DNA from: Allacma fusca
Taxonomy: Eukaryota; Arthropoda; Collembola; Symphypleona; Sminthuridae
Length of the DNA stretch: 64,000 nt
NCBI GenBank assembly: GCA_947179485.1
Contig: OX359245.1
Location: 62,979,067-63,043,066, forward strand
Reading direction: 5' to 3'
Notes under the pieces: model-generated
What the model was told of the DNA's origin: nothing
What the model saw: the letters and a program-made list of their open reading frames with translations, nothing else
The model's database searches: none
Program-made: the position numbers and the translations under genes
Shown: positions 1 to 64,000 of the stretch, in pieces
How the letters are laid out: every line of letters begins with the position of its first letter
Position numbering within the stretch: the first letter of the stretch is position 1

Positions 1-15
1 CACTGTACAAAACTA

Positions 16-230
16 GGAAAGTTCGAAAATATTCTCTGGATTGTTTGGAAAACATTTTGCAAGAATATGATTTAAATTGTTGCCAGGAAAGCAAATTCAA
101 ATGAGGTTTCCAATATCTAGATGTTCGCATATTTTCAATCATTACAGTGAACTCTCCCATTAATGACACCCCAACGGCTTAAATTTTTGACATTAAAAAG
201 GAAGTGTCGTCATCGGGGTACAAATTATAA
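16..230. repeat. Dispersed direct repeat, copy 1 (partner at 6885-7100)
   Basis: This segment reappears in the same orientation at 6885-7100, with shared runs such as attctctggattgtttg and ggaagtgtcgt. Copies differ by many substitutions and small indels, so the duplication is old. It overlaps the degenerate MITE that follows. No coding potential is seen. Confidence 0.6.
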
Positions 231-327
231 TAACAATCGCTGTTATTTTATGGAGGACCCCTGCTGTTATTGTAAGAAAAGATTCCCTTTACCTGACCAG
301 TCGTTATAGAGAGAGTTGACTGCATTC
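143..327. mobile_element. Degenerate CAGTCGACTCTC-type MITE
   Basis: The left end reads acagtgaactctccc and the right end tagagagagttgactg. These are decayed versions of the TA-flanked inverted repeat seen intact at 3608 and 9010. The interior keeps the gacacccc and gtgtcgtcatcgggg words of the family. It is an old, non-autonomous copy with no ORF. Confidence 0.55.
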
Positions 328-663
328 CCTTATGCTTTACCCTTGCAATTATTTGCTGATAGTTAAAGCTGCACGTGTGATTACCCTAACTTTTTTCACT
401 TGAAAATGGACCAGTACATATTTTCAGGCAGCGCCCGTAATATGGACTAGGAGAAAAAATTTTTAAGAAAATACCGCAAAAAATTCACAGTTCTCTTTCT
501 CAGAAACTACTTGTTTTCTAAAATGGCAGAAACTATGTGGACACATTTTACTGGATACAAAAATAAATTACGAAAGGAGCAAATGTTTGAATGGGGAGAA
601 TTTTCATGCAAATAAATTTGATATTAAACTTATGAAAGGGGCTGAACTTTCTATTCTAATGAT

Positions 664-876
664 TTAATATAAAATTTTTGTACCTTCGTTTTCTTCCGAA
701 TCAATGGATTCCCCAGTTTCCGCCTGTCCAGTTGGAATTGGCGCTTCTGAACTTTGAGACACGGCTGCTTCAATGGTTGAATGTGAAATTCCCTCCTGAG
801 CAACAGCAAGAGTGCTGAAACTGCAACAGGAAAGAACCGCAATAATTAAAATCGGTTTCCGATCACAGAAAGCCAT
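664..876 (-). CDS. Small secreted protein or signal-peptide first exon
   Basis: A 70-codon ORF starts at ATG 876 in a good initiation context (AAAATGG). Residues 1-26 look like a signal peptide: a charged start, a hydrophobic core (ILIIAVLSCC), then a small-residue run ending AVA before QEG. The rest is acidic, rich in Ser, Thr and Glu, with no domain I recognise. Near the C-terminus the DNA reads GAAG|GTACAA, a possible splice donor, so this may be exon 1 of a gene whose next exons lie left of the window. No close AATAAA follows the stop, which favours splicing. A chance ORF cannot be excluded. Confidence 0.45.
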   Translation of the reverse strand: MAFCDRKPILIIAVLSCCSFSTLAVAQEGISHSTIEAAVSQSSEAPIPTGQAETGESIDSEENEGTKILY

Positions 877-899
877 TTTTGAAATATAAGCCCGAACTT

Positions 900-3230
900 A
901 GCCAATTGAAATAGCCAGTAATTAGAGGAAAAATTGGAAATATGCTTTTTGCAATTTCGAGCTTTCAGGATACGTCTGTGCTTGACAACTATCCAGAGAG
1001 GATTAATTTGTCTGCCTGAGGAAGAGTGGACGCTGAAAGATAATCTTTGAATAGTTATCGCTAAGGATTTCCTTTATCCTTCTGAAAGTGTAGCAGACTC
1101 CAGTTCTCACAAGAAAAACTTTTAAGGTGTCTTATTCGTATATTCACCAAATTCCTGAATCGACTTGTTTTCGGGATGTCTCATTCTTAATTATATTGCC
1201 GATTATTTTGTAAAGACAAATGCAACCGAAATATTTATTATCGAATGTTTGAAATTTGAATTTAGAACTGTGAATTTGAAATGGCACATGAGATTACAAA
1301 GAGTGTAATACCTGCAGTTTAAAAAAATATTTTCAAGATCCCAGAGATTACTAATGTATTCAAGGCAACAAATACGAAGATGTGACGAGCATTTACATAG
1401 AGGCTGCATTTTAAATGCAGGCTGACATTAAGATAATGCATTTAGCTTGAATATACCTGAAAAGCAGAGACTGGTCTGATTTTTGCAACGTCCACTTGTC
1501 AACGTGTGACTGTAGACCAATCAGTAACTTCCGCTCGATTGTCCTTATTTCCGGGGGACATTTTCGCAAAAACCTTCATCGCATTTCCTAAAATATGCAC
1601 ACCGAGGGTAGAAAGTTGACCGTGGCTTATTCATTTAAAGGTTTTGTATCGTAAGAAAAATTCTAAAACGTACCACTTTCATTTGCAAACCCATTTAAAA
1701 ATTATAGTTCATAAATTGAAAATGGTTCTTTTTACAATTTAGCCAGCGTTAAGCCCTACTGACAGACACAATTAAATTATTTTAGCTCCATTCATTCTTG
1801 GACATTTTTATTAAATTGGTACTGAGTTGTTGGTTTTACCAAACATAAGGAAAATTGTTATGTTTAAATGCTTTGTTAATAGCTACTTCAAATTTTAAAA
1901 ATACAGTCTTTTAAACTTTTCTATGCAAAACTGTTCCAAGAACATTTTACTGTGGACACAAATTTTAATATGTGGTAAAATGTATCCGTATGTATTTTTT
2001 TGGCAAGAAATAAGGGATTTTTCCAAAGGCATTGAAAGCATGAAAGTCGAATTCAGAGCCATAAATAGTTCGAATTGTGTCTTAATTTTGACCGTCGCCC
2101 AGCTAACCTTAAATACTTTCCTTGTGAGTGTAAAAAATGTTTAAGGAGTTTCAAAATGATTTCCAATGCGAATTAAAAAAAATACGAACGCAGGATGGAA
2201 AAACGCCCTCCGTGGACATCCGCCCGAGCTGGCTTTTTCATTTTAGCACACAATGTGGATTCCTTGGGAGAATGAGAGCGTCATTATTACTAGGAATAAG
2301 GAACTCACATTCTGTGGATGCTTTAATGACAGATATATAACCTGACTAATCTCACGAGCTTTTACTCACACATTTACATTTATTTTGCATGTGTGATTCT
2401 GAAATGTGAGGCATCAACTTGCCCCTAATTGCAATAATTGATGTTGGCATTCTTCAGAGGGGACAAAATAAATGGTTGAGATTACTGTCAAAATCCAACT
2501 TGCAATTCGAATTACCGCTTCAGGTCGAAATGATTTCCGCGTACAATCAACAGTAGTGCTTCATAAGAATGGTAAAATAAGTCTTATGAAACTTAACCCA
2601 AATGCATGCACAACAAAAGGAAGTATCTCTAGCTTTTTCCGCGAATACTGATTACCTGAATTTTGGCACCTGTGATAAGCCCATTTTCAAAAACATGGAC
2701 GAGTGTCGGATTATTTCTGTATAAAAAAATGCCTATCTTCACTTGGGTATTCCAATATAGATATCCGAATGATTTTGTACGTTCTGACAATCATTACTTT
2801 AGTTATTATTATTAAATTTTCTTCCAGCGCATATTAGTGCGGAAAATTGTTACCTATTCCTGTTCCTGTAACTATAAATATTTGCTTAGGAACTAAACCA
2901 ATAATCCCGTTCCCATAAAAATGGAAACCAATTCGAAGCTCCATGACATGTTCGTGCAGGATCAGGAATGTTCCTGTTTCTGTTTCGAAAAGTTCTTTAA
3001 GACTAGCAGAAATTAAAAGTAAAACTTACACATTTAAGCTCAAGGTAACACAATTTATGCATCGGTTTATAAAACCCAATATGAAATCGACTTTATGAAG
3101 AATAATTAAAGGCACACCATCACCAATATACCTTTAACAATTCGAAATGATTATTCAGTAACAGTCACTAAATTACTTATCGCAGAGCAAAGTACAGTAG
3201 TAACACTACAACTTGATAATCAAGTTTAAT
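900..3230. other. Intergenic, old repeats only
   Basis: No credible gene. It contains the first copy of an ~0.85 kb degenerate repeat (1465-2350) and, near 2830-2990, a stretch of scattered ttcctg/ggaac words (for example gttcctgtttctgttt) that resembles a decayed word-repeat transposon. Short open frames at 1203-1409, 1923-2144 and 2137-2340 have no domain or splice support. Confidence 0.5.
1465..2350 (+). repeat. Degenerate ~0.85 kb repeat, copy 1 of 3
   Basis: Related copies lie at 5230-6260 and 7610-8340 in the same orientation. Shared landmarks are tttttgcaac..tccactt, gaccaatcagtaacttc, a ttcgcaaaaa..cttc segment, and further on tgcaaaactg.tccaag followed by aattttaat. Divergence is high. 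No ORF is conserved between copies, so this is probably an ancient non-coding repeat. Confidence 0.6.
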
Positions 3231-3239
3231 CAGAGTTAA

Positions 3240-3510
3240 AATCAGAGCCGCGCAACGAGAATTAAAAAATTATGCTAATAAACAAAAATTTGTTCAATTT
3301 TTAAAACCTTTAATCTGAATTTTGTGATTCAATGACAACGAGAACTTTTCAACTTGAATTTTCCTCGTGACTATAATTTCCTATGAGACACTTCACACTC
3401 ACTCAATATATGTATGGCACTTGAAATGTAATTTCAGCATGCTCAAGTGGAAAATGTTCTTTTTGAAGCACTTTTAAATATTAAAAATTTCATCTGTCGA
3501 TTTTGTTGTC
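3240..3510. repeat. Inverted duplicate of intron sequence at 15290-15560
   Basis: The reverse complement of this block matches 15290-15560, which lies in intron 1 of the three-exon host gene. Shared runs include gcgcaacgagaatt, tatgctaataaacaaaaa and gattttgtgattcaatgacaacga. It belongs to a scrambled partial duplicate of that locus that also includes the exon fragment at 4098-4203. Confidence 0.7.
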
Positions 3511-3607
3511 CCAAGACGTCCCATTAACTAAAAATTGACAATTTAAGGTCACGAATAGCACCGTGACATTCAGATCGTTTGTGTTTAAAATGAAAGTGCA
3601 TTCAGAT

Positions 3608-3785
3608 TACAGTCGACTCTCTCTATAACGACACCTCAAGCGCGCCAATTTTCCCGAAGTTATACGGGGAACGTCGTTATAACGGGTGACTTAATATTGA
3701 ATATTCACTGCGTGCGGATTCTTAGTGTGTCGTTATCGGGGAAGTTTCGTTATCCAGAGAGACGTTATAGGGAGAGTCGACTGTA
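3608..3785. mobile_element. CAGTCGACTCTC-type MITE
   Basis: TA is followed by CAGTCGACTCTCTCTATAAC, and the right end is its near-perfect inverted copy GAGAGTCGACTG followed by TA. The element is ~178 bp, non-coding, with strong internal self-complementarity (gacacctc...gtcgttatc). TA target duplications and CAG termini point to a Tc1/mariner-pogo type mobiliser, which is an inference. It forms a pair with the copy at 3887, 279 bp away. Confidence 0.8.
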
Positions 3786-3886
3786 ATTAGGTGTTCTTCA
3801 TCGGGAGCATTAACTACATTACACCGCCACAGACAACAATAGGGGACAGATTTAGAATATGGATGGCAGAAGACGTCGTGGGGCAG

Positions 3887-4064
3887 TACAGTCGACTCTC
3901 TCTATAACGTCTCTGTCTATAAAGAAACGTCCGCTATAACGACACGCTGAGAATCAATTAGCAGTAAATATAAAATGTTATGTCACCCCTTATGAAGACA
4001 TTCCCTTTATAACGTTAGAAAAATTGTTGCCTTTGAGGTGTCGTTATAGCGAGAGTCGACTGTA
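3887..4064. mobile_element. CAGTCGACTCTC-type MITE, opposite orientation
   Basis: TA plus CAGTCGACTCTC at the left, GAGAGTCGACTG plus TA at the right. The asymmetric interior is reversed relative to 3608. The pair and its ~100 bp spacer are an inverted copy of 9010-9473, including the flanking tgatacaagg. Confidence 0.8.
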
Positions 4065-4097
4065 TGATACAAGGACTGTTTGATGCGTGACATTCCT

Positions 4098-4203
4098 TTG
4101 TCCCCAACTCGGTATAGAAACCCTCCATATGGCTCAAAATAAAGCCTAAAACCGCAATTACAAGAACATTCTCATCATGCAAAATATTCGACAACGCAAG
4201 TTA
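4098..4203 (-). pseudogene. Exon fragment duplicated from the 14.5 kb host gene
   Basis: The minus strand is ~80% identical by eye to the start of exon 2 of the host gene (14706 downward), sharing GTTGTCGAATATT, GAATGTTCTTGTAA and TATACCGAGTTGGGGACA. The splice acceptor has been lost (TTGCG in place of TTAAGCG) and a TGA stop appears six codons into the frame. It is therefore a dead fragment. It lies next to sequence matching the start of intron 1 (near 15570), so the copy is rearranged rather than a simple duplicate. Confidence 0.75.
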
Positions 4204-4236
4204 ATTCTCGCGACGCGCCCTAGAGTGCGTAAATAA

Positions 4237-5067
4237 TATAGCTCCTTATCGAGTTCGAGTATACCGGCAAGTATCGAGTACGAGTTCGAGTCGAGTACGG
4301 TCAATTTTTTCTGAACGCTCGATACTTGAAATGGGTTTCGAGTACGGGTAACGATTTTTCACATACTTACGAGTACGAGTATCAAACGAGTACGAGTCCA
4401 ATAAAAATACTCATAAGGGTTATCGAGTTCGAGTTCGAGTACCACATGCTCAATATACGAGTACGCGTACACGTGCACACAAGTGTTGCAAACTTTTGAA
4501 TTTCCAGTAAAGAGACGAAGGCGCTAATATGAAATTATCACAAAAAATCGTTGTATCCACCAGTCACGACTCTCTCAGGTTTCAAAGTATAATCTCTCTC
4601 CATTTAGTACATTACTATTGAAGTTAAAACAATTAGTTAATTCTAATGGCTGAACATATTAACACAAACTCTTCGACAGGCTTAGTTGAATTGATTGAAA
4701 ATTTACAGAGACACTTTACCAACTGCATGTTCAATTTAAAATGTTGGGGGAATTATTTGTGAGAAATTAAATGAATCTAAAAAAAATCACTGTTCAATTG
4801 TGGTCTTGTTATTATTAAATACTCGAGTATGAAGACTCGAGTCACGGCACGAGTACGGGATTTCGGTATTTACAGTTCCGTACTCGCGAGTATGAAACAA
4901 GTTCGGGTTCTGAACTGGAACTCGGTCGCTTATTTCAAGTATTTTCCTGAGTACTCGTATATATAGCGAGTACGAGTACCTTGGATTGGAGTCCATACTC
5001 GATGCTTCGATTTCGAGTACGAGTTCGAGTACGGTTCCGCAAGGTAATCACTCAATAAGGAGCTATA
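4237..5067. mobile_element. Non-autonomous hAT-like element with GAGTACGAGT words
   Basis: The termini are inverted repeats, TATAGCTCCTTATCGAG and its complement CTCAATAAGGAGCTATA. The flanks are GTAAATAA (4229-4236) and GTAAAAAA (5068-5075), an 8 bp target duplication with one mismatch. The related sequence at 15577-15584 is uninterrupted with a single GTAAATAA, which confirms the insertion. The outer ~250 bp at both ends are packed with gagtacgagttcgagt-type words in both orientations; the centre is ordinary AT-rich DNA. There is no transposase. Confidence 0.85.
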
Positions 5068-5229
5068 GTAAAAAACGAAGTGGCTCTGATTTTGACCCCT
5101 TTTGTCACCCTTGCTTGGAAAGTTCTAATAAGATGTCTGTTGTGCTCATTTACGTGTATGCTATTTAATATTCCTATTAACATCACGATTTCAAAACGGT
5201 CAGATCTTCAATGGCAAAATGCCAACGTT

Positions 5230-6260
5230 TCCTCCTATTCAAGTATTCCTTGGCTCCAGTGTCGTCATTTCTGGGGGAAAGTTTCGCAAAAATCTCTACT
5301 CCTCATTACCTAAATTCTGCACGGTGGGGGTAGCTATTTCTTTATAGCTTCTCCTTTTAAAGGTTTTATTTGCTGCACTGAGGAGTTCAATAGGGTGGTT
5401 TTAATGTTATAAAACTGATAACGTGATAAAATAATAAGAACTGTTTCCACAAAAGGCGTCATCTGGCGACCACTGACAGTTGATACTTTAACACCAAAAA
5501 CCTTGTTAGCTCCAAACACCGGTGTTTCGTCCTATTTGGAACTCGTCAGTAAAGCGCAAATAAGAAAAAAACGACTAGCGACTGATTTCGTGAACCGTCA
5601 GTTTCAGAACGAAAATTGACGTAGAAAATATATCTTTTTCTCAACTTCAAGTGCTGCTCAAAATAATTCAATGTTTGTTTTTTGGAAAATGAATGGCTAC
5701 ATCTCAAAATGGTACTCACCGGAGCAGCTTTTTACAAAACTATTAAATAATTTTAGCTTGATTCATGCTTCGACATTTTAATCAAACTGGTATTAAGCTC
5801 TGGGTACAACCAATCAAAAAGGTAAATGTTAATTATGCACAAATGCTTTGTTAACAACCACGTCAAATTTTACACGAACAGATTTTTTTGACTCTTCGTT
5901 GTAAAACTGTGGTCTAAGAAAATTCGACAGTGGGCACTAATTTTGATCTTTGTTAAAATCAATTGTAGGTTTTTCTACTAGAAATAACGGATTTCGCCAT
6001 GTCGATATATTGCAAGTGTCAAAGTCGAAATCCGAGCCATAAAGAATTCGCATTGTGTTTTAATTTTGACACTCACTCAGTGTCACCTTGATTACGTTCC
6101 TTGTGAGTCCGCGAAAGGTGGAGATTTATGCGTTGGAGGTAGAAAGTATATTTGGTTTGACACGAGAGCTTCATTGTTTACGAATAGACGGGGAAGATGC
6201 AGATAAGAGTCGTCGGTTACAAATGACGCTATTTTGGTCACTGATAAAAGAGCTGTATAA
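5230..6260 (+). repeat. Degenerate ~0.85 kb repeat, copy 2 of 3
   Basis: Matches 1465-2350 and 7610-8340, with the common block gtttcgcaaaaatct...attcctcattac and the downstream gttgtaaaactg.ggtc segment. No shared reading frame. Confidence 0.6.
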
Positions 6261-6691
6261 TCTCTGAGTATGAAATATGGCTTACTTTATTGATAGCAGC
6301 GGATGCTTTACTACAGATGTGGGAAAGTTATCATACGGGATGATAATCAACGAAATTACGGGTTTAGGTACAGGACTGTTTTTACTTAAAACGCAATAAA
6401 AAATTAGTGTTGTAATTTTTGAAAAACAGCCACAACTCCGTGTTGAGTCTCTCTTCGTGATTTTTAAAGTTTAAATTGAATAAGGTGAATTTGGGGCTTT
6501 GCGTCATCGTCCTTTAAATAGGCATTTCCATTTCACTTGGAGTATAGTCAACTGTTACAAATCTGTATTATGTGACATAAGTTATAGAAATCATTCTGAA
6601 TTTCAAAAAATCTGGTTTTTTAAAATAGGGAAGTGGGCTGTTGTCATAGTGATAGTTTGAACGAAATTCAACATTCAAATAGGAAAATAAT

Positions 6692-6720
6692 TCAGTCGAC
6701 TCTCTCTATAACTGCGTCCC
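6692..6720. mobile_element. Isolated MITE terminus
   Basis: The sequence cagtcgactctctctataac is an intact left end of the CAGTCGACTCTC family, but no matching right end follows within 200 bp. A truncated copy. Confidence 0.6.
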
Positions 6721-6884
6721 AACAGCAATAATTTTTGTAACTCTCAATGCGATGAGCTGCAATTGCTGTATGATTTCAAATTGCATTACTAACTCTGTTG
6801 AGATTCCCATAAACGAAATATATCTCGCCCCTAATCGGGAAACAATCGGTGTGGTTAGAGTTTGTATGGAAGGAGTCCCGTGAA

Positions 6885-7100
6885 GAAAATTTGGAAACTC
6901 GAAATAATTCTCTGGATTGTTTGAAAAATATTTTGCAACAATATGAATTAAATTGTTTCTTGGAAACCGAATTTAAATGAGCTTGTCAGGTCTGGACTTG
7001 TGCACATGTTCAACCGTTACAGGGGCCTCTCCCAACAGCGACACCTAAACGACTTGAATTTTGTGAAACCAAAAGGGAAGTGTCGTTATCAAGGTACAAC
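6885..7100. repeat. Dispersed direct repeat, copy 2 (partner at 16-230)
   Basis: Same order of landmarks as 16-230, ending with gggaagtgtcgttatcaaggtac. It also contains a decayed MITE left end (acaggggcctctccc, ~7019). Confidence 0.6.
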
Positions 7101-7133
7101 TTACCGTTGACTTACAAGTTATTCAGAGCTGCA

Positions 7134-7372
7134 TTCAAGTTCAAGTACAACTTGAATAGTTCAAGTGCGTATCAAGTTCAAGTCAAGTCAAGTGCAGACA
7201 GTTTTGTAACTTGAAACTTGAACATCAAGTTCAAGTGAATTTATAATTTTAACTTGAATTTTCAAGTTCAAGTTCGATCGGGTCCAAGTTAACAATTTAT
7301 TACTTGATTTCAAAATCAAGTCAAGTTCAAGTACACTGAATGGAAGTACTGGAATAAAACTTGAGTAGAACT
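7134..7372. mobile_element. CAAGTTCAAGT word-repeat element
   Basis: Begins CAGAGCTGCATTCAAG, nearly the same terminus as the hAT-like element at 20025 (CAGAGCTGCGCTCAAG), then carries many caagttcaagt words in both orientations. The right end and a target duplication could not be placed. Confidence 0.5.
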
Positions 7373-7609
7373 TGTGTTTTTCTCACTGAAATCAAGATTA
7401 TCTCCTGCATCCAGCTAAAAATAATATTGGGCCTCAATCATTATAAGAATGACATCTTTGCGTTTGTTTTTATTCCATCGAGATAAAAATCCTCGACGAT
7501 GCCCAGTGGTCGAGATCGAGAATAATTCTTGTGTCCTGTTTGCATTATTTGAATAACTAAAAGTTCCGACTTATTGTTTTATACCTTTTTTATTGCTTTT
7601 TGCATGTAC

Positions 7610-8340
7610 CCGGAAAATAGAGATTGGTCTAATTTTTGCAACATCCACTTTTCAATGTGAGAATGAAGACCAATCAGTAACTTCTAGGGAGTGCTCATTT
7701 CTGGGGAAAGTTTCGCAAAAATCTGTATTCCTCATTACGTAAATTCTGCACGTCGGGGTAAGTCACGGACCGTGGCTTCTTCTTTTGAAGGTTTTAAATG
7801 CTGCACTGAGAAACCCAATGAAATTATTTTAGCGGAATTCACACTTTTTGGAATTCTTATAAATGTTTTTATTAAGCTGTAGGTAAACCCAAACACAGTA
7901 ATAATATAAATAAAACATAATAACGTTAAGTCTGTTGTAATAATAACATAATAATACTTTGTTAATACCTACTTCAAATTTTGCAAATATAGATTTTATA
8001 ACCTTTTCATTGTAAAACTGGTCCAAGAAGATTTGATTGTGTACACAAATTTAATCTTCGTCGAATCATTTGCAGGTTTTTCTACAAGAAACAAGGGATT
8101 TCTCCACATCCATGCATTGCAAGCTTGAAAGTCGAAATTAGAGCCATAAATAATTGTGCGTTAATTTTTAAAGCGCTCAGTGGCACCTTGAATAACGTCT
8201 TTGAGAGAAAAAAAAGTTGAGCAAAACCTATCTGCAATAAATTTAGAGTGACATGGTTTTTGGTTGTGTATAAATGGACGGGACGAGGAAGCATAGCAGA
8301 ACAAGGATAACGTTTCAGTTTCAATGCTCATGCGCAAACT
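7610..8340 (+). repeat. Degenerate ~0.85 kb repeat, copy 3 of 3
   Basis: Shares tttttgcaacatccactt and gaccaatcagtaacttct with 1500-1530, and gtttcgcaaaaatct with 5280-5300. Confidence 0.6.
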
Positions 8341-8430
8341 ATTCTGAGAGCTTTATTTCACCGAATGTAAGATATTCGACTTTAGGTTGTAAAACATGAA
8401 GTTTGTTGATCAAAAAGTTAAGGAAGAATC

Positions 8431-8702
8431 TTGGAGCTACGATTTTATAAATGTTTTTTATGTTTTTGGTACGAATATTTTTTGTACGAATTTTTCTTTA
8501 TGTTCCGATTTCTGGTATGAGAATGTCGACAACTGTTTTTAGTAATTATCGGGACGGCACAAGATGTTTGCTCACATGCCCCGATTTTCGGAATCGGGGA
8601 CAACGTTTTATAAAAATTTTGGGGACGGGACGGGGACAAAGGTTTTGAAAAAATTATGGGACGGGGACTGGACAGGAATTTTGTCCCAAATAGAAGCTCT
8701 AA
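8431..8702. mobile_element. GGGGACGGG word-repeat element, probable hAT relic
   Basis: Ends TTGGAGCTACGATTT and (inverted) TTAGAGCTTCTATTT match at 12 of 15 positions. Near the right half lie ggggacgggacggggac words. I find no convincing 8 bp target duplication, so the boundaries are approximate. Confidence 0.5.
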
Positions 8703-9009
8703 TTATTAGGGACAGGTTTCCAATCTCAAGTAAATCATCCTAATATTTTTAGGGTGCAGACTTTTTTTGATTTGCTCAAAATGCATTAATTGCGTTAAAT
8801 GTGGGTCACAGTTCATGAAAAACAGTCAAAACTCCGTCTTAAAATTCTCGCCTTGATTTACCGGCACAAACTTTTAATTGATTTGTGTTTAATCATTGTA
8901 CTTGAAAAGTAAAATGGCTCGGGAAAGATCAAAAGTGAGAGAAAAGTGTAATTAAATAATAATTCTGCAGTTGAAAAGCCTTGTGACGCTTAAGACAGGC
9001 CTTGTATCA

Positions 9010-9189
9010 TACAGTCGACTCTCGCTATAACGACCCCTCCAGTGAAAAACATTCTCTGACGTTATAAAGGGAATGTCGTCATAAGAGGTGACTTAACATT
9101 GACTATTTACTGCTCTGGGATATTCTTAGCGCGTCGTTATAGAGGAAGCCTCGTTATAGAGAGAGACGTTACAGAGAGAGTCGACTGTA
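9010..9189. mobile_element. MITE array unit 1 (orientation A)
   Basis: TA + CAGTCGACTCTC ... GAGAGTCGACTG + TA. First of five evenly spaced copies. The left flank ccttgtatcata is the inverted form of the flank at 4064. Confidence 0.8.
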
Positions 9190-9289
9190 CTGCCCCCACG
9201 AAGTCTTCTGCGCAATATACTGAATCTGTCCACTATTGTGTAACGTGGCGGTGTAAAGTTGTTAACGCTTCCGTGGAAGAATAGCTATT

Positions 9290-9473
9290 TACAGTCGACT
9301 CTCTCTATAACGGCCCTCTCTAAAACGAAACTTCCCCTACGACGACACACTAAGGATAGGAATCTGCACGCAGTGAATATTTATTGTTAAGTCACCCGTT
9401 ACAACGGCATTCCCTTTACAACGTCAGAAGAATTGGTGCGCTTGAGGTGTCGTTATAGAGAGGGTCGACTGTA
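9290..9473. mobile_element. MITE array unit 2 (orientation B)
   Basis: Same family, interior reversed. It contains an intact TTAA followed by gtcacccg (9383-9394 region), the site hit by the 2.9 kb insertion in unit 4. Confidence 0.8.
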
Positions 9474-9570
9474 ATCTGAATGCATTTTCATTTAAAACCC
9501 AAACGATCTGAATTTCAAGGTTGTTTCAAGAATATTCAATTTTGAGTTAATGGGACTTCTTGAGAAAAAG

Positions 9571-9748
9571 TACAGTCGACTCTCCATATAACGACACCTC
9601 AATGGCAACAATTTTTCTGACAATATAAAGGGAATGTCGTCAAAACACGTGACTTATCATTGAATTTTTATTGCTGGCAGGTTCTTAGTGCGTCGTTATA
9701 GGGAAAGCCTCGTTATAGAGAGAGACTTTATAAAGAGAGTCGACTGTA
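9571..9748. mobile_element. MITE array unit 3 (orientation A)
   Basis: TA + CAGTCGACTCTCCATATAAC ... AGAGAGTCGACTG + TA. Spacing from unit 2 is 281 bp. Confidence 0.8.
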
Positions 9749-10134
9749 GTTAGGAGTTCTTCCTCGGGAGCATTAACTACTTCTGCATAATATGCTAAAT
9801 CTGTCCCTATTGTGTTCTGTGGAGGTGTGATGTAGTTAACGTTCCGTGGAACAATTCCTAATTACAGTCGACTCTCTCTATAACGGCTCTCTCTAAAATG
9901 AAACTTCCCCTATGACGACACGCTATGAATGTGCACGCAGTGAATATTCAATGTTAACCCTTATATACCCAAGCTTTTTCGTGTCGCGTAAATACCCAGG
10001 CTATGGCAGGGACTGCCATATGATTTTGCATTGTACGAGGGCCCATCATAAACTACTTTAAGAATAATAATTCAAAGGACCTTAAATCCACTTGGATTTA
10101 ATTAATAGCTCTCCTAATATCATTGGACACAAAG

Positions 10135-11170
10135 TGGTGACCGTTTCAAGCCAATTGGATGAAGTAGCAATCAGGTGACCATGCCCCAGAGGTCAAGTTT
10201 TTAATGCGGGGCCCATGCCAAAAATTCTAATATTTGACAAACCAATCCCGCCAATAAATTCCTTCTGGGGGACAATATTAGGTTTAATTGGGAACCTTTG
10301 TCGCATGACTGTTCATGTGACCTCCAGGGGTCACTAGTTACCCCGGGGTCAAATTCAAAAGTTCAAATATTTGGCAAACCACTCACTGGAAAGTATTCCC
10401 CATGGAGAACGATAATAGGTTTAATTGGGAACTTTTGTCGCATGACTGTTCATGTGACCTCCAGGGGTCACTAGTTACCCCGGGGTCAAATTCAAAAGTT
10501 CAAATATTTGGCAAACCACTCACTGGAAAGTATTCCCCATGGAGAACGATAATAGGTTTAATTGGGAACTTTTGTCGCATGACTGTTCATGTGACCTCCA
10601 GGGGTCACTAGTTACCCCGGGGTCAAATTCAAAAGTTCAAATATTTGGCAAACCACTCACTGGAAAGTATTCCCCATGGAGAACGATAATAGGTTTAATT
10701 GGGAACTTTTGTCGCATGACTGTTCATGTGACCTCCAGGGGTCACTAGTTACCCCGGGGTCAAATTCAAAAGTTCAAATATTTGATAAACCAATTACTGG
10801 AATGTATTCCCCATGGAGAACCATAATAGATTTAATTGGGAACTTTTGTCGCATGACCGTTCGTGTGACCTCCAGGGGTTACTAGTTACCCCGGGGTCAA
10901 ATTCAAAAGTTCAAATATTTGATAAACCAATTACTGGAATGTATTCCTCAAGGAGAACGATAATAGGTTTAATTGGGAACTTTTGTCGCATGACCGTTCG
11001 TGTGACCCCCAGAGGTCACTAAATTTGACATGGGACCATTTTCAAACGTTAGTAAATTTACCAAACCAACCACTGTAACTTAGTTCTCGCCGTGAGCTAG
11101 AATTGCTAGTTCTGCGTATGACCGTCGGTGTGACCATGAGGTCTGTTTTTGACATGGGGTCTCTTATTAC
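10135..11170 (+). repeat. ~137 bp tandem repeat array
   Basis: About seven units. The core, roughly 10265-11030, repeats every 137 bp: aataggtttaattgggaac, cgcatgaccgttcatgtgacc, gttaccccggggtcaaattc, ttcaaatatttg. The three central units are nearly identical, the two on the right differ slightly, and the outermost units are strongly diverged. This gradient suggests recent homogenisation at the centre. The period is not a multiple of three, so the in-unit open frames are not a repeat protein. Confidence 0.9.
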
Positions 11171-11514
11171 AATTTTGTGGAGCATGTACCGGTATCCTTG
11201 TTTTATCACTTCTATAACGCACCAAAATTCTTTCAGATTTGTTACCTACACTATCGACGCCCTGAAATTACCCTGATCATCCAGTTTCATGAACATCGGA
11301 GAAGGGATAGTACACTGCACTTATACCCATTTTTAATAAATTATGTGCGATATATATAAGTAAATAAGTATAAAGTTTGGGTGACTTTGATACGTTCCGG
11401 TGGTTTTACAATGAAAATTAATCTACCACCTAATTTATAATTGCTGGCCGTATATCCACCACAAAAATGCGTATATACCTCCGAAAATTTTCCATGGAAA
11501 TAACGGCAATATAC

Positions 11515-11775
11515 GTAAAGTATATATATATGTATATATACACTTTATATTATATATACACTATGTATAATATATATATACTATACATAATATTTATTCT
11601 ATGGTTATATATATATACTATCCATAGAATAAATATTATGTATAGTATATATATATATATATATATATATTATCCATAGAATAAATATTATAGTGTATAT
11701 ATATAATAAATATTATGTATAATACTATACATAATATTTATTCTATGGATAATATGTATATAGTACATCTATATC
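11515..11775. repeat. AT-rich palindromes with TA microsatellite
   Basis: Runs of tatata alternate with the arms catagaataaatattatg and cataatatttattctatg. At least two long hairpins can form, around 11580-11650 and 11670-11755, each with arms of ~20-25 bp. Confidence 0.8.
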
Positions 11776-12049
11776 CATATATATAGATTTCCAGAATAAG
11801 GCTTTTTCTGGGAATTTTTAGGTGGACAGGCATATAACCAAGGGCATTTTCATTTGAACAAGCGTAATAATTCAATGTAGCAACAAAATTAGTTAGAACA
11901 TTCTTTTCTTATTTCTTCTTTTTCTTAATTATGGAACAAAATTAATGTTCGTGTTCTACATCTAGAACAAAAACAAGAGAATAACTAAGCACTCGTAACA
12001 ACTGTAAACAAACAACGGTAAAGTAAAATGAAAATAACTTGGGCGTGAT

Positions 12050-12540
12050 CAAATATTTTCAGTTACCCATTGAAATTTTTCAGAAATATCGTTATCGGGT
12101 ATTATGGTAACCGCGTGTTCGATTGGCGAAATTTAACAGTCTCGCATTAGGATGCACAAACGGTATTGCATTTTATGTAACATTAAATTTTTCATAATCC
12201 AAGATTTTTGTTACCAATCCCGGGTATTATAGTCCCCGGGTATTACAGTTGTATTGCCCGAATCGTAACTGCAGAATTTTTAAGTGTCTATTTTGGCTTG
12301 AACTGTGTTCATTACGTCCAACATATAATTTCATATAATGGCATTGGCGCGAATTTGAAATTCCGGATGCTACCCGGGTAACATGCTGCCAGTATAAAAG
12401 CCCAACCAGTTATTTAACTGTGAATGGTGTGCTGTAGCAGGAAGAAATATTGCCTAGGGCGACTATTTTCATTTTATCATACGGGGGTCATTATTGAAAT
12501 TCCCGGGTAGCCGTTACCCGGGTAAAATCACTTCGGACGA
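12050..12540. repeat. CCCGGGTATTA word-rich block
   Basis: Contains repeated cccgggtattatag, ccccgggtattacag, acccgggtaacatg and ttacccgggtaaaatc in both orientations. It resembles the other short-word elements, but no termini were identified. Confidence 0.45.
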
Positions 12541-13089
12541 ATAGACATGACCTAAATCTAATTATTCATGCTAATAATGGGTCACATTTCCGTGTAGAAC
12601 GCGAATCAAACCATTTTTAAAAATATGAAAATGTCTGAATGAGCCCTACTTAATACGCATTACCGTTTACTTAACATTGAAAATGGCCGCGGGAAGCCAA
12701 CTTTGCCTCCTTCTGATTTTTTCCCCTCATAAACCGAAATTCCCCCGACCTTGTGACTTGGTCAAGTTGCAGTGAAAATAATGGAGAACGATTAGAAAAA
12801 AAATCCGCCATGTTGCTCAACTTTGACATGTCACTTTTAGGCTTGAACCGCAAATTACGCAGTTAACTGGCAGGCACTGCCATAGCTTGGGCATTACAGG
12901 GGTCACCCGTTATAACGGTATTCCCCTCACAACGTCAGACAAATTGGTGCGCTTGGGGGAGTCGTTATAGAGAGAGTCGACTGTAATCTGAATGCATTTT
13001 CATTAAAAACCCAAACGATCTGAATGTCACGGTGCTATTTGGGACCTTGAATTTTCAATTTTTAGTTAATGGGACTTCTTGGGACCAAC

Positions 13090-13267
13090 TACAGTCGACT
13101 CTCTCTATAACGACACCCCAAGCGCACCAATTTGTCTGACGTTGTGAGGGGAATACCGTTATAACGGGTGACTGAACATTGAATATTCACTGTGTGCAGA
13201 TTTTTAATGTGACTTAATAGGGAAAGTTTGGTTATAAAGAGAGACGTTATAAAGAGAGCCGACTGTA
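13090..13267. mobile_element. MITE array unit 5 (orientation A)
   Basis: TA + CAGTCGACTCTC ... GAGAGCCGACTG + TA. The spacer before it (12985-13090) matches the spacer between units 2 and 3, showing the array is a tandem of ~565 bp double units. Confidence 0.8.
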
Positions 13268-14209
13268 AAGTCAATTTGAGTAATAAAGCTCGCTTTGTAA
13301 TTGTTGCTATCTGTTCAGTCTCTGTGTGTGTCTCTTGTGTGTTGTATTTCTTGTCAATATTTTTGTGGTACATAATTGAATCTGGTTTCACTCTTTTGAG
13401 GAATGTGTTTAATTTATTTAATCTAGTTTTGTATTGTCCGGACTGTAACTTTTTAAAATGATTTTTAAACATTTATCAGAGAATTAAAATGTTTGTAATT
13501 TTCAAGCGGTTTTTATATTTATTAAAATATTTTGTTAATAACTAGGAAAGGGAAAAACATTTCGTGAATTTGAGTCATAATTGGGAAGAATTTCCGCGTT
13601 AAAATTTTAAAACACGAAATTTGGTGCTGTCAAATATTCTTCGTTTGTGGAATTGAAAACAGTTTCGTGCTTAGTTGATTTCTTGGAATTTTTTATCGAA
13701 CGTTTTTTTGATTGCCAGCAGAAACTCCCTATTTTTAATTCTCCTGGTGGATCTTGTGAGGACCAACGAATTGATAATAAAATGGACATTATTTAAAAAA
13801 CAAATTAATGAATTAATTATTCAGAAAATGTACTTTAAGGGAATTTATTTGGGAAGATAATTTGACTTTCAAATCACAAATCACTCAAAAGTGAAATTTA
13901 TATTTCGTTGTAACTTTTTCACTGATGACAATTTGTATGAAATAACATTTGGTTAATAGATGGAATTTGTTAAAATAGAATGCTTTTAAATATCTGTATC
14001 TGAGGGAAATTTTAAAACTGGGAATTTTATCGATGTTACCAAATTTTGAATAAAATATTTACAAAATAACTAAAAGCAAATCTTCTTCTGAATTCACGAA
14101 TCAAGCGATCTGGAAACTTCAGACGCCCAAATCGGAATTTAAGCAATCATTGGGGCTTCAAGATTTATGTTAAGGATGCAGTGGAGATGTTTGAGAGAAG
14201 ATTTTTGGA
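13268..14209. other. Intergenic, nothing recognised
   Basis: AT-rich, no repeat family or gene recognised. It lies downstream of the three-exon gene and presumably includes its 3' UTR; no canonical AATAAA was identified close to the stop. Confidence 0.4.
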
Positions 14210-14350
14210 TCAAGGGTCGAACTTGAAGATCTCAATTGTGTAAAACCATCTGTAAATTGGAGCTGAAGGTTTTGATTGGAAAGTAAGTTTTGCATAAATG
14301 GCCTCAAAGTGAATGGTAACAGTTCTTGTGTTGTTTTTGTTAAATTCAAA
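14210..14350 (-). CDS. Secreted protein, exon 3 (last)
   Basis: Preceded by a strong acceptor (ttatctttttatttag). The exon reads in phase 0 and follows exon 2, which ends in phase 0. It encodes 46 residues, starting FEFNKNNTRT and ending IFKFDP before TGA. An NNT glycosylation sequon is present. The longer ATG-initiated frame over this region (14170-14433) uses a different frame and has no splice support, so I prefer this reading. Function unknown. Confidence 0.65.
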   Translation of the reverse strand, partial: FEFNKNNTRTVTIHFEAIYAKLTFQSKPSAPIYRWFYTIEIFKFDP

Positions 14351-14459
14351 CTAAATAAAAAGATAAGGAAATAACACTTCAAATCCGAGTGCACAAACAT
14401 TTTAATCGGATTATTCAAACTTAAATGAAACACATATTTTCCAAATTGTTGTAACTTAC

Positions 14460-14706
14460 ACGTTCCTTCTTAAAGGAATCTGGAGGTCCAGTGTGAGTGT
14501 ATTTATTGAATCCAAACCAAATGGGCTCAAAGGTTTTGACAGAGGCGTTGTTTTCCAAGAATCCAACTGCAAATTCATTCCAACCGAAAAGCAAATGCAG
14601 GGAAAATCCTGTGTCCCCAACTCGGTATAGAAAAACTCCACGTGGTCTAGACCAAAACCTAAAACCAGTTACAAGAACATTCCGATCATGCGAATATTCG
14701 ACAACG
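14460..14706 (-). CDS. Secreted protein, exon 2
   Basis: Acceptor cctcttcttaag before 14706 and donor CGT|GTAAGT after 14460. One base completes the split Asp codon from exon 1, then 82 codons follow: VVEYSHDRNV ... GFRFWSRPRG ... FGWNEFAVGF ... PPDSFKKER. It is rich in aromatic residues with alternating hydrophobics, suggesting a beta-sheet domain. A broken copy of its 5' part lies at 4098-4203. I do not recognise the family; an unusual farnesoic-acid-methyltransferase-type sheet domain was considered but is not supported by clear motifs. Confidence 0.7.
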
Positions 14707-15576
14707 CTTAAGAAGAGGAACGTGAATTCATTTATTCTTGAAGTTAAAAACCATGTATGTATTTGAACTTTTAGTATCATTTCTAGAAATTTCAAGAATC
14801 AGCCAGCGCCCTTTTAAATTTATATTCGAATATTTTTTCGAAATTTGTTTCTAGCACTTTAAAATCTGGGGTTAGAAAAATGCATTCATTTCTTCCGTAA
14901 GAGTTTTAACCAAATTAGATTCAACTTTGCCTTCCAAATGTCTAAAGACGTGACTTGTTTTATTTAATTACTGATTTTTATTATAATTTGTTAGACACGT
15001 TCATTTGAAGATGGGAGGAAATTTGTCCTGATATCACAATTTGGGTTATTTTCGGAGTAAAATGAAATAAACTGCGCTTAAACTTCGACGTAGATAAGTG
15101 CGAGAAAATGTATCGTTGTGATAATAATTTCTCAACATCGTTTGAACTAAATTTCACGCAAATTTATAGGACAACGCTTAATGCCATGGGTCACTTTGGC
15201 GTGTGTTTAGATAAAATTTGTTTTTTGAATGACTTCGGACAATTGCTGCGGGAAAAGTAATTAATTGAGATGGAATCTTCCATTTGTTCTTCTAAAATCG
15301 ACAGATGAAGATGTTTAATAATTACTTAAAAGTACGGAAATGAAAATATTTTCCCCTCCAACATGCTGAAATTCCATTTTAAGTGTCATAGATACATTGA
15401 GTGAGTGTAGGATCTCTTATAGGAAAATATAGTCACGAGGAGAATTCAAGTTGAAAAGTTTTCGTTGTCATTCAATCACAAAATTCAGATCCAAGGTTTT
15501 AAAAATCCAACGAGTTTTTGTTTATTAGCATAATTTTATAATTCTCGTTGCGCGGTTCTTTGCGACCAGCGAGTGC

Positions 15577-15584
15577 GTAAATAA
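15577..15584. other. Empty site corresponding to the hAT target at 4229
   Basis: The sequence gagtgcGTAAATAAcggagtggctctg here is uninterrupted, whereas the related copy has an 831 bp element between GTAAATAA and GTAAAAAA. It shows the pre-insertion state. Confidence 0.8.
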
Positions 15585-15640
15585 CGGAGTGGCTCTGATT
15601 TTTACATTAAAGTGACCCATTAAAATGTAAATGCACTTAC

Positions 15641-15801
15641 TCATGTTTGAATGTGAAAACTTCTCTTGTCTTGAAAGCGACGGTCTTTGGAGCTTCCTGG
15701 TGTTTCAAACCATTACGAAGGTCCAGCTGATAATCTGTGAGTTCCACGTCCAGGTGATTTACTACCAAAATATTCAGCGTTAAAATTAAATTCCGAAACA
15801 T
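15641..15801 (-). CDS. Secreted protein, exon 1 with signal peptide
   Basis: Start at ATG 15801 (context GCAAAATG). Residues 1-20 form a hydrophobic leader, MFRNLILTLNILVVNHLDVE, then a polar segment rich in Leu, Lys and Asp. The exon ends GA|GTAAGTG, a consensus donor, in phase 2, which matches the one-base start of exon 2. The three exons total 549 nt, 182 residues plus stop, with both junctions keeping frame. An overlapping frame (15713-15961) is open but would not splice in phase, so it was not chosen. The gene is probably a small extracellular protein. Confidence 0.7.
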
Positions 15802-16749
15802 TTTGCCAACTACTGGTGACGAAACCCCGTGGGATTAAATTAACTAAATGCACAATTTTAGTTCTCCAAACATTTTCAAACAAATCTTGCAACATTTCCT
15901 CGAAGTCAAAATTATTTGAGAGCCGGTCACATTTAATTTGGCAGCAATTTAAACTGCACATTGTTTCTCTTGCTCTTTCTTCATGTGCTGTTCTGGTTTA
16001 ACACACATAACGTTTTTCTGTATATCTACACTTAATAGGACTAAAATTACATCGGTATTTGCTTATTCTTATCCCAAAATATGTCGCGTTATTCTTTTCA
16101 AGCATCTCAAATTTGGTATTTTCAGAGAGAAAATCCCCTTCGAAAAGCTTTAACAAAACCTATTTTAATCCACGAGGAACTGCAACTAATTTGAGGATCT
16201 GCACACACTTAACAACCAGATTATTAAAGTTGCTTCTTAAAATCCAATTTTAGATTACGCTGTTGATAATTTGGTTTTTGCAAACGTTTTCTACAGGAAC
16301 GCTGTAATTTCGGATACATTTAAATAAATGTTAGGGAAACTCATCGGAAAATATTTAAAAGCATTAATAACATTTTCAGTAACCAATTCTGGCAACCGTA
16401 CACATTTTTAGGTATTAAAACACAATCTGTGTCTTTTTCCATGACTCAATTGCAGTTTTAAATTTAAATTAAAATTCAAAAATATTAATAACTTCTAACT
16501 TCTGTTGTCAAAATATGTTGTGTTTATATTAATTGTATATACTCAAACCGAATTTCGTAATTGCATTTTCGACTAGCGCTTCATTTGCTTGACTTCTACG
16601 ATTATATTTGGTTTTTTCATGACGTATTTTTCTGTTGATTTTTTTTTATTATTTTCAAAATATAATTCCAAAATATAAGCAACTTAACCACATCGATAAT
16701 AAAAAATACATGGTAGAAAAACCCACAATATTTCACAGATTTTTCGCAA

Positions 16750-16939
16750 TACAGTAAAACGTGTTTATAACGGAATCGCAAGGAAGCTTGGATTTTTGTC
16801 CGGTATAAACAGTATTCCGTTACATGATTAGAGCGGACATTATATGCTTACACAAGTACTTTTGGTGGGGATGAACAAATGTGTCCGGTATAATGAAAAT
16901 TCCGTTATACAGCGGCCGTTATAAAGAGATTTTACTGCA
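16750..16939. mobile_element. CAGTAAAAC-type MITE
   Basis: TA + CAGTAAAACGTGTTTATAACGG at the left, and at the right the decayed inverse ccgttataaagagattttactg. ~190 bp, no ORF, internal self-complementarity (gttataatg / ccgttata). Related in style to, but distinct from, the CAGTCGACTCTC family. Confidence 0.7.
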
Positions 16940-18637
16940 TTTTCAAATTGTAATTTTGTCTGAGTATAACGTTAGTATAGTAGTTTAACGTTCTGTGAAA
17001 TGCGCGAGATCCGAATGACTTGAAAAAATTTGATTGATTGAATATTTTTCAATAATTTATAGTTGAAAAGTGTTTTTAAAATGATTTTTAAATAATTTAC
17101 ATATTTTTTTTATATTTACGAAATTTTCCATTGCACTTGAATAATTTACGGTTTTCTATCATACCCTAAATAAATTATATTTTCTTACATTTAATTTTTA
17201 CATAAATTTAATTTTGTAATATTTTGTTATTTTTAAATACGGTAAAGTAATTTCCACATTTCTCCATTGAATTTAAAATTTCTTTCACCGATTCCTAAAT
17301 ATTTTAAACATTAGCGGTCCAATAATTTTAATAAATAATTTAAAATAATACAATAATAATTTAAAATACTTTATGCACTAAAAATTACCTGGATTTGATT
17401 TTCGTATAATTATGAACTAAATTCAGCTAGCGTTTACATTTTTGAATAATTTTAGCTACTTTGCAAGAAATATTAATTCTAAATTCTTATTCATTCATTT
17501 AAAAATAATTTTTATTTCCTTGAAATACTTTTTGCTAAAGTTTTAGTGCTGGTTGCATGAATACGTATTTCAACACTTATTGCCAATTAAAAGAGCAACA
17601 TGAAAACACATAATTCCGCGGTTGTGGAGCAAATGTTTTTCAATTTTTTCCAAATTCCACTCATCATCTCAAGTCTTCGATTCCCTAGTCTGAGTTTTTA
17701 CTCATTATTTTATGTTTTTGTAAAAAGTACATTTGTTTTGTAGTATTTACGAGATTCTTTTAGATATGTACAACTTAAAGGGTTATTACTCCCTGAATTT
17801 TTTCGGTAAATCAAGAAATTCTAATAAAATCGCAAACAAAGATTAGATAAATTCATTTTAATTGTGCAATCAAATCGAATCTAATGTGCGTTTGCCTATT
17901 TTCTCAAAGTGATTCAAACAATCAAATCCTGTATCGTCTGCAGTTCTTCATGTGTAAAACCCAAAGGTCAAGATAACCTGGGGTTAAAATTTAATTGCAA
18001 CAAAATTACATTCTGCTGAAAATGAACCTTTAATAAAGTTGTAAACAAAGGCTTAACTGGAATAGTAACAAAACGAAGAAATTATTTGAAAGATTATTTA
18101 GGATCTTCTATTCCAAACACATTTTAGGATCATGTCATTGGCACTTATTGAAGGCAAGAGGTGACTAAATATAAGAAATTGAAGCGAACATTGAAGAAGT
18201 TTTAGGCACTGCTTAATTCTTTTTGTAAAAAATAAATATTAATTTTCGGTTTTATCACGATATAGTAATTTACAACTTCATATCTAAATATTGCACCACG
18301 CTCATGCGGCAGTCATTTTATCTCTTGGTCGGCGCATTTAAAAGCAATTAAAATTCAAGACATACGAAATACAATTTCGATTTTAATTTAAGTACAAATT
18401 CAGAACCAACTAGGACTTTGGTGCACTTAACAGAGCGCTACATTCGGGTGTTTTAGCTTACGAGGACGAAGCAAATTTTAAAATCTCATGCCAAATTATT
18501 ATGTGCTGCTGCAGGCAGTGTTTACATTTCTGAAAATTTTGAATAGTTCCACAGAAGTCTCAAATACAAATTTCTACAAATAAACGTGAAAAGTAATTTC
18601 AGAAAACATTTTACCTTTGAAACCCAAATTGCATTGT

Positions 18638-18847
18638 TTAATATTCAAAAAGCATCTCAACATTGCTTAAAGTCACTGGAATTTGCGCAACCAATTTTTG
18701 ACTTATTTCACTGAAAAAGATGTTGAAAAATCTGGAATTCCATTTCCTTCGGAACAGGGCAACCACGAAGATTTTGTCGCTGACGATAAAATGCAAGCCA
18801 TCGGGAGATATAACAATACAGTTTATAGGATAATGTCTACAAAACAT
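18638..18847 (-). CDS. Possible exon, weak
   Basis: A 69-codon frame with hydrophobic segments, preceded near its start by an acceptor-like tatgttttgtag (around 18835). A second frame over 18710-18835 is also open and equally plausible as coding. No donor or partner exon was identified. Function unknown. Confidence 0.2.
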   Translation of the reverse strand: MFCRHYPINCIVISPDGLHFIVSDKIFVVALFRRKWNSRFFNIFFSEISQKLVAQIPVTLSNVEMLFEY

Positions 18848-20024
18848 ACTTGCTAGAATTTACAACAGTCAAAATTGCCTGTATTAGTTTTTACAAACTT
18901 GTAAAATATTTTTTAAAATTCGTCATCACATGAAAAATATAGAATGTAATCAATCGAGCGTTTGAACGGAACTTAATTCTTTAGTTACCTAATTTAAGTG
19001 TAATAAAAATTAGGTGAATATATTTTCGTAGATTTCAATGTGGAAAATTTAATTCAAAATGTAAATAATGCGCATAAGTGCAACATTTTCTGATATTTTT
19101 GTGAAGGACAGAGCGTCCCTGAAAATGACAACATCAAAGACTCATTTCTTTATTTTTGATCCTGAAAACTAAGTTCCCCAACTTCGAGGTCTGCCATTTG
19201 GCAATCATGTATTCAATTCGTAACATACATAAATAATTATAAATATTGTAATTGGGACTTGTTTAAAATCTCATTTAAAATTACTGAAAATACTAAAAAA
19301 AGCTAACACAATTTTTACAACTGAACGTAAAAAGAACGTACTTAAAGTTTTTCAAAACGCTGAAGTTTTTTTTACAGAGTTTAATGAAACGAATTTATCC
19401 GTACTGATTCAAATGTACCTGCAGAAAGGTCCTTAACGCTTCTCAAAATCGCTGTTTGCAAAAATATTTACCCTACAATACGTGCAATCCCTGCCAAATA
19501 AGGTCAAACAATATAGAAATCCCTGTTTGCAAAACAGAATCCCTTCCCTTTGAGATTTTCCCAGTCAGAAATATTTTTCTCCGGAAGAATCTTCCCGTCT
19601 TCCCAAAAATCCGACCCCTGATCTTTATTTGCTAAAAATTATGTCAATAGCACATTGTTATTCAGTGCGGGTTTTCGAGCTGAGACAAATAAAATAGAAC
19701 ACCCTGTATCATATACAAATACACAGGTAGTTATAGGGAATATTTGTTCCAGGTTTGTTTTCTGAATTTAAACTGTACGTAATCGTGCAGACTGCAGACC
19801 CAAGTGCAATAAATGTCCTCAGAAGCGGCTCCCAAGGGAAGGCAGAAACTTTGCCGCATATCCTACTTGTATACATATGTATAATGTATACGTAATAGTG
19901 ACAAGTAACCCTCGACACGTGGCCGATTGGGATCAAAATGAAAATTAGTTTGAGGCGAGGTACAATGAAAAATGACCCAGCACGAACAAAAGTTACTGCC
20001 ATCTCGCATCGGTTTTCACTGGAA

Positions 20025-21315
20025 CAGAGCTGCGCTCAAGTTCAAGTTATACTTGACAAGTATCAAGTCAGGTCAAGTTCGGAGCAAGTTCGGGATCATG
20101 AGCGTTTCTACTTGGTTGAATCGGGTCAAGTTCAAGTATTTGTTGGATCCGAACTTGGAAATTCAAGTCGGTTCTGGTTCAAGTGCAAGCCCACATAATT
20201 GACTTGAAGTAAGGATCAAGTTCAAGTTCGGGTCTGGGCATGGATTTTACTTGAACCCGAACTTGCACTTTCAAGTACCGATTCAAGTATCCAATGTCCA
20301 ACGTTTGCTTCATTTGTGCGTTCTTCTCCCTCGGTTGTTCGTGCTTCTGCAATACACATTCTAGAAACTAGTGATGCCAATTGTCTGGTCTGATCAGATT
20401 TTATGAAACTGGTCTGGTCCCAAATTCAGACCAGACCATTGGTCCTGCTGATCCAGTCGTTCGGGCCAGACCAGATCAAAGAACATGCTCCGGACCATGG
20501 TCCAGAAAACCATTGAGCGAAATTAAATAATAACATTTTATTCCGTCAAATTCTTCTTTTATCCCCAGAAATGTCAGTTTTAATTTGTTCCTTGGGATTT
20601 CGTTAAATAAATAAATTTTTCCTGTGATCAGGTCTGGTCTGGTCCTGAAGCAAGACCAATTGTATCTGGTCAGGTCCAAGTGTTGAATTGCAGCGGACCA
20701 GACCATACAAATCTGGGACCCGACCGGACCAAACCAATAACGGACCATTATAATTGGTCCAGATCAGGCCAATGGCAACCCTACTAGAAACTATGCCTGC
20801 AGAGATATGCACAGAAGCTGGAGCTCACTTCCATTTGGAGTGACTGTTGTGTATTCTGTAAATCGTCGTGCTTTAAACTATTCTTCAAAATTTTCATCAT
20901 TTTTGAAAAACTGTTGAAGTAAATTGTCCGGGGAGATTGTAACACAAGGAAAAAACCATGAGTGAACCCGAATCTGAATTTAATAAAGACGACGGAAAAT
21001 GAAAATCTTACAATTAGCTCTACCCGTTGGAGTGTTTGTGCTACAAAGTAGCAAGGTTCAAGTAATTACTTGAAATCCAAGTTCGGGTTCAAGTCAGTTC
21101 CAAGTTCGGTTCGCAAGATTTATGGACCCAATATTCGAGTATCAGATCAAGTTCGGGTTTAGGAAAGATTACTTGCAGATATGACTTGGTATGGCAAGTA
21201 ATTCCTGGGACCCGAAACGCCAAGTTCGGGTACTGACAAATATCTACTTGAAAATTCAAGTGCAGGTCAAGTTCAATTTCGGATCCTCAAAATACTTCAC
21301 CCGAACGCTGGTCTG
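20025..21315. mobile_element. hAT-like element with CAAGTTC words
   Basis: Flanked by exact 8 bp duplications CACTGGAA (20017-20024 and 21316-21323). Termini CAGAGCTGCGCTCAAG and, inverted, CAGACCAGCGTTCGGG are partly matching. Both arms are full of caagttcaagt/cgggttcaag words. The second copy of the segmental duplication (~23989) has an uninterrupted CAATGGAA, the empty site. It contains a nested hAT at 20369. No transposase. Confidence 0.85.
20369..20783. mobile_element. Nested hAT element with CTGGTCTGGTCC words
   Basis: Flanked by exact CTAGAAAC duplications (20361-20368, 20784-20791). Termini TAGTGATGCCAATTG and (inverted) TAGGGTTGCCATTGG fit the hAT terminal consensus TAGNGNTGCCA. 415 bp; both arms hold ggtctggtcc / ccagaccag words. 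Inserted inside the 20025-21315 element, so it is the younger of the two. Confidence 0.9.
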
Positions 21316-21589
21316 CACTGGAAATCGCGCACAAGTTTCAAATCCTAATTCATCAATGCAGGGTCCCTCCTGTGCAATTTCAGTTTTCCAAAGTTAAATT
21401 CAGTAAGTAATTTTTATTTTCGAAAGCTTGTGCCATAATAACACTCGATGAACGACGCATTTCTGGCATGCAAATCTTCTGAGTAGTTCCAGGGTTCAAA
21501 TACTAGCCTTTTAAGTGGGAACCAACGGGTTCTTGACCTCGGATTGAACAATATTTGCTACAATTCGCATTTTGGTACAGATTGAAGAT

Positions 21590-21860
21590 TCTTGGTCACA
21601 ATTAGCTCCTCGGCTATTGATTGGTCAGTATTGGCCACAATTTGCTTTTTGACTTTACATTGATCAATATGGGCTACAATTTATTTTTTGTATTCAGATT
21701 ATATAAAGTAAGTCATATTAGTTAAATTTGTTTTTTGGCCTTACGTTGAACATTATTGGTCACAATTGATTTTTTGGCCTCAGTGTGGCAAATAACTGTC
21801 ACAATTATTATTTTGGCTACAGATTGGTCAATAACCGTTGGATTTAATGAGGAATCAAGT
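21590..21860 (+). repeat. TTGGTCACAATT minisatellite, block 1
   Basis: Degenerate ~45-50 bp units of the form ttggtcacaattagttttt, ggcctcagattgaccaat. Each unit begins and ends with complementary ttggtca / tgaccaa, so single units can fold. Confidence 0.8.
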
Positions 21861-22415
21861 AATTTATGAATAACTACCTAATGTGGACTAGAATGGTCCA
21901 ATGATTATGTTCACCTTATTTATAACAATTTTATTGTACTGTAAAATGAATGACAAAACATAGAAAACGTTTTACGTTCATGCGTTCCCCGCCTAGCCCA
22001 CATTAAGAAGTAACTCCTGAAATAAAATTGCCTCAAATAGTTGCAAAAACGTAAGGAGATCTTCGCATTGATTCATCTAATTCGATGCTTGAGATTTTTT
22101 AAAACTCGTTTCAATCACGTAGTTCCATATTTTCTGAGAGGGGTCCCGAAACTGAACCAAAGTCTGAATGTGTTAAAGATTTTCAAAACAGTTGTATGTT
22201 TTAACACAATTATTTCCCCAGTATCTAATGGTGGTCATTTCGATTAAATTTTATAGAATATTCTGGAAGATTCTGACTACGCTGAGAAATGATGTTGAGG
22301 ATGAAAACACAGCAAAATTATAGATTTGTAGTTTCTTAAGTAAAGGTGAGAAACATGCAGAAAGGGAGGGAATTCTGATGTTTCCGTTTTGTGCTTTGAC
22401 AAAGGAAGAAAGACC

Positions 22416-23424
22416 TTCCTTCGGGTTTTTGAATTCTCGAAGTTTCGTGTTGAAAAAAGGAATGAAACATTTTCGGAACATTTTTGGGGTGGCGTAAATA
22501 AATCGGGACAAAAAAGGAACATGCAAACTTGTACCGACGATACTGGAACTGGCACGTTTCAGAGCATCGGTGCAAAAAATTTCCCGCACAATTTATGTAA
22601 TCGGAACGCGCAATTATTCTGTTCCGTTCCGATCCCGGTGCGGTTTATGCGCGCCTGCGATCAATAAAATAGAAATACTTTTCTTATCACGATGGCTAGT
22701 AGGCATGCTTTATTTGGGAAAAAAATTCGATGGGCAAATTTACCGATTCTATTTGCATATTTGTTCTTCAATCCCACAAACCAGCAGATATAACAATCCG
22801 AACATCGATTTCATAAAATTTTAACGGAATCACAACTAATTTTATCAACATCGGCGAATCTTTTTAAAATGCAAATTCTGTGGAATCTCAGATTACATTA
22901 TTTAACAATGTAGTTTAGTTTAGTAGTAATAAATTATTATTTTTATAATTTCTTTATTACGGAATGGCTTTGCGCAAAACCTAAAATGACAACGTATGCG
23001 GTTCTGCTTAATAGTACAGTTAGTTATTTCAATTATTGATTGTTATTCCATGTCGTTTAGAATAAAATAATCAACTTTTAAAGTACACAAGAAACTGCTA
23101 GTAATCAAATAACTAACTTGTACATACTTAATTGTTACAGGTAAATTCCGGGATTCTTCGGAATGTAACGAGTTTGGGACAGAAAAATTAACATATTCTG
23201 GAACGAAACACAAACTGCGGTGGAAGCAGAACTTTACTTGTTTATTCCGAATGCCTTATATTAAAATATTTTGATGTCCCGATATTCGAAACGAAATCAG
23301 GAACATTAATGTTTGTAGGTTTTCTACAGAATTTGAAATTTAGCTTAGAACAAAATTTGCTTCACAACAAAAATGTTGGCTGCTTTGGAAACTCTACAGG
23401 ATGTCAATAAAAGACCTGTATGAT
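22416..23424. other. Spacer between segmental duplicates
   Basis: Contains scattered ggaac/gttcc words (22480-22660 and 23140-23260), probably a decayed word-repeat transposon. Open frames at 22251-22824 overlap on both strands and have no domain; none is called as a gene. Confidence 0.45.
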
Positions 23425-24109
23425 AAATATCATAATTGGGGACTTGTTTGATAGCTGATATAAAAGGTAATAAAATTTTTTCAACTGAACGCCAAAAGAA
23501 CGTACATTTTTGGCCGAGTTTAATGAAAAGAATTTAGAAAAATCCCAAAGTATTTGCTACAAATTGAGTCAATAGCATATCTTGTTGCTCTCATTGTTAT
23601 CCAGTATGTTTGTTAGAGGAGAGAAAAATGAAATAGAACGCCCTGTATCATTTACAAATATACAGGCAGTTATGAGGAGTATTTGTTCCGGGACTTGTTT
23701 CTGAATTTAAACTGTACGTACTCGTGCAGACCCTACTGCTGTGAATTTCAGAAGTGTGTTTAGCATGAAAATATTGAAACCACGATTTTCCCTCTTCCAT
23801 CTAGGCACTGGAAAAGTGTAATTTTCATTATTTTCATATTTTTATTTCCCAGTGGATAACTGCCAGAATACTGTACCCTCGCCACATGCCCGCTCGGGAT
23901 CGGAATGAATTTTTTTGTGAGCTTAGGTACCATGCCCAATAGGCCAGCGCAAACAAAAGCTAGGGCCAACTCGCCTTGGTTTGCAATGGAAATGGCGTAT
24001 AAGTTTTAATTCCTTAATTTATTTTCATTTTCGAAAGTTCATCGAATATAATTTTCATAAGAGGTTCCCAGGTTCAAATACTAACCATTACTATGGTAAC
24101 CAACGTTGT

Positions 24110-24545
24110 TGGCCTAAGGTTGACCAATATTTGTCACAACAGAATTGACCTCGAATTGACTAGTATTTAACTCTGCTAGTTTCTTGACCTCAGAGTGAAC
24201 GATATTTCTCACAATTAGTATTTTGGTACAGATTGACCATTATTGGTCACAATTAGTTTTTTGACCTCACATTGATCAATCTTGGTCACAATTAATTTTT
24301 TGGCATGAGATTGACCAATTATTGTCATAATTATTTCTTTGGCTAATGATCGGTCAATATTAGTCACAATTTAATCTTTGACCGCAGATTGGCCAATATT
24401 TGCCCCTGCTAATCCATTGACCTCGAATTGATCTGATCGATAATTACTTGTTTCCAAACCCCAGATTGAACAGCATTTGCCACAGTTAGTTTTTTTGGTG
24501 CAGATTGACCAATGTTGGACGCGATTAGCTCTTAGGGTATTGCTG
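24110..24545 (+). repeat. TTGGTCACAATT minisatellite, block 2 (left part)
   Basis: Eight to ten degenerate ~45-50 bp units (attggtcacaattagttttttgacctcacattgatcaat type). Interrupted at 24552 by the mariner element and resumed at 26195. Confidence 0.8.
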
Positions 24546-24551
24546 GTGCTG

Positions 24552-26178
24552 TAGTGTTGGAACAACTTAAACTCTGAGACTCAGGGTCTAAATAATCTTA
24601 GAGTTTAGTACTTATCTATATTGTCTTTTCTTGCTTTTATTTAGTTTTTTATGCTGATTATAGATCTGCAAAAACATTTTGCAAAAAAAAATTTTTTATA
24701 TGAAAAAACGAACAAAAACGAAAAAGTACCCAATTATCCCTGTGCATTAGTGTTGGAACAAAAGTGAAAAATGGTTTTAAACGCGATAAAACTTCACATC
24801 CCGATTGACTAATACGTAGTATTCCACCCGTTTGCCATCAGGACAACTTTTAGGCACCGTGGGACGGAGCTGACGAAGTTCGGGGTGAATTCGGGGGTAT
24901 GTTGTCCCATCTCTCCTTAATTCGGATTTTCGGGTCTTTTTTCCCGGTAATGTGAAATTTTGTCAGCTCCCGACATATTTGATAACACTTATGTTCGATA
25001 GAGGTGATATCCTTACTTTGGGGGTTCATTCCAGAACTGGTATCTTGTTTTTGTTTAAATCGGCCCATGTGGACTTTGCCGTTTGCTTGGGGTCGTTGTC
25101 CTCATAATACACAAATCGACGTCCAAGTCCCAGGTTTTGGGCTGATTGCTTCACGTTGCGGTTGATTATGGATTGGTAGTAGTGTTGGTTCATATTTCCT
25201 TCCATAAAATCAATGGTTCCCACCCAATATGCACTGATACAGCCCCAAACTATAACACTACTACCACCACGCTTTACAGTAGGAAGTAAGATCCGTCTTC
25301 AGACCCACCCCTGGCTTTCCCCAGACCCCGGTTCTTCTATCGCTGCCAGACTACATTTGCTCTCATCGGACCACAAAACTGGACTCCAAAACGTATCATA
25401 CTTGCTGGCGTGTTTGCAGGACCACAGGGTCCACTTTCTCCTGTTTTTAGCATTGATATAAGGTTTTTGCTTGGCTCGAAGAAAGTTCGGCCGCTCAGAT
25501 ACAGGATTCTTTTGATTGTGGTCCGATGGGCAATCTTTCCTATCTAAAAATACACCTGTGAGAGGATCTTAGATGAGGTCAGTCTTGACCTGTTTGTTGA
25601 TCTTTAAGATAATTGTCGGCTATTCGCCGGGGTGACGATGCGGTCTTTACCCCTCCCGGGCAGATTTTCGACGATACCAGTCGTCTTGTATTTTTTTATA
25701 ATATTAAAGATCGTCGAGGAGTCTTAGCCGGACTTCTTTGGCAATTTGCCTAAACGTTGGAGGCTTTTTCTCGTCGTTCTTCCACTTCTCGATCACTAGC
25801 TCTCTCGCCGGTATTGGAATCTCCTTTCTTCGTGGTTGCATTTTGACGAAAATGTGTCAAAATGCATAAAGGAATTCTAAAAGACACTAAAATGTGTTTG
25901 TGATTTATTTTGTTTAAAATAAAATTAATTACCTTCAGTTATCCGGCTCAGATTGAACCGTAATCAGTCGTGTTCCAACACTAATGCACAGGGATAATTG
26001 GGCACTTTTTCGTTTTTGTTCGTTTTTTCATATAAAATTTTTTTTTTTGCAAAATGTTTATTGCAGATCTATAATCAGCATAAAAAACTAAACAAAAGCA
26101 AGAAAAAACAATATAGATAAGTACTAAACTAAGATTATTTAGACCCTGAGTCTCAGAGTTTAAGTTGTTCCAACACTA
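24552..26178 (-). mobile_element. Tc1/mariner element with ~220 bp inverted repeats
   Basis: The ends are TAGTGTTGGAACAACTTAAA and its inverse, at TA. The left repeat, 24552-24775, and right repeat, ~25975-26178, are near-perfect inverses of each other over ~205-225 bp. The terminal word TAGTGTTGGAACA occurs a second time at the inner edge of each repeat. Between them is a decayed transposase gene. It interrupts the minisatellite in copy 2. Confidence 0.85.
24810..25841 (-). pseudogene. Tc1/mariner transposase, degenerate
   Basis: Starts at ATG 25841 with a plausible helix-turn-helix N-terminus (MQPRRKEIPIPARELVIEKW), then a frameshift/stop near 25710-25720. Later parts in shifted frames keep the Tc1-type landmarks: LWSDESKCS (first Asp), FVYYEDNDPKQTAKS (second Asp, family motif DNDPKHT), and NPQSKDITSIEHK, the decayed form of the SPDLNPIEH motif with the third acidic residue (Glu). 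The C-terminus reaches about 24810. It could not make an active enzyme as it stands. Confidence 0.8.
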
Positions 26179-26194
26179 TAGCACCCCAGTGTAG

Positions 26195-26370
26195 GTTTAA
26201 ATTAGTTCTTTGTCATCAGATTGGCCAATATTGGTCACCAATTATTTTTTATATCAGATTGTCCAATAATGATTACAATAGTTTTTTTGCTTTACATTGA
26301 CCAATACTAATTGCAAATTGTATATTGGCCCCAGATTGACCAATTTGGGTCACAATTGGCTATTCAATTT
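26195..26370 (+). repeat. TTGGTCACAATT minisatellite, block 2 (right part)
   Basis: Continuation of the array beyond the mariner insertion: agattggccaatattggtcacc, agattgaccaatttgggtcacaatt. Confidence 0.75.
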
Positions 26371-27265
26371 GTTAAACAATTTTGGTTGGAAATTGCTTAA
26401 AGCTAAATAGGAAACGTGAGAAAGTTATGGAAAAGAAGTTTCCGACCTTAGCAGTTTGCATGTATGGTCGGCGTTTATCAAAATGATTTGGACGCTGCTT
26501 TTGTAGCAAATCTCAAAGGGATTCGTATCTGTCTGATTCATCTTCGTGTCTCAACATTTACGGCCTGAAAACCTAAGTTTGTTTACAAATTTTATAATTT
26601 GCGTTGAAGAGACCAATTTCATTGGCCGATGTCAATGCATAAATTTTGGGATTTCCAGAACAAAATTTGTTTCAAACCGGTGAATCAAATATTTTATGAA
26701 TTGTTCCCTAATGTGGGCTAGAATGGGCAAATGATTATGGTAACCGCATTTATAACAGTTGTATTGTACTGTAAAATGAATGACGAAACATAGGCAATGT
26801 TTTACGTTTATGCGTTGTTAGCCTAGCCTACATTAAGGAGTAACTCATAAAATTAAGTTGCCCCAGTTTGTAGCAAATTCTTAATCAAATCTTTCAATTG
26901 ATTCATCAAATTCGACCCTTCAGATTTTTCAGATTTTAAAAAGCTCGTCTTAATAACGTGGTTCAATTTTCGCGGTCAGAGTGACCTCGAAAGAGAACCA
27001 AAGTCTGAATGCGTTAAAGATTTTCAAAGCAGCTATTTATTTTAACACGATTGTTTCCACAAAATCTATTGACGACCATTTGTATTAACTTGTAAAGGTT
27101 ATCCTGGGAGATGCTCACTACGTTGAGAATTGAGGGCACCAGTGGGCTGTTGAGGATGAAAACAAATCAAAATTATGGATTTATAGTTTCACAAGTAAAG
27201 GAGGGAAACATGCAGAAAGGGAGGAAATTCTGACCTCGCAGTTTTGTGCTATATATGACACAGGA

Positions 27266-27652
27266 AGACAATACAAGATTCAAATGAAGCATCTTCAAAA
27301 GCAGCTGTGCGATATATTTTTAGGGACGTCAGACCATTCATGCAAAAATGGCCAAATTAGAACTTTCTCCTTTTCAGAATTCTTTTCATGATTGCTCCAG
27401 AAATTAAATTTTTAAAACTAGGCCTACACTTTCACCAAGGGCAACTATTGAATTATCCTAAGGAAGCCCATGAAACAACAAATTTGAGTCAAAACATGTT
27501 TAAGAAAAAAAAATTAAAATAGAACAAATAATTAACTGCTGAATTCAAAAACGACAAAATGGTATAAATTTGCTTGATGTACATGACTGCAAGAATTTGA
27601 ACGTGAAATTGCCACAAACTGAGAAAATCAAATAATTAAATAATATTGGTCA
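27266..27652. other. Intergenic, nothing recognised
   Basis: Unique AT-rich DNA between the segmental duplicate and a hAT element. No ORF with support. Confidence 0.4.
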
Positions 27653-27660
27653 GTGTGTAG

Positions 27661-29020
27661 TAACCATGAGATCGGTTCGGATAAAACACAAATCCGAACC
27701 GTAACCGAACCGAAGTTTTCGGTTAATTCTTTTTCAAAATCCGAACCGAACCGTTTTGTTCGGATAAAAAAATTCTCCTATCCGAAACAGAACCGTCATA
27801 AAACGGTTCGGATAATTTGTATAACCGAACCGTTTGTCGGTTATCCGAATAACCGAAACAATATTGCACATTTTGCAATTGAAAACTTCATTCGAAAAAA
27901 ATAAGTATTTATTAAAATATTTTCTGAAAATCTTTGTTTTAATAAAAATGTTCAAACTTAAAACAATTACTACACAAATTTGTATCAAATTCTACCTATT
28001 ATTTAACTTCAAATGACAACTAAAAACCTAAGGACCAAATCTCCAGTAAGACGAAATGGTCCCAAACCCCACTTTTCATTTTTTTAAGGCTCGTTGCTCC
28101 CGGTAGTTTCTTCTCTGATTACGGAGTCGGAGGTTTTCACTGATGGCATATTAGTTGTAGTAATTATGCACTTGTTTAATTTAAGGTAAAAATTAAATAT
28201 TGGTGTTATAAATAATTGCGATGTGATGAACAAATGTATGCCTGCTCGTGGTCCATGCGTTGTGCTTTCTAAACATATTTCAGATCAAAGATGGGCAAAA
28301 AGTATTCGCATACCTTAAAGCCTACATATTTTTAGGTTCTGACGTACAACCTACATTTGAGCCTACATAAATCCCACCCGAGAGTTCACCCTACCTACAA
28401 CCTACATACATCCCTCCCGAGAGTAGACCCTACCTACAACCTACATACATTACTCCCGAGAATGGTCCCCTTCAGCACTTTGGAATACGAAAGGTTCAAA
28501 CAAACATACATACATTTTCATGCTTAAGTACCTACCTTTTTTTATGCAGGTACGTACTGATTATTCCCAGCATATATAAATTGCATATATTTTCCCCTCG
28601 AAATATGCAGCCTACATACAAATGCCTAAAAAAATATGTGAAAATTTGAGCATAGCCTACAATTTCGCCTACTTGTAGGCATACATGTAGGGTATGCGTC
28701 CACCTTTGTTTCAGATACAAAATGAAACAATCGTTTGTCTCGAGAAATTCATGCTACAGTCGATTGCGATTTCCTAAAAATTTTAGGAACGAAATTCAAA
28801 ATCGGTTATCCGTCGGTTTAACCGAGCGGATACATTTACTCATCCGAACCGAACGGATAAATTCATATTTAAAACCGAACCGAACCGATATCCGGTTGGG
28901 CATTGACGTATCCGAACCGTTCGGTTAATTCGATTCGGTTACGACTTCTCCAACCGAACCGTCGGTTTCGGTTAACCGATGATCGGATAACCGCGTTAAA
29001 CCGAACCGATCTCATGCTTA
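27661..29020. mobile_element. hAT-like element with CCGAACCG words
   Basis: Exact 8 bp duplications GTGTGTAG (27653-27660 and 29021-29028). Termini TAACCATGAGATCGGTTCGG and (inverted) TAAGCATGAGATCGGTTCGG match at 19 of 20 positions. Both ends carry dense ccgaaccgaacc/ggttcgg words over ~200 bp. No transposase. It hosts a nested hAT at 28286. The two outer arms are so similar that they form a giant inverted repeat. Confidence 0.9.
28286..28708. mobile_element. Nested hAT element with CCTACATAC words
   Basis: Exact duplications TTTCAGAT (28278-28285, 28709-28716). Termini CAAAGATGGGC and (inverted) CAAAGGTGGACGC. Internally, cctacctacaacctacatac words recur, with gtaggcatacatgtagg at the right. 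423 bp, non-coding. Confidence 0.9.
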
Positions 29021-29028
29021 GTGTGTAG

Positions 29029-29318
29029 CCAAAAAACCAATTGTGACCCTCATTGGTCAATCTGAGGTCAAGAAGGCAACTGTGACAAACATTGAAAAAG
29101 CTGATGACAAGTAACCAAATGTGACCAATTCGTATCCACAGAACTATGACTTCAATCTGATGCCAAAAAATTATTTGCGGCCACAATTGGCCATACCGAG
29201 GTCAAAACAACTAATTGCTGCCAATATTAACTAATCAATACACGAAGAACTAAGTGTGACCAATATTGTTTTCTCCGAGGTCAAGAAACTATCATCGATC
29301 CCAGTTTGCTGTGAATAT
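29029..29318 (-). repeat. TTGGTCACAATT minisatellite, block 3 (reverse orientation)
   Basis: Units appear as aattgtgaccctcattggtcaatctgaggtcaa, the reverse complement of blocks 1-2. The 27661 hAT is inserted in it, and the giant LTR element is inserted at its right edge (cagtttgctgtgaatat). Confidence 0.75.
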
Positions 29319-29888
29319 TGTTACGTTGCTATCACCCGGGTATTGATGTTGTGTGGGTAATAGTAATGTAGCCTAGGTTCGGGTGTTCCATCCCCTGAAT
29401 TCCTGGAATCCGATGTTGTTGGAAACGCATGAATAAATGGAACTTATTGAATTCTGTGTGTAGTTCGTTTTATTAACTTTTGGCCAATTTATTGTTCCTA
29501 AACTGATACAATTTACACTGAACAATTAACATTTAACACAAAATAGAATTTGAATTCTGAATCTCTTCTTCCATGAAATCTCCGATTTCATGTCGCCCCG
29601 CTTGCTACCTGTGGAGATCCATCCCGGAGGGAATGGACTCTAGGTGCGGCTCCTCTTGATGTTGCTTGCTTGAAGTCGAGATTAGAACTTGTACTTAATC
29701 TACGTGTCTTAATCTAAATCTAATCTTATCCTATTCTTAGTTTATTGTTTATTAAATAATCTGAATCATTTCCTTATAATTATGTTATGTCAGCGTTTGG
29801 CGTCACGTAGCCTCTGCTTACGACCTTCCAAACTATTTGCTGACTTAGATTATGCTTATTCTACTCTATTTATAATATATCCGTAACA
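29319..29888 (-). repeat. 3' LTR (570 bp)
   Basis: Starts TG and ends CA with the 7 bp inverted termini TGTTACG/CGTAACA. I found no difference from 57500-58069 on reading both. The minus strand contains AATAAA at 29753-29741 (two overlapping sites in ttaataaacaataaac) and another near 29473-29468, candidate polyadenylation signals. Confidence 0.97.
29741..29753 (-). terminator. Candidate polyadenylation signals in the 3' LTR
   Basis: Minus strand reads AATAAACAATAAAC, two AATAAA hexamers a few bases apart, inside the LTR where an R-region poly(A) signal is expected. The cleavage site cannot be placed from sequence. Confidence 0.45.
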
Positions 29889-29900
29889 TTCCTCTTCTGG
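29889..29900 (-). promoter_or_regulatory. Polypurine tract (plus-strand primer)
   Basis: Minus strand CCAGAAGAGGAA directly abuts the 3' LTR (…GGAA|TGTTACG), the canonical place for the plus-strand DNA primer of LTR elements. The same CAGAAGAGGA word occurs twice inside the element near 40909 and 41005. Confidence 0.85.
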
Positions 29901-32566
29901 GTAATTGTCGACCTCGACAATGTCATCTATCGAAGTTCAAGTTCATATTATTTGTAATTATACTAATTCTATTTTTGTTACCATACTTTGTAGCTTAATC
30001 TTGGTCGTAATGGTAATGGTTGGTCTTTGTAGCATGGTCGTAATGGTATTCATGGGCATTCTTATTGTTAAGGCATTGCATACAATTTTTATACATGTTC
30101 ATCATCATATGTGTATATACTTTTTGTAATGCTGTACAATATTTGATGGTGTTATTGTTTGTATACTGTTGTGAAAGTTCTTCTTATAATCTTAGATCTT
30201 AGAATCGTTGCACAACAAAATAGGTGTTACAATTTGCATATACAATATTTACATGGAATACATCGTTATTTACATCATCATCTAACTTGATTTCTACTGT
30301 TATTTATCGTATCTAAGATTAGAAACATCGTAGCAGAATTGAAAATTTTGTACACGCAATTATAATATGTCTAAACATGAATTTGAAGCTTGAAAGATAC
30401 ACTAAAATACTATGTTTTGAAAAGAATTTGTTTGTAAAAACTGGCAAGATTACTTGAAGGCAGATATGAAACATTGTCCCTTGTTTCTATGCTCCTTTGA
30501 TTTCTAAATTTTCTCTGATACTAAATACTAGTTGTTGAAACATTGTGACTACTGTCAGTTACTGCTATTACTGGGGTAGTGGCCTAATGTATTTTTAAAG
30601 GTGTATTTTAATTATTAAGCTTGTAAAATCCCGTGAGTTTCCTTGTAAAACAATTTAATGTGTCACAGACAAATCGTTGTGGGGAAAATTTTTGTCAAAA
30701 ACTGTGATTGCTCAATATCACTATCAACGTTATGAAGTGACGGTCTTGAGCGCAAGTGTCTTAATGTCGCTCTTGGTTACAAAAATATTTTGTAGAAACA
30801 CAGTGTGTGTGTCCCCTTGTTGTTAAACAAGAAAATAACAGAGAATGTCAAAACAATTTGGACTTGTTATTTGGTAGCTAGATTAGGAATTATGTCCTTC
30901 TTATGCACAACTGTTGGCAATTTCACCAAATGTGAAAACATCGTGCTCCATGAAGTTCTGTAAGCGGTTCTTACTATTCCATAAGACATAAATCATATTG
31001 TACCGTTAACTATTTCCTCAATTGAGATAAGAATGTATTTTGGCGATAATCATGAATATATATATATACCTTGATCTGTAAAAAATCTTATTTGATGAAA
31101 TGTGTCAAATTTGTAAGTTAAATTTTCTGTTTAAGCAAATGCTCCTTTGCGTTCGAAAAATTTTTAAAGATTTCTTTCAGAATTGTTGGACAATTTATAT
31201 TTAAGAAAACACAATTTATCTTGGAAAACTATGGAATTTATCATATCTAATAAGACGTTTGATCTTTTAAGATTTAAGACTGATCCTGTTTACTGGATAA
31301 ATGAAGTGAGTTTAGTGATTCCGTAAACCTGATTTTGTCATGTATAAAGTATTTGTCATGAGTGAGTGTCAAAAGTATGTACTCAACATTGTAAAAAGAT
31401 GTCAATACTGTTTGCAATGTAGATCTTAGCTGCCTTTAAACTCGCGATTTAAAATACGAAATTGCTCTAGCATATGTGGATGATAAATTAATCATGTCAT
31501 GTAACTGTTTCCATTACTGTAATTTTCTTACTTTTTATATTTTTATTTAAGTTCCTCCTACCTATTCGTATTGTGTATTTTTGTTTATTTTTCTGGTCCC
31601 TATAGGATATCTAGTGCTCCTAGGATCCTTCAGATCTGGGCACATTCATGTCAACTTTCATTTGAAATGCGATACATTTTGCAAGTAAATAATTTTGTAA
31701 ACGAACATAGTGTATTACAGAAATTCTTTTGGAAGAATCTATCCTTTGAACTTTCGTTTTACTTAATCTGTTTTCTAGGTACCTAAAATATTAGCACGTC
31801 TAGCTAAATAGATTTTGTTAAACTGAAGCTAAGAGGTAAACTGATCCTGATCGTAGAGAACTTGCTTATACAGGGTCTGATTTTTGCTGGAAATTTGGTA
31901 TCCCGCTCATCTTAAGCGATGAGTAGGTTAGAAATTTAAATTTATCCTTCTCATATGGAGTTGAATAACCTAATAAAGTCACAAGGCATTACAATCATCA
32001 CTCATTGGCTGCAGAGTAAACAAGCCTCTAGGAATTATAATCGGCCAAATATTTTGGTTAGAACTGAACCTTATCTTGAAACATTTTTTGTCTCGTTAAC
32101 AAATAAATCTTTGTTTTCAAAACATAGCCTGCCTTGATAGGTTGACATTCAATGAAAATCTAATTACTGGAATCAATGGGGTGGAAAGAAAATTGGAAAG
32201 AAAATGGATAATGAATCCATCGAGACACGAAAGATATTTTGATTTGAATCACATATTCTTTAGACTATTTTTCCTTTTACTCCTATTGGGGATCTGCCTC
32301 TTTAACTAACTTGAACTTTTCGTTCGTTATTTGAACTTTGTTATTTTCATTTTGCATTTTTATATTTTTGTTATATATGAACTTGGTTTTCTATATTTTC
32401 TCTTCCTAACCTTATCCTACTTATAACTACTTATTCTATTATTTTTCTAATACTATCTTATAATTAAGAAATATTTTTAATTATTTTTCCATACAATTTT
32501 TATGGTTTTGTGTATTTTTCTTCGTTGTTTTCTTTCTTGCGTTGGTCCTTCCCGGTTGGGTCGGTG
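29901..32566 (-). other. 3' untranslated region of the LTR element, 2.7 kb
   Basis: AT-rich with long T runs on the plus strand. No sense-strand ORF of note. A 74-codon antisense frame at 29905-30129 is hydrophobic but lies over the PPT-proximal region on the wrong strand and is not called. The function of so long a 3' UTR is unknown. Confidence 0.7.
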
Positions 32567-33292
32567 TTATAGTTGTACGGTTGCTCTGGTTGTGTGTCGG
32601 TTGGGCTGCTGTTGTGTATTGGGCCGCACTATTCTGCATCCAACTAATTGTTCTATAGAATTTTGGACTAATGCCTGCGTGTCTGCAACATTGTCTAATT
32701 CTCTCTCATTCGGTGTTTGTTGGTTTGATTTCTTTTTCTGCATTCGAATTCGGTACAGTATTACTGTGAATATAAATATCACTATTGTGGTAATACAACC
32801 GAATGAACTAATAATGACTACGGTGTAATCCGTGTCTGATGTTGGAACCTCATTGGATTTCCAATCTATTTCGTTGAATTGGTCCATCCATGGTGGTCTG
32901 CTATCCCTCTGCATGATGGGCTGTTGGTTTTGTATGAATTGGGGTTGGGGTTGTAGTAAAGCCATTTGTTGGTTCCTTTCCATGATTCTCTGGGCTTCTA
33001 CGTTCGGGTCGTTCGGGTCGTACTGCACTACGGCTAGTTTCCCGTCATCTTTGTGGTGTAGTATATGTACTATTGGGTCCTTTTGTGATAACACTGATGC
33101 TGTGATAGCTCCGCTTCCGACGGTTATGGCTGGTACCATGTAATTTGCGAACCATTTTCCGACTTGAGTTCCTAAGGCTGCCATCAGTGGTCCTCCCCAT
33201 GGTTCTGGACTTGGTTGTGCTATCGGTCTGGTTTCGGAAACGTCCATTGCAATTAGAGTTATTGCAAGGCTCAAAAGATTTTGGCACTTCAT
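32567..33292 (-). CDS. ORF4: 241-residue type I membrane protein, envelope-like position
   Basis: Residues 1-20 form a signal peptide (MKCQNLLSLAITLIAMDVSE). A Gly/Ala-rich hydrophobic patch follows (about 36-68), then a polar, Gln-rich ectodomain (about 70-150). Residues 157-180 form a strong membrane span (VVIISSFGCITTIVIFIFTV) followed by a basic stop (RIRMQKKK) and a ~60-residue cytoplasmic tail. The topology is type I. Its place as the last gene before the 3' LTR is that of env in retroviruses and errantiviruses, but I see no known fusion-protein motif and cannot assign a family. An acceptor-like site lies 6 nt upstream of the ATG, so it is probably made from a spliced RNA. Confidence 0.8.
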   Translation of the reverse strand: MKCQNLLSLAITLIAMDVSETRPIAQPSPEPWGGPLMAALGTQVGKWFANYMVPAITVGSGAITASVLSQKDPIVHILHHKDDGKLAVVQYDPNDPNVEAQRIMERNQQMALLQPQPQFIQNQQPIMQRDSRPPWMDQFNEIDWKSNEVPTSDTDYTVVIISSFGCITTIVIFIFTVILYRIRMQKKKSNQQTPNERELDNVADTQALVQNSIEQLVGCRIVRPNTQQQPNRHTTRATVQL

Positions 33293-33866
33293 TTTTCACT
33301 ATGTGAAAAAATTTTTGTGTTACTGTTCTTTATCTCTGAGTAGTCTCAAGTATTTTGAGCTCTCTGTGGTTGTTGAGGTTGTAATGAGTACTCTGTTTCA
33401 AGAGTCTCTTATTTATATCAATTAATTGTTTGTGTTTTCATCTTCCGATTGCGAAAGAGAATTCTTTTCCTAATTCCGATGTTGTAATCCGTATGTCCCA
33501 CTTCCGGTGACATAGTCTTTTATTAGTATTTCTATCCTATGAACTCTATAAAATGTGTTAGTAAGTAAAATATTTTTGTTTTGTTTTCTATTTTGTATTT
33601 TATTTTTATTTGTTTTTCTTTTCTAACTATTCTGTTATGGTGATCATTATGTAACATCCGCCGTAATCCCGATGGTTGATGCTGCATAAGATCTTAAAAA
33701 TGTTTTATCGTAGATCCTCTCTTGCGAAATAATCTACACTTTACATTCCCTTCGGGAATTTCTTCCGTCATCAGGTAATTTGGCTTCTGCTTTTCCCCGC
33801 TAGTTCTCTTTCTCTTTATACCATGACCTGGATGAAATGGTCAGGTTATTATCCTCTGTGACGTTT
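33293..33866 (-). other. Gap between ORF3 and ORF4
   Basis: 574 bp of AT-rich non-coding sequence. Its main feature is the T-rich tract and AG just before ORF4 (33299-33312). Confidence 0.6.
33299..33315 (-). promoter_or_regulatory. Candidate splice acceptor for ORF4
   Basis: Minus strand aaaattttttcacatag, a polypyrimidine tract plus AG, ending at 33299; the ORF4 ATG follows after 6 nt. Placement agrees with a spliced subgenomic RNA. Not experimentally shown. Confidence 0.5.
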
Positions 33867-36800
33867 TTAATCGTCTTCCTCGGACGGCCCTCTGAGGGTG
33901 CCTGTCTCCTCCTCTCCTTCCGCTAGTGTTCGGAATGATATAACTGCGAATCTATTCTCGGATAAAATCTCCGGGTCCCATCTTGCCCGTTCTGATCTTT
34001 CCCATAACTGATCCATTAGCCTTCTATGCTCCACAGGGTTTGTTATAGAAAGATAGCTGGTTCTTTGTTGTGTTACTGGGTCTCTCCTGAGTTCTTCCTG
34101 AATAAAATCATGTCCAAGGTCTCGAAAAACTATTTCGATTCCTGTTCGACCTCTGAGGGTTCGTATGAGATTTATTATGTCGGGTTCATCTGGTCTTCCA
34201 TCAATGACAACTGACCGCCATTGGGGTGTTTGAAATCGATCTATAGCGCTTGGTACCATGTGTATTGGTGTTATTCCTGGTCGTCTCTCATTTCTTGGCG
34301 ATAATTGATATGGTTTATAACTTGGTCCATCTCCACGGTTGCTGATTTGCTCCCGAATCCTGTGAAAGTGTTCTCTTTGCCAGATTCGTATCGTGACAAG
34401 TTCGTTTAGGTCTCTGAAGGAACCTGTTTTCCGAGGTTGTCTTAGGGTGGCTACTCCTCCTTTTAGTTTTCTAGCATATAGAGTAGTTGGCTTTTGGCCT
34501 TCCCCTGCTAGTTTCATTGCGAATATCCAGTCTTCCCATTGTCCTAGTTCTTCTTCTATGTCGTCTATTGGATTGGGTTGACTTCTGCCGCTTTGGTTTA
34601 CTGCTCCAAATTGTCGCCACTCCTGAATTGCCTCGTCCTGATGATGCAGAGTTATGAGCCTTCCGGTCATACTCGCAAATTCTTGAAAACTTAGCATGTG
34701 TATTGGTATACTTGCTAGTTGTTGTAAAGCTTTCTCTCCACGTCCGGTGATGGCGTCTCCTCTCAGTAGGAAACTATTTATCCATATTTCTTGCTCTCGC
34801 CAGGTTGGCTGAGTTCCTATGTCGAACCACATCTGAGTAATTAATCTGCGTAGCTCGGTTCCCGTTAGCCCTTGCATTACTCCTTGATGTTCCCGACATG
34901 TTAGGTATGTTGGTACTTGGTGATTGTCAATACCTCTTTGACCATTGAACAGTGTTGTCCAAAGTCTCGGTATCATTTCCCCTGGTGAGATGTTCATGTC
35001 TCCTGCCATCGTTTCTAGACGGGTGTTTTCCATTGGTACGTTTCTTCGACTTTGCCCGTATAGGATGAGCAGGTCTCGCTCCCTTGGGTCTAGTCTGCGA
35101 TAATCTGTGGGATGGTCCATTGCATCATACAGCAATGCCCTTCTTTCCCGGATTAATTCTCCGTGGTTGTTGTAATCTATTCCTGCCTGATGTTCGGCGT
35201 ATTCTATATTTGATTCATGAGCATCTGTTCTGGGTTCGCTTAAGGTGCTAAGCGCCCTTTGTAACTGCTCGAGTCGTAGTTGAGGTGGTTGGGTAGGTTG
35301 TTGGTGGATGTCAAGTCTCTCGATAAATGTCTCCCTGTACATTCTGTTGAGCCATCTCACTAGATTTTGTTCTGGACTGTTGGTTGAACGATGTGAGATA
35401 TTATATGTTGGAAATCTCTCTGGGTCGATGGTAGATTTCTGATAACAATGAGGACACATTGTGGCTCTTTCCCTGGTGTCCATGTTGTTACTGAAGTAGT
35501 TGGTTCTCCTGGAGTACTGCTCTTCTATCCGGCCATGGCGTTCGTCTCCAGATATATCTTCCATTACTTGGTCCGGAAATCTTGGCGGTGGTGAGTGGTC
35601 CAATGGGTCATTGGCCCTTTCCATCATCTTTCTCACTTGAAGTCGCACCGGATCCAGTTGGCTGTATAGCTGTGTCTTGTTTGGGTTGGTAAAGATGATT
35701 ATTTCCGCATCCTCATCTTCCCAACTTGGTGCTACCATCCATCCACGGATTCCTATGTAAAATGATACGTGAGCTAAATCAACGAATCTTACATCAGGTG
35801 AGTCGGGTTGTGCCAGTGGATCTGCCGGTGCTGGAGCTGGTGGGTCTTCCTGGCGTTCTTCCTTAACCTCCACCTTTCGTTGACGTTGTCTAGCTCGTCT
35901 GGACTTCAGGTTGTCTTCAATGGGTGGTATGGATTGTCCTGCTATCGCGGATGGTCCGGGTGATGGTGACCTTGATCCTCGTCTGTCCCTCGTATCGTTG
36001 AAGATTACAGTCCTAATGGGTGAGTATACTCTAACCCTGGGTCGTCCAATTTCTGGCTCTGGACCTCGTTGTCGTCCTCTACGCTGGAATGTACAGTTTG
36101 GAGCATTGTTTCTTCCGTACAGTCTATCCAACTCTGGTCTACTCCTTCGGATGTATTGTACAGGTATATCTTTTTGTCTTTGCCAAGCTTCATGTGCTGC
36201 TAACTTGGTCTTTGGTCTTACGGGTGGCTTGTGGCCGTGTTTGAGTGGGCAGTATTCACATCTGGTCCTCACCCACTTGCTGTTTGTCTCGTTGTCTGAC
36301 GAACTATCTATCTGATGTTCTGATGGTGGCTTCTCCTCGTCGTCTAAGACTTCCTCCTTGATTATATTCAATGATGTCCCGGCTCCTTCTTCTTGAGCCT
36401 CCACAGCTTGTTCCGTTGGCACAGCCGGTTCCTCTTCTGAGGCCAAAACCGGTCCTTCTGCTCCCTCTGTCCTTCGTGGGTGGCTTCTTCCGGGGTCGCC
36501 TTTCCGTATTGGGTCCTGGTTCCCTCCGAAGTCCATTCCAACGGACGTGCCAATATAGATTACCATTCTGAGGGTAAATCGCACAAGCTGTTGAATAATC
36601 CCTGTAGGTCTTCCTGACGATGAGTGAGCCTCCTCTTCCTCAATCCGTGCCAGCATAAGCTGTAGCTGTTGTTTCAAGAATTGTCTGCTATAACTGACGG
36701 GTGACCATGCGTTGGTCGGTCCTACGAATGCCTCTCGCCTCTGTCGTTCTCTGGCTGCCCGGTCCGACGTTCGCTGGAAGAGTGGGTGGGTTTGTGAGAC

Positions 36801-39800
36801 GTTGGCGTGTGCCTTTGTCTCCCATCCCTTGAGTTCTTCTTCTTCGAGATGGTCAACTCCGTTGTATATGTGTGGTATGAGCAAAACTATCGTCCAGTTT
36901 GCTTCCGTGATTGTTGTTGCTAGTGCGAAGTGTACAACTTCACCTATTGCAACTTCCTCGGTGGGGTGAATATAGTCTACCCCTTTTGTGATACTGTGAG
37001 GGTTGTTTTGCATCTGGCGTTGTAGATTATTTATCTGGTCTTTTGCCAAGATACTTCGCCTGGTGCGTGTATGTGTGTTCTTAAGTCCCAAAATTTGGAT
37101 GACTTTGTTGATAAATTTCCCGTACTGTATCTCGTACTCCTTCCAAATTTCATATTTGGTCTGTAGTGGTAACGTGATTGGTTTTGTTATTAAGTCCATT
37201 GCGACTGACTGTAAAGTTCTTGTTGTAAGATGGTAACCGTCACGTATTGCTTGTGACATTAACCAAATAGCTTGCGGTAATTTCCGTTGGTCTCGGATCT
37301 TTTGTCGTCGTTCCTCTTCCTCCGAAGTGGGTTCAGGAGCATGTCGTCGCTCTCTCCCGTTTTCGGATTCTTCCGGGTCCACTTCTTTGCCTAAAGCTTG
37401 GTTCCATACTTTGGCTACAGAAGTTTCGTTCAGGTAATGAGCATTCCTTTGGATATCACCTGGTAATGCTATTAAGTTCGGAGATATTTCTGTTGCTGTT
37501 GGCTCTTCCTTAAGAAAATCTTCTAACTCTTTTTCCTCACTGGCATTGACGGGCATTATCATCCAGATGGGTCGTTGGTCCGGTAGTTGGGACTCAATGA
37601 GTACCCAGTCCTGTGGTATTTTGACTGTTTTTAGTGGTTTGTTCCATTTCCTGACTGCGTCTAGGATTGAGCTGGTATAGACTCCTACTATGACCATTCC
37701 CGTGGTACACATGCCTACGGCTCCTGCTACTCCTCGTACTACTCCATTCTGCCAGAGTCGGTGCGCTGTGGCTGAACCGAAGCCTTGGTACCGTACGGCT
37801 GAATTTCCGACCGGTGGGCATTCCCGTTGGCCGTAAGGGTCATAGTGTCCGATTTCCTCCGAGTCTTCCTTATTCTCAAAGTCTAGGCTGACATGGTCAA
37901 AGCCTGTTGGACTGGTTGGATTCTCAGTTTCCAATCGGGTCCACCACTGGTAATGTGATGCCCTTGTTGTTGGATATGGTCCGTAGTGCCCCGTCAATTC
38001 TTTTCTCAAGTTGGATTGTCCTACAGCAGATGTAATTAAACCGAACATTAATAAAAATGATAACCAACTGTTACCGAGGTAAGGTATGGGTCCTCCTCGT
38101 CTTCCTCCTCCTCCACGTCCCATCTCCGGCGTGTGAGGTGGCGTTTGAATTGATGAGGTTGACTGTCTTGGTTCCTCGTCGTCACTGAGGATGACGGTTC
38201 CGTCCTGGGGTGAGTTGGCAAAATCAGCCAATGAAAGCTGGTGGTGATTAACAATTTCCGTTGTATCCGAAGTTATTGATGATTCTCGATCTTTGGGTCT
38301 TCTCTTTGATCTGATCACCTCAAAATCCTCTGAGCTACTGCTCTGTTCATTGTGTCGCTCGGCTATAGATAGCTCAGATGTTGCAACTTCGACGTTTTGT
38401 CCTGGTGAGGGTGGCATTTCCGTTGCCATTCCTGTTGTGCTTGCAGTTTCTGGACCGTTTCGTTTTTCCTGAGCGAGCAAACGCTCTAGCTCTCCGGATG
38501 TAGCTGTTGACGTTGGAATGTTCGTTGGTTCAAAGTGTGCTGGAGGTAATTCTCTGGTTTGAAGGTCTATCTTTGACTCAGCACATACCAAGTGAAAGTC
38601 GTTATCATTTCTCCACTTTATCCATTCCTGGCGGTGGCGTGCTAATTCTTTCATTAATCCTTCCTTCTGCTTTTTCGCAGTGTCTGCATTGACATTTTGT
38701 CTGGCAAGGTTGCGGATGATTTCCCCGAGATCTTTTATTCGGTTTACCATCTCCTCATGCTTCCCTGCCTTCCTGGAGTCTTCTCCAATTTTTACGATGT
38801 TCGACTGCCATTTCGCCGGTGGTTGGGCTGGTGCTGTGTTCTGTCCAAATAGCTCTAAGATGGTCATCTGAGCCTCCTTCTTGACCTTCTTCTCCTTCTT
38901 TGCACGTTTCTTTGCATGATGTTCACATTCCTGTTGTACCACTGGTCCACTGTCGGTTGCAATTACTTGTCGTACCCTTTTACATCCTTTCCTACTACAG
39001 GTTTGGATGGGTACTGTCTCTTCCTCTTCTGAGTCTGAAGAAGATTCATTGGCGGTATCTCTGTCCGCTGTTGTAGCTGTGTCCGTGGCAATTTCCTCGC
39101 TCCATAATGTCACAGCTACTGATGGTGGAGTCACTACGGGTACTTCCACTGGTCTTTCTCTTTGAGCGATGCAAACTGCACGCTGTGGTTTAGGTGGTTC
39201 ACTACTGACCGGTATTGTTGGCGGTGGCATCTTTGTGACCGCTGTGTAACTTAAAGCTGGAGCTGCTATGGGTGCTGTCAGTATTGACTCCCTCTCCATT
39301 CGATCCTTATAATCTTTCGCTGCTGGTGATAAAAATGGTGAAGGCGGTGGGGTTGACTCTCTCCTGCTCCTTGACCGCGCTGGACTGTCATAGCGGCTCC
39401 TTGACCTGTCGTCCTCCCGTCGCTTCTTCCTCTCCGATGACGACTCTGTCTCCCGCTTCCTGGTCCTGCTGTCCTTAGAGCTGTGTCTTTCCCTCGAACT
39501 TTCTCTTGAGCTTCTAGGATGCCTGCTCGAACTTTCTCCATTGGTGATGGCCCGCCCGCGGCCTCTCCCGGCTGGTACAATATGTGCCGAGTAGGCTGCG
39601 AATCTCGGAGGCTCCCTTCGTCGGTCCTCCAAGTTCCCTCGTCTCAGATCGGGTCCGTAGTTGTCGTCAATGCGTCTATTGATTCTATGGGCTACGTCCT
39701 CGATCTGTTCTTCATGTTGCGGTAACCATTCACTAATCTCGGGGATGTTGACCCGGGTAACTCCACAAATAGGGTCGGCTCCCATCACCTTCCGGGATGA

Positions 39801-40436
39801 GCTTCGACTTGTCTTGCCCCGTTCGTATTGAAGGCCTGGAGTAAATGCCCATGGATCATGGTCATAATCTCCCCTTGGATTCTTTTGTCCGGGCACATCC
39901 TTTTCTTGCCTGTAATTTTGGACTAGCCATGGATCATCTGGTTGTCTATTACGTGTTCTACAAATAGGAATCTGTCGTCGTATGGGAGTGGGATTAAATT
40001 CTTGCCCTTTAAAAAGGTAAACAAGATCATCTGGCGCTCGCTCGCCTCTGTCAACTTCCACCTGCTGCTCCGGAAAATTTATTGACCCGCAAAAGTGCGG
40101 TTCTCGTCGTAATATACGATAATCTAGTGTTAACTCTCTAGGCTTTCTGAGAGCTCCGATGAGTACCGAATGAGTTACGATTTCTCGTCCATCTCGTCCT
40201 TGGATGATAATCCTGTGGGGTAACTTCCCGTCTACTCTGAGAACAACTTCCAGTCGTCCCGTATCTGAGTTTGGTAAAATTTTTGCTTGTGGTATTTCCA
40301 CTTCAGTTTGACTCACGTATTGGGTCCAATAACGTGGTCGATCGTCGTCGTCCCTGTCGACGGCGGGTAGGGCGTCTTGGCGTGGAGTCTCGTTGGTTCG
40401 AGACCCGGATGCACGTGACCCTCTGTTCTCTGACAT
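33867..40436 (-). CDS. ORF3: 2189-residue multidomain protein with envelope-like segment
   Basis: One uninterrupted frame. N-terminal ~290 residues: a folded-looking, mixed region. About 297-362: an Arg/Ser-rich stretch like splicing-factor RS domains. About 479-518: a Cys/His cluster (CSRKGCK ... CEHH) next to a Lys-rich nuclear-localisation-like run. About 787-806: a hydrophobic segment resembling a signal peptide (FLLMFGLITSAVGQ). About 898-923: a Gly/Val-rich membrane-like segment. Two basic sites, RERRH (~1027) and RTRRS (~1124), resemble furin sites, with several N-glycosylation sequons between. About 1279-1296: another hydrophobic segment. C-terminal ~900 residues: acidic and basic blocks with CEYC..KHGH (~1391) and CPHC (~1660), then helical sequence. 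Part may be an embedded glycoprotein, but no family is recognised. The start ATG sits exactly at an acceptor-like CCAG. Confidence 0.8.
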   Translation of the reverse strand: MSENRGSRASGSRTNETPRQDALPAVDRDDDDRPRYWTQYVSQTEVEIPQAKILPNSDTGRLEVVLRVDGKLPHRIIIQGRDGREIVTHSVLIGALRKPRELTLDYRILRREPHFCGSINFPEQQVEVDRGERAPDDLVYLFKGQEFNPTPIRRQIPICRTRNRQPDDPWLVQNYRQEKDVPGQKNPRGDYDHDPWAFTPGLQYERGKTSRSSSRKVMGADPICGVTRVNIPEISEWLPQHEEQIEDVAHRINRRIDDNYGPDLRRGNLEDRRREPPRFAAYSAHIVPAGRGRGRAITNGESSSRHPRSSRESSRERHSSKDSRTRKRETESSSERKKRREDDRSRSRYDSPARSRSRRESTPPPSPFLSPAAKDYKDRMERESILTAPIAAPALSYTAVTKMPPPTIPVSSEPPKPQRAVCIAQRERPVEVPVVTPPSVAVTLWSEEIATDTATTADRDTANESSSDSEEEETVPIQTCSRKGCKRVRQVIATDSGPVVQQECEHHAKKRAKKEKKVKKEAQMTILELFGQNTAPAQPPAKWQSNIVKIGEDSRKAGKHEEMVNRIKDLGEIIRNLARQNVNADTAKKQKEGLMKELARHRQEWIKWRNDNDFHLVCAESKIDLQTRELPPAHFEPTNIPTSTATSGELERLLAQEKRNGPETASTTGMATEMPPSPGQNVEVATSELSIAERHNEQSSSSEDFEVIRSKRRPKDRESSITSDTTEIVNHHQLSLADFANSPQDGTVILSDDEEPRQSTSSIQTPPHTPEMGRGGGGRRGGPIPYLGNSWLSFLLMFGLITSAVGQSNLRKELTGHYGPYPTTRASHYQWWTRLETENPTSPTGFDHVSLDFENKEDSEEIGHYDPYGQRECPPVGNSAVRYQGFGSATAHRLWQNGVVRGVAGAVGMCTTGMVIVGVYTSSILDAVRKWNKPLKTVKIPQDWVLIESQLPDQRPIWMIMPVNASEEKELEDFLKEEPTATEISPNLIALPGDIQRNAHYLNETSVAKVWNQALGKEVDPEESENGRERRHAPEPTSEEEERRQKIRDQRKLPQAIWLMSQAIRDGYHLTTRTLQSVAMDLITKPITLPLQTKYEIWKEYEIQYGKFINKVIQILGLKNTHTRTRRSILAKDQINNLQRQMQNNPHSITKGVDYIHPTEEVAIGEVVHFALATTITEANWTIVLLIPHIYNGVDHLEEEELKGWETKAHANVSQTHPLFQRTSDRAARERQRREAFVGPTNAWSPVSYSRQFLKQQLQLMLARIEEEEAHSSSGRPTGIIQQLVRFTLRMVIYIGTSVGMDFGGNQDPIRKGDPGRSHPRRTEGAEGPVLASEEEPAVPTEQAVEAQEEGAGTSLNIIKEEVLDDEEKPPSEHQIDSSSDNETNSKWVRTRCEYCPLKHGHKPPVRPKTKLAAHEAWQRQKDIPVQYIRRSRPELDRLYGRNNAPNCTFQRRGRQRGPEPEIGRPRVRVYSPIRTVIFNDTRDRRGSRSPSPGPSAIAGQSIPPIEDNLKSRRARQRQRKVEVKEERQEDPPAPAPADPLAQPDSPDVRFVDLAHVSFYIGIRGWMVAPSWEDEDAEIIIFTNPNKTQLYSQLDPVRLQVRKMMERANDPLDHSPPPRFPDQVMEDISGDERHGRIEEQYSRRTNYFSNNMDTRERATMCPHCYQKSTIDPERFPTYNISHRSTNSPEQNLVRWLNRMYRETFIERLDIHQQPTQPPQLRLEQLQRALSTLSEPRTDAHESNIEYAEHQAGIDYNNHGELIRERRALLYDAMDHPTDYRRLDPRERDLLILYGQSRRNVPMENTRLETMAGDMNISPGEMIPRLWTTLFNGQRGIDNHQVPTYLTCREHQGVMQGLTGTELRRLITQMWFDIGTQPTWREQEIWINSFLLRGDAITGRGEKALQQLASIPIHMLSFQEFASMTGRLITLHHQDEAIQEWRQFGAVNQSGRSQPNPIDDIEEELGQWEDWIFAMKLAGEGQKPTTLYARKLKGGVATLRQPRKTGSFRDLNELVTIRIWQREHFHRIREQISNRGDGPSYKPYQLSPRNERRPGITPIHMVPSAIDRFQTPQWRSVVIDGRPDEPDIINLIRTLRGRTGIEIVFRDLGHDFIQEELRRDPVTQQRTSYLSITNPVEHRRLMDQLWERSERARWDPEILSENRFAVISFRTLAEGEEETGTLRGPSEEDD

Positions 40437-40629
40437 CTGGTTGAAGATAAAATACTTTGCAGTAATCTGATTTAATGATTGTGTACGTACCTACGTATCG
40501 GATTCTCCTTCGACCTTGTCGTATGAGGTAACTAATGAGATTTATACGGTCTCCAATCTTGAGATCAATCTCGCTTTGACCAAAACTAACACAGTTTGGT
40601 ATTGTTGTTAAGTATCTGGTGGTGCTCAT
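40303..40629 (-). CDS. Possible 108-residue ORF bridging pol and ORF3
   Basis: Its ATG (40629) overlaps the TGA of the preceding coiled-coil ORF as ATGA and lies 6 nt after the Pol stop, which would suit termination-reinitiation. Residues ~20-50 (IDLKIGDRINLISYLIRQGR ... YVGTYTIIKS) look like a small beta-barrel, and the tail is Arg-rich. The C-terminal part overlaps the start of ORF3 in another frame. A donor-like AGGTACGT lies within it. It may be real or a spacer. Confidence 0.35.
   Translation of the reverse strand: MSTTRYLTTIPNCVSFGQSEIDLKIGDRINLISYLIRQGRRRIRYVGTYTIIKSDYCKVFYLQPDVREQRVTCIRVSNQRDSTPRRPTRRRQGRRRSTTLLDPIRESN
40437..40455 (-). promoter_or_regulatory. Candidate splice acceptor at the ORF3 start
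   Basis: Minus strand attttatcttcaaccag ends at 40437; the next three bases are the ORF3 ATG. A branch-like attactgc lies ~20 nt upstream. Confidence 0.5.
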
Positions 40630-40889
40630 TCGCTTTCAGACTGATCCAAATCTTCTCGTCCTCTTTCGGGTACGAGTTGGGTATCGTCTACTTTCTCCGG
40701 TTTCTTCAGCGCTTCCTTCTTGAGGTGTTTCCCCTGCTTCTTTAACTCCCGAATTTCCTCCTGAACTTGTTGAAGTTCCTGTTGGATTTGTACTCGTCGG
40801 GTTCTGAGGATCGCTGACTGTCTCTCGGTGATCTGACGTATTCGTTCTAATTCTCTCAGGCCTTCTGGGACTGTCTTTCGTGATGACAT
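40626..40889 (-). CDS. Nested coiled-coil ORF e (87 aa)
   Basis: ATG-initiated, in the -1/+2 frame relative to Pol and the same frame as the four other nested ORFs. Residues ~10-60 (RELERIRQITERQSAILRTR ... LQQVQEEIRELKKQ) show heptad-spaced Leu/Ile typical of a coiled coil; the tail is acidic. Last of five such ORFs, ending with an ATGA overlap to the next small ORF. Purine-rich DNA can mimic coiled coils, so independent support is needed. Confidence 0.45.
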   Translation of the reverse strand: MSSRKTVPEGLRELERIRQITERQSAILRTRRVQIQQELQQVQEEIRELKKQGKHLKKEALKKPEKVDDTQLVPERGREDLDQSESE

Positions 40890-43800
40890 CCAATGACCTG
40901 TCCTCTTCTGTAGAAAATTCTACAGGTGTATTGATGACTTCTGTATGCGTATCTACAGAGTCTTGTCCGTTTTCGTCTGTTAGAACTTCCTGGAACTCTT
41001 CGTCCTCTTCTGTAGAATTTTCTACAAGGACTTTTCGTTCCTTGGGTTGGTTGAATTGTTGGCTAGCCTGTTGACTGCTCGAATTTGATTTTTCAGAGTA
41101 TCCTTGACTCTCTCGGTTTGTTCTATCTCTCTCTCCACTCGTGCTATTGCCTCTCTGATCCGACTGCCTTGCGCTTGTAGGCTTTGCAGTGTCTGTCTCT
41201 GAGCTTCGCTGGGTGGGCTTGGTGTTGAGTTCCACAAAGGGGGGCTCTTCCAAGGCCTTTTGCTCATCTGAGTGAAGCAATTGTGTCGAAATATCCGCCT
41301 CTACTGAGGGCCAAGGCACCTCAACTCGTGAAGTCGCTTCTGAAGGTCCTTGATTTCCTGTTTCAATTTGTCCAGGTCTCCCTCTCTCTGTCGTAGGCGG
41401 TTGATTAATTCTCGGTTCTGATCCCGAATTGTGAGAATCTGTCTCTCTACACTCACTGCTGTCGTCCACATCAAGTTCTGTTGGACTTATCCCTGAACTA
41501 CTTAATTCTTTAAGTGTTTTAAAGTCGCTCTCGTCAATAAGTGGTTGAGTTTCTTCCTCACCTTCGGATATTATATCTGAGCTGTTTTCAGCTGGTTTAT
41601 TAAATCCGAAATATCTTCTTTGGCTTTCTGGGTTTCCTGGAGGGTTGCTCTGTGATCTTTCTCCAGTTGTTTTAGTTTGCTCAGCACTTCCTGCTGTTCT
41701 GAAATCTGATGTAAAATTCTTTGTTTGAGACGAATTTCGTTCTCCTTTGCCTTGATTAATTGGGCTTGTAATCCCTGGATGATTAAGATTAATTCTCTCT
41801 TTGTATGTGTCATCAGTTACTCTGGTTGAACCTCGTCTTGTGATTTCTCCACCTGTGGGCAGAAACTTGTCGTTTGAGGTTTTGTCTCCTGAATTAGCAG
41901 TTCTAAAGCTGCGATTCTTTGTTTGATGTACTCTTCCTGAGCTGCGTACTTCCAAATTTTTATTTGGACTAAATTCCTCTGTTGTTTCAAACCCCTTATC
42001 TCGTCCCTGATTTCCTCTAGGGTGTTCATTTACTTTCGAGCGAGTGAAATATGGGTAATTTTTATCTAAAAATTCCCTATTATCTGAATAATTTCTTGAC
42101 GAAAGTTTTCTTACTTGTGTACTTGACTGCTTAGTTGTGTGTTTTTGTTGATGCGATCCCTGGTTTGATTTCTCTCCCTCACTTGGGGTGATTTGAGAGT
42201 GTGAGTAATTTTTGTCACAAAATTCTCCTCTCTGTTGTACTGGCTGAGCTTGGTCACTTGAAATGTCTGAGTAATTTTCGGATGAAAATTCTCTAGTTAT
42301 TTCTTCGGTTTGAGCAGGTTGAACTTTGAAAGTCACCTTCTTGCTCGTAGTTGAACTGTTATCTGAAGTGGTCGAACTCTTAAGAATTGACCGTGGCTGA
42401 CTCACTGTAACTTTTCCACACTTGTTCCAATTTCGTTTTGTTACCAATTCCACTATATCGGAATCTAAATCGTAACTATACTCGTCCTCAATGTGTTCTC
42501 GCTGGAGGCACTTCTTAAGCCTCTCCACATGGACTTTCTGTCTCTTTTTAGAATTCCTAAGGTCTTGAATGATATAATTGTCTTTGGCTAAAACTTCTAT
42601 GACTACAAAGGGTCCTTTGTAAGGGTGAAGAAAGCGTTCGCTCTTTCCAACTATCCTGGTCGGTGTAAAGACTCGCACTGTGTCTCCGGTGTTGAACTTA
42701 ACGAACCTTCTTTTCCTATCATACCAATCCTTACTGTAGTCCTGACGTTCCCTTATCTTAGCAATAGCTTTTTCTATTCTAGTAGTGGCTTCCTCAGCAC
42801 TCATAAAATTTGTGTCGACGCTGCTTAAGCACAGTTGTAAGTTAAAATCATATATGGGTTGTCGCCTAAACATCATAAAATAAGGAGTTTCTTTAGTCAC
42901 GTCATGGTGACTGCAATTGTAAGCATTTATTAGAAACGGTAAACAACTGCACCATAGTGCTTGCTCTTTTTGAGTATAATGACTCAGCATAGTGCTTATA
43001 GTCTGGACCATTCTTTCTATTTGTCCAACACTATTATGTCTTAGTGCTGTAGATGTAGAATGGTTCATGCCTAATCGGCGAAGTAATGCTTGAGTGATTT
43101 CCGCTCTGAATTCGGATCCTCCGTCACTCAGCAAGTTTTTAAACAGTCCGTATTTTAAAACTACTTTGTGAAGCAAAAACTCTGCTATCCTGTCAGCAGT
43201 TTTATCTGGAATTGCTTCTGCGATCACGAACTTTGAAACATAATCCTGTGCGATTATAATATACTTATTCCCTTTTATGCTAATTTGCATGGGTCCAATG
43301 AGATCAATACATAATGCATCTCCTACATTTTCTATCCTGATTGGATGAAGTAATCCTGCTGGTTTCATTCTCATGGATTTAGCTGCTTGGCAACTTTCGC
43401 ATGACATGACATATTTTGCTACTGAGACGTTCATTTTTCTCCAAAAATAATTTTTGTTGAGTCTATGAAGAGTTTTCTGGAATCCTAAATGTCCTCCGCA
43501 TAGGATCCCATCATGAGCTTTTGATAGTAGGAAATTTCTAAGTACTCGGGGTACGTATAGCTTACGTCCATCTTTATGTACTATAGTAAGAATCCCTTCT
43601 CCATCAATTTCATATCGGCTATACTTCTCTTTGTCCTTCCAATTTAACGTATGCCGCATCTTTATTTTGTCCATGATGAATAAACAATCTGGATCGTCCC
43701 TTTGCATCTCCTGCATGTTATGTTCCTCTAACATAGTAACTTGCTCTTCATCTTCAAGTATCCTACACACAGGCTTGTGTGTGGAAAAAGTATCTTTGCT

Positions 43801-46800
43801 CCCTTCGCACCCCTGTAGTGCGTGAGCTCCTGGAACAAATTTTATTGCTCTATTTAATGACATGTCCTCAGTTTTCTGAGCGTCTTTATTCCTTTGGTCT
43901 TCGTCCTGTGAAAGACATAGTGAATGTGACGTCTTTTTACTTGTCACAACACCCTGCCCTTTCAGAGGTTGAATCTTCCATGATCTTCCATCGGTGAATT
44001 TGATTTCACCTTCCCGGATATTTTTCCTCAGCTCTTCTACTGTAGTCGCCAGTAGAGAGTAATTATTTTCATTATCTGGATTCTCTGTGGATATGTACGT
44101 ATGCGACGGCGGAGGGTTTTTGTTTTCCTCCGACTCGCATGCTGCAGATCTTCGTTGGATATTTTTCATCCATTCATCCACATCTCTGGAAATCTTCATC
44201 GCCTTGATCCGCTGTGGGGTATCAAGATCCGGATTGTTAGCATATCCTGGACTTTCTGCATCAGGATTTTGATCAGTCTTCCTGGCAGATTGTGCAGTGT
44301 ATGTCTTCAATTGCGAAATAACTTCCTGTTTGAGCTTCCATTCATCTCCTTTTGCTGACGTTGGATTCCTCCAAGTCTCTTCAAATGCAAACCATTTCTC
44401 CTCATCTGTGGGATCGTGTCCGGATGGAATGTGATTTTCCACACTGAACTTTTCCTGTTTCAGTGTCGGTTGGTCGCATTCCTTTTGGACGTTCCTATCC
44501 TCATCCGTGAGTACCAATTTCTTGGCCTCTTTAGGACTGGCGGGATGGGTGGGCGGGAAAGTTGAGGACTTCTTTTGTGTAGTCTCAGCTGCCTGGCTCA
44601 CCAGATCCGCTGTTTCCTGATTCTTCAAAGTTTGCTTATGGACTTCCGTCTCGGAGTCTACAATCATGGCTGGTGGTAGATGTACAGCTTTTGTTTCAGC
44701 CTCACCTGCCCCATCCATTGTTGTGAATTCCATTGTACTCCGTGTCATCTGCCCTAGGGATCCTGGTGAATCAATGTCAACCTTCCCATCGGTTGGACTT
44801 TGTGACGTTATTGCTGTCGTTGACTTTGGAGTAGGAGACCAATCAGTCCCCATTCCAATGTCAGTGATAGTATTTCTGTCAAAATCTTCATGCTCATTTT
44901 GAACTTGAGCTTTCTTTGGCGATAGAAATTCCTTCATATCTAAATCATTTATTGTTGCATTGTGACGCTCTATATCCTGTATTAGTTTGAGATTTTTTTC
45001 GTAGATATACTCATTGGTGTATTTCCAGGTGTTTTCATCCTCTAGTGGGTCATCCTCTCGGAATTCGTGGATTGTGATGATGTCATCTACGGATAATTTC
45101 CATTCTTTGAGCGCTGAGTAGCTGTGTGTTACTTCATTTACACGGCTCTTTACGCTCATTGTATGGTTCTCCCAATCCGTTTCCTCCAAATTCGGTTGAG
45201 GTACTAAAATTTCCACTTGTGATTTGACTTTACGCCTGGGTTGACCTTTCAATCTTCCTGACCATGGATTTTGTCGCTGTGGGATTATGGCTTCCTCTTC
45301 GTCTGAGGATTGACTTTCGTCATCCGTCCAATATTTTCCCTTATAGCTTTCCTTGGTCGTAAGGCTGGCTGCACACGCTGGTGGTGGCACTATTATGCTC
45401 CCCTGAGGGATCCGTTTTTGCTCTTCCAAAGCGATTTTGTGCTCTTTGACCGGATCTGGGTCAAATTCGATCACTCGGTCCTCTGTATCTTCTAAATCTT
45501 CCTTTGTATAGGGTAATGGCGTTCTGGATAGAAAGTCTGCATCCAAATGTAATGCTCCTTTCTTGTATGTGACTTGAAAGTCAAATTCCTGTAGTTTATT
45601 TACAAACTTACTTATTCGGTGGTTTGGATCTTTTTGTAATCGTAGGTAGCACAATGCTAAATGATCTGATCTGATTAAAAATTTCCTCAAATAAAGGTAT
45701 TGTCTGAATTTGCGAACTGCATATACGACTGCTGCTAGTTCTAATTCTGTGACTGAGTAATTCTTTTCTGATTGAATTAGTGTCCTTGAAGCATAAGCTA
45801 TTGGATGTTCTCCTCCATCATCTTGAAGTATACAGCATCCTAGTCCTGAAATTGATGCATCTGTATGCAGTATGCAATCCAACTCTGGGTTGAAATGAGC
45901 TAGGACTGGCTGTGTCATTAATTTGGTTTTGAGAATGTTGAAGGCAATTGTTGCATCTGCACTCCATTGGAAGCATCTTATGCGTTTTTGTCCTTCAGAT
46001 TTCCCTTTACTTCCAATCCATGATTGTGAGATGGGACTAGCAATTTTTGCGAAGTCCTTAATGTATTTTCTGTAGAAACTGCATATTCCGAAAAATCTTC
46101 TAGCTTCTGTTTCGGATTTTGGTATTGGCACATGTCTAATAGCGTCCACCTTTGCAGGATCTGGACTGGTGCCTTCCCTGGATACCTTAAATCCTAAAAC
46201 AATTACTTCAAAATATCCGAATTTGCATTTCTTTGGCTTGAACTTAAAGTTTTTGTTGCTGGCTCTTAACATCAATTCTTCGAGTGATGCTAATTTGTCC
46301 AAAAGATGAATTCCATAAGAGATTACATCATCTAAATATACCATGGCTCCCCTAAATTTGAGTGAGCCCAGCATTTGATCTGCTGCTCGCTGAAAAGCTG
46401 ACGGTGCAATCTTGACTCCCATAGGTAGTCGTTTGAATGCGTATAATCCATCCTGTGTAATGAAAGAGGTTATAATTTGATCATCCTCGTGTATTAATAG
46501 TTGAAAGAAGCCTGACTCCATGTCAAGAGTGTCGAACATTGCAGATTTTCCAAATTGCATAAGTATGTCATCTATTCTTGCTAAAGGGTAAACTTGATCT
46601 GTGATGGTCTTATTTAATGCTCGATAATCCACAACTGATCTAAATGTTCCGTCTTTCTTTTTGATGAGAAATAGTGGACTGCTGTAAGGTCCGTTTACTT
46701 CCTTTATTATGTCCGCATCTAACATCTTTTGTACTTCCTCACGTACTTTTTGTCGCTCCATAGGTGAGCAAGGGAAAGGTTTTGCCTGAACGGGTGGATT

Positions 46801-47811
46801 ATTTCCCGTATGGATCCGAATGGGATCAATCCACGCTGGTTCTTTCAAATCTCCCTTGTTAAATGCGAAACATTCTGGGTATCTTGTCAACAATGCTCGG
46901 TACTTAGCTCTTCCCTCTTCATCGAGCTCTTCATTGACGTCGAAACAATCGAGCTGTTCTTGTGTGAGCCTTTTATGAGCATCACGTAATTGATTGCGTT
47001 TAATTTTGATGAGATCAAAATTTTCCTCAGCATGACCTATAGCTGTCCGTCCGTACATTGTTTGTGGGCATGGAGCTGGATTAAATACATATGCAAAAGG
47101 TTCTTCATTTGGTACTACACCTGCGGCTACTAAAAGTCGCTTGCTGGTGTAAAGCTTTTCTGATGGTTGCAAATAAAAATCCTTTTTGATACGTTTTGGA
47201 ATTTGTATGGGCACTTTCATGTGTCCATAGGCTGGTATTGTGACTGCTTTTCGAGTCCTGCACATCATGTTCTTCGGTCCCTTGACTTCATGAAATGAAA
47301 ATACTGACCTGACAAATTCTATGTCGGCTTTTTTCTCCCCGACATAGAGATGAGTGTCTCTAGTCATTGGAACTGTTTGAAATCGATCACTCCGTATTTC
47401 ATTATTTTTGTAATCCAACGTTATTCCATAACGTGATAAAAGATCTTCACCTATAATCATTCGTGGCTCTAGCGTTTCCATCACTAGACCTTTGAACAAA
47501 AGTTTTTCACCTTCAATCATCATTGTGAATTTGGTGAGACAAATTGGTTTTACCAATTCTGCATTTGCTACTGCTACTCGCAGGGCGCTTGGAACTTCTT
47601 TTATTTCCGCACATCTGGGTACTAAGTTTCTTTGGATACAGGATCTTGTTGCTCCTGAATCTAGTAAAGCTGGTATCATCATACTGCAAATTTGTACTTG
47701 TAAAGTTGACTTGTTGCCGTTTGATAAACGACATGGGTTGAGATCAATAATTTCTAATTCTTCGTCGTCCTTTGACTGACTTTCTACTCTAGTTGCTATC
47801 ATTGCATTCAT
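40636..47811 (-). CDS. pol: Pol polyprotein (protease, RT, RNase H, integrase)
   Basis: Numbering from ATG 47811, 2391 residues; the frame is open upstream to 47877, so the real product is probably a Gag-Pol fusion by -1 frameshifting. Aspartic protease: DSGA at 51-54, IIGEDLL ~119-125. RT ~340-600: KKDGTFRSVVDYRALNK, LPMGVKIAPSAFQ, YLDD at 492-495. RNase H ~645-760: TDAS (D651), ELELAAVV (E689/E691), SDH (D716). A ~660-residue low-complexity linker (770-1430) is not usual for the family. Integrase: H1433, H1441, C1471, C1474 zinc site; D1503, D1563, E1599 catalytic triad; GPF module at 1733-1735. Then a ~610-residue Ser/Thr/Asn/Glu-rich tail overlapping the nested ORFs. All catalytic residues are present, so the enzyme could be active. 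Confidence 0.97.
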   Translation of the reverse strand: MNAMIATRVESQSKDDEELEIIDLNPCRLSNGNKSTLQVQICSMMIPALLDSGATRSCIQRNLVPRCAEIKEVPSALRVAVANAELVKPICLTKFTMMIEGEKLLFKGLVMETLEPRMIIGEDLLSRYGITLDYKNNEIRSDRFQTVPMTRDTHLYVGEKKADIEFVRSVFSFHEVKGPKNMMCRTRKAVTIPAYGHMKVPIQIPKRIKKDFYLQPSEKLYTSKRLLVAAGVVPNEEPFAYVFNPAPCPQTMYGRTAIGHAEENFDLIKIKRNQLRDAHKRLTQEQLDCFDVNEELDEEGRAKYRALLTRYPECFAFNKGDLKEPAWIDPIRIHTGNNPPVQAKPFPCSPMERQKVREEVQKMLDADIIKEVNGPYSSPLFLIKKKDGTFRSVVDYRALNKTITDQVYPLARIDDILMQFGKSAMFDTLDMESGFFQLLIHEDDQIITSFITQDGLYAFKRLPMGVKIAPSAFQRAADQMLGSLKFRGAMVYLDDVISYGIHLLDKLASLEELMLRASNKNFKFKPKKCKFGYFEVIVLGFKVSREGTSPDPAKVDAIRHVPIPKSETEARRFFGICSFYRKYIKDFAKIASPISQSWIGSKGKSEGQKRIRCFQWSADATIAFNILKTKLMTQPVLAHFNPELDCILHTDASISGLGCCILQDDGGEHPIAYASRTLIQSEKNYSVTELELAAVVYAVRKFRQYLYLRKFLIRSDHLALCYLRLQKDPNHRISKFVNKLQEFDFQVTYKKGALHLDADFLSRTPLPYTKEDLEDTEDRVIEFDPDPVKEHKIALEEQKRIPQGSIIVPPPACAASLTTKESYKGKYWTDDESQSSDEEEAIIPQRQNPWSGRLKGQPRRKVKSQVEILVPQPNLEETDWENHTMSVKSRVNEVTHSYSALKEWKLSVDDIITIHEFREDDPLEDENTWKYTNEYIYEKNLKLIQDIERHNATINDLDMKEFLSPKKAQVQNEHEDFDRNTITDIGMGTDWSPTPKSTTAITSQSPTDGKVDIDSPGSLGQMTRSTMEFTTMDGAGEAETKAVHLPPAMIVDSETEVHKQTLKNQETADLVSQAAETTQKKSSTFPPTHPASPKEAKKLVLTDEDRNVQKECDQPTLKQEKFSVENHIPSGHDPTDEEKWFAFEETWRNPTSAKGDEWKLKQEVISQLKTYTAQSARKTDQNPDAESPGYANNPDLDTPQRIKAMKISRDVDEWMKNIQRRSAACESEENKNPPPSHTYISTENPDNENNYSLLATTVEELRKNIREGEIKFTDGRSWKIQPLKGQGVVTSKKTSHSLCLSQDEDQRNKDAQKTEDMSLNRAIKFVPGAHALQGCEGSKDTFSTHKPVCRILEDEEQVTMLEEHNMQEMQRDDPDCLFIMDKIKMRHTLNWKDKEKYSRYEIDGEGILTIVHKDGRKLYVPRVLRNFLLSKAHDGILCGGHLGFQKTLHRLNKNYFWRKMNVSVAKYVMSCESCQAAKSMRMKPAGLLHPIRIENVGDALCIDLIGPMQISIKGNKYIIIAQDYVSKFVIAEAIPDKTADRIAEFLLHKVVLKYGLFKNLLSDGGSEFRAEITQALLRRLGMNHSTSTALRHNSVGQIERMVQTISTMLSHYTQKEQALWCSCLPFLINAYNCSHHDVTKETPYFMMFRRQPIYDFNLQLCLSSVDTNFMSAEEATTRIEKAIAKIRERQDYSKDWYDRKRRFVKFNTGDTVRVFTPTRIVGKSERFLHPYKGPFVVIEVLAKDNYIIQDLRNSKKRQKVHVERLKKCLQREHIEDEYSYDLDSDIVELVTKRNWNKCGKVTVSQPRSILKSSTTSDNSSTTSKKVTFKVQPAQTEEITREFSSENYSDISSDQAQPVQQRGEFCDKNYSHSQITPSEGEKSNQGSHQQKHTTKQSSTQVRKLSSRNYSDNREFLDKNYPYFTRSKVNEHPRGNQGRDKGFETTEEFSPNKNLEVRSSGRVHQTKNRSFRTANSGDKTSNDKFLPTGGEITRRGSTRVTDDTYKERINLNHPGITSPINQGKGERNSSQTKNFTSDFRTAGSAEQTKTTGERSQSNPPGNPESQRRYFGFNKPAENSSDIISEGEEETQPLIDESDFKTLKELSSSGISPTELDVDDSSECRETDSHNSGSEPRINQPPTTERGRPGQIETGNQGPSEATSRVEVPWPSVEADISTQLLHSDEQKALEEPPFVELNTKPTQRSSETDTAKPTSARQSDQRGNSTSGERDRTNRESQGYSEKSNSSSQQASQQFNQPKERKVLVENSTEEDEEFQEVLTDENGQDSVDTHTEVINTPVEFSTEEDRSLDVITKDSPRRPERIRTNTSDHRETVSDPQNPTSTNPTGTSTSSGGNSGVKEAGETPQEGSAEETGESRRYPTRTRKRTRRFGSV
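41022..41267 (-). CDS. Nested coiled-coil ORF d (81 aa)
   Basis: ATG-initiated. After a Pro/Ser/Thr-rich start, residues ~22-65 (RQTLQSLQAQGSRIREAIAR ... IEQTERVKDTLKNQI) form a heptad-like helix. It overlaps the disordered Pol tail in a different frame. Function unknown. Confidence 0.45.
   Translation of the reverse strand: MSKRPWKSPPLWNSTPSPPSEAQRQTLQSLQAQGSRIREAIARVEREIEQTERVKDTLKNQIRAVNRLANNSTNPRNEKSL
41301..41471 (-). CDS. Nested coiled-coil ORF c (56 aa)
   Basis: ATG at 41471, TAG at 41303-41301. Residues 8-52 (VERQILTIRDQNRELINRLR ... DKLKQEIKDLQKRLHEL) are an unusually regular heptad pattern. It lies 33 nt before ORF d in the same frame. Confidence 0.5.
   Translation of the reverse strand: MWTTAVSVERQILTIRDQNRELINRLRQREGDLDKLKQEIKDLQKRLHELRCLGPQ
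41571..41813 (-). CDS. Nested coiled-coil ORF b (80 aa)
   Basis: Begins 3 nt after the stop of ORF a (TAA CTG ATG). Almost the whole sequence is a predicted-looking coiled coil (LILIIQGLQAQLIKAKENEI ... LSKLKQLEKDHRATL), with Leu/Ile at regular spacing. It overlaps Pol in another frame. Confidence 0.5.
   Translation of the reverse strand: MTHTKRELILIIQGLQAQLIKAKENEIRLKQRILHQISEQQEVLSKLKQLEKDHRATLQETQKAKEDISDLINQLKTAQI
41817..42029 (-). CDS. Nested coiled-coil ORF a (70 aa)
   Basis: ATG-initiated; MNTLEEIRDEIRGLKQQRNL, then a YIKQRIAALELLIQE helix and an acidic/polar tail. First of the five nested ORFs, 3 nt upstream of ORF b. Confidence 0.5.
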   Translation of the reverse strand: MNTLEEIRDEIRGLKQQRNLVQIKIWKYAAQEEYIKQRIAALELLIQETKPQTTSFCPQVEKSQDEVQPE

Positions 47812-47831
47812 TTTTTCTTGGATATCTTCAA

Positions 47832-50800
47832 TTACTGGGGGTGCGTCCCCCTCTGTGAGTTTCCCGACGGATATGGGCTAGACTGTCTTTTGTGTGGGCA
47901 GTTTCTCCTCAGGTGGCCCATCTCTCCACATCCGAAACACTTTAGGTCGGTTTGAGTGGATTCTAGCGCCAATTGTCCCGGTATCGGTTGTGACTGCTCC
48001 TGGCGGTCTGGTTGATTTCTCCAGGAGTTGTTTCTGTCGTTGCTTTGGCTGTTCCGGTCCCTGGAGTTAGTTCTACTCCTGTTGTTATTGTTGTTGTACT
48101 GTTGGGGTCGTTGCCCTCCTTGGTTATTGTTGGGCTGATAACCCTGGTTCTGGTAACCTTGTGGGTTGGCCTGGATTTGTTGCATGCCAGGGTTGGCGTA
48201 CCCTGTATTCTGTCCTGGACCGTATCCTTGTTGTGGTACGTATCCTTGAGATGGTCCATACCCTTGGGTAGGTGCATAACCTTGAAACGGTGCATAACCC
48301 TGTTGTGGTGGGTATCCTTGATTCGGATTAAACCCTTGAGGTGGCATAAAGCCTTGAGTTTGATTAAATCCTTGGCTGTTATAGCCGTTGTAGGATTGGT
48401 TGTACCCTTGGTTCATCTGTTGGTCATTCCACTGACGATTTCCCTGGTTGTTAGGGTTGTTGTTGTAGTATTGTCGGTTCGGACTTTGTCTAGATCCGAA
48501 GTTTTGGTTCCGCTGCGGGTAACCTTGGTTGTTGGAGCTGTTGCCATCATTTCTGTACTGAGGCCTACTCCTGTCTTGATTATTGTAGAATCTCTCAGCT
48601 GTCGGAGATCTACCTCGGTTCCCATAATTTCTTCGGTCATCGTAACCTTGATTGTTACGTCCCCTGTCCGGGTAGTTGCTATTGTTGCTGTAACCTGGAC
48701 TGGAATTTCGTGAGTTGTTGAAGTTTCCCTGACCTGGACTTCGTCCTCGTTGGTCATTAGATCTATTTTCAGGTCTCCGATAGTCCTGTTGTTCTCTTAT
48801 TGCCGCTACTTTGACGACGGTTGTTTCCGTTGGAACTGGTTTCATTCCGGAGGTCAATTTCTCCAACATTTCTTGGACTTTGGCAAATCTTGTCTCAATA
48901 GATTCCGCGCCGTCCGTCTTTCGGTCTTCATCATACTGCTTGATTCCCTCTATGAAATCTGCTACCGTTCCTGCAGTCCATCCTCGGCAGAAAACTATGT
49001 ATTCGGATGTTAAACCTGCGCGTAAGAGTCTGATTTTCTCCAGTTCGGGCATAAATCTGTCGACTCTATTGATTAGTGCTAATTTCGCATCTATGTATGC
49101 GCATGGATCTTCATCCGTATTCATCTTTCGCTTTTCCATTAGTGTACGTATCATTTGGTCGGTGATACTGTACCTTATTAGAAATTCCTCCCTGAATTCG
49201 TCCCAGTTAATGGTGTCGTAGGGTAGTTCCTCATGTAGTCTTCGTTCGGCAATCCAATTTCTGATCCAATCCCTGACGGGTGGGTCAAAGATGATCTGTA
49301 CGTATTGCATCCTAGTTATGATGGTATCTCCTCCGAACCTGTTGGTTTGGAGTTCGGCTGTTGCGAAAGCTGTCTCTGGGTCATCTACACCCGGTTTGAA
49401 TTCTACTTTGGGAAACATGAGGGCGGTCATGTCGTCGTCCAGATGTCTCCTTGGAATTATTCGTACTTGTTCTTGGTCTGCAACTTCCTCAATACGTATT
49501 CCCTGATTGCGATTGAGTGGTACGTATGGGTTGATGATGTTAACGTTGACCTGGTTGAAGAAATTATTTCTGTTCACAATCTGTCTATTCCTCCAGTTGT
49601 CGAAGGCCTCGAAGTCGTGAGGGTTACTTGAGTTGCTACTACTGGAGCTGGATGATGAGCTACTTCCTCCGGAACTTTCGGGGTCACTCCTTGCTCTCTG
49701 TCTTCCTCCGATGTGTCTACCTCCTCTTGCGCCTCCTCGACCTGGATTTGACCTTGATTGTGATGGTCGCTGGTTGTGGGAGTTGTTGTTGTTGTTAGCT
49801 CCTCTCGGCTGGTTTCCTCTCCCTGATCCACTTGGTCCTGGGCCTGGTGGTCTGTGTTGGTTATTTCCAATTTGACGGCGTGCTCGTAAGGGTTTACGTC
49901 TCTTTCTGACTTGCGTAAGTACAACTTGAGTTTCCGGACTAAGGTCTTGAAGTCGGATTCTTGGGAAGAAGTGAGTTTCTCCAGTATTATCCACGAATCG
50001 AACTTCCTCTTGTAGTTCTTCGTCTCTTTCGATGGCTCTAAACGCAGCGTCGTAGGCGTCGTCTATAGGGATTCTTATGGTAAACTGACCTGGTACTTCT
50101 GGGATAATGAAGTCCTCTTCGTCAATTCCAATAAAAATATGGTCTGTCTCTTCACTAGACTGTGTACTGTTGTGCTGATCACTCTCACGTCTCGGAGTGT
50201 CTCTCTGGATGATTCGCTCCACTTCCTCTTCACTAGACGTATCCGTCAGGATTTCGACGCTACGGTCGTGGACTAATCTACTCAACGCCTCTTGGTGGTC
50301 GTATTCGTTCTCGATGTTTTCCAAGAAGCCTGGTGGTACTCTCTGTCTGCGAACGCCGTTCGGTAGACTGATGTGTCGATGGTAAAGTCTGAAGTTGGGT
50401 GCGATGTAGCTGGAGATCTGCCCTGGATCTAAAGATCTTCGGGTGATTATATTCCAGAAGGTAAATATCGGGTGTTCACTCAGAACAATTTCCTCGTGTT
50501 CAGCTCTTGTAGCTGCAAATGCTTCAAAGTTTGAGTCTCTAGCTGGTCTAAACCTTCGTTGTATGATTCCGTCCCTTCTGTTATAGTAGATCAGGCGTCT
50601 CACTTGACCTGTCCAAGTTGCTTCGTTTTCTACCCCCTGGTTTCTGAATCTGTCTTGTTGTCGCGCGATCTTAGAGTATTGTCTTACTGTTATCCTGCTT
50701 GGTACTAACTCGTCTTCGGTTGCTTCGTTCTCGCTGGTGTATACTCTGCCACTTGGTCCTGTCCAAATGTTAACTCCGTATTGTAAGTCGTCAAGCCAAC

Positions 50801-53800
50801 TGACTTTACCTTGACTTGTGGTTGGAGTTGTTGTTACTCGAGATGGTCCTGCTACTGCTGAATTTGGTCTGACGGGGACAGCTGGAGCTGTCGGTGTCGT
50901 TGGTCGGTTTGCTGACCTGGTTATGAACCTTCCGGTTGGTCTAGCTGGTACTGCAAAAGTCGTTGCTGCACGTATCGTAGATGCAGGTGTTGCTGTCCGT
51001 GACCTTAAGGTGTCACCTTGGACGTACGACTCGTTGCTTCTAGATGTTTGTTCTGAAGGTGGTGGTTGTGGTGCTGTTACAAGCTCTCCACCTTCTATGA
51101 TGGTCCTGTCGTTGTTGGTTGCTCGTTGCAGGATGTCTCGACCTCGTAAACTGTGGCGGTGTATACCTGTGCGTCTTATCGGTAGGCTGTTGTATAACGA
51201 GCCTCTCGGTGATTGATAGACGGTAAACCTGTCTTGGGGTCTAAATGCCTGATAGTAAGTACCTGTGTCAGAATTTCTGATGATATTTGCAATAGTCAAT
51301 GACGGATTCTGTTCCCGTAGTTGTCTCCCTACTTGCACCAATGTTCTTAAAGCTGTTTCACTAACGTCAAGTGGCGGTGCTCGCAACGCGTGCACGGGTG
51401 GATGTACGTAGATTCGACCTCCCGGTGACTGGTAAACTCGGTGTACCAGTTGGTCGTTACTGTCTACCTGGGTGGAATCTGTGTTGACGTACAACTTTGT
51501 TGTTGCTAAATCCCTCTTAGCGTTAGCCTGTGATGTACTACCAATTTGGCTGGTCTCGACCTCCTCGGTTGGTGTCTCCAAATCGTCTTGGGTGGGTTGT
51601 GGTCTAAATTGCAGATTAGGTTGAGTTGGTCGGTTCCTTGGCGTATTTTCCGTTGAAACCTGTCTATTCTGACTGGTTGGTGAGATGTGTACTGGGTTAA
51701 TTTGCTGTGTTATTTCGTGAGAGTCGCTGTGTCGGCTTGACTGCCCTCTTTCACCTGTTGCGGGTGTTGAGCGACGGGAATTACTGGACCTCGGGGTCAC
51801 TCTCGGTTGTGCCGTAGAGCTCCCTGTTGGCGTCTGATTACCTGTCTGGACTGTGGGTGATGTAGTGGGTGCTCTTGGGCTACCCTTCTGTATGGCTGTC
51901 TCGCAACGGCTGTTGCTTGGTCTCTCACGTGTCGTAATCCCTTGTGGACTGGTTCTGGGATTTAAGTTGCTGTTTTCCCCAGCACTATTTACCCTGTAAT
52001 GTCTTCTCACCGATTTCTGGAAAAGTTGTGACCTAGGTGATGCGTAATCTACCTGGTTACTGTCCGTCACCTGGTTACTTGGTCTGAGATGGTCACGATC
52101 GGAGTTACTCGACTTCCGATTTCGAGGGGTTGTTAATCCTGCTTGAAGTGTCGCTGAGGCTATTGCCTGGGCTATAGCCTTGTTGATTGAGCTTGAGCTG
52201 GTATTCAAGCTTTCTGGTGAAATCCTTCGTGACGTAACGGGTTGTACTGTAGGTTCGCCTGAGATGTTCCTTAGTGTAGATCTAGATGCTGGTTCTAATA
52301 AACCCGTAACCGGATTCCGTGTTACTGGTGGGTTTCTTTGGTCGTAACTAAGGTACCTGCTAATGATGTCGTCAGCGCTGGAGTCGATTATGCTTTGTTG
52401 GGTGGTCCCGTTGTTAGTTGAATCTTGTTCTGGACCTGGCCTACTCTCGTTGCTGACTCGTCTTTCTTGTCGCTGTTGACCAAATTCTAGATTTTCACTA
52501 AGTCTTCCGGATTGTATCACGGTCGTGTACCTAGGTGTATCGTTGAAGAAAATCTGGCTATCCTGGTGTGCCTGATGACTTCTCAACGACAATACCCGGT
52601 GCTCTAAAAGGTTTCGGATGACGTCTGTGGGGATGAAAATGTTGTCCCTGACGTTCCGACCGTACTCGAAGGCACGTGTACGTAGCACTTCCCTTTCTTC
52701 CCTATTCGGATCTCTGTTATTGTCCCGTCTGTGGGTGACTTCAGCTAATCTAAGGAAAAAATGTGTCCACTGGACTGTACCTGTATAAAGATTTTGAGCT
52801 AACCTGTGATACACCTCTATCAGCTGTCCTTCCAATCCTCGAACTACCAGAAAATTTTCCACTGAGTTCCGTTGGAAGCCTGCTGTGGTCACTAGTTGTT
52901 GAAACGATCCCGCTGGTACTATCACACCTGTACCTGTCACTAACTGTGCGAAATTTTCTTCCACTCTTTGGATGTTATCTTGCCCTTCTCTGATCGGTGG
53001 TAACTGATCCTCGACTGGGCCTTCCTGTTCTGTAGACTCAGACACCCGGCTGAGTGTCCTTTGAAAGCCTATATCTCCTCTATTAAAGAAACCTGGAGAT
53101 GGTCTTGATAGGAACCTATCTCGCACAAGTTGTTGTATGTCTGGTTGTTGAGAAACTATAGTATTCGACTGTGATGATTTACGGTGGTCGCTAATGCTTA
53201 AGTTTGATAACTGCTGATTTAATTGAGTAGTGACCTGGTCACGATCACTCCCTATACTGTTATTAGTACGTGGCACTCCTGCTGGTGAGTCACCTTGTTC
53301 GCTCTGTTCGGTTGACTCGTCCGATTGAGTTATTGCTAAATTATCCCTAAATGATGAGTGCGTACTGAGATTTCCTGGCTGGATAATCTCTGGTGTACTT
53401 GTTGCTATAGCAATTGGTCTATTGGAATCCTCCAACTCATCCAATTCCGTTGAGCTTTGCTGATTAACCTGTTGTTCTGTTTGTCCAGTAGCTTTGCTGC
53501 ACATTCCTTGGCTTTGTACATCCTGTTGGGATTGTACACTCGTGTCTTGAGGAATGTCTCCGTTGCCAACTGGGTTTGTCAGGTTGTTGACAACCACATT
53601 GTTGGGTGATTCATTGGTCACATCTTCCATCTCACTTTCTGGAGTTGCGAATCCTTGCTCGCCTTCCCCTACGCTTGTATGGTTGCTTCCGGGATCCGTG
53701 AGAATTTCAAATGATGACATGGCAGCGCTACTAGTTGGTCTTTCCTCAGGTTGATTGAATTGCGACAGGATTTCCTTGATCGTGGGGTCAGCATCGTGAC

Positions 53801-54401
53801 TGACAAAAACCATGTCTCCTCTAGCATTTAGCATGAATTCGCCTGTGGCCTCAACCTCCTGGGCTTGTTGGACCTGTTGGCCCTCCAGGTTGGTTACCTC
53901 GAGGTCGCGTAATTCTCGTTGCATAGCTAGTCTATGGAGATTCTGTCCTTGCACCACCTTTGTTTTTGAAAACTTTGGTGTTTGTGCTGTCGATACTGTT
54001 GGTGTTCGTTTAGGACTGGTTGCCGTACCTGTTACAGGTGTTGACACCGTGTCCAAGAACACATCCATGCTTTCATCATTATTGTCAGGATTATCTCCGT
54101 GCCCCATGGCCTGCGAGTCCGATGGACTTTGTGCAGATAATGCCAGGGTTGTACTGCCGGATTCTTCCATGACTGTAGATGTCGAAGCTGAAGATGTTGA
54201 AGAGAGGTCTACACCTGCCGTTGCTGTATTAGCTTTGGCTTTTGCTGCTTTTCTCTCTTCTTTCCTACGGGCGAGGATTTCCTCCAAGCCTGTTTCATTC
54301 TGTGGCACTGGTCCTGCCGATCGCGTAGTCCTTCGAGATGGTATTGAAGGTGCAGGTAGTGGTTCCCTTCTTGATGGATGTTGGTTCTTTTCGGGTTCCA
54401 T
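47832..54401 (-). CDS. gag: Gag, 2189 residues, giant N-terminal extension
   Basis: Start ATG 54401, directly after a donor-like CAGGT. Residues 1-~1580 are largely disordered (Ser, Thr, Gln, Pro, Asn rich) with no known domain. They include three loosely repeated YQSPxGxxY-type segments (in VYQSPGGRIYVHPP, VYQSPRGSLYNSLP, TGPSGRVYTSEN) and a poly-Ser run near 1600. About 1655-1830 is a typical retrotransposon capsid (VRDWIRNWIAERRL ... WDEFREEFLIRYS ... LRAGL). About 1985-2085 is a prion-like block of QGYxPxQGY repeats. A CCHC knuckle, CFGCGEMGHLRRNC, sits at ~2151-2164, followed by a short basic tail. Ordinary gypsy Gags have 300-500 residues. It makes the virus-like particle and binds RNA; the role of the extension is unknown. 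Confidence 0.95.
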   Translation of the reverse strand: MEPEKNQHPSRREPLPAPSIPSRRTTRSAGPVPQNETGLEEILARRKEERKAAKAKANTATAGVDLSSTSSASTSTVMEESGSTTLALSAQSPSDSQAMGHGDNPDNNDESMDVFLDTVSTPVTGTATSPKRTPTVSTAQTPKFSKTKVVQGQNLHRLAMQRELRDLEVTNLEGQQVQQAQEVEATGEFMLNARGDMVFVSHDADPTIKEILSQFNQPEERPTSSAAMSSFEILTDPGSNHTSVGEGEQGFATPESEMEDVTNESPNNVVVNNLTNPVGNGDIPQDTSVQSQQDVQSQGMCSKATGQTEQQVNQQSSTELDELEDSNRPIAIATSTPEIIQPGNLSTHSSFRDNLAITQSDESTEQSEQGDSPAGVPRTNNSIGSDRDQVTTQLNQQLSNLSISDHRKSSQSNTIVSQQPDIQQLVRDRFLSRPSPGFFNRGDIGFQRTLSRVSESTEQEGPVEDQLPPIREGQDNIQRVEENFAQLVTGTGVIVPAGSFQQLVTTAGFQRNSVENFLVVRGLEGQLIEVYHRLAQNLYTGTVQWTHFFLRLAEVTHRRDNNRDPNREEREVLRTRAFEYGRNVRDNIFIPTDVIRNLLEHRVLSLRSHQAHQDSQIFFNDTPRYTTVIQSGRLSENLEFGQQRQERRVSNESRPGPEQDSTNNGTTQQSIIDSSADDIISRYLSYDQRNPPVTRNPVTGLLEPASRSTLRNISGEPTVQPVTSRRISPESLNTSSSSINKAIAQAIASATLQAGLTTPRNRKSSNSDRDHLRPSNQVTDSNQVDYASPRSQLFQKSVRRHYRVNSAGENSNLNPRTSPQGITTRERPSNSRCETAIQKGSPRAPTTSPTVQTGNQTPTGSSTAQPRVTPRSSNSRRSTPATGERGQSSRHSDSHEITQQINPVHISPTSQNRQVSTENTPRNRPTQPNLQFRPQPTQDDLETPTEEVETSQIGSTSQANAKRDLATTKLYVNTDSTQVDSNDQLVHRVYQSPGGRIYVHPPVHALRAPPLDVSETALRTLVQVGRQLREQNPSLTIANIIRNSDTGTYYQAFRPQDRFTVYQSPRGSLYNSLPIRRTGIHRHSLRGRDILQRATNNDRTIIEGGELVTAPQPPPSEQTSRSNESYVQGDTLRSRTATPASTIRAATTFAVPARPTGRFITRSANRPTTPTAPAVPVRPNSAVAGPSRVTTTPTTSQGKVSWLDDLQYGVNIWTGPSGRVYTSENEATEDELVPSRITVRQYSKIARQQDRFRNQGVENEATWTGQVRRLIYYNRRDGIIQRRFRPARDSNFEAFAATRAEHEEIVLSEHPIFTFWNIITRRSLDPGQISSYIAPNFRLYHRHISLPNGVRRQRVPPGFLENIENEYDHQEALSRLVHDRSVEILTDTSSEEEVERIIQRDTPRRESDQHNSTQSSEETDHIFIGIDEEDFIIPEVPGQFTIRIPIDDAYDAAFRAIERDEELQEEVRFVDNTGETHFFPRIRLQDLSPETQVVLTQVRKRRKPLRARRQIGNNQHRPPGPGPSGSGRGNQPRGANNNNNSHNQRPSQSRSNPGRGGARGGRHIGGRQRARSDPESSGGSSSSSSSSSSNSSNPHDFEAFDNWRNRQIVNRNNFFNQVNVNIINPYVPLNRNQGIRIEEVADQEQVRIIPRRHLDDDMTALMFPKVEFKPGVDDPETAFATAELQTNRFGGDTIITRMQYVQIIFDPPVRDWIRNWIAERRLHEELPYDTINWDEFREEFLIRYSITDQMIRTLMEKRKMNTDEDPCAYIDAKLALINRVDRFMPELEKIRLLRAGLTSEYIVFCRGWTAGTVADFIEGIKQYDEDRKTDGAESIETRFAKVQEMLEKLTSGMKPVPTETTVVKVAAIREQQDYRRPENRSNDQRGRSPGQGNFNNSRNSSPGYSNNSNYPDRGRNNQGYDDRRNYGNRGRSPTAERFYNNQDRSRPQYRNDGNSSNNQGYPQRNQNFGSRQSPNRQYYNNNPNNQGNRQWNDQQMNQGYNQSYNGYNSQGFNQTQGFMPPQGFNPNQGYPPQQGYAPFQGYAPTQGYGPSQGYVPQQGYGPGQNTGYANPGMQQIQANPQGYQNQGYQPNNNQGGQRPQQYNNNNNRSRTNSRDRNSQSNDRNNSWRNQPDRQEQSQPIPGQLALESTQTDLKCFGCGEMGHLRRNCPHKRQSSPYPSGNSQRGTHPQ
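47837..47865 (-). promoter_or_regulatory. Gag-Pol -1 ribosomal frameshift signal
   Basis: The heptamer G GGA AAC lies at 47865-47859 in the gag frame, of the X XXY YYZ type. It is followed by a 7 nt spacer (TCACAGA) and a GGGGG-ACGCA-CCCCC stem-loop (47851-47837). Gag stops at 47832. The Pol frame is open across this region, from a TAG at 47880-47878, and needs exactly a -1 shift to continue from gag. GGGAAAC is a known slippery heptamer of some retroviral gag-pro junctions. Confidence 0.88.
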
Positions 54402-54407
54402 ACCTGT
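54398..54407 (-). promoter_or_regulatory. Candidate splice donor overlapping the gag start
   Basis: Minus strand TTTACAG|GTATGG: the GT is followed at once by the ATG of gag. Splicing here would remove the gag start codon and could join the leader to the ORF3 or ORF4 acceptors. The match to consensus is moderate. Confidence 0.45.
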
Positions 54408-54739
54408 AAACGTCCTAACTTTTTCTTGATGGGCTGAAAAATGCTAAGGCGTTTCGTAGAGTTTGGTTTTATGAATTTATTTTGACGGTTGTGAGAGTTC
54501 TTTTGTCAAATCCCAATCCTGAAAACCTTCTTAAAACTTATGCCAAATTTCAACTTAAACCGTTTCCTAAAATTTTGCCTTGTATGCCTATGTTTATGTA
54601 ACTCTAGTTGTTAAACTTAATTGTGCCAATTGGCGATGAGAACTTGAAAAGAAATTTTCTGTGCTTATAACCTAAGTGTTCAATCCCTGAACGTCCCTAA
54701 CTTTAGCTGTGAATCGTCTTAAAATCTAATCTCTATAAT

Positions 54740-55020
54740 CCTAACGTTTCTAATGAGTACCTTCTGGTGTTACCACCTGAATTTCCTTAAAACCTAAACT
54801 TTCTAATCTTACTTTCCTTTAAAACTTATTCCTTCTTTAAAACCTAACTACTTTTAAACTTACTTCCCTTAGAACCTAAACTCCTTAAAACATATTCCCC
54901 TTAAAACTTACTGTCCTTTAAAACTTAACCTTCCCTAAACTTAATCTCCTTAATCCTATCCTCCTTAAAACTTAGCGCTCTTTAACTTACTCACCTTAAA
55001 ACTTAACCGTTTTACAATAA
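54740..55020 (-). repeat. CCTTAAAACTTA degenerate tandem array
   Basis: About a dozen irregular copies of ccttaaaacttact-like words (plus strand), spaced ~20-25 bp: ccttaaaacctaaac, cctttaaaacttattcc, ccttaaaacatattcc, ccttaaaacttactg. In the sense RNA they read AAGTTTTAAGG, a self-complementary core (TTTAAA/TTTTAA). Confidence 0.7.
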
Positions 55021-55500
55021 CTTATTTGCAATGGCTAGTTGCGTCTAACTCCTTAAATTATCAGTCTTTGTCAATCAACACTCCTCACATTCGGGCTGGT
55101 GTTGCCTAAATTCCCTAAATACTCCTGTAATGATTCCCAGAATTAATAAGGACTGTATTCCTCGCTACTAATTACCCTTCTGTCCCAAAGGATATGTTTC
55201 GCGTCCTAATTCGTACCTAAGAACTTCCTTGAACCGATCCTACCATCAGCAAGGCTTGTATCTGTTGTAGACAGCAAAAACTGAAAGCACCAGAATTTAC
55301 TGAATTCCTATCCCTATAACCAACTCTCAAAAGCCATGAGCCTGTGGTTTCTTATGCCAAATCTCTCTACTCTAGCAAAATCCTTCGAGAATGGCTAATC
55401 TTATGATGCACTCAAAACCATGAGTCATCTATGGAAGAAGTAATAAATATGAAAGTCCCTATGTATGGCCATAGCTGGAAACCGCATACATAGATTTTAA

Positions 55501-56830
55501 AGTGAACCTCCGTGCTTTGGAATGTCCCCTGTTATCCTATCCACTAAACCATGGACCTCCTTACTAGTAATAGTCATTGCTGTTACCTATCCGCTAGCTT
55601 GGGCACATTACAAACATATACCTATATCGGTGCGTCAATCATAGCCTCTCCGATTACCTCTAGTAGGTCACAGGCTTATCGGTACTTTTGTCGGCACTCC
55701 ATCCGAACACCTCCGTGCTTGGAATGACTCGAACCCTACTAAACCATAAGGTCCCTCCTAATCTTCCTAGCCTCTCGGATTCTACGTATACTAAACTTAT
55801 ACACAACAATGATTCCGCTCACATTTCGGCCCTTGAATCCCTAAAAACTACGTAGATGAGAATTTTCTTATATGTATGCTTATGTACTATACCAATGTGT
55901 CCACGCTCAATGTACCTCGGCCCTTTGGACTAAATTTTGTTCAAACCTTAATTAAACTGTCCTAATCACCTCGGTGCTCATATTCGGCCCTCCCGAGTAA
56001 TTTTGCTCACCTTACATACTATAGTCTTTAGATGGTCTGATCTACCTATGCTCTCTAACTGAGCTATATAGGTTTTGATTTGCAAAATGACTAACTGAAA
56101 TCTGATATGCTCCGTGCTCACATTCGGCCTTCCGGATTAACTTTAAAAACCTAATATTTGCCAAAACCATGACAAATTATGTCTTAATTACCCAGCGCAC
56201 AAAACGGCATTTCTGGTAGAAATGGAAAGATGGAAGAAGAAAAGATGTTTGTGAAAAGTTTATGATAGATCCTATTGTTACCCGTGTAAACCTACACATC
56301 AGGTAAAGAAAGTAATTTTCAGCGAAAGAGTTTTGATTGGGTTTTGCCACCTAGCCATGGGGCTCTTAATTACGTAATTTGGAGATAAAGAATTTAAAGG
56401 CATCTGTGCTCAGTCCCGGCCCTTCAGATGTGCTTATACTAGAAGGCGAAAAGATGTAGAGAAAGAAGAGAATGAAAAATTATTTTTGAGTTGTTTACTG
56501 AAAGATAGATCATATTGTTGCTTTAAACTAAGCTTGGAAAGTGAATTTTGAGAGTCTTGTATGAATAAAAAATGTCCTAATTAATTGAAAGATTTTAATT
56601 GTGTTTTGGGTTCCTATCCCCTAGCCTGGGGTTTCCCAACACTTTGAAAAGTAATTTGAAGAGTTAAAAAGAATTTCAACGCTCAAAAACGGCCCTTTTG
56701 AAATTAAACTTAAACTTACGAAGAGAAAGATTACTATTATACTGCGCACAAGAACGGCACTTCAGCCGGAATAGTTCCCTTTACAATACGAACACTGTTT
56801 ATGCCTCCGCTCACAACGGCACTTAAGGCG
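55501..56830 (-). repeat. Repeated tRNA-like and AAGGGCCG...GAGCAC motifs
   Basis: In plus-strand reading the word g(t/c)gctca..n..cggcccttn occurs at about 55816, 55904, 55973, 56114, 56406 and 56680, and a variant gcgca..cggca(c/t)tt at 56195, 56744 and (gctca) 56809. Upstream in sense order some are preceded by A-box-like words: TAGCTCAGTTAGAGAGCA (56067-56050), TGGTTTAGTGGATAGGAT (~55551), TGGTTTAGTAGGGTTCGAG (~55750). The last two are followed by cattccaa.gcacggagg. They look like decayed tRNA-derived or tRNA-mimicking units. Confidence 0.55.
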
Positions 56831-57482
56831 TCTAAAAAGATAGAAGAAGACTTATTTTACTGGAAGAAGCTAATTTTGGTGAAAATTTTTATACACACGC
56901 ACCTACTATGTACTCTGAAAACCACAAAATACATATACATATATGCGCAATTTTCTAATTTAAACATATGATTTGTATCTAAACTCTGGTTAATTACTCC
57001 TGAATATTAGCTACGCTTCGTAACTACATTACAAAATCAATATGCTCCTAAACATGAAATTCATGAACCTTAAAGAAAAAATTATATTACCTTATTGGAC
57101 GTCCTCTTCCCCTAATTTTCCGGTTGGAAAGAGTCCCAATTTCACTGGTCACTTAAAATAATATTTCAGGCCTAAAAATAGTTCTTTTTCTAGTGCCGCA
57201 CTAGGACTTCTGAACTGTTATTTGAATCCGCGCGTGATGATAATGGCCAAATTTTCTTTCTTGAGGTAACATTGTTGCATGTTATAACTGCCTTTCACGA
57301 GAAGTTTCGGGTGGCCCTGGAGAGAAATAATAATTTTTCCTCGTATTGAGCCCCATACTTCCATCCCGTGAATTTGTTTGACTAACGACCTTACTTGCTA
57401 CAAAGTTTGGTCTTTTGTCACAGGGTCATCCGCAGGTCCCCGACCTACGGATCCTCCGGGTCCTTACCAAATAAACCCGAAG

Positions 57483-57499
57483 GCCTGGCAGAAACACCA
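57483..57499 (-). promoter_or_regulatory. Primer binding site, tRNA-Val type
   Basis: Minus strand TGGTGTTTCTGCCAGGC begins directly after the 5' LTR. Its first nine bases complement the 3' end ...GAAACACCA of eukaryotic tRNA-Val; the next base is a T where a C would pair perfectly (a G-U wobble), and GCC follows. Confidence 0.7.
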
Positions 57500-58069
57500 T
57501 GTTACGTTGCTATCACCCGGGTATTGATGTTGTGTGGGTAATAGTAATGTAGCCTAGGTTCGGGTGTTCCATCCCCTGAATTCCTGGAATCCGATGTTGT
57601 TGGAAACGCATGAATAAATGGAACTTATTGAATTCTGTGTGTAGTTCGTTTTATTAACTTTTGGCCAATTTATTGTTCCTAAACTGATACAATTTACACT
57701 GAACAATTAACATTTAACACAAAATAGAATTTGAATTCTGAATCTCTTCTTCCATGAAATCTCCGATTTCATGTCGCCCCGCTTGCTACCTGTGGAGATC
57801 CATCCCGGAGGGAATGGACTCTAGGTGCGGCTCCTCTTGATGTTGCTTGCTTGAAGTCGAGATTAGAACTTGTACTTAATCTACGTGTCTTAATCTAAAT
57901 CTAATCTTATCCTATTCTTAGTTTATTGTTTATTAAATAATCTGAATCATTTCCTTATAATTATGTTATGTCAGCGTTTGGCGTCACGTAGCCTCTGCTT
58001 ACGACCTTCCAAACTATTTGCTGACTTAGATTATGCTTATTCTACTCTATTTATAATATATCCGTAACA
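57500..58069 (-). repeat. 5' LTR (570 bp)
   Basis: Identical by eye to 29319-29888. TG...CA ends, flanked on its outer side by the ATAT target duplication at 58070-58073. Near its outer end the minus strand has TATAAATAG (58055-58047). Confidence 0.97.
58047..58055 (-). promoter_or_regulatory. TATA-like box near the LTR edge
   Basis: Minus strand TATAAATAG, only ~14 nt from the start of the LTR. If used, the U3 region would be very short (about 45 nt) and R/U5 would fill most of the LTR. Alternatively the promoter is internal or TATA-less. Confidence 0.35.
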
Positions 58070-58073
58070 ATAT

Positions 58074-60956
58074 TAATAGAAAAGTTGGTAATTAAAACTG
58101 TAACTGAAAGTTACATCTCAACAGTACACTAGAAACTTTATTGAGAGGAGTTTAAATTTAAAATAATATTTTATACGCAAAATCGTTTGAAATCATAAAA
58201 TCTAAATCCAAAATTAAAACTCGTTGATACATTTTTGAGTTTTAAAAGTGTGAGAATTTGGAGTGCATACTTTTTGCTCCTATTAAAGTTTTATTGCAAT
58301 CTATAAAAGTGTTGGTGGCAAACAGAATCTGTTCGATTCTCAATCCAACGACTTTTTATTAATTTGTGAATAATTTAAAAAAGATAATTTTCTAAACTAC
58401 TTCTAATAGTTGGTGATTTTCCAATAACTGCGACATGCGGAATTTTCAAGTCGGTTTGAACAGTTTTTAAAGAACTTTTTCCGATCAGATAGGGCATACA
58501 GTTAAGAGGATTTGTCTTAAATGGAGTCATAATATTTTTCAATTTGATTCTAATTTGCTGATTTATTATTTGGATCTTAATTTCTGGCGTCTGTCAAGGA
58601 GAATTTTTTTTCTAAATATAAGGAAAATTATATTCAAAAAATCCTACATTTTATTATTGAGAGATGTTGTTCCTAATATGGGCTGGGGGAGGAAAAAAAA
58701 ATATTTTGTCACCTGTACAAAAAATGAGTGCCAAAAATTCCAACTCAAAAATCCCAATTCCTAGTGGTTTTTTAATTCTTAAATACATTTAATTTTACGA
58801 TGTGTAAATATTTTACGAATTTTACAGCAAATTACAGTTTTTGCCAATTCCAGAGTGTACTGAAAGTCTACTGAGTTTTGTTTGAAGTAGGAATACTTTC
58901 ACGCGCAGAAGTAAATATTCAAAAATTGGCAACGCTTAAACAGTTCGTAGAAAATTAATAACTTTTAAACAAGTCTCATGTAAATAATTTGCATGTAGGT
59001 ACGCATGTATAAGTATTGCTAAATCAATAAAATTGTGAGGAAAAAAATTATTTACACTAACTGCGCTGGTCCCGGGAAGGAGTCCGGGTTCAAGGGATTC
59101 GGGATCGGGATTGGGAGCAAATTTTATCTGATTTCGGGTTCGGGATCGGGTTTGTGATCAACGATTCAAGCATATTTAATATCTGTGTTTTTTTGCACAC
59201 GTTCCCAGTATTTCGGGAACGGGTTTGGGTGTGAGTCCAAAAATATTGATGACCCGATTTTCGGGATCGTGTTTGGGAATGGGATCAAACTTTTCGTTCC
59301 CACAAGTAGCTCTAATTACATTTACATTACAGAATGTTTCGACATGGGGGCATCCCCATATATATCTTGGCAGGTATGTTTCATTCCTTAGGAACCAGTA
59401 TTTATTAAATTCACTGTATTAATTTTGCAGTATGAACAAATAAATACGAGACAGGAGACACGAGAATGAAACTCAGGGAATTTAATCGCATAAGATTTGG
59501 CAGCATTATTCTGTGTTAATTTCAGTTTCTTCTCTAACCTATATTTTTATGATTTTATTGATCGTGGCTCGGTATTAGCAACGTTTCGTCAGGTTCAAGA
59601 ATAATTTTATTATTTTAATGCTTATTGAAACGCTTCAGTCTAGGGAGCTTTTAAGTAAAAATCAAATAGGAGACGAATGAAAAATGGTAATACAAAACTG
59701 CAACTCATATGTAATAATGTGTATGTTGCAACATTATTAATTCGTTTTAAGCAATTACCCATTGTGAGAATGATATCTAGTCAAGTAATAAAATTATTGT
59801 ACATGCGTAGTCATTTTTAACGGTGCGTTCGTAGTTATACTTTGCCAAAATTTACCGGTATCGTGAATGTATTTTTCAACTTGTGAATATATTTCTCAAT
59901 AATTACAATCACATTTTTAAGGAATTAAAATATAAGAAACCATTGACTGAACCTCAAAACTGCTTTATCGAGTTTTAAAATAAAAACTCCCTTAAAAAAA
60001 ATAATATTAGTGGCAATTAACTCATCGAAACATTCAGCTTAAGAATGAAAGGGAAAACAAAGCCAAAAAGAATTAGATTTTGAGATTGACATTTTATCAT
60101 GCCCGTTTGCTGTTCATAAATGTATTTAGCACAGAAACTCCGAATTTCTGCAAACGCTAGCATAAGTGTGAATAAAACAAATAATTATTATTTATTCTGC
60201 AGTCTTTAAAACAACTTATTGATGTAAATTTCATGTTAGTAATTTTTATATAATTTCTGGCTTAGAAGGAGACACCACTCAAATAAATTTCAGCCTATTC
60301 TCTCGCTGTGATTCAAAAATTTCCTGGAATTTTGAGCGAAGATTAAAAATTCCTTGTTTTCAATTACTTTATCTTACTTGCACTTAAAACTAAATGCATT
60401 TAACCTTCGTAAATGTTCTTAAGGGACGTATAAGAAATCATCACAGCAGAAAAATTTAAGTATCTTCTCCGTAAGCAAATCAATTTAACCTAAACAAGTT
60501 TGTAAAAATAATTATGAAATATTTCACTGAAACTAAAAATTATCAAAATATAAATTACTTGAAAATGCATTATTTTTGCTTAAGACGATTCTAATATTTA
60601 AAATTTGTTGTATGAAAATTGTTTTTAAAAGAAAAAATTATCTACATTGCAATCTAAATTGGCTTTTGAAAGAAAAAATTATCTACATTGCAATCTAAAG
60701 TGGCGAGAACGTTAAATTGCTTCTAATCTCAATTTCAGTGTTTCCGACTAAAATCCGATATTGTAATCGGAAAATGGACCTTTACTAGCAATTATATAGA
60801 GCTCTGTCAATTTTTCAAATGCACTTGCAAATGTATAGGTTTTCGGAAATGTCGCAAGGTGTATAAAGAAAAAAAATCGGTTATTAACTACAGTCGTCAG
60901 CTTATACAGTTTGGACAATTCACTTTAAAAACTTTAAGCAAACCATTTCAATTTAC
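58074..60956. other. Right flank, mostly featureless
   Basis: AT-rich DNA without a supported gene. One word-repeat relic lies at 59058-59315, and a 25-30 bp direct repeat (gaaagaaaaaattatctacattgcaatctaaa type) at ~60628 and ~60667. If the right-edge gene has more 3' exons they could lie here or beyond the LTR element, but I could not identify one. Confidence 0.45.
59058..59315. mobile_element. GGGATCGGGTTCGGG word-repeat element, probable hAT relic
   Basis: Contains cgggatcgggattggg, ttcgggttcgggatcggg and gggaacgggtttggg words. The right end (inverted) TTAGAGCTACTTGTGGGAAC resembles the terminus of the 8431-8702 element. The left end and target duplication are uncertain. Confidence 0.45.
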
Positions 60957-61109
60957 CTATTTCAATCAGAATAGCACCATTGTAAGGAACTTCGGCAGCG
61001 ATTTGTTCAATGGTTTTGCCCTTGAAACTATTGCCTTTCTTGGGCAAACTAAATGAATTGAGACATTCCTCCGGGGTCCAATTCGGTTGGGTGTTGAGGC
61101 TTCCACTTC
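60957..61109 (-). CDS. Exon of an unidentified host gene (internal)
   Basis: Acceptor aaaattatag before 61109, donor ATAG|GTAAAT after 60957. The exon is 153 nt and reads open only in the phase that completes a Gly codon (G|GA) from the exon at 63903. It encodes SGSLNTQPNWTPEECLNSFS, then LPKKGNSFKGKTIEQIAAEV and PYNGAILIEI. It ends in phase 1. Sequence character is that of a soluble domain; the family is not recognised. A plus-strand ORF over the same bases is a shadow. Confidence 0.6.
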
Positions 61110-63902
61110 CTATAATTTTGAGACAAGAACAGTTTTTATTGCGTGATACATTTGATCAGCAAAACGAAAGAAAGTCGACATGATTTTACGTGAATGTTCT
61201 CTGATAATACCATAGGTTTATAGGTTCTAACCCGATGCTCCTGTTTTCCAGGCTCTAGAACACACAGCTTGACCCAAATGATAACATTCATAACTACTGT
61301 CACTCACATTCACCCGTTAGCGCTATTACAACACTACGATGATACTGTGGGCTCTTTGGATAACTACGTATCTAACTAGCGCTGGACAGATTACCTACCA
61401 AATAATACAAAATACACTCATACAAATTAGTGATACAGATGTTTTACGTTTCAATCTGTTTGGTGGAGTAATCCGTTGGATTACTAAATAGACGTTCTCA
61501 GCAATCCAGAAATATATTTACCTGGAGTACCAGTTTTAAGCGCATTAAATTTAATAAACACCAATTTGCCATAACGTTGGTGTTATAAATCAGCATATAT
61601 TAAATTGAGTACATTGAGTATAAATTATAAGTGACCCCGTCAAAAACTCCCTAATTAATTTTTTCCGGGTAATCCTGCAATGGGTTTGACCTAATTAATT
61701 GTATCAAAATTTATTGACACCTGTTGGTCCCCCTTTCATAACTGTTAAATTTTTACACCACTTCCTTGAGTAACGCTATAGCATCACCTTTCGAGTCACA
61801 AGGAGGAAATAAAATTTGATATACGATGAGGGATGCTAATATGCGGTGTAGTTACCCCCTTTATAGGCTAGAACGAGAAACATACTTTGCATAACACTGA
61901 ATATACATTTCCTTATTTACAATTACAAAACACTCACAAGGTAAATTTTTGGGAAGTCCCATGTGCATTTAAAAAAATATAACCCGTATTTTAGTACTCT
62001 CCGAATATGGTTCAAACCTCACGTGAATATTCGAGTAAATTTCCTTCCGTTATCTTATGTCACCACTATTTCAACATTTCAAAGAATACCCCAGGTTCAA
62101 TGGTAAATCTTATAAAGATTTTCACTTTTACAAAATCAATTTTGATTTTTTCTATTCAAACAAAAATTGGGAGCTTAATATTTTTACGTTATTAACAAAT
62201 TTTTGCAACGAGACCGGATAGGAATTTACTCATATGACTCCATTTTATAAACTACGTGGATTTGGAAGCAAAAATCTTTCCCCATTACAACCATTACTGT
62301 GGTTAATTCACAACTTTAATTACCGTCTAAAGAAGTGGTTCTCACTAAGTTTAGACGGAACCACCATACAACTACCATATGAAATATTCATGACACCTGT
62401 TGTTGGAACATTGTAATGGTACAACGCTTCTTCTATAGTCAGGACCATTCAACGAATAAGACAGTCTTTGGTTTCACCGACGCATTGATTAAATTGTATG
62501 GTTTTTGGATTGTATATGAATTGTTTTTGTAAGATCTGTCATTCATATTGAATATTTTGGGGACAAACATTAAATTCAAGCCTGCGAATTATGTATTAGG
62601 GTTCTGTTACGAAAATATAAATTGTGAATTGAAATTCCCACAGACCATGTGATACTTGTCAAAGTAATAAATTCCAGTATGGTTAACGTAAGGACTTGGG
62701 CTACTTTGACCCACTTTGGTCAATTTTGATGTCCAATTTATGCCATCGTCTAAGTATAATCATCTAAAATGAATTAATAATATTTATGACGCCCTGGGTA
62801 AATTTAAGTATTGAAATTTAAATGTATGGCGCACTATGGCCAATTTCAGGCATTGTGGAAATAAATCACCCAGTTATCAAATTGAACTTTTCCCAATATT
62901 TTACTCATACAGTTAAATTTGACGTCTTTGGAAGGTTTATATCCCAATGAGGTCAAAATGGGTTATTGAAATAACCAACCGAGGCCAAATTGTGGTGTTG
63001 AGAATTTTGTTTAGCCGACAACCAATGTATTTTGCACCATAACAATTATATCTACACGATGATAAGCACCCAAATTATGTAACAGGCGTTAACGTTTCTC
63101 ACATGAGTAAAACGCTAACATTGGTTTTTCGGTGTCCATGTATTCAACTAAACATGAGATCAAGCTTGCACGTGGAAATGTTTAAGGTTAGATTAACAGA
63201 ATAAGTTTTTTGAGATTGGGGTAAGGTTGCTAACTGAGGAAAACGTTTTTCTTTGTGGGTGTAAAGGTAAGCAAATAAAAATAAAGCTTTTCAGTATAGT
63301 TGTATGATAAAAAAAATGAACTGGAAATGGCTACTGAAAATACCGGGTATCGCATTTCTTGTTTTAGTTAATTCGAGGTTATACGAATTCAATACAGCTA
63401 CATATGTAAAACATTTAACTTTCATTTCAAGCGTTGAATCAAAACAAAGTTAAATGTGAACTGAATACATCATTTACTACTTTGGCTGATGACTTGAACC
63501 GTTATACAAATTTGGAATATTTTTATTAACAAAGTTAAATTCGTAATTTAAATAAAAATTGTTCTGATTTCCACATTAAAGGGTAAAAAGAAATATAATC
63601 AAATAATAAGCTCAATCATCATGCCGAATGTAAGGCAGAATTGCAATCCAATAGATTTGCAATAAAATAAATACAACTATGCTGAATTCATTTATAGACT
63701 TATTTGATTCTTAAATCTAAAAAACAGAAAAAATGATCATTGATGAGATTTCACAGATGTATGAAATAGCCGGAAGCCTTATCAAGCGCATTTCGGGGTG
63801 GATTTATGTCGTTTAAATGTACATACAAACCCGACTAAATTTTAAAATTTATTTTTACAAATGACTCGACGAACCACAATAAGACAACACAAGTCAACTT
63901 AC
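61110..63902 (-). other. Intron of the right-edge gene, 2.8 kb
   Basis: Between phase-1 donor (63902) and acceptor (61110). It includes a small perfect hairpin, ccgtctaaa / tttagacgg (62324-62358), and a stretch at 62700-63000 with repeated ttggtcaattt / ggccaatttc words. No other exon is needed to keep phase. Plus-strand frames at 62007-62416 have no support. Confidence 0.45.
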
Positions 63903-64000
63903 CAAATTCTGGATATTTATAATCCAAAATAGCTTTCAACTCGGCCGACATATCTTCGTCAAATTCCCAACCTTGTTTTTGAAACAGGTCCCGGATTTTA
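63903..64000 (-). CDS. Exon of an unidentified host gene (partial, runs off the window)
   Basis: The minus strand encodes KIRDLFQKQGWEFDEDMSAE followed by LKAILDYKYPEF and a split Gly, ending G|GTAAGTT, a strong donor. It is acidic and helical in character. Phase 1 at its end matches the start of the exon at 61109, so the two belong to one gene read right to left, starting beyond the window. Family not recognised. Confidence 0.65.

What the first reader, a model, noticed from the sequence alone, without database searches (positions are those of the whole stretch)
29319..58069. A 28.75 kb, apparently intact and very recent Ty3/gypsy retrotransposon
Both 570 bp LTRs look identical, the ATAT target duplication is exact, and all major ORFs and Pol catalytic residues are intact. 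Gypsy-group elements are usually 5-10 kb, so this is an extreme size class, comparable only to the giant gypsy elements reported from planarians and the large Ogre elements of plants. Reverse transcribing and packaging a ~28 kb RNA raises real mechanistic questions.
Basis: partly seen in the sequence, partly recalled or inferred. Interest (0 to 1): 0.95.

Follow-up and report, generated by a model that had tools for sequence, protein, structure and literature searches.

The report
Giant springtail retrotransposon with orphan genes
A springtail genome carries many copies of a 28.7-kilobase jumping gene, several times the usual size, whose extra-large proteins are kept intact by selection although one of them resembles nothing found in the databases searched.

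Summary
Confirmed and extended. Window 29319-58069 (minus strand) is a complete Ty3/gypsy (Metaviridae) element: two identical 570-bp LTRs, ATAT target duplication, a 27.6-kb internal region. It encodes a 2,203-aa Gag frame, a 2,413-aa Pol frame entered through a canonical -1 frameshift signal (GGGAAAC plus hairpin), an orphan 2,207-aa ORF3 and a small membrane-protein-like ORF4. The host is very likely the springtail Allacma fusca. Of 150 scored Gag matches in its genome 116 are of this family; 67 of 92 scored Pol frames and 65 of 72 scored ORF3 frames are full length. Eight of ten other LTR pairs fetched are identical too: a recent multi-copy family, not an assembly chimera. The extra coding parts tested are under purifying selection (pN/pS 0.15 in ORF3, 0.21 in the first 1,014 residues of Gag, 0.27 in the Pol linker). 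A second lineage, 50% identical in ORF3, has the same gene plan; a third has a ~2,020-aa Gag. Two word-filtered searches of 5.8 billion proteins found no relative of ORF3. Unlike planarian Burro, size comes from expanded Gag and Pol plus orphan genes, with no recognised captured domain. ORF3/ORF4 may be envelope-like: inferred, not shown. New variant of a known kind.

The parts
29315..29318 (.). target-site duplication ATAT, left copy
   Evidence: 4-bp duplications also at the 9 free-standing of 10 other pairs read
29319..29888 (-). 3' LTR, 570 bp
   Evidence: identical to 57500-58069
29889..29898 (-). polypurine tract AGAAGAGGAA before the 3' LTR
   Evidence: the same tract stands next to the 3' LTR in the flanks printed
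29899..32566 (-). 3' untranslated region, 2.7 kb, A-rich
32567..33292 (-). ORF4, 241 aa: signal-like N-terminus, hydrophobic stretch, strong transmembrane-like helix (residues 160-178)
   Evidence: 54% identical homologue in lineage B
33867..40436 (-). ORF3, 2,189 aa from first ATG (2,207 stop to stop), orphan; Arg/Ser-rich N-terminal part with a Cys-His cluster, middle part with hydrophobic segments, sequons and dibasic sites, conserved C-terminal part
   Evidence: pN/pS 0.150
40636..47877 (-). Pol open frame (2,413 aa)
47416..47712 (-). aspartic protease domain (Pol frame residues 56-154)
   Evidence: LDSGA at 47664
46183..46665 (-). reverse transcriptase core (residues 405-565), YLDD at 46338
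45583..45966 (-). RNase H (residues 638-765)
43558..45510 (-). linker between RNase H and integrase (gap 629 aa; median 59 aa)
   Evidence: pN/pS 0.27 on the stretch 43400-45520
42511..43554 (-). integrase: zinc domain, D-D-E core, GPF motif, p58 C-terminal domain
40636..42510 (-). about 620-aa polar C-terminal tail of Pol
   Evidence: its selection was not tested
47837..47865 (-). -1 frameshift signal: slippery GGGAAAC (47865-47859), 7-nt spacer, hairpin GGGGG-ACGCA-CCCCC
   Evidence: present in 20 of 20 other copies
47832..54401 (-). Gag, 2,189 aa from first ATG: about 1,600-aa N-terminal extension, capsid-like region, CCHC knuckle at 47939-47898
54402..57486 (-). leader, about 3.1 kb; 46 ATGs between the start of the 5' LTR and Gag
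57487..57499 (-). primer-binding site TGGTGTTTCTGCC directly after the 5' LTR
57500..58069 (-). 5' LTR, 570 bp
58070..58073 (.). target-site duplication ATAT, right copy

Best explanation
It is one young, apparently complete copy of a multi-copy family of giant autonomous LTR retrotransposons (Metaviridae, Ty3/gypsy) in the springtail Allacma fusca. Inferred cycle: the 5' LTR drives a transcript of about 28.2 kb; Gag is translated from it; a fraction of ribosomes slips -1 at GGGAAAC before a hairpin and makes Gag-Pol (signal shown, slippage inferred); protease cuts the polyprotein; a tRNA primes minus-strand synthesis next to the 5' LTR and the polypurine tract primes the plus strand; integrase inserts the cDNA at ATAT-like sites with a 4-bp duplication (footprint shown). 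The size comes from a Gag extension of about 1,600 aa, a 630-aa linker and a 620-aa tail in Pol, and two downstream genes, ORF3 and ORF4, which have their own starts and so need a spliced or other subgenomic message (inferred). Selection shows that ORF3, ORF4, the start of Gag and most of the linker are functional protein. My best guess for the ORF3 middle part plus ORF4 is a membrane or envelope-like module, and for the Gag extension a role in building a particle able to hold the long RNA (both inferred, about 0.4 each).
For: LTRs, TSD, PBS, PPT. Gag, PR, RT, RH, IN with motifs. Frameshift site in the right phase, in 20 of 20 other copies. Family: LTR 40 of 307 candidates scored, 26 of them in 13 pairs about 28 kb apart; Gag 150 of 319 scored, 116 of this family by my grouping; full-length frames: Gag 76 of the 113 rows tallied (3 fragments left out), Pol 67 of 92, ORF3 65 of 72. 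Eight of ten fetched LTR pairs have 0 differences. pN/pS: ORF3 0.150 (19 sequences), first 1,014 residues of Gag 0.213 and Pol linker 0.266 (11 each), ORF4 0.390. Same plan in lineage B: ORF3 50%, ORF4 54%, RT 89% identical.
Against: No expression, particle or protein data. Primer site: 9 of 10 other copies read TGATGTTTCTGCC, so the third base does not pair with a CCA end. Two of ten LTR pairs differ at 18 and 17 sites. ORF3 and ORF4 match no known envelope, ORF3 has few cysteines in its middle part, and its structure predictions were useless (pLDDT 33 and 37). Counts come from best-scoring hits and so favour intact copies. The pN/pS counts use no tree.
Confidence: 0.88

Rival explanations
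1. An endogenous retrovirus-like agent: ORF3 (middle part) and ORF4 are an envelope of an unknown fold, and the family spreads between cells or animals.
For: Between lineages A and B, ORF3 keeps three sequons (982, 1021, 1198) and three R-x-K/R-R sites (1046, 1142, 1249) in the middle part, after hydrophobic segments near 805 and 917 found in both; ORF4 has a signal-like start and a strong transmembrane-like helix in the window, and the aligned stretch in B looks hydrophobic too (by eye). Gene order gag-pol-downstream ORFs is that of retroviruses (recalled).
Against: No similarity to any envelope or fusion protein in Pfam or PDB; ORF3 is 10% Arg, so R-x-K/R-R arises often (8 in A, 10 in B, 5 in shared columns); only 5 of 13 sequons are shared; few cysteines in the middle part; the secretory-like part lies inside a long, basic, low-complexity protein.
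Confidence: 0.35
2. An ordinary LTR element enlarged by capture of host genes.
For: LTR elements do capture ORFs downstream of pol (review passages).
Against: No host-like domain above cut-off in Gag, Pol extras, ORF3 or ORF4 (weak sub-threshold transmembrane-type matches for ORF4); no relative of ORF3 among 7,970 and 3,521 scored candidates; plan shared with a second lineage 50% identical in ORF3.
Confidence: 0.08
3. Assembly artefact: nested or chimeric insertions joined into one apparent element.
For: Contig N50 of the published assembly is 1.0 Mb (PMC10427803) and repeats are hard to assemble.
Against: Ten other pairs of the same length and ends, 9 of them free-standing, full-length frames in many copies, matched TSDs and copy-specific identical LTR pairs.
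Confidence: 0.01
4. The extra coding is non-functional padding that happens to be open.
For: Low-complexity, Arg/Ser/Gln-rich composition.
Against: pN/pS 0.09-0.26 along ORF3 in full 200-codon steps and 0.15-0.30 along the Gag start in 150-codon steps; 65 of 72 scored ORF3 frames open over 2,200 codons. The middle of the Pol linker is the weakest part (0.47-0.56). The Pol tail was not tested.
Confidence: 0.03

Closest known systems
Burro / GYPSM1 giant gypsy elements of planarians
   Same: Ty3/gypsy-like, total over 30 kb, thousands of copies, much coding beyond gag and pol (review PMC6431247, passages)
   Different: Burro has one 4,873-aa ORF1 polyprotein with a typical N-terminal Gag and BIR, BCL2, MATH, ankyrin and env-like parts before PR; here 570-bp LTRs, separate Gag and Pol frames joined by -1 frameshift, the extension N-terminal to the capsid-like part, extra genes after pol, and none of those domains
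Ogre elements of plants
   Same: giant Ty3/gypsy elements
   Different: Ogre owes its size mostly to LTRs of 1.9-6.5 kb beside an 11-13 kb internal region; here 27.6 kb internal
Ordinary arthropod and metagenome Ty3/gypsy elements (Cordylochernes scorpioides and others)
   Same: RT-RH about 40-44% identical in the best rows, IN 26-38% (45 of 122 rows printed)
   Different: RNase H-integrase gap: median 59 aa over 121 rows, window included, next largest 447, against 629 here. The own genome also holds ordinary Pol frames of 1,180-1,557 aa
Errantiviruses (gypsy, 17.6, 297)
   Same: 4-bp TSD with AT-rich preference, a third gene after pol; the ATAT target of 17.6/297 and this comparison are recalled, from no call
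   Different: no F-type envelope found; far larger

Membership tests
Metaviridae (Ty3/gypsy) | LTRs with TG...CA ends and short TSD | tested here: met
Metaviridae (Ty3/gypsy) | domain order PR-RT-RH-IN | tested here: met
   best solved relative is Ty3
Metaviridae (Ty3/gypsy) | Gag with capsid and zinc knuckle | tested here: inconclusive
   CCHC just above cut-off (20.9 against 20.8 bits); Retrotrans_gag below cut-off (13.4 against 24.1 bits)
Metaviridae (Ty3/gypsy) | tRNA primer-binding site next to 5' LTR | tested here: inconclusive
   window site pairs 13 nt with the end of a tRNA-like gene plus CCA; the pattern had 3 matches against 1 for its control, and 1 of the 3 lies in a tRNA-like gene; 9 of 10 other copies differ at base 3
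Burro | single giant Gag-Pol polyprotein frame | tested here: not met
   two frames with -1 shift
Burro | BIR, BCL2, MATH, ankyrin domains | tested here: not met
Ogre | very long LTRs | tested here: not met
   570 bp
Ogre | extra ORF before gag (recalled as an Ogre trait) | tested here: not met
   longest frame in the leader 59 aa
Errantivirus / retrovirus-like | recognisable envelope gene | tested here: not met
   no match for ORF3 or ORF4 above cut-off (ORF4 was not run against PDB); an unknown envelope cannot be excluded
Errantivirus / retrovirus-like | infectious particles | not testable with these tools
   needs experiment

The most novel reading that the evidence does not exclude
A springtail lineage of giant retrovirus-like elements with a proteome of its own: ORF3 and ORF4 are an envelope or entry module of a new kind, the Gag extension builds an outsized particle, and the reverse transcriptase copies a 28-kb RNA, about coronavirus length (recalled), with no proofreading domain found, accurately enough to keep about 21 kb of coding sequence intact in dozens of copies.
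Probability: 0.3. Interest if true: 0.93.

Novelty: new variant of a known kind. Interest (0 to 1): 0.82.

Why it matters
A 27.6-kb internal region exceeds the 25 kb given for Burro in the 2019 review passages that I saw; later literature was covered only by the searches named. It looks like a second route to gigantism in Ty3/gypsy elements, in an arthropod, with many nearly fresh copies in one chromosome-level genome. That makes old questions testable: how long a genome a reverse transcriptase without proofreading can keep, how a particle holds a 28-kb RNA, and where orphan virus-like genes come from. The host is also thought to eliminate paternal genomes (PMC10427803, part 1 of 3 read), an unusual setting for transposon spread.

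Tried and rejected
Rejected: assembly chimera; host-gene capture; padding without function; Burro or Ogre membership. Self-priming from the element's own RNA: the complement of the first 9-12 bases of the primer site occurs nowhere in the element, that of the first 8 once.

Led nowhere: AlphaFold models of two ORF3 parts; profile comparison of part of ORF3 with ORF4, no similarity; two viral-contig scans, no relative; PDB searches for ORF3 and Gag, nothing useful. The LTRs and full length of lineage B were not found. Whether lineage C has ORF3 was not settled. The RT tree has no clade-labelled references.
Full report
What is there. Window 29319-58069, minus strand, holds an LTR retrotransposon of 28,751 bp. 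The two LTRs are identical over 570 bp, and ATAT flanks both ends. The internal region is 27,611 bp and A-rich on the coding strand (36% A). Four frames are open: 2,203, 2,413, 2,207 and 242 aa. The first carries a CCHC knuckle (just above Pfam's cut-off) and a sub-threshold Retrotrans_gag match near its C-terminus; the second carries protease, RT, RNase H and integrase (rve itself is just below its cut-off, 32.2 against 32.6 bits). LDSGA, YLDD, RNase H motifs, the zinc-binding and D-D-E motifs of integrase and a GPF motif are present. The best solved relative is Ty3.

Frameshift. Gag and Pol overlap by 46 nt and Pol is in the -1 frame (coordinates). GGGAAAC lies in the X-XXY-YYZ phase of Gag, 7 nt before a GGGGG-ACGCA-CCCCC hairpin. 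Heptamer and hairpin are present in 20 of 20 other copies examined. That GGGAAAC is a known slippery heptamer elsewhere is recalled.

Host. The own genome has 392,743,791 bases in 91 contigs. Contig C10 has 66,084,411 bases, exactly the scaffold N50 in the Allacma fusca genome note; C8, C12 and C5 fit chromosomes 2, 4 and X1 to the rounding, C9 and C1 fit X2 and 1 within 10 kb. I take the host to be A. fusca, in a slightly different version of that assembly (95 scaffolds, 392,786,974 bp in the paper). I read part 1 of 3 of that text.

Copies. LTR search: 40 of 307 candidates scored; by my pairing 26 form 13 pairs 28.0-28.3 kb apart (the window's included), 10 form 5 pairs 3.6-34 kb apart, 4 are single. 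RT search: 92 of 2,197 candidates scored, all 98-100% identical; 67 of 92 Pol frames have 2,390 aa or more. ORF3 C-terminal search: 72 of 257 scored, 96-100% identical; 65 of 72 frames have 2,200 aa or more. Gag search: 150 of 319 scored; by my grouping 116 of this family (79-100%), 29 of lineage B (67-74%), 5 of lineage C (57-58%); of 113 of the 116 tallied (3 short fragments left out) 76 have 2,190 aa or more. These counts are lower bounds and lean to intact copies.

LTR pairs. I fetched 10 of the 12 other pairs at about 28 kb, so the sample leans to complete elements. 8 of 10 have no difference between their LTRs; two differ at 18 and 17 sites. One of those two (C8:12178800) has a polypurine tract before its left LTR, so it shares an LTR with a neighbour. 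The other 9 have a 4-bp TSD: ATAT in 7, as in the window, ATAC and GTAT in the other two. At three pairs I shifted the LTR end by one or two bases by eye from the printed flanks.

Selection. ORF3 of 18 of 20 fetched copies plus the window (two broken frames dropped): 931 synonymous and 480 non-synonymous changes, pN/pS 0.150; 0.09-0.26 in full 200-codon steps. Gag, first 1,014 residues, 11 sequences: 0.213. Pol linker, 11 sequences: 0.266, 0.47-0.56 in its middle. ORF4, 21 sequences: 0.390, with unequal starts included, so likely too high. ORF3 pairs are 93.7-98.7% identical at DNA level, yet LTR pairs within a copy are mostly identical: a diverse source population with young insertions. The method counts changes per column and uses no tree, so it is rough. 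The rest of the Gag extension and the Pol tail were not tested.

Lineage B. At C8:9297000-9306999 the same order is found: a Pol tail, an ORF3 of 2,340 aa (50% identical), an ORF4 of 259 aa stop to stop (54% over the aligned part). Its RT is 89% identical over 326 aa. Its Gag frame is 2,261 aa, and 11 of 29 lineage-B hits have 2,256 aa or more without a stop in the match. ORF4 search: 150 of 215 scored, 28 of them at 50-53% (my count). Lineage C: 4 of 5 Gag frames have 2,015-2,020 aa; the rest of it was not seen. So the giant plan is older than the A-B split.

Relatives outside. Pol: 919 proteins at E 1e-10 or less among 7,056 candidates, 120 listed; the best is from the pseudoscorpion Cordylochernes scorpioides, 41% over 30% of the query in its best local alignment. 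RNase H-integrase gap: 629 aa here, median 59 over 121 rows with the window included, next largest 447. In a quick tree of 68 of 122 RT rows the window and B sit on a long branch (1.09) beside P0014, P0021 and P0027 (SH-aLRT 98). No named clade can be given. ORF3: none of 7,970 candidates at E 0.01, none of 3,521 at E 0.1 with an A+B alignment of about its last 600 aa; both searches see only proteins that share short words with the query and have a similar length. The genome also has ordinary Ty3/gypsy Pol frames of 1,180-1,557 aa (38 of 3,557 candidates scored), so size is a trait of this lineage, not of the host.

ORF3 and ORF4. Comparing A and B, ORF3 shares 5 of A's 13 sequons and 5 of A's 8 R-x-K/R-R sites; three of each lie in the middle part (residues 982-1252). 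Hydrophobic segments near 805 and 917 are in both; one near 1288 is among the top five only in B. ORF3 also keeps C498, C503 and C522-x-H-H, followed by a Lys-rich run. ORF4 has a signal-like start and a strong transmembrane-like helix. CAG stands directly before the ORF3 start codon in the window and in 19 of 20 copies (the 20th was not printed); in lineage B a CAG stands four bases before it. I read this as hints of a membrane module and of splicing; neither is shown.

Primer site. The window has TGGTGTTTCTGCC right after the LTR; the end of a tRNA-like gene on C10 (GGCAGAAACA plus CCA) would pair with all 13 bases. The pattern search gave 3 matches against 1 for its control, and 1 of the 3 lies in a tRNA-like gene. 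That gene lies in an array of tRNA-like units with variable anticodon arms, so it may not be the true primer; likeness to tRNA-Val is recalled. In 9 of 10 other copies base 3 is A; in the tenth a TGG precedes TGATGTTTC. Unexplained.

Literature. Searches listed no paper whose title or shown abstract describes a giant element in springtails; only open-licence PMC full texts are covered. Seen: passages of PMC6431247 and PMC11410931, part 1 of 3 of PMC10427803; the rest as listings. The original Burro paper was not read.

Verdict. The observation and its reading hold. What lifts it above a size record is the intact, selected, orphan coding content, shared by at least two lineages.

Noticed in passing
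window 5509-5555 (-): Type I hammerhead ribozyme, 43 bits against a gathering score of 34, outside the element.
   Followed up: no
window 10275-11021: Tandem array of a 137-bp unit, 5.5 copies, 96% matches.
   Followed up: no
L032 (own genome C10 near 56066123): Array of tRNA-like units about 420-515 bp apart with similar ends and variable anticodon arms; 2 units by the default scan, 4 with laxer options.
   Followed up: partly
own genome C1:24783533 and 24811725; C8:12175691 and 12203991: Matches one element length apart (28,192 and 28,300 bp) suggest head-to-tail elements sharing an LTR.
   Followed up: partly
own genome C1:79619412, 79869190, 80098216: Three Gag matches of equal score, and three ORF4 matches (77%) about 12.7 kb further on, 230-250 kb apart: perhaps a segmental duplication holding an older subfamily.
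   Followed up: no
window 54808-55005: Imperfect 16-bp tandem repeat in the leader holding several donor-like GTAAGT or GTGAGT sites.
   Followed up: no
window 57487-57499 and other copies: Primer site base 3 is G in the window but A in 9 of 10 other copies.
   Followed up: partly
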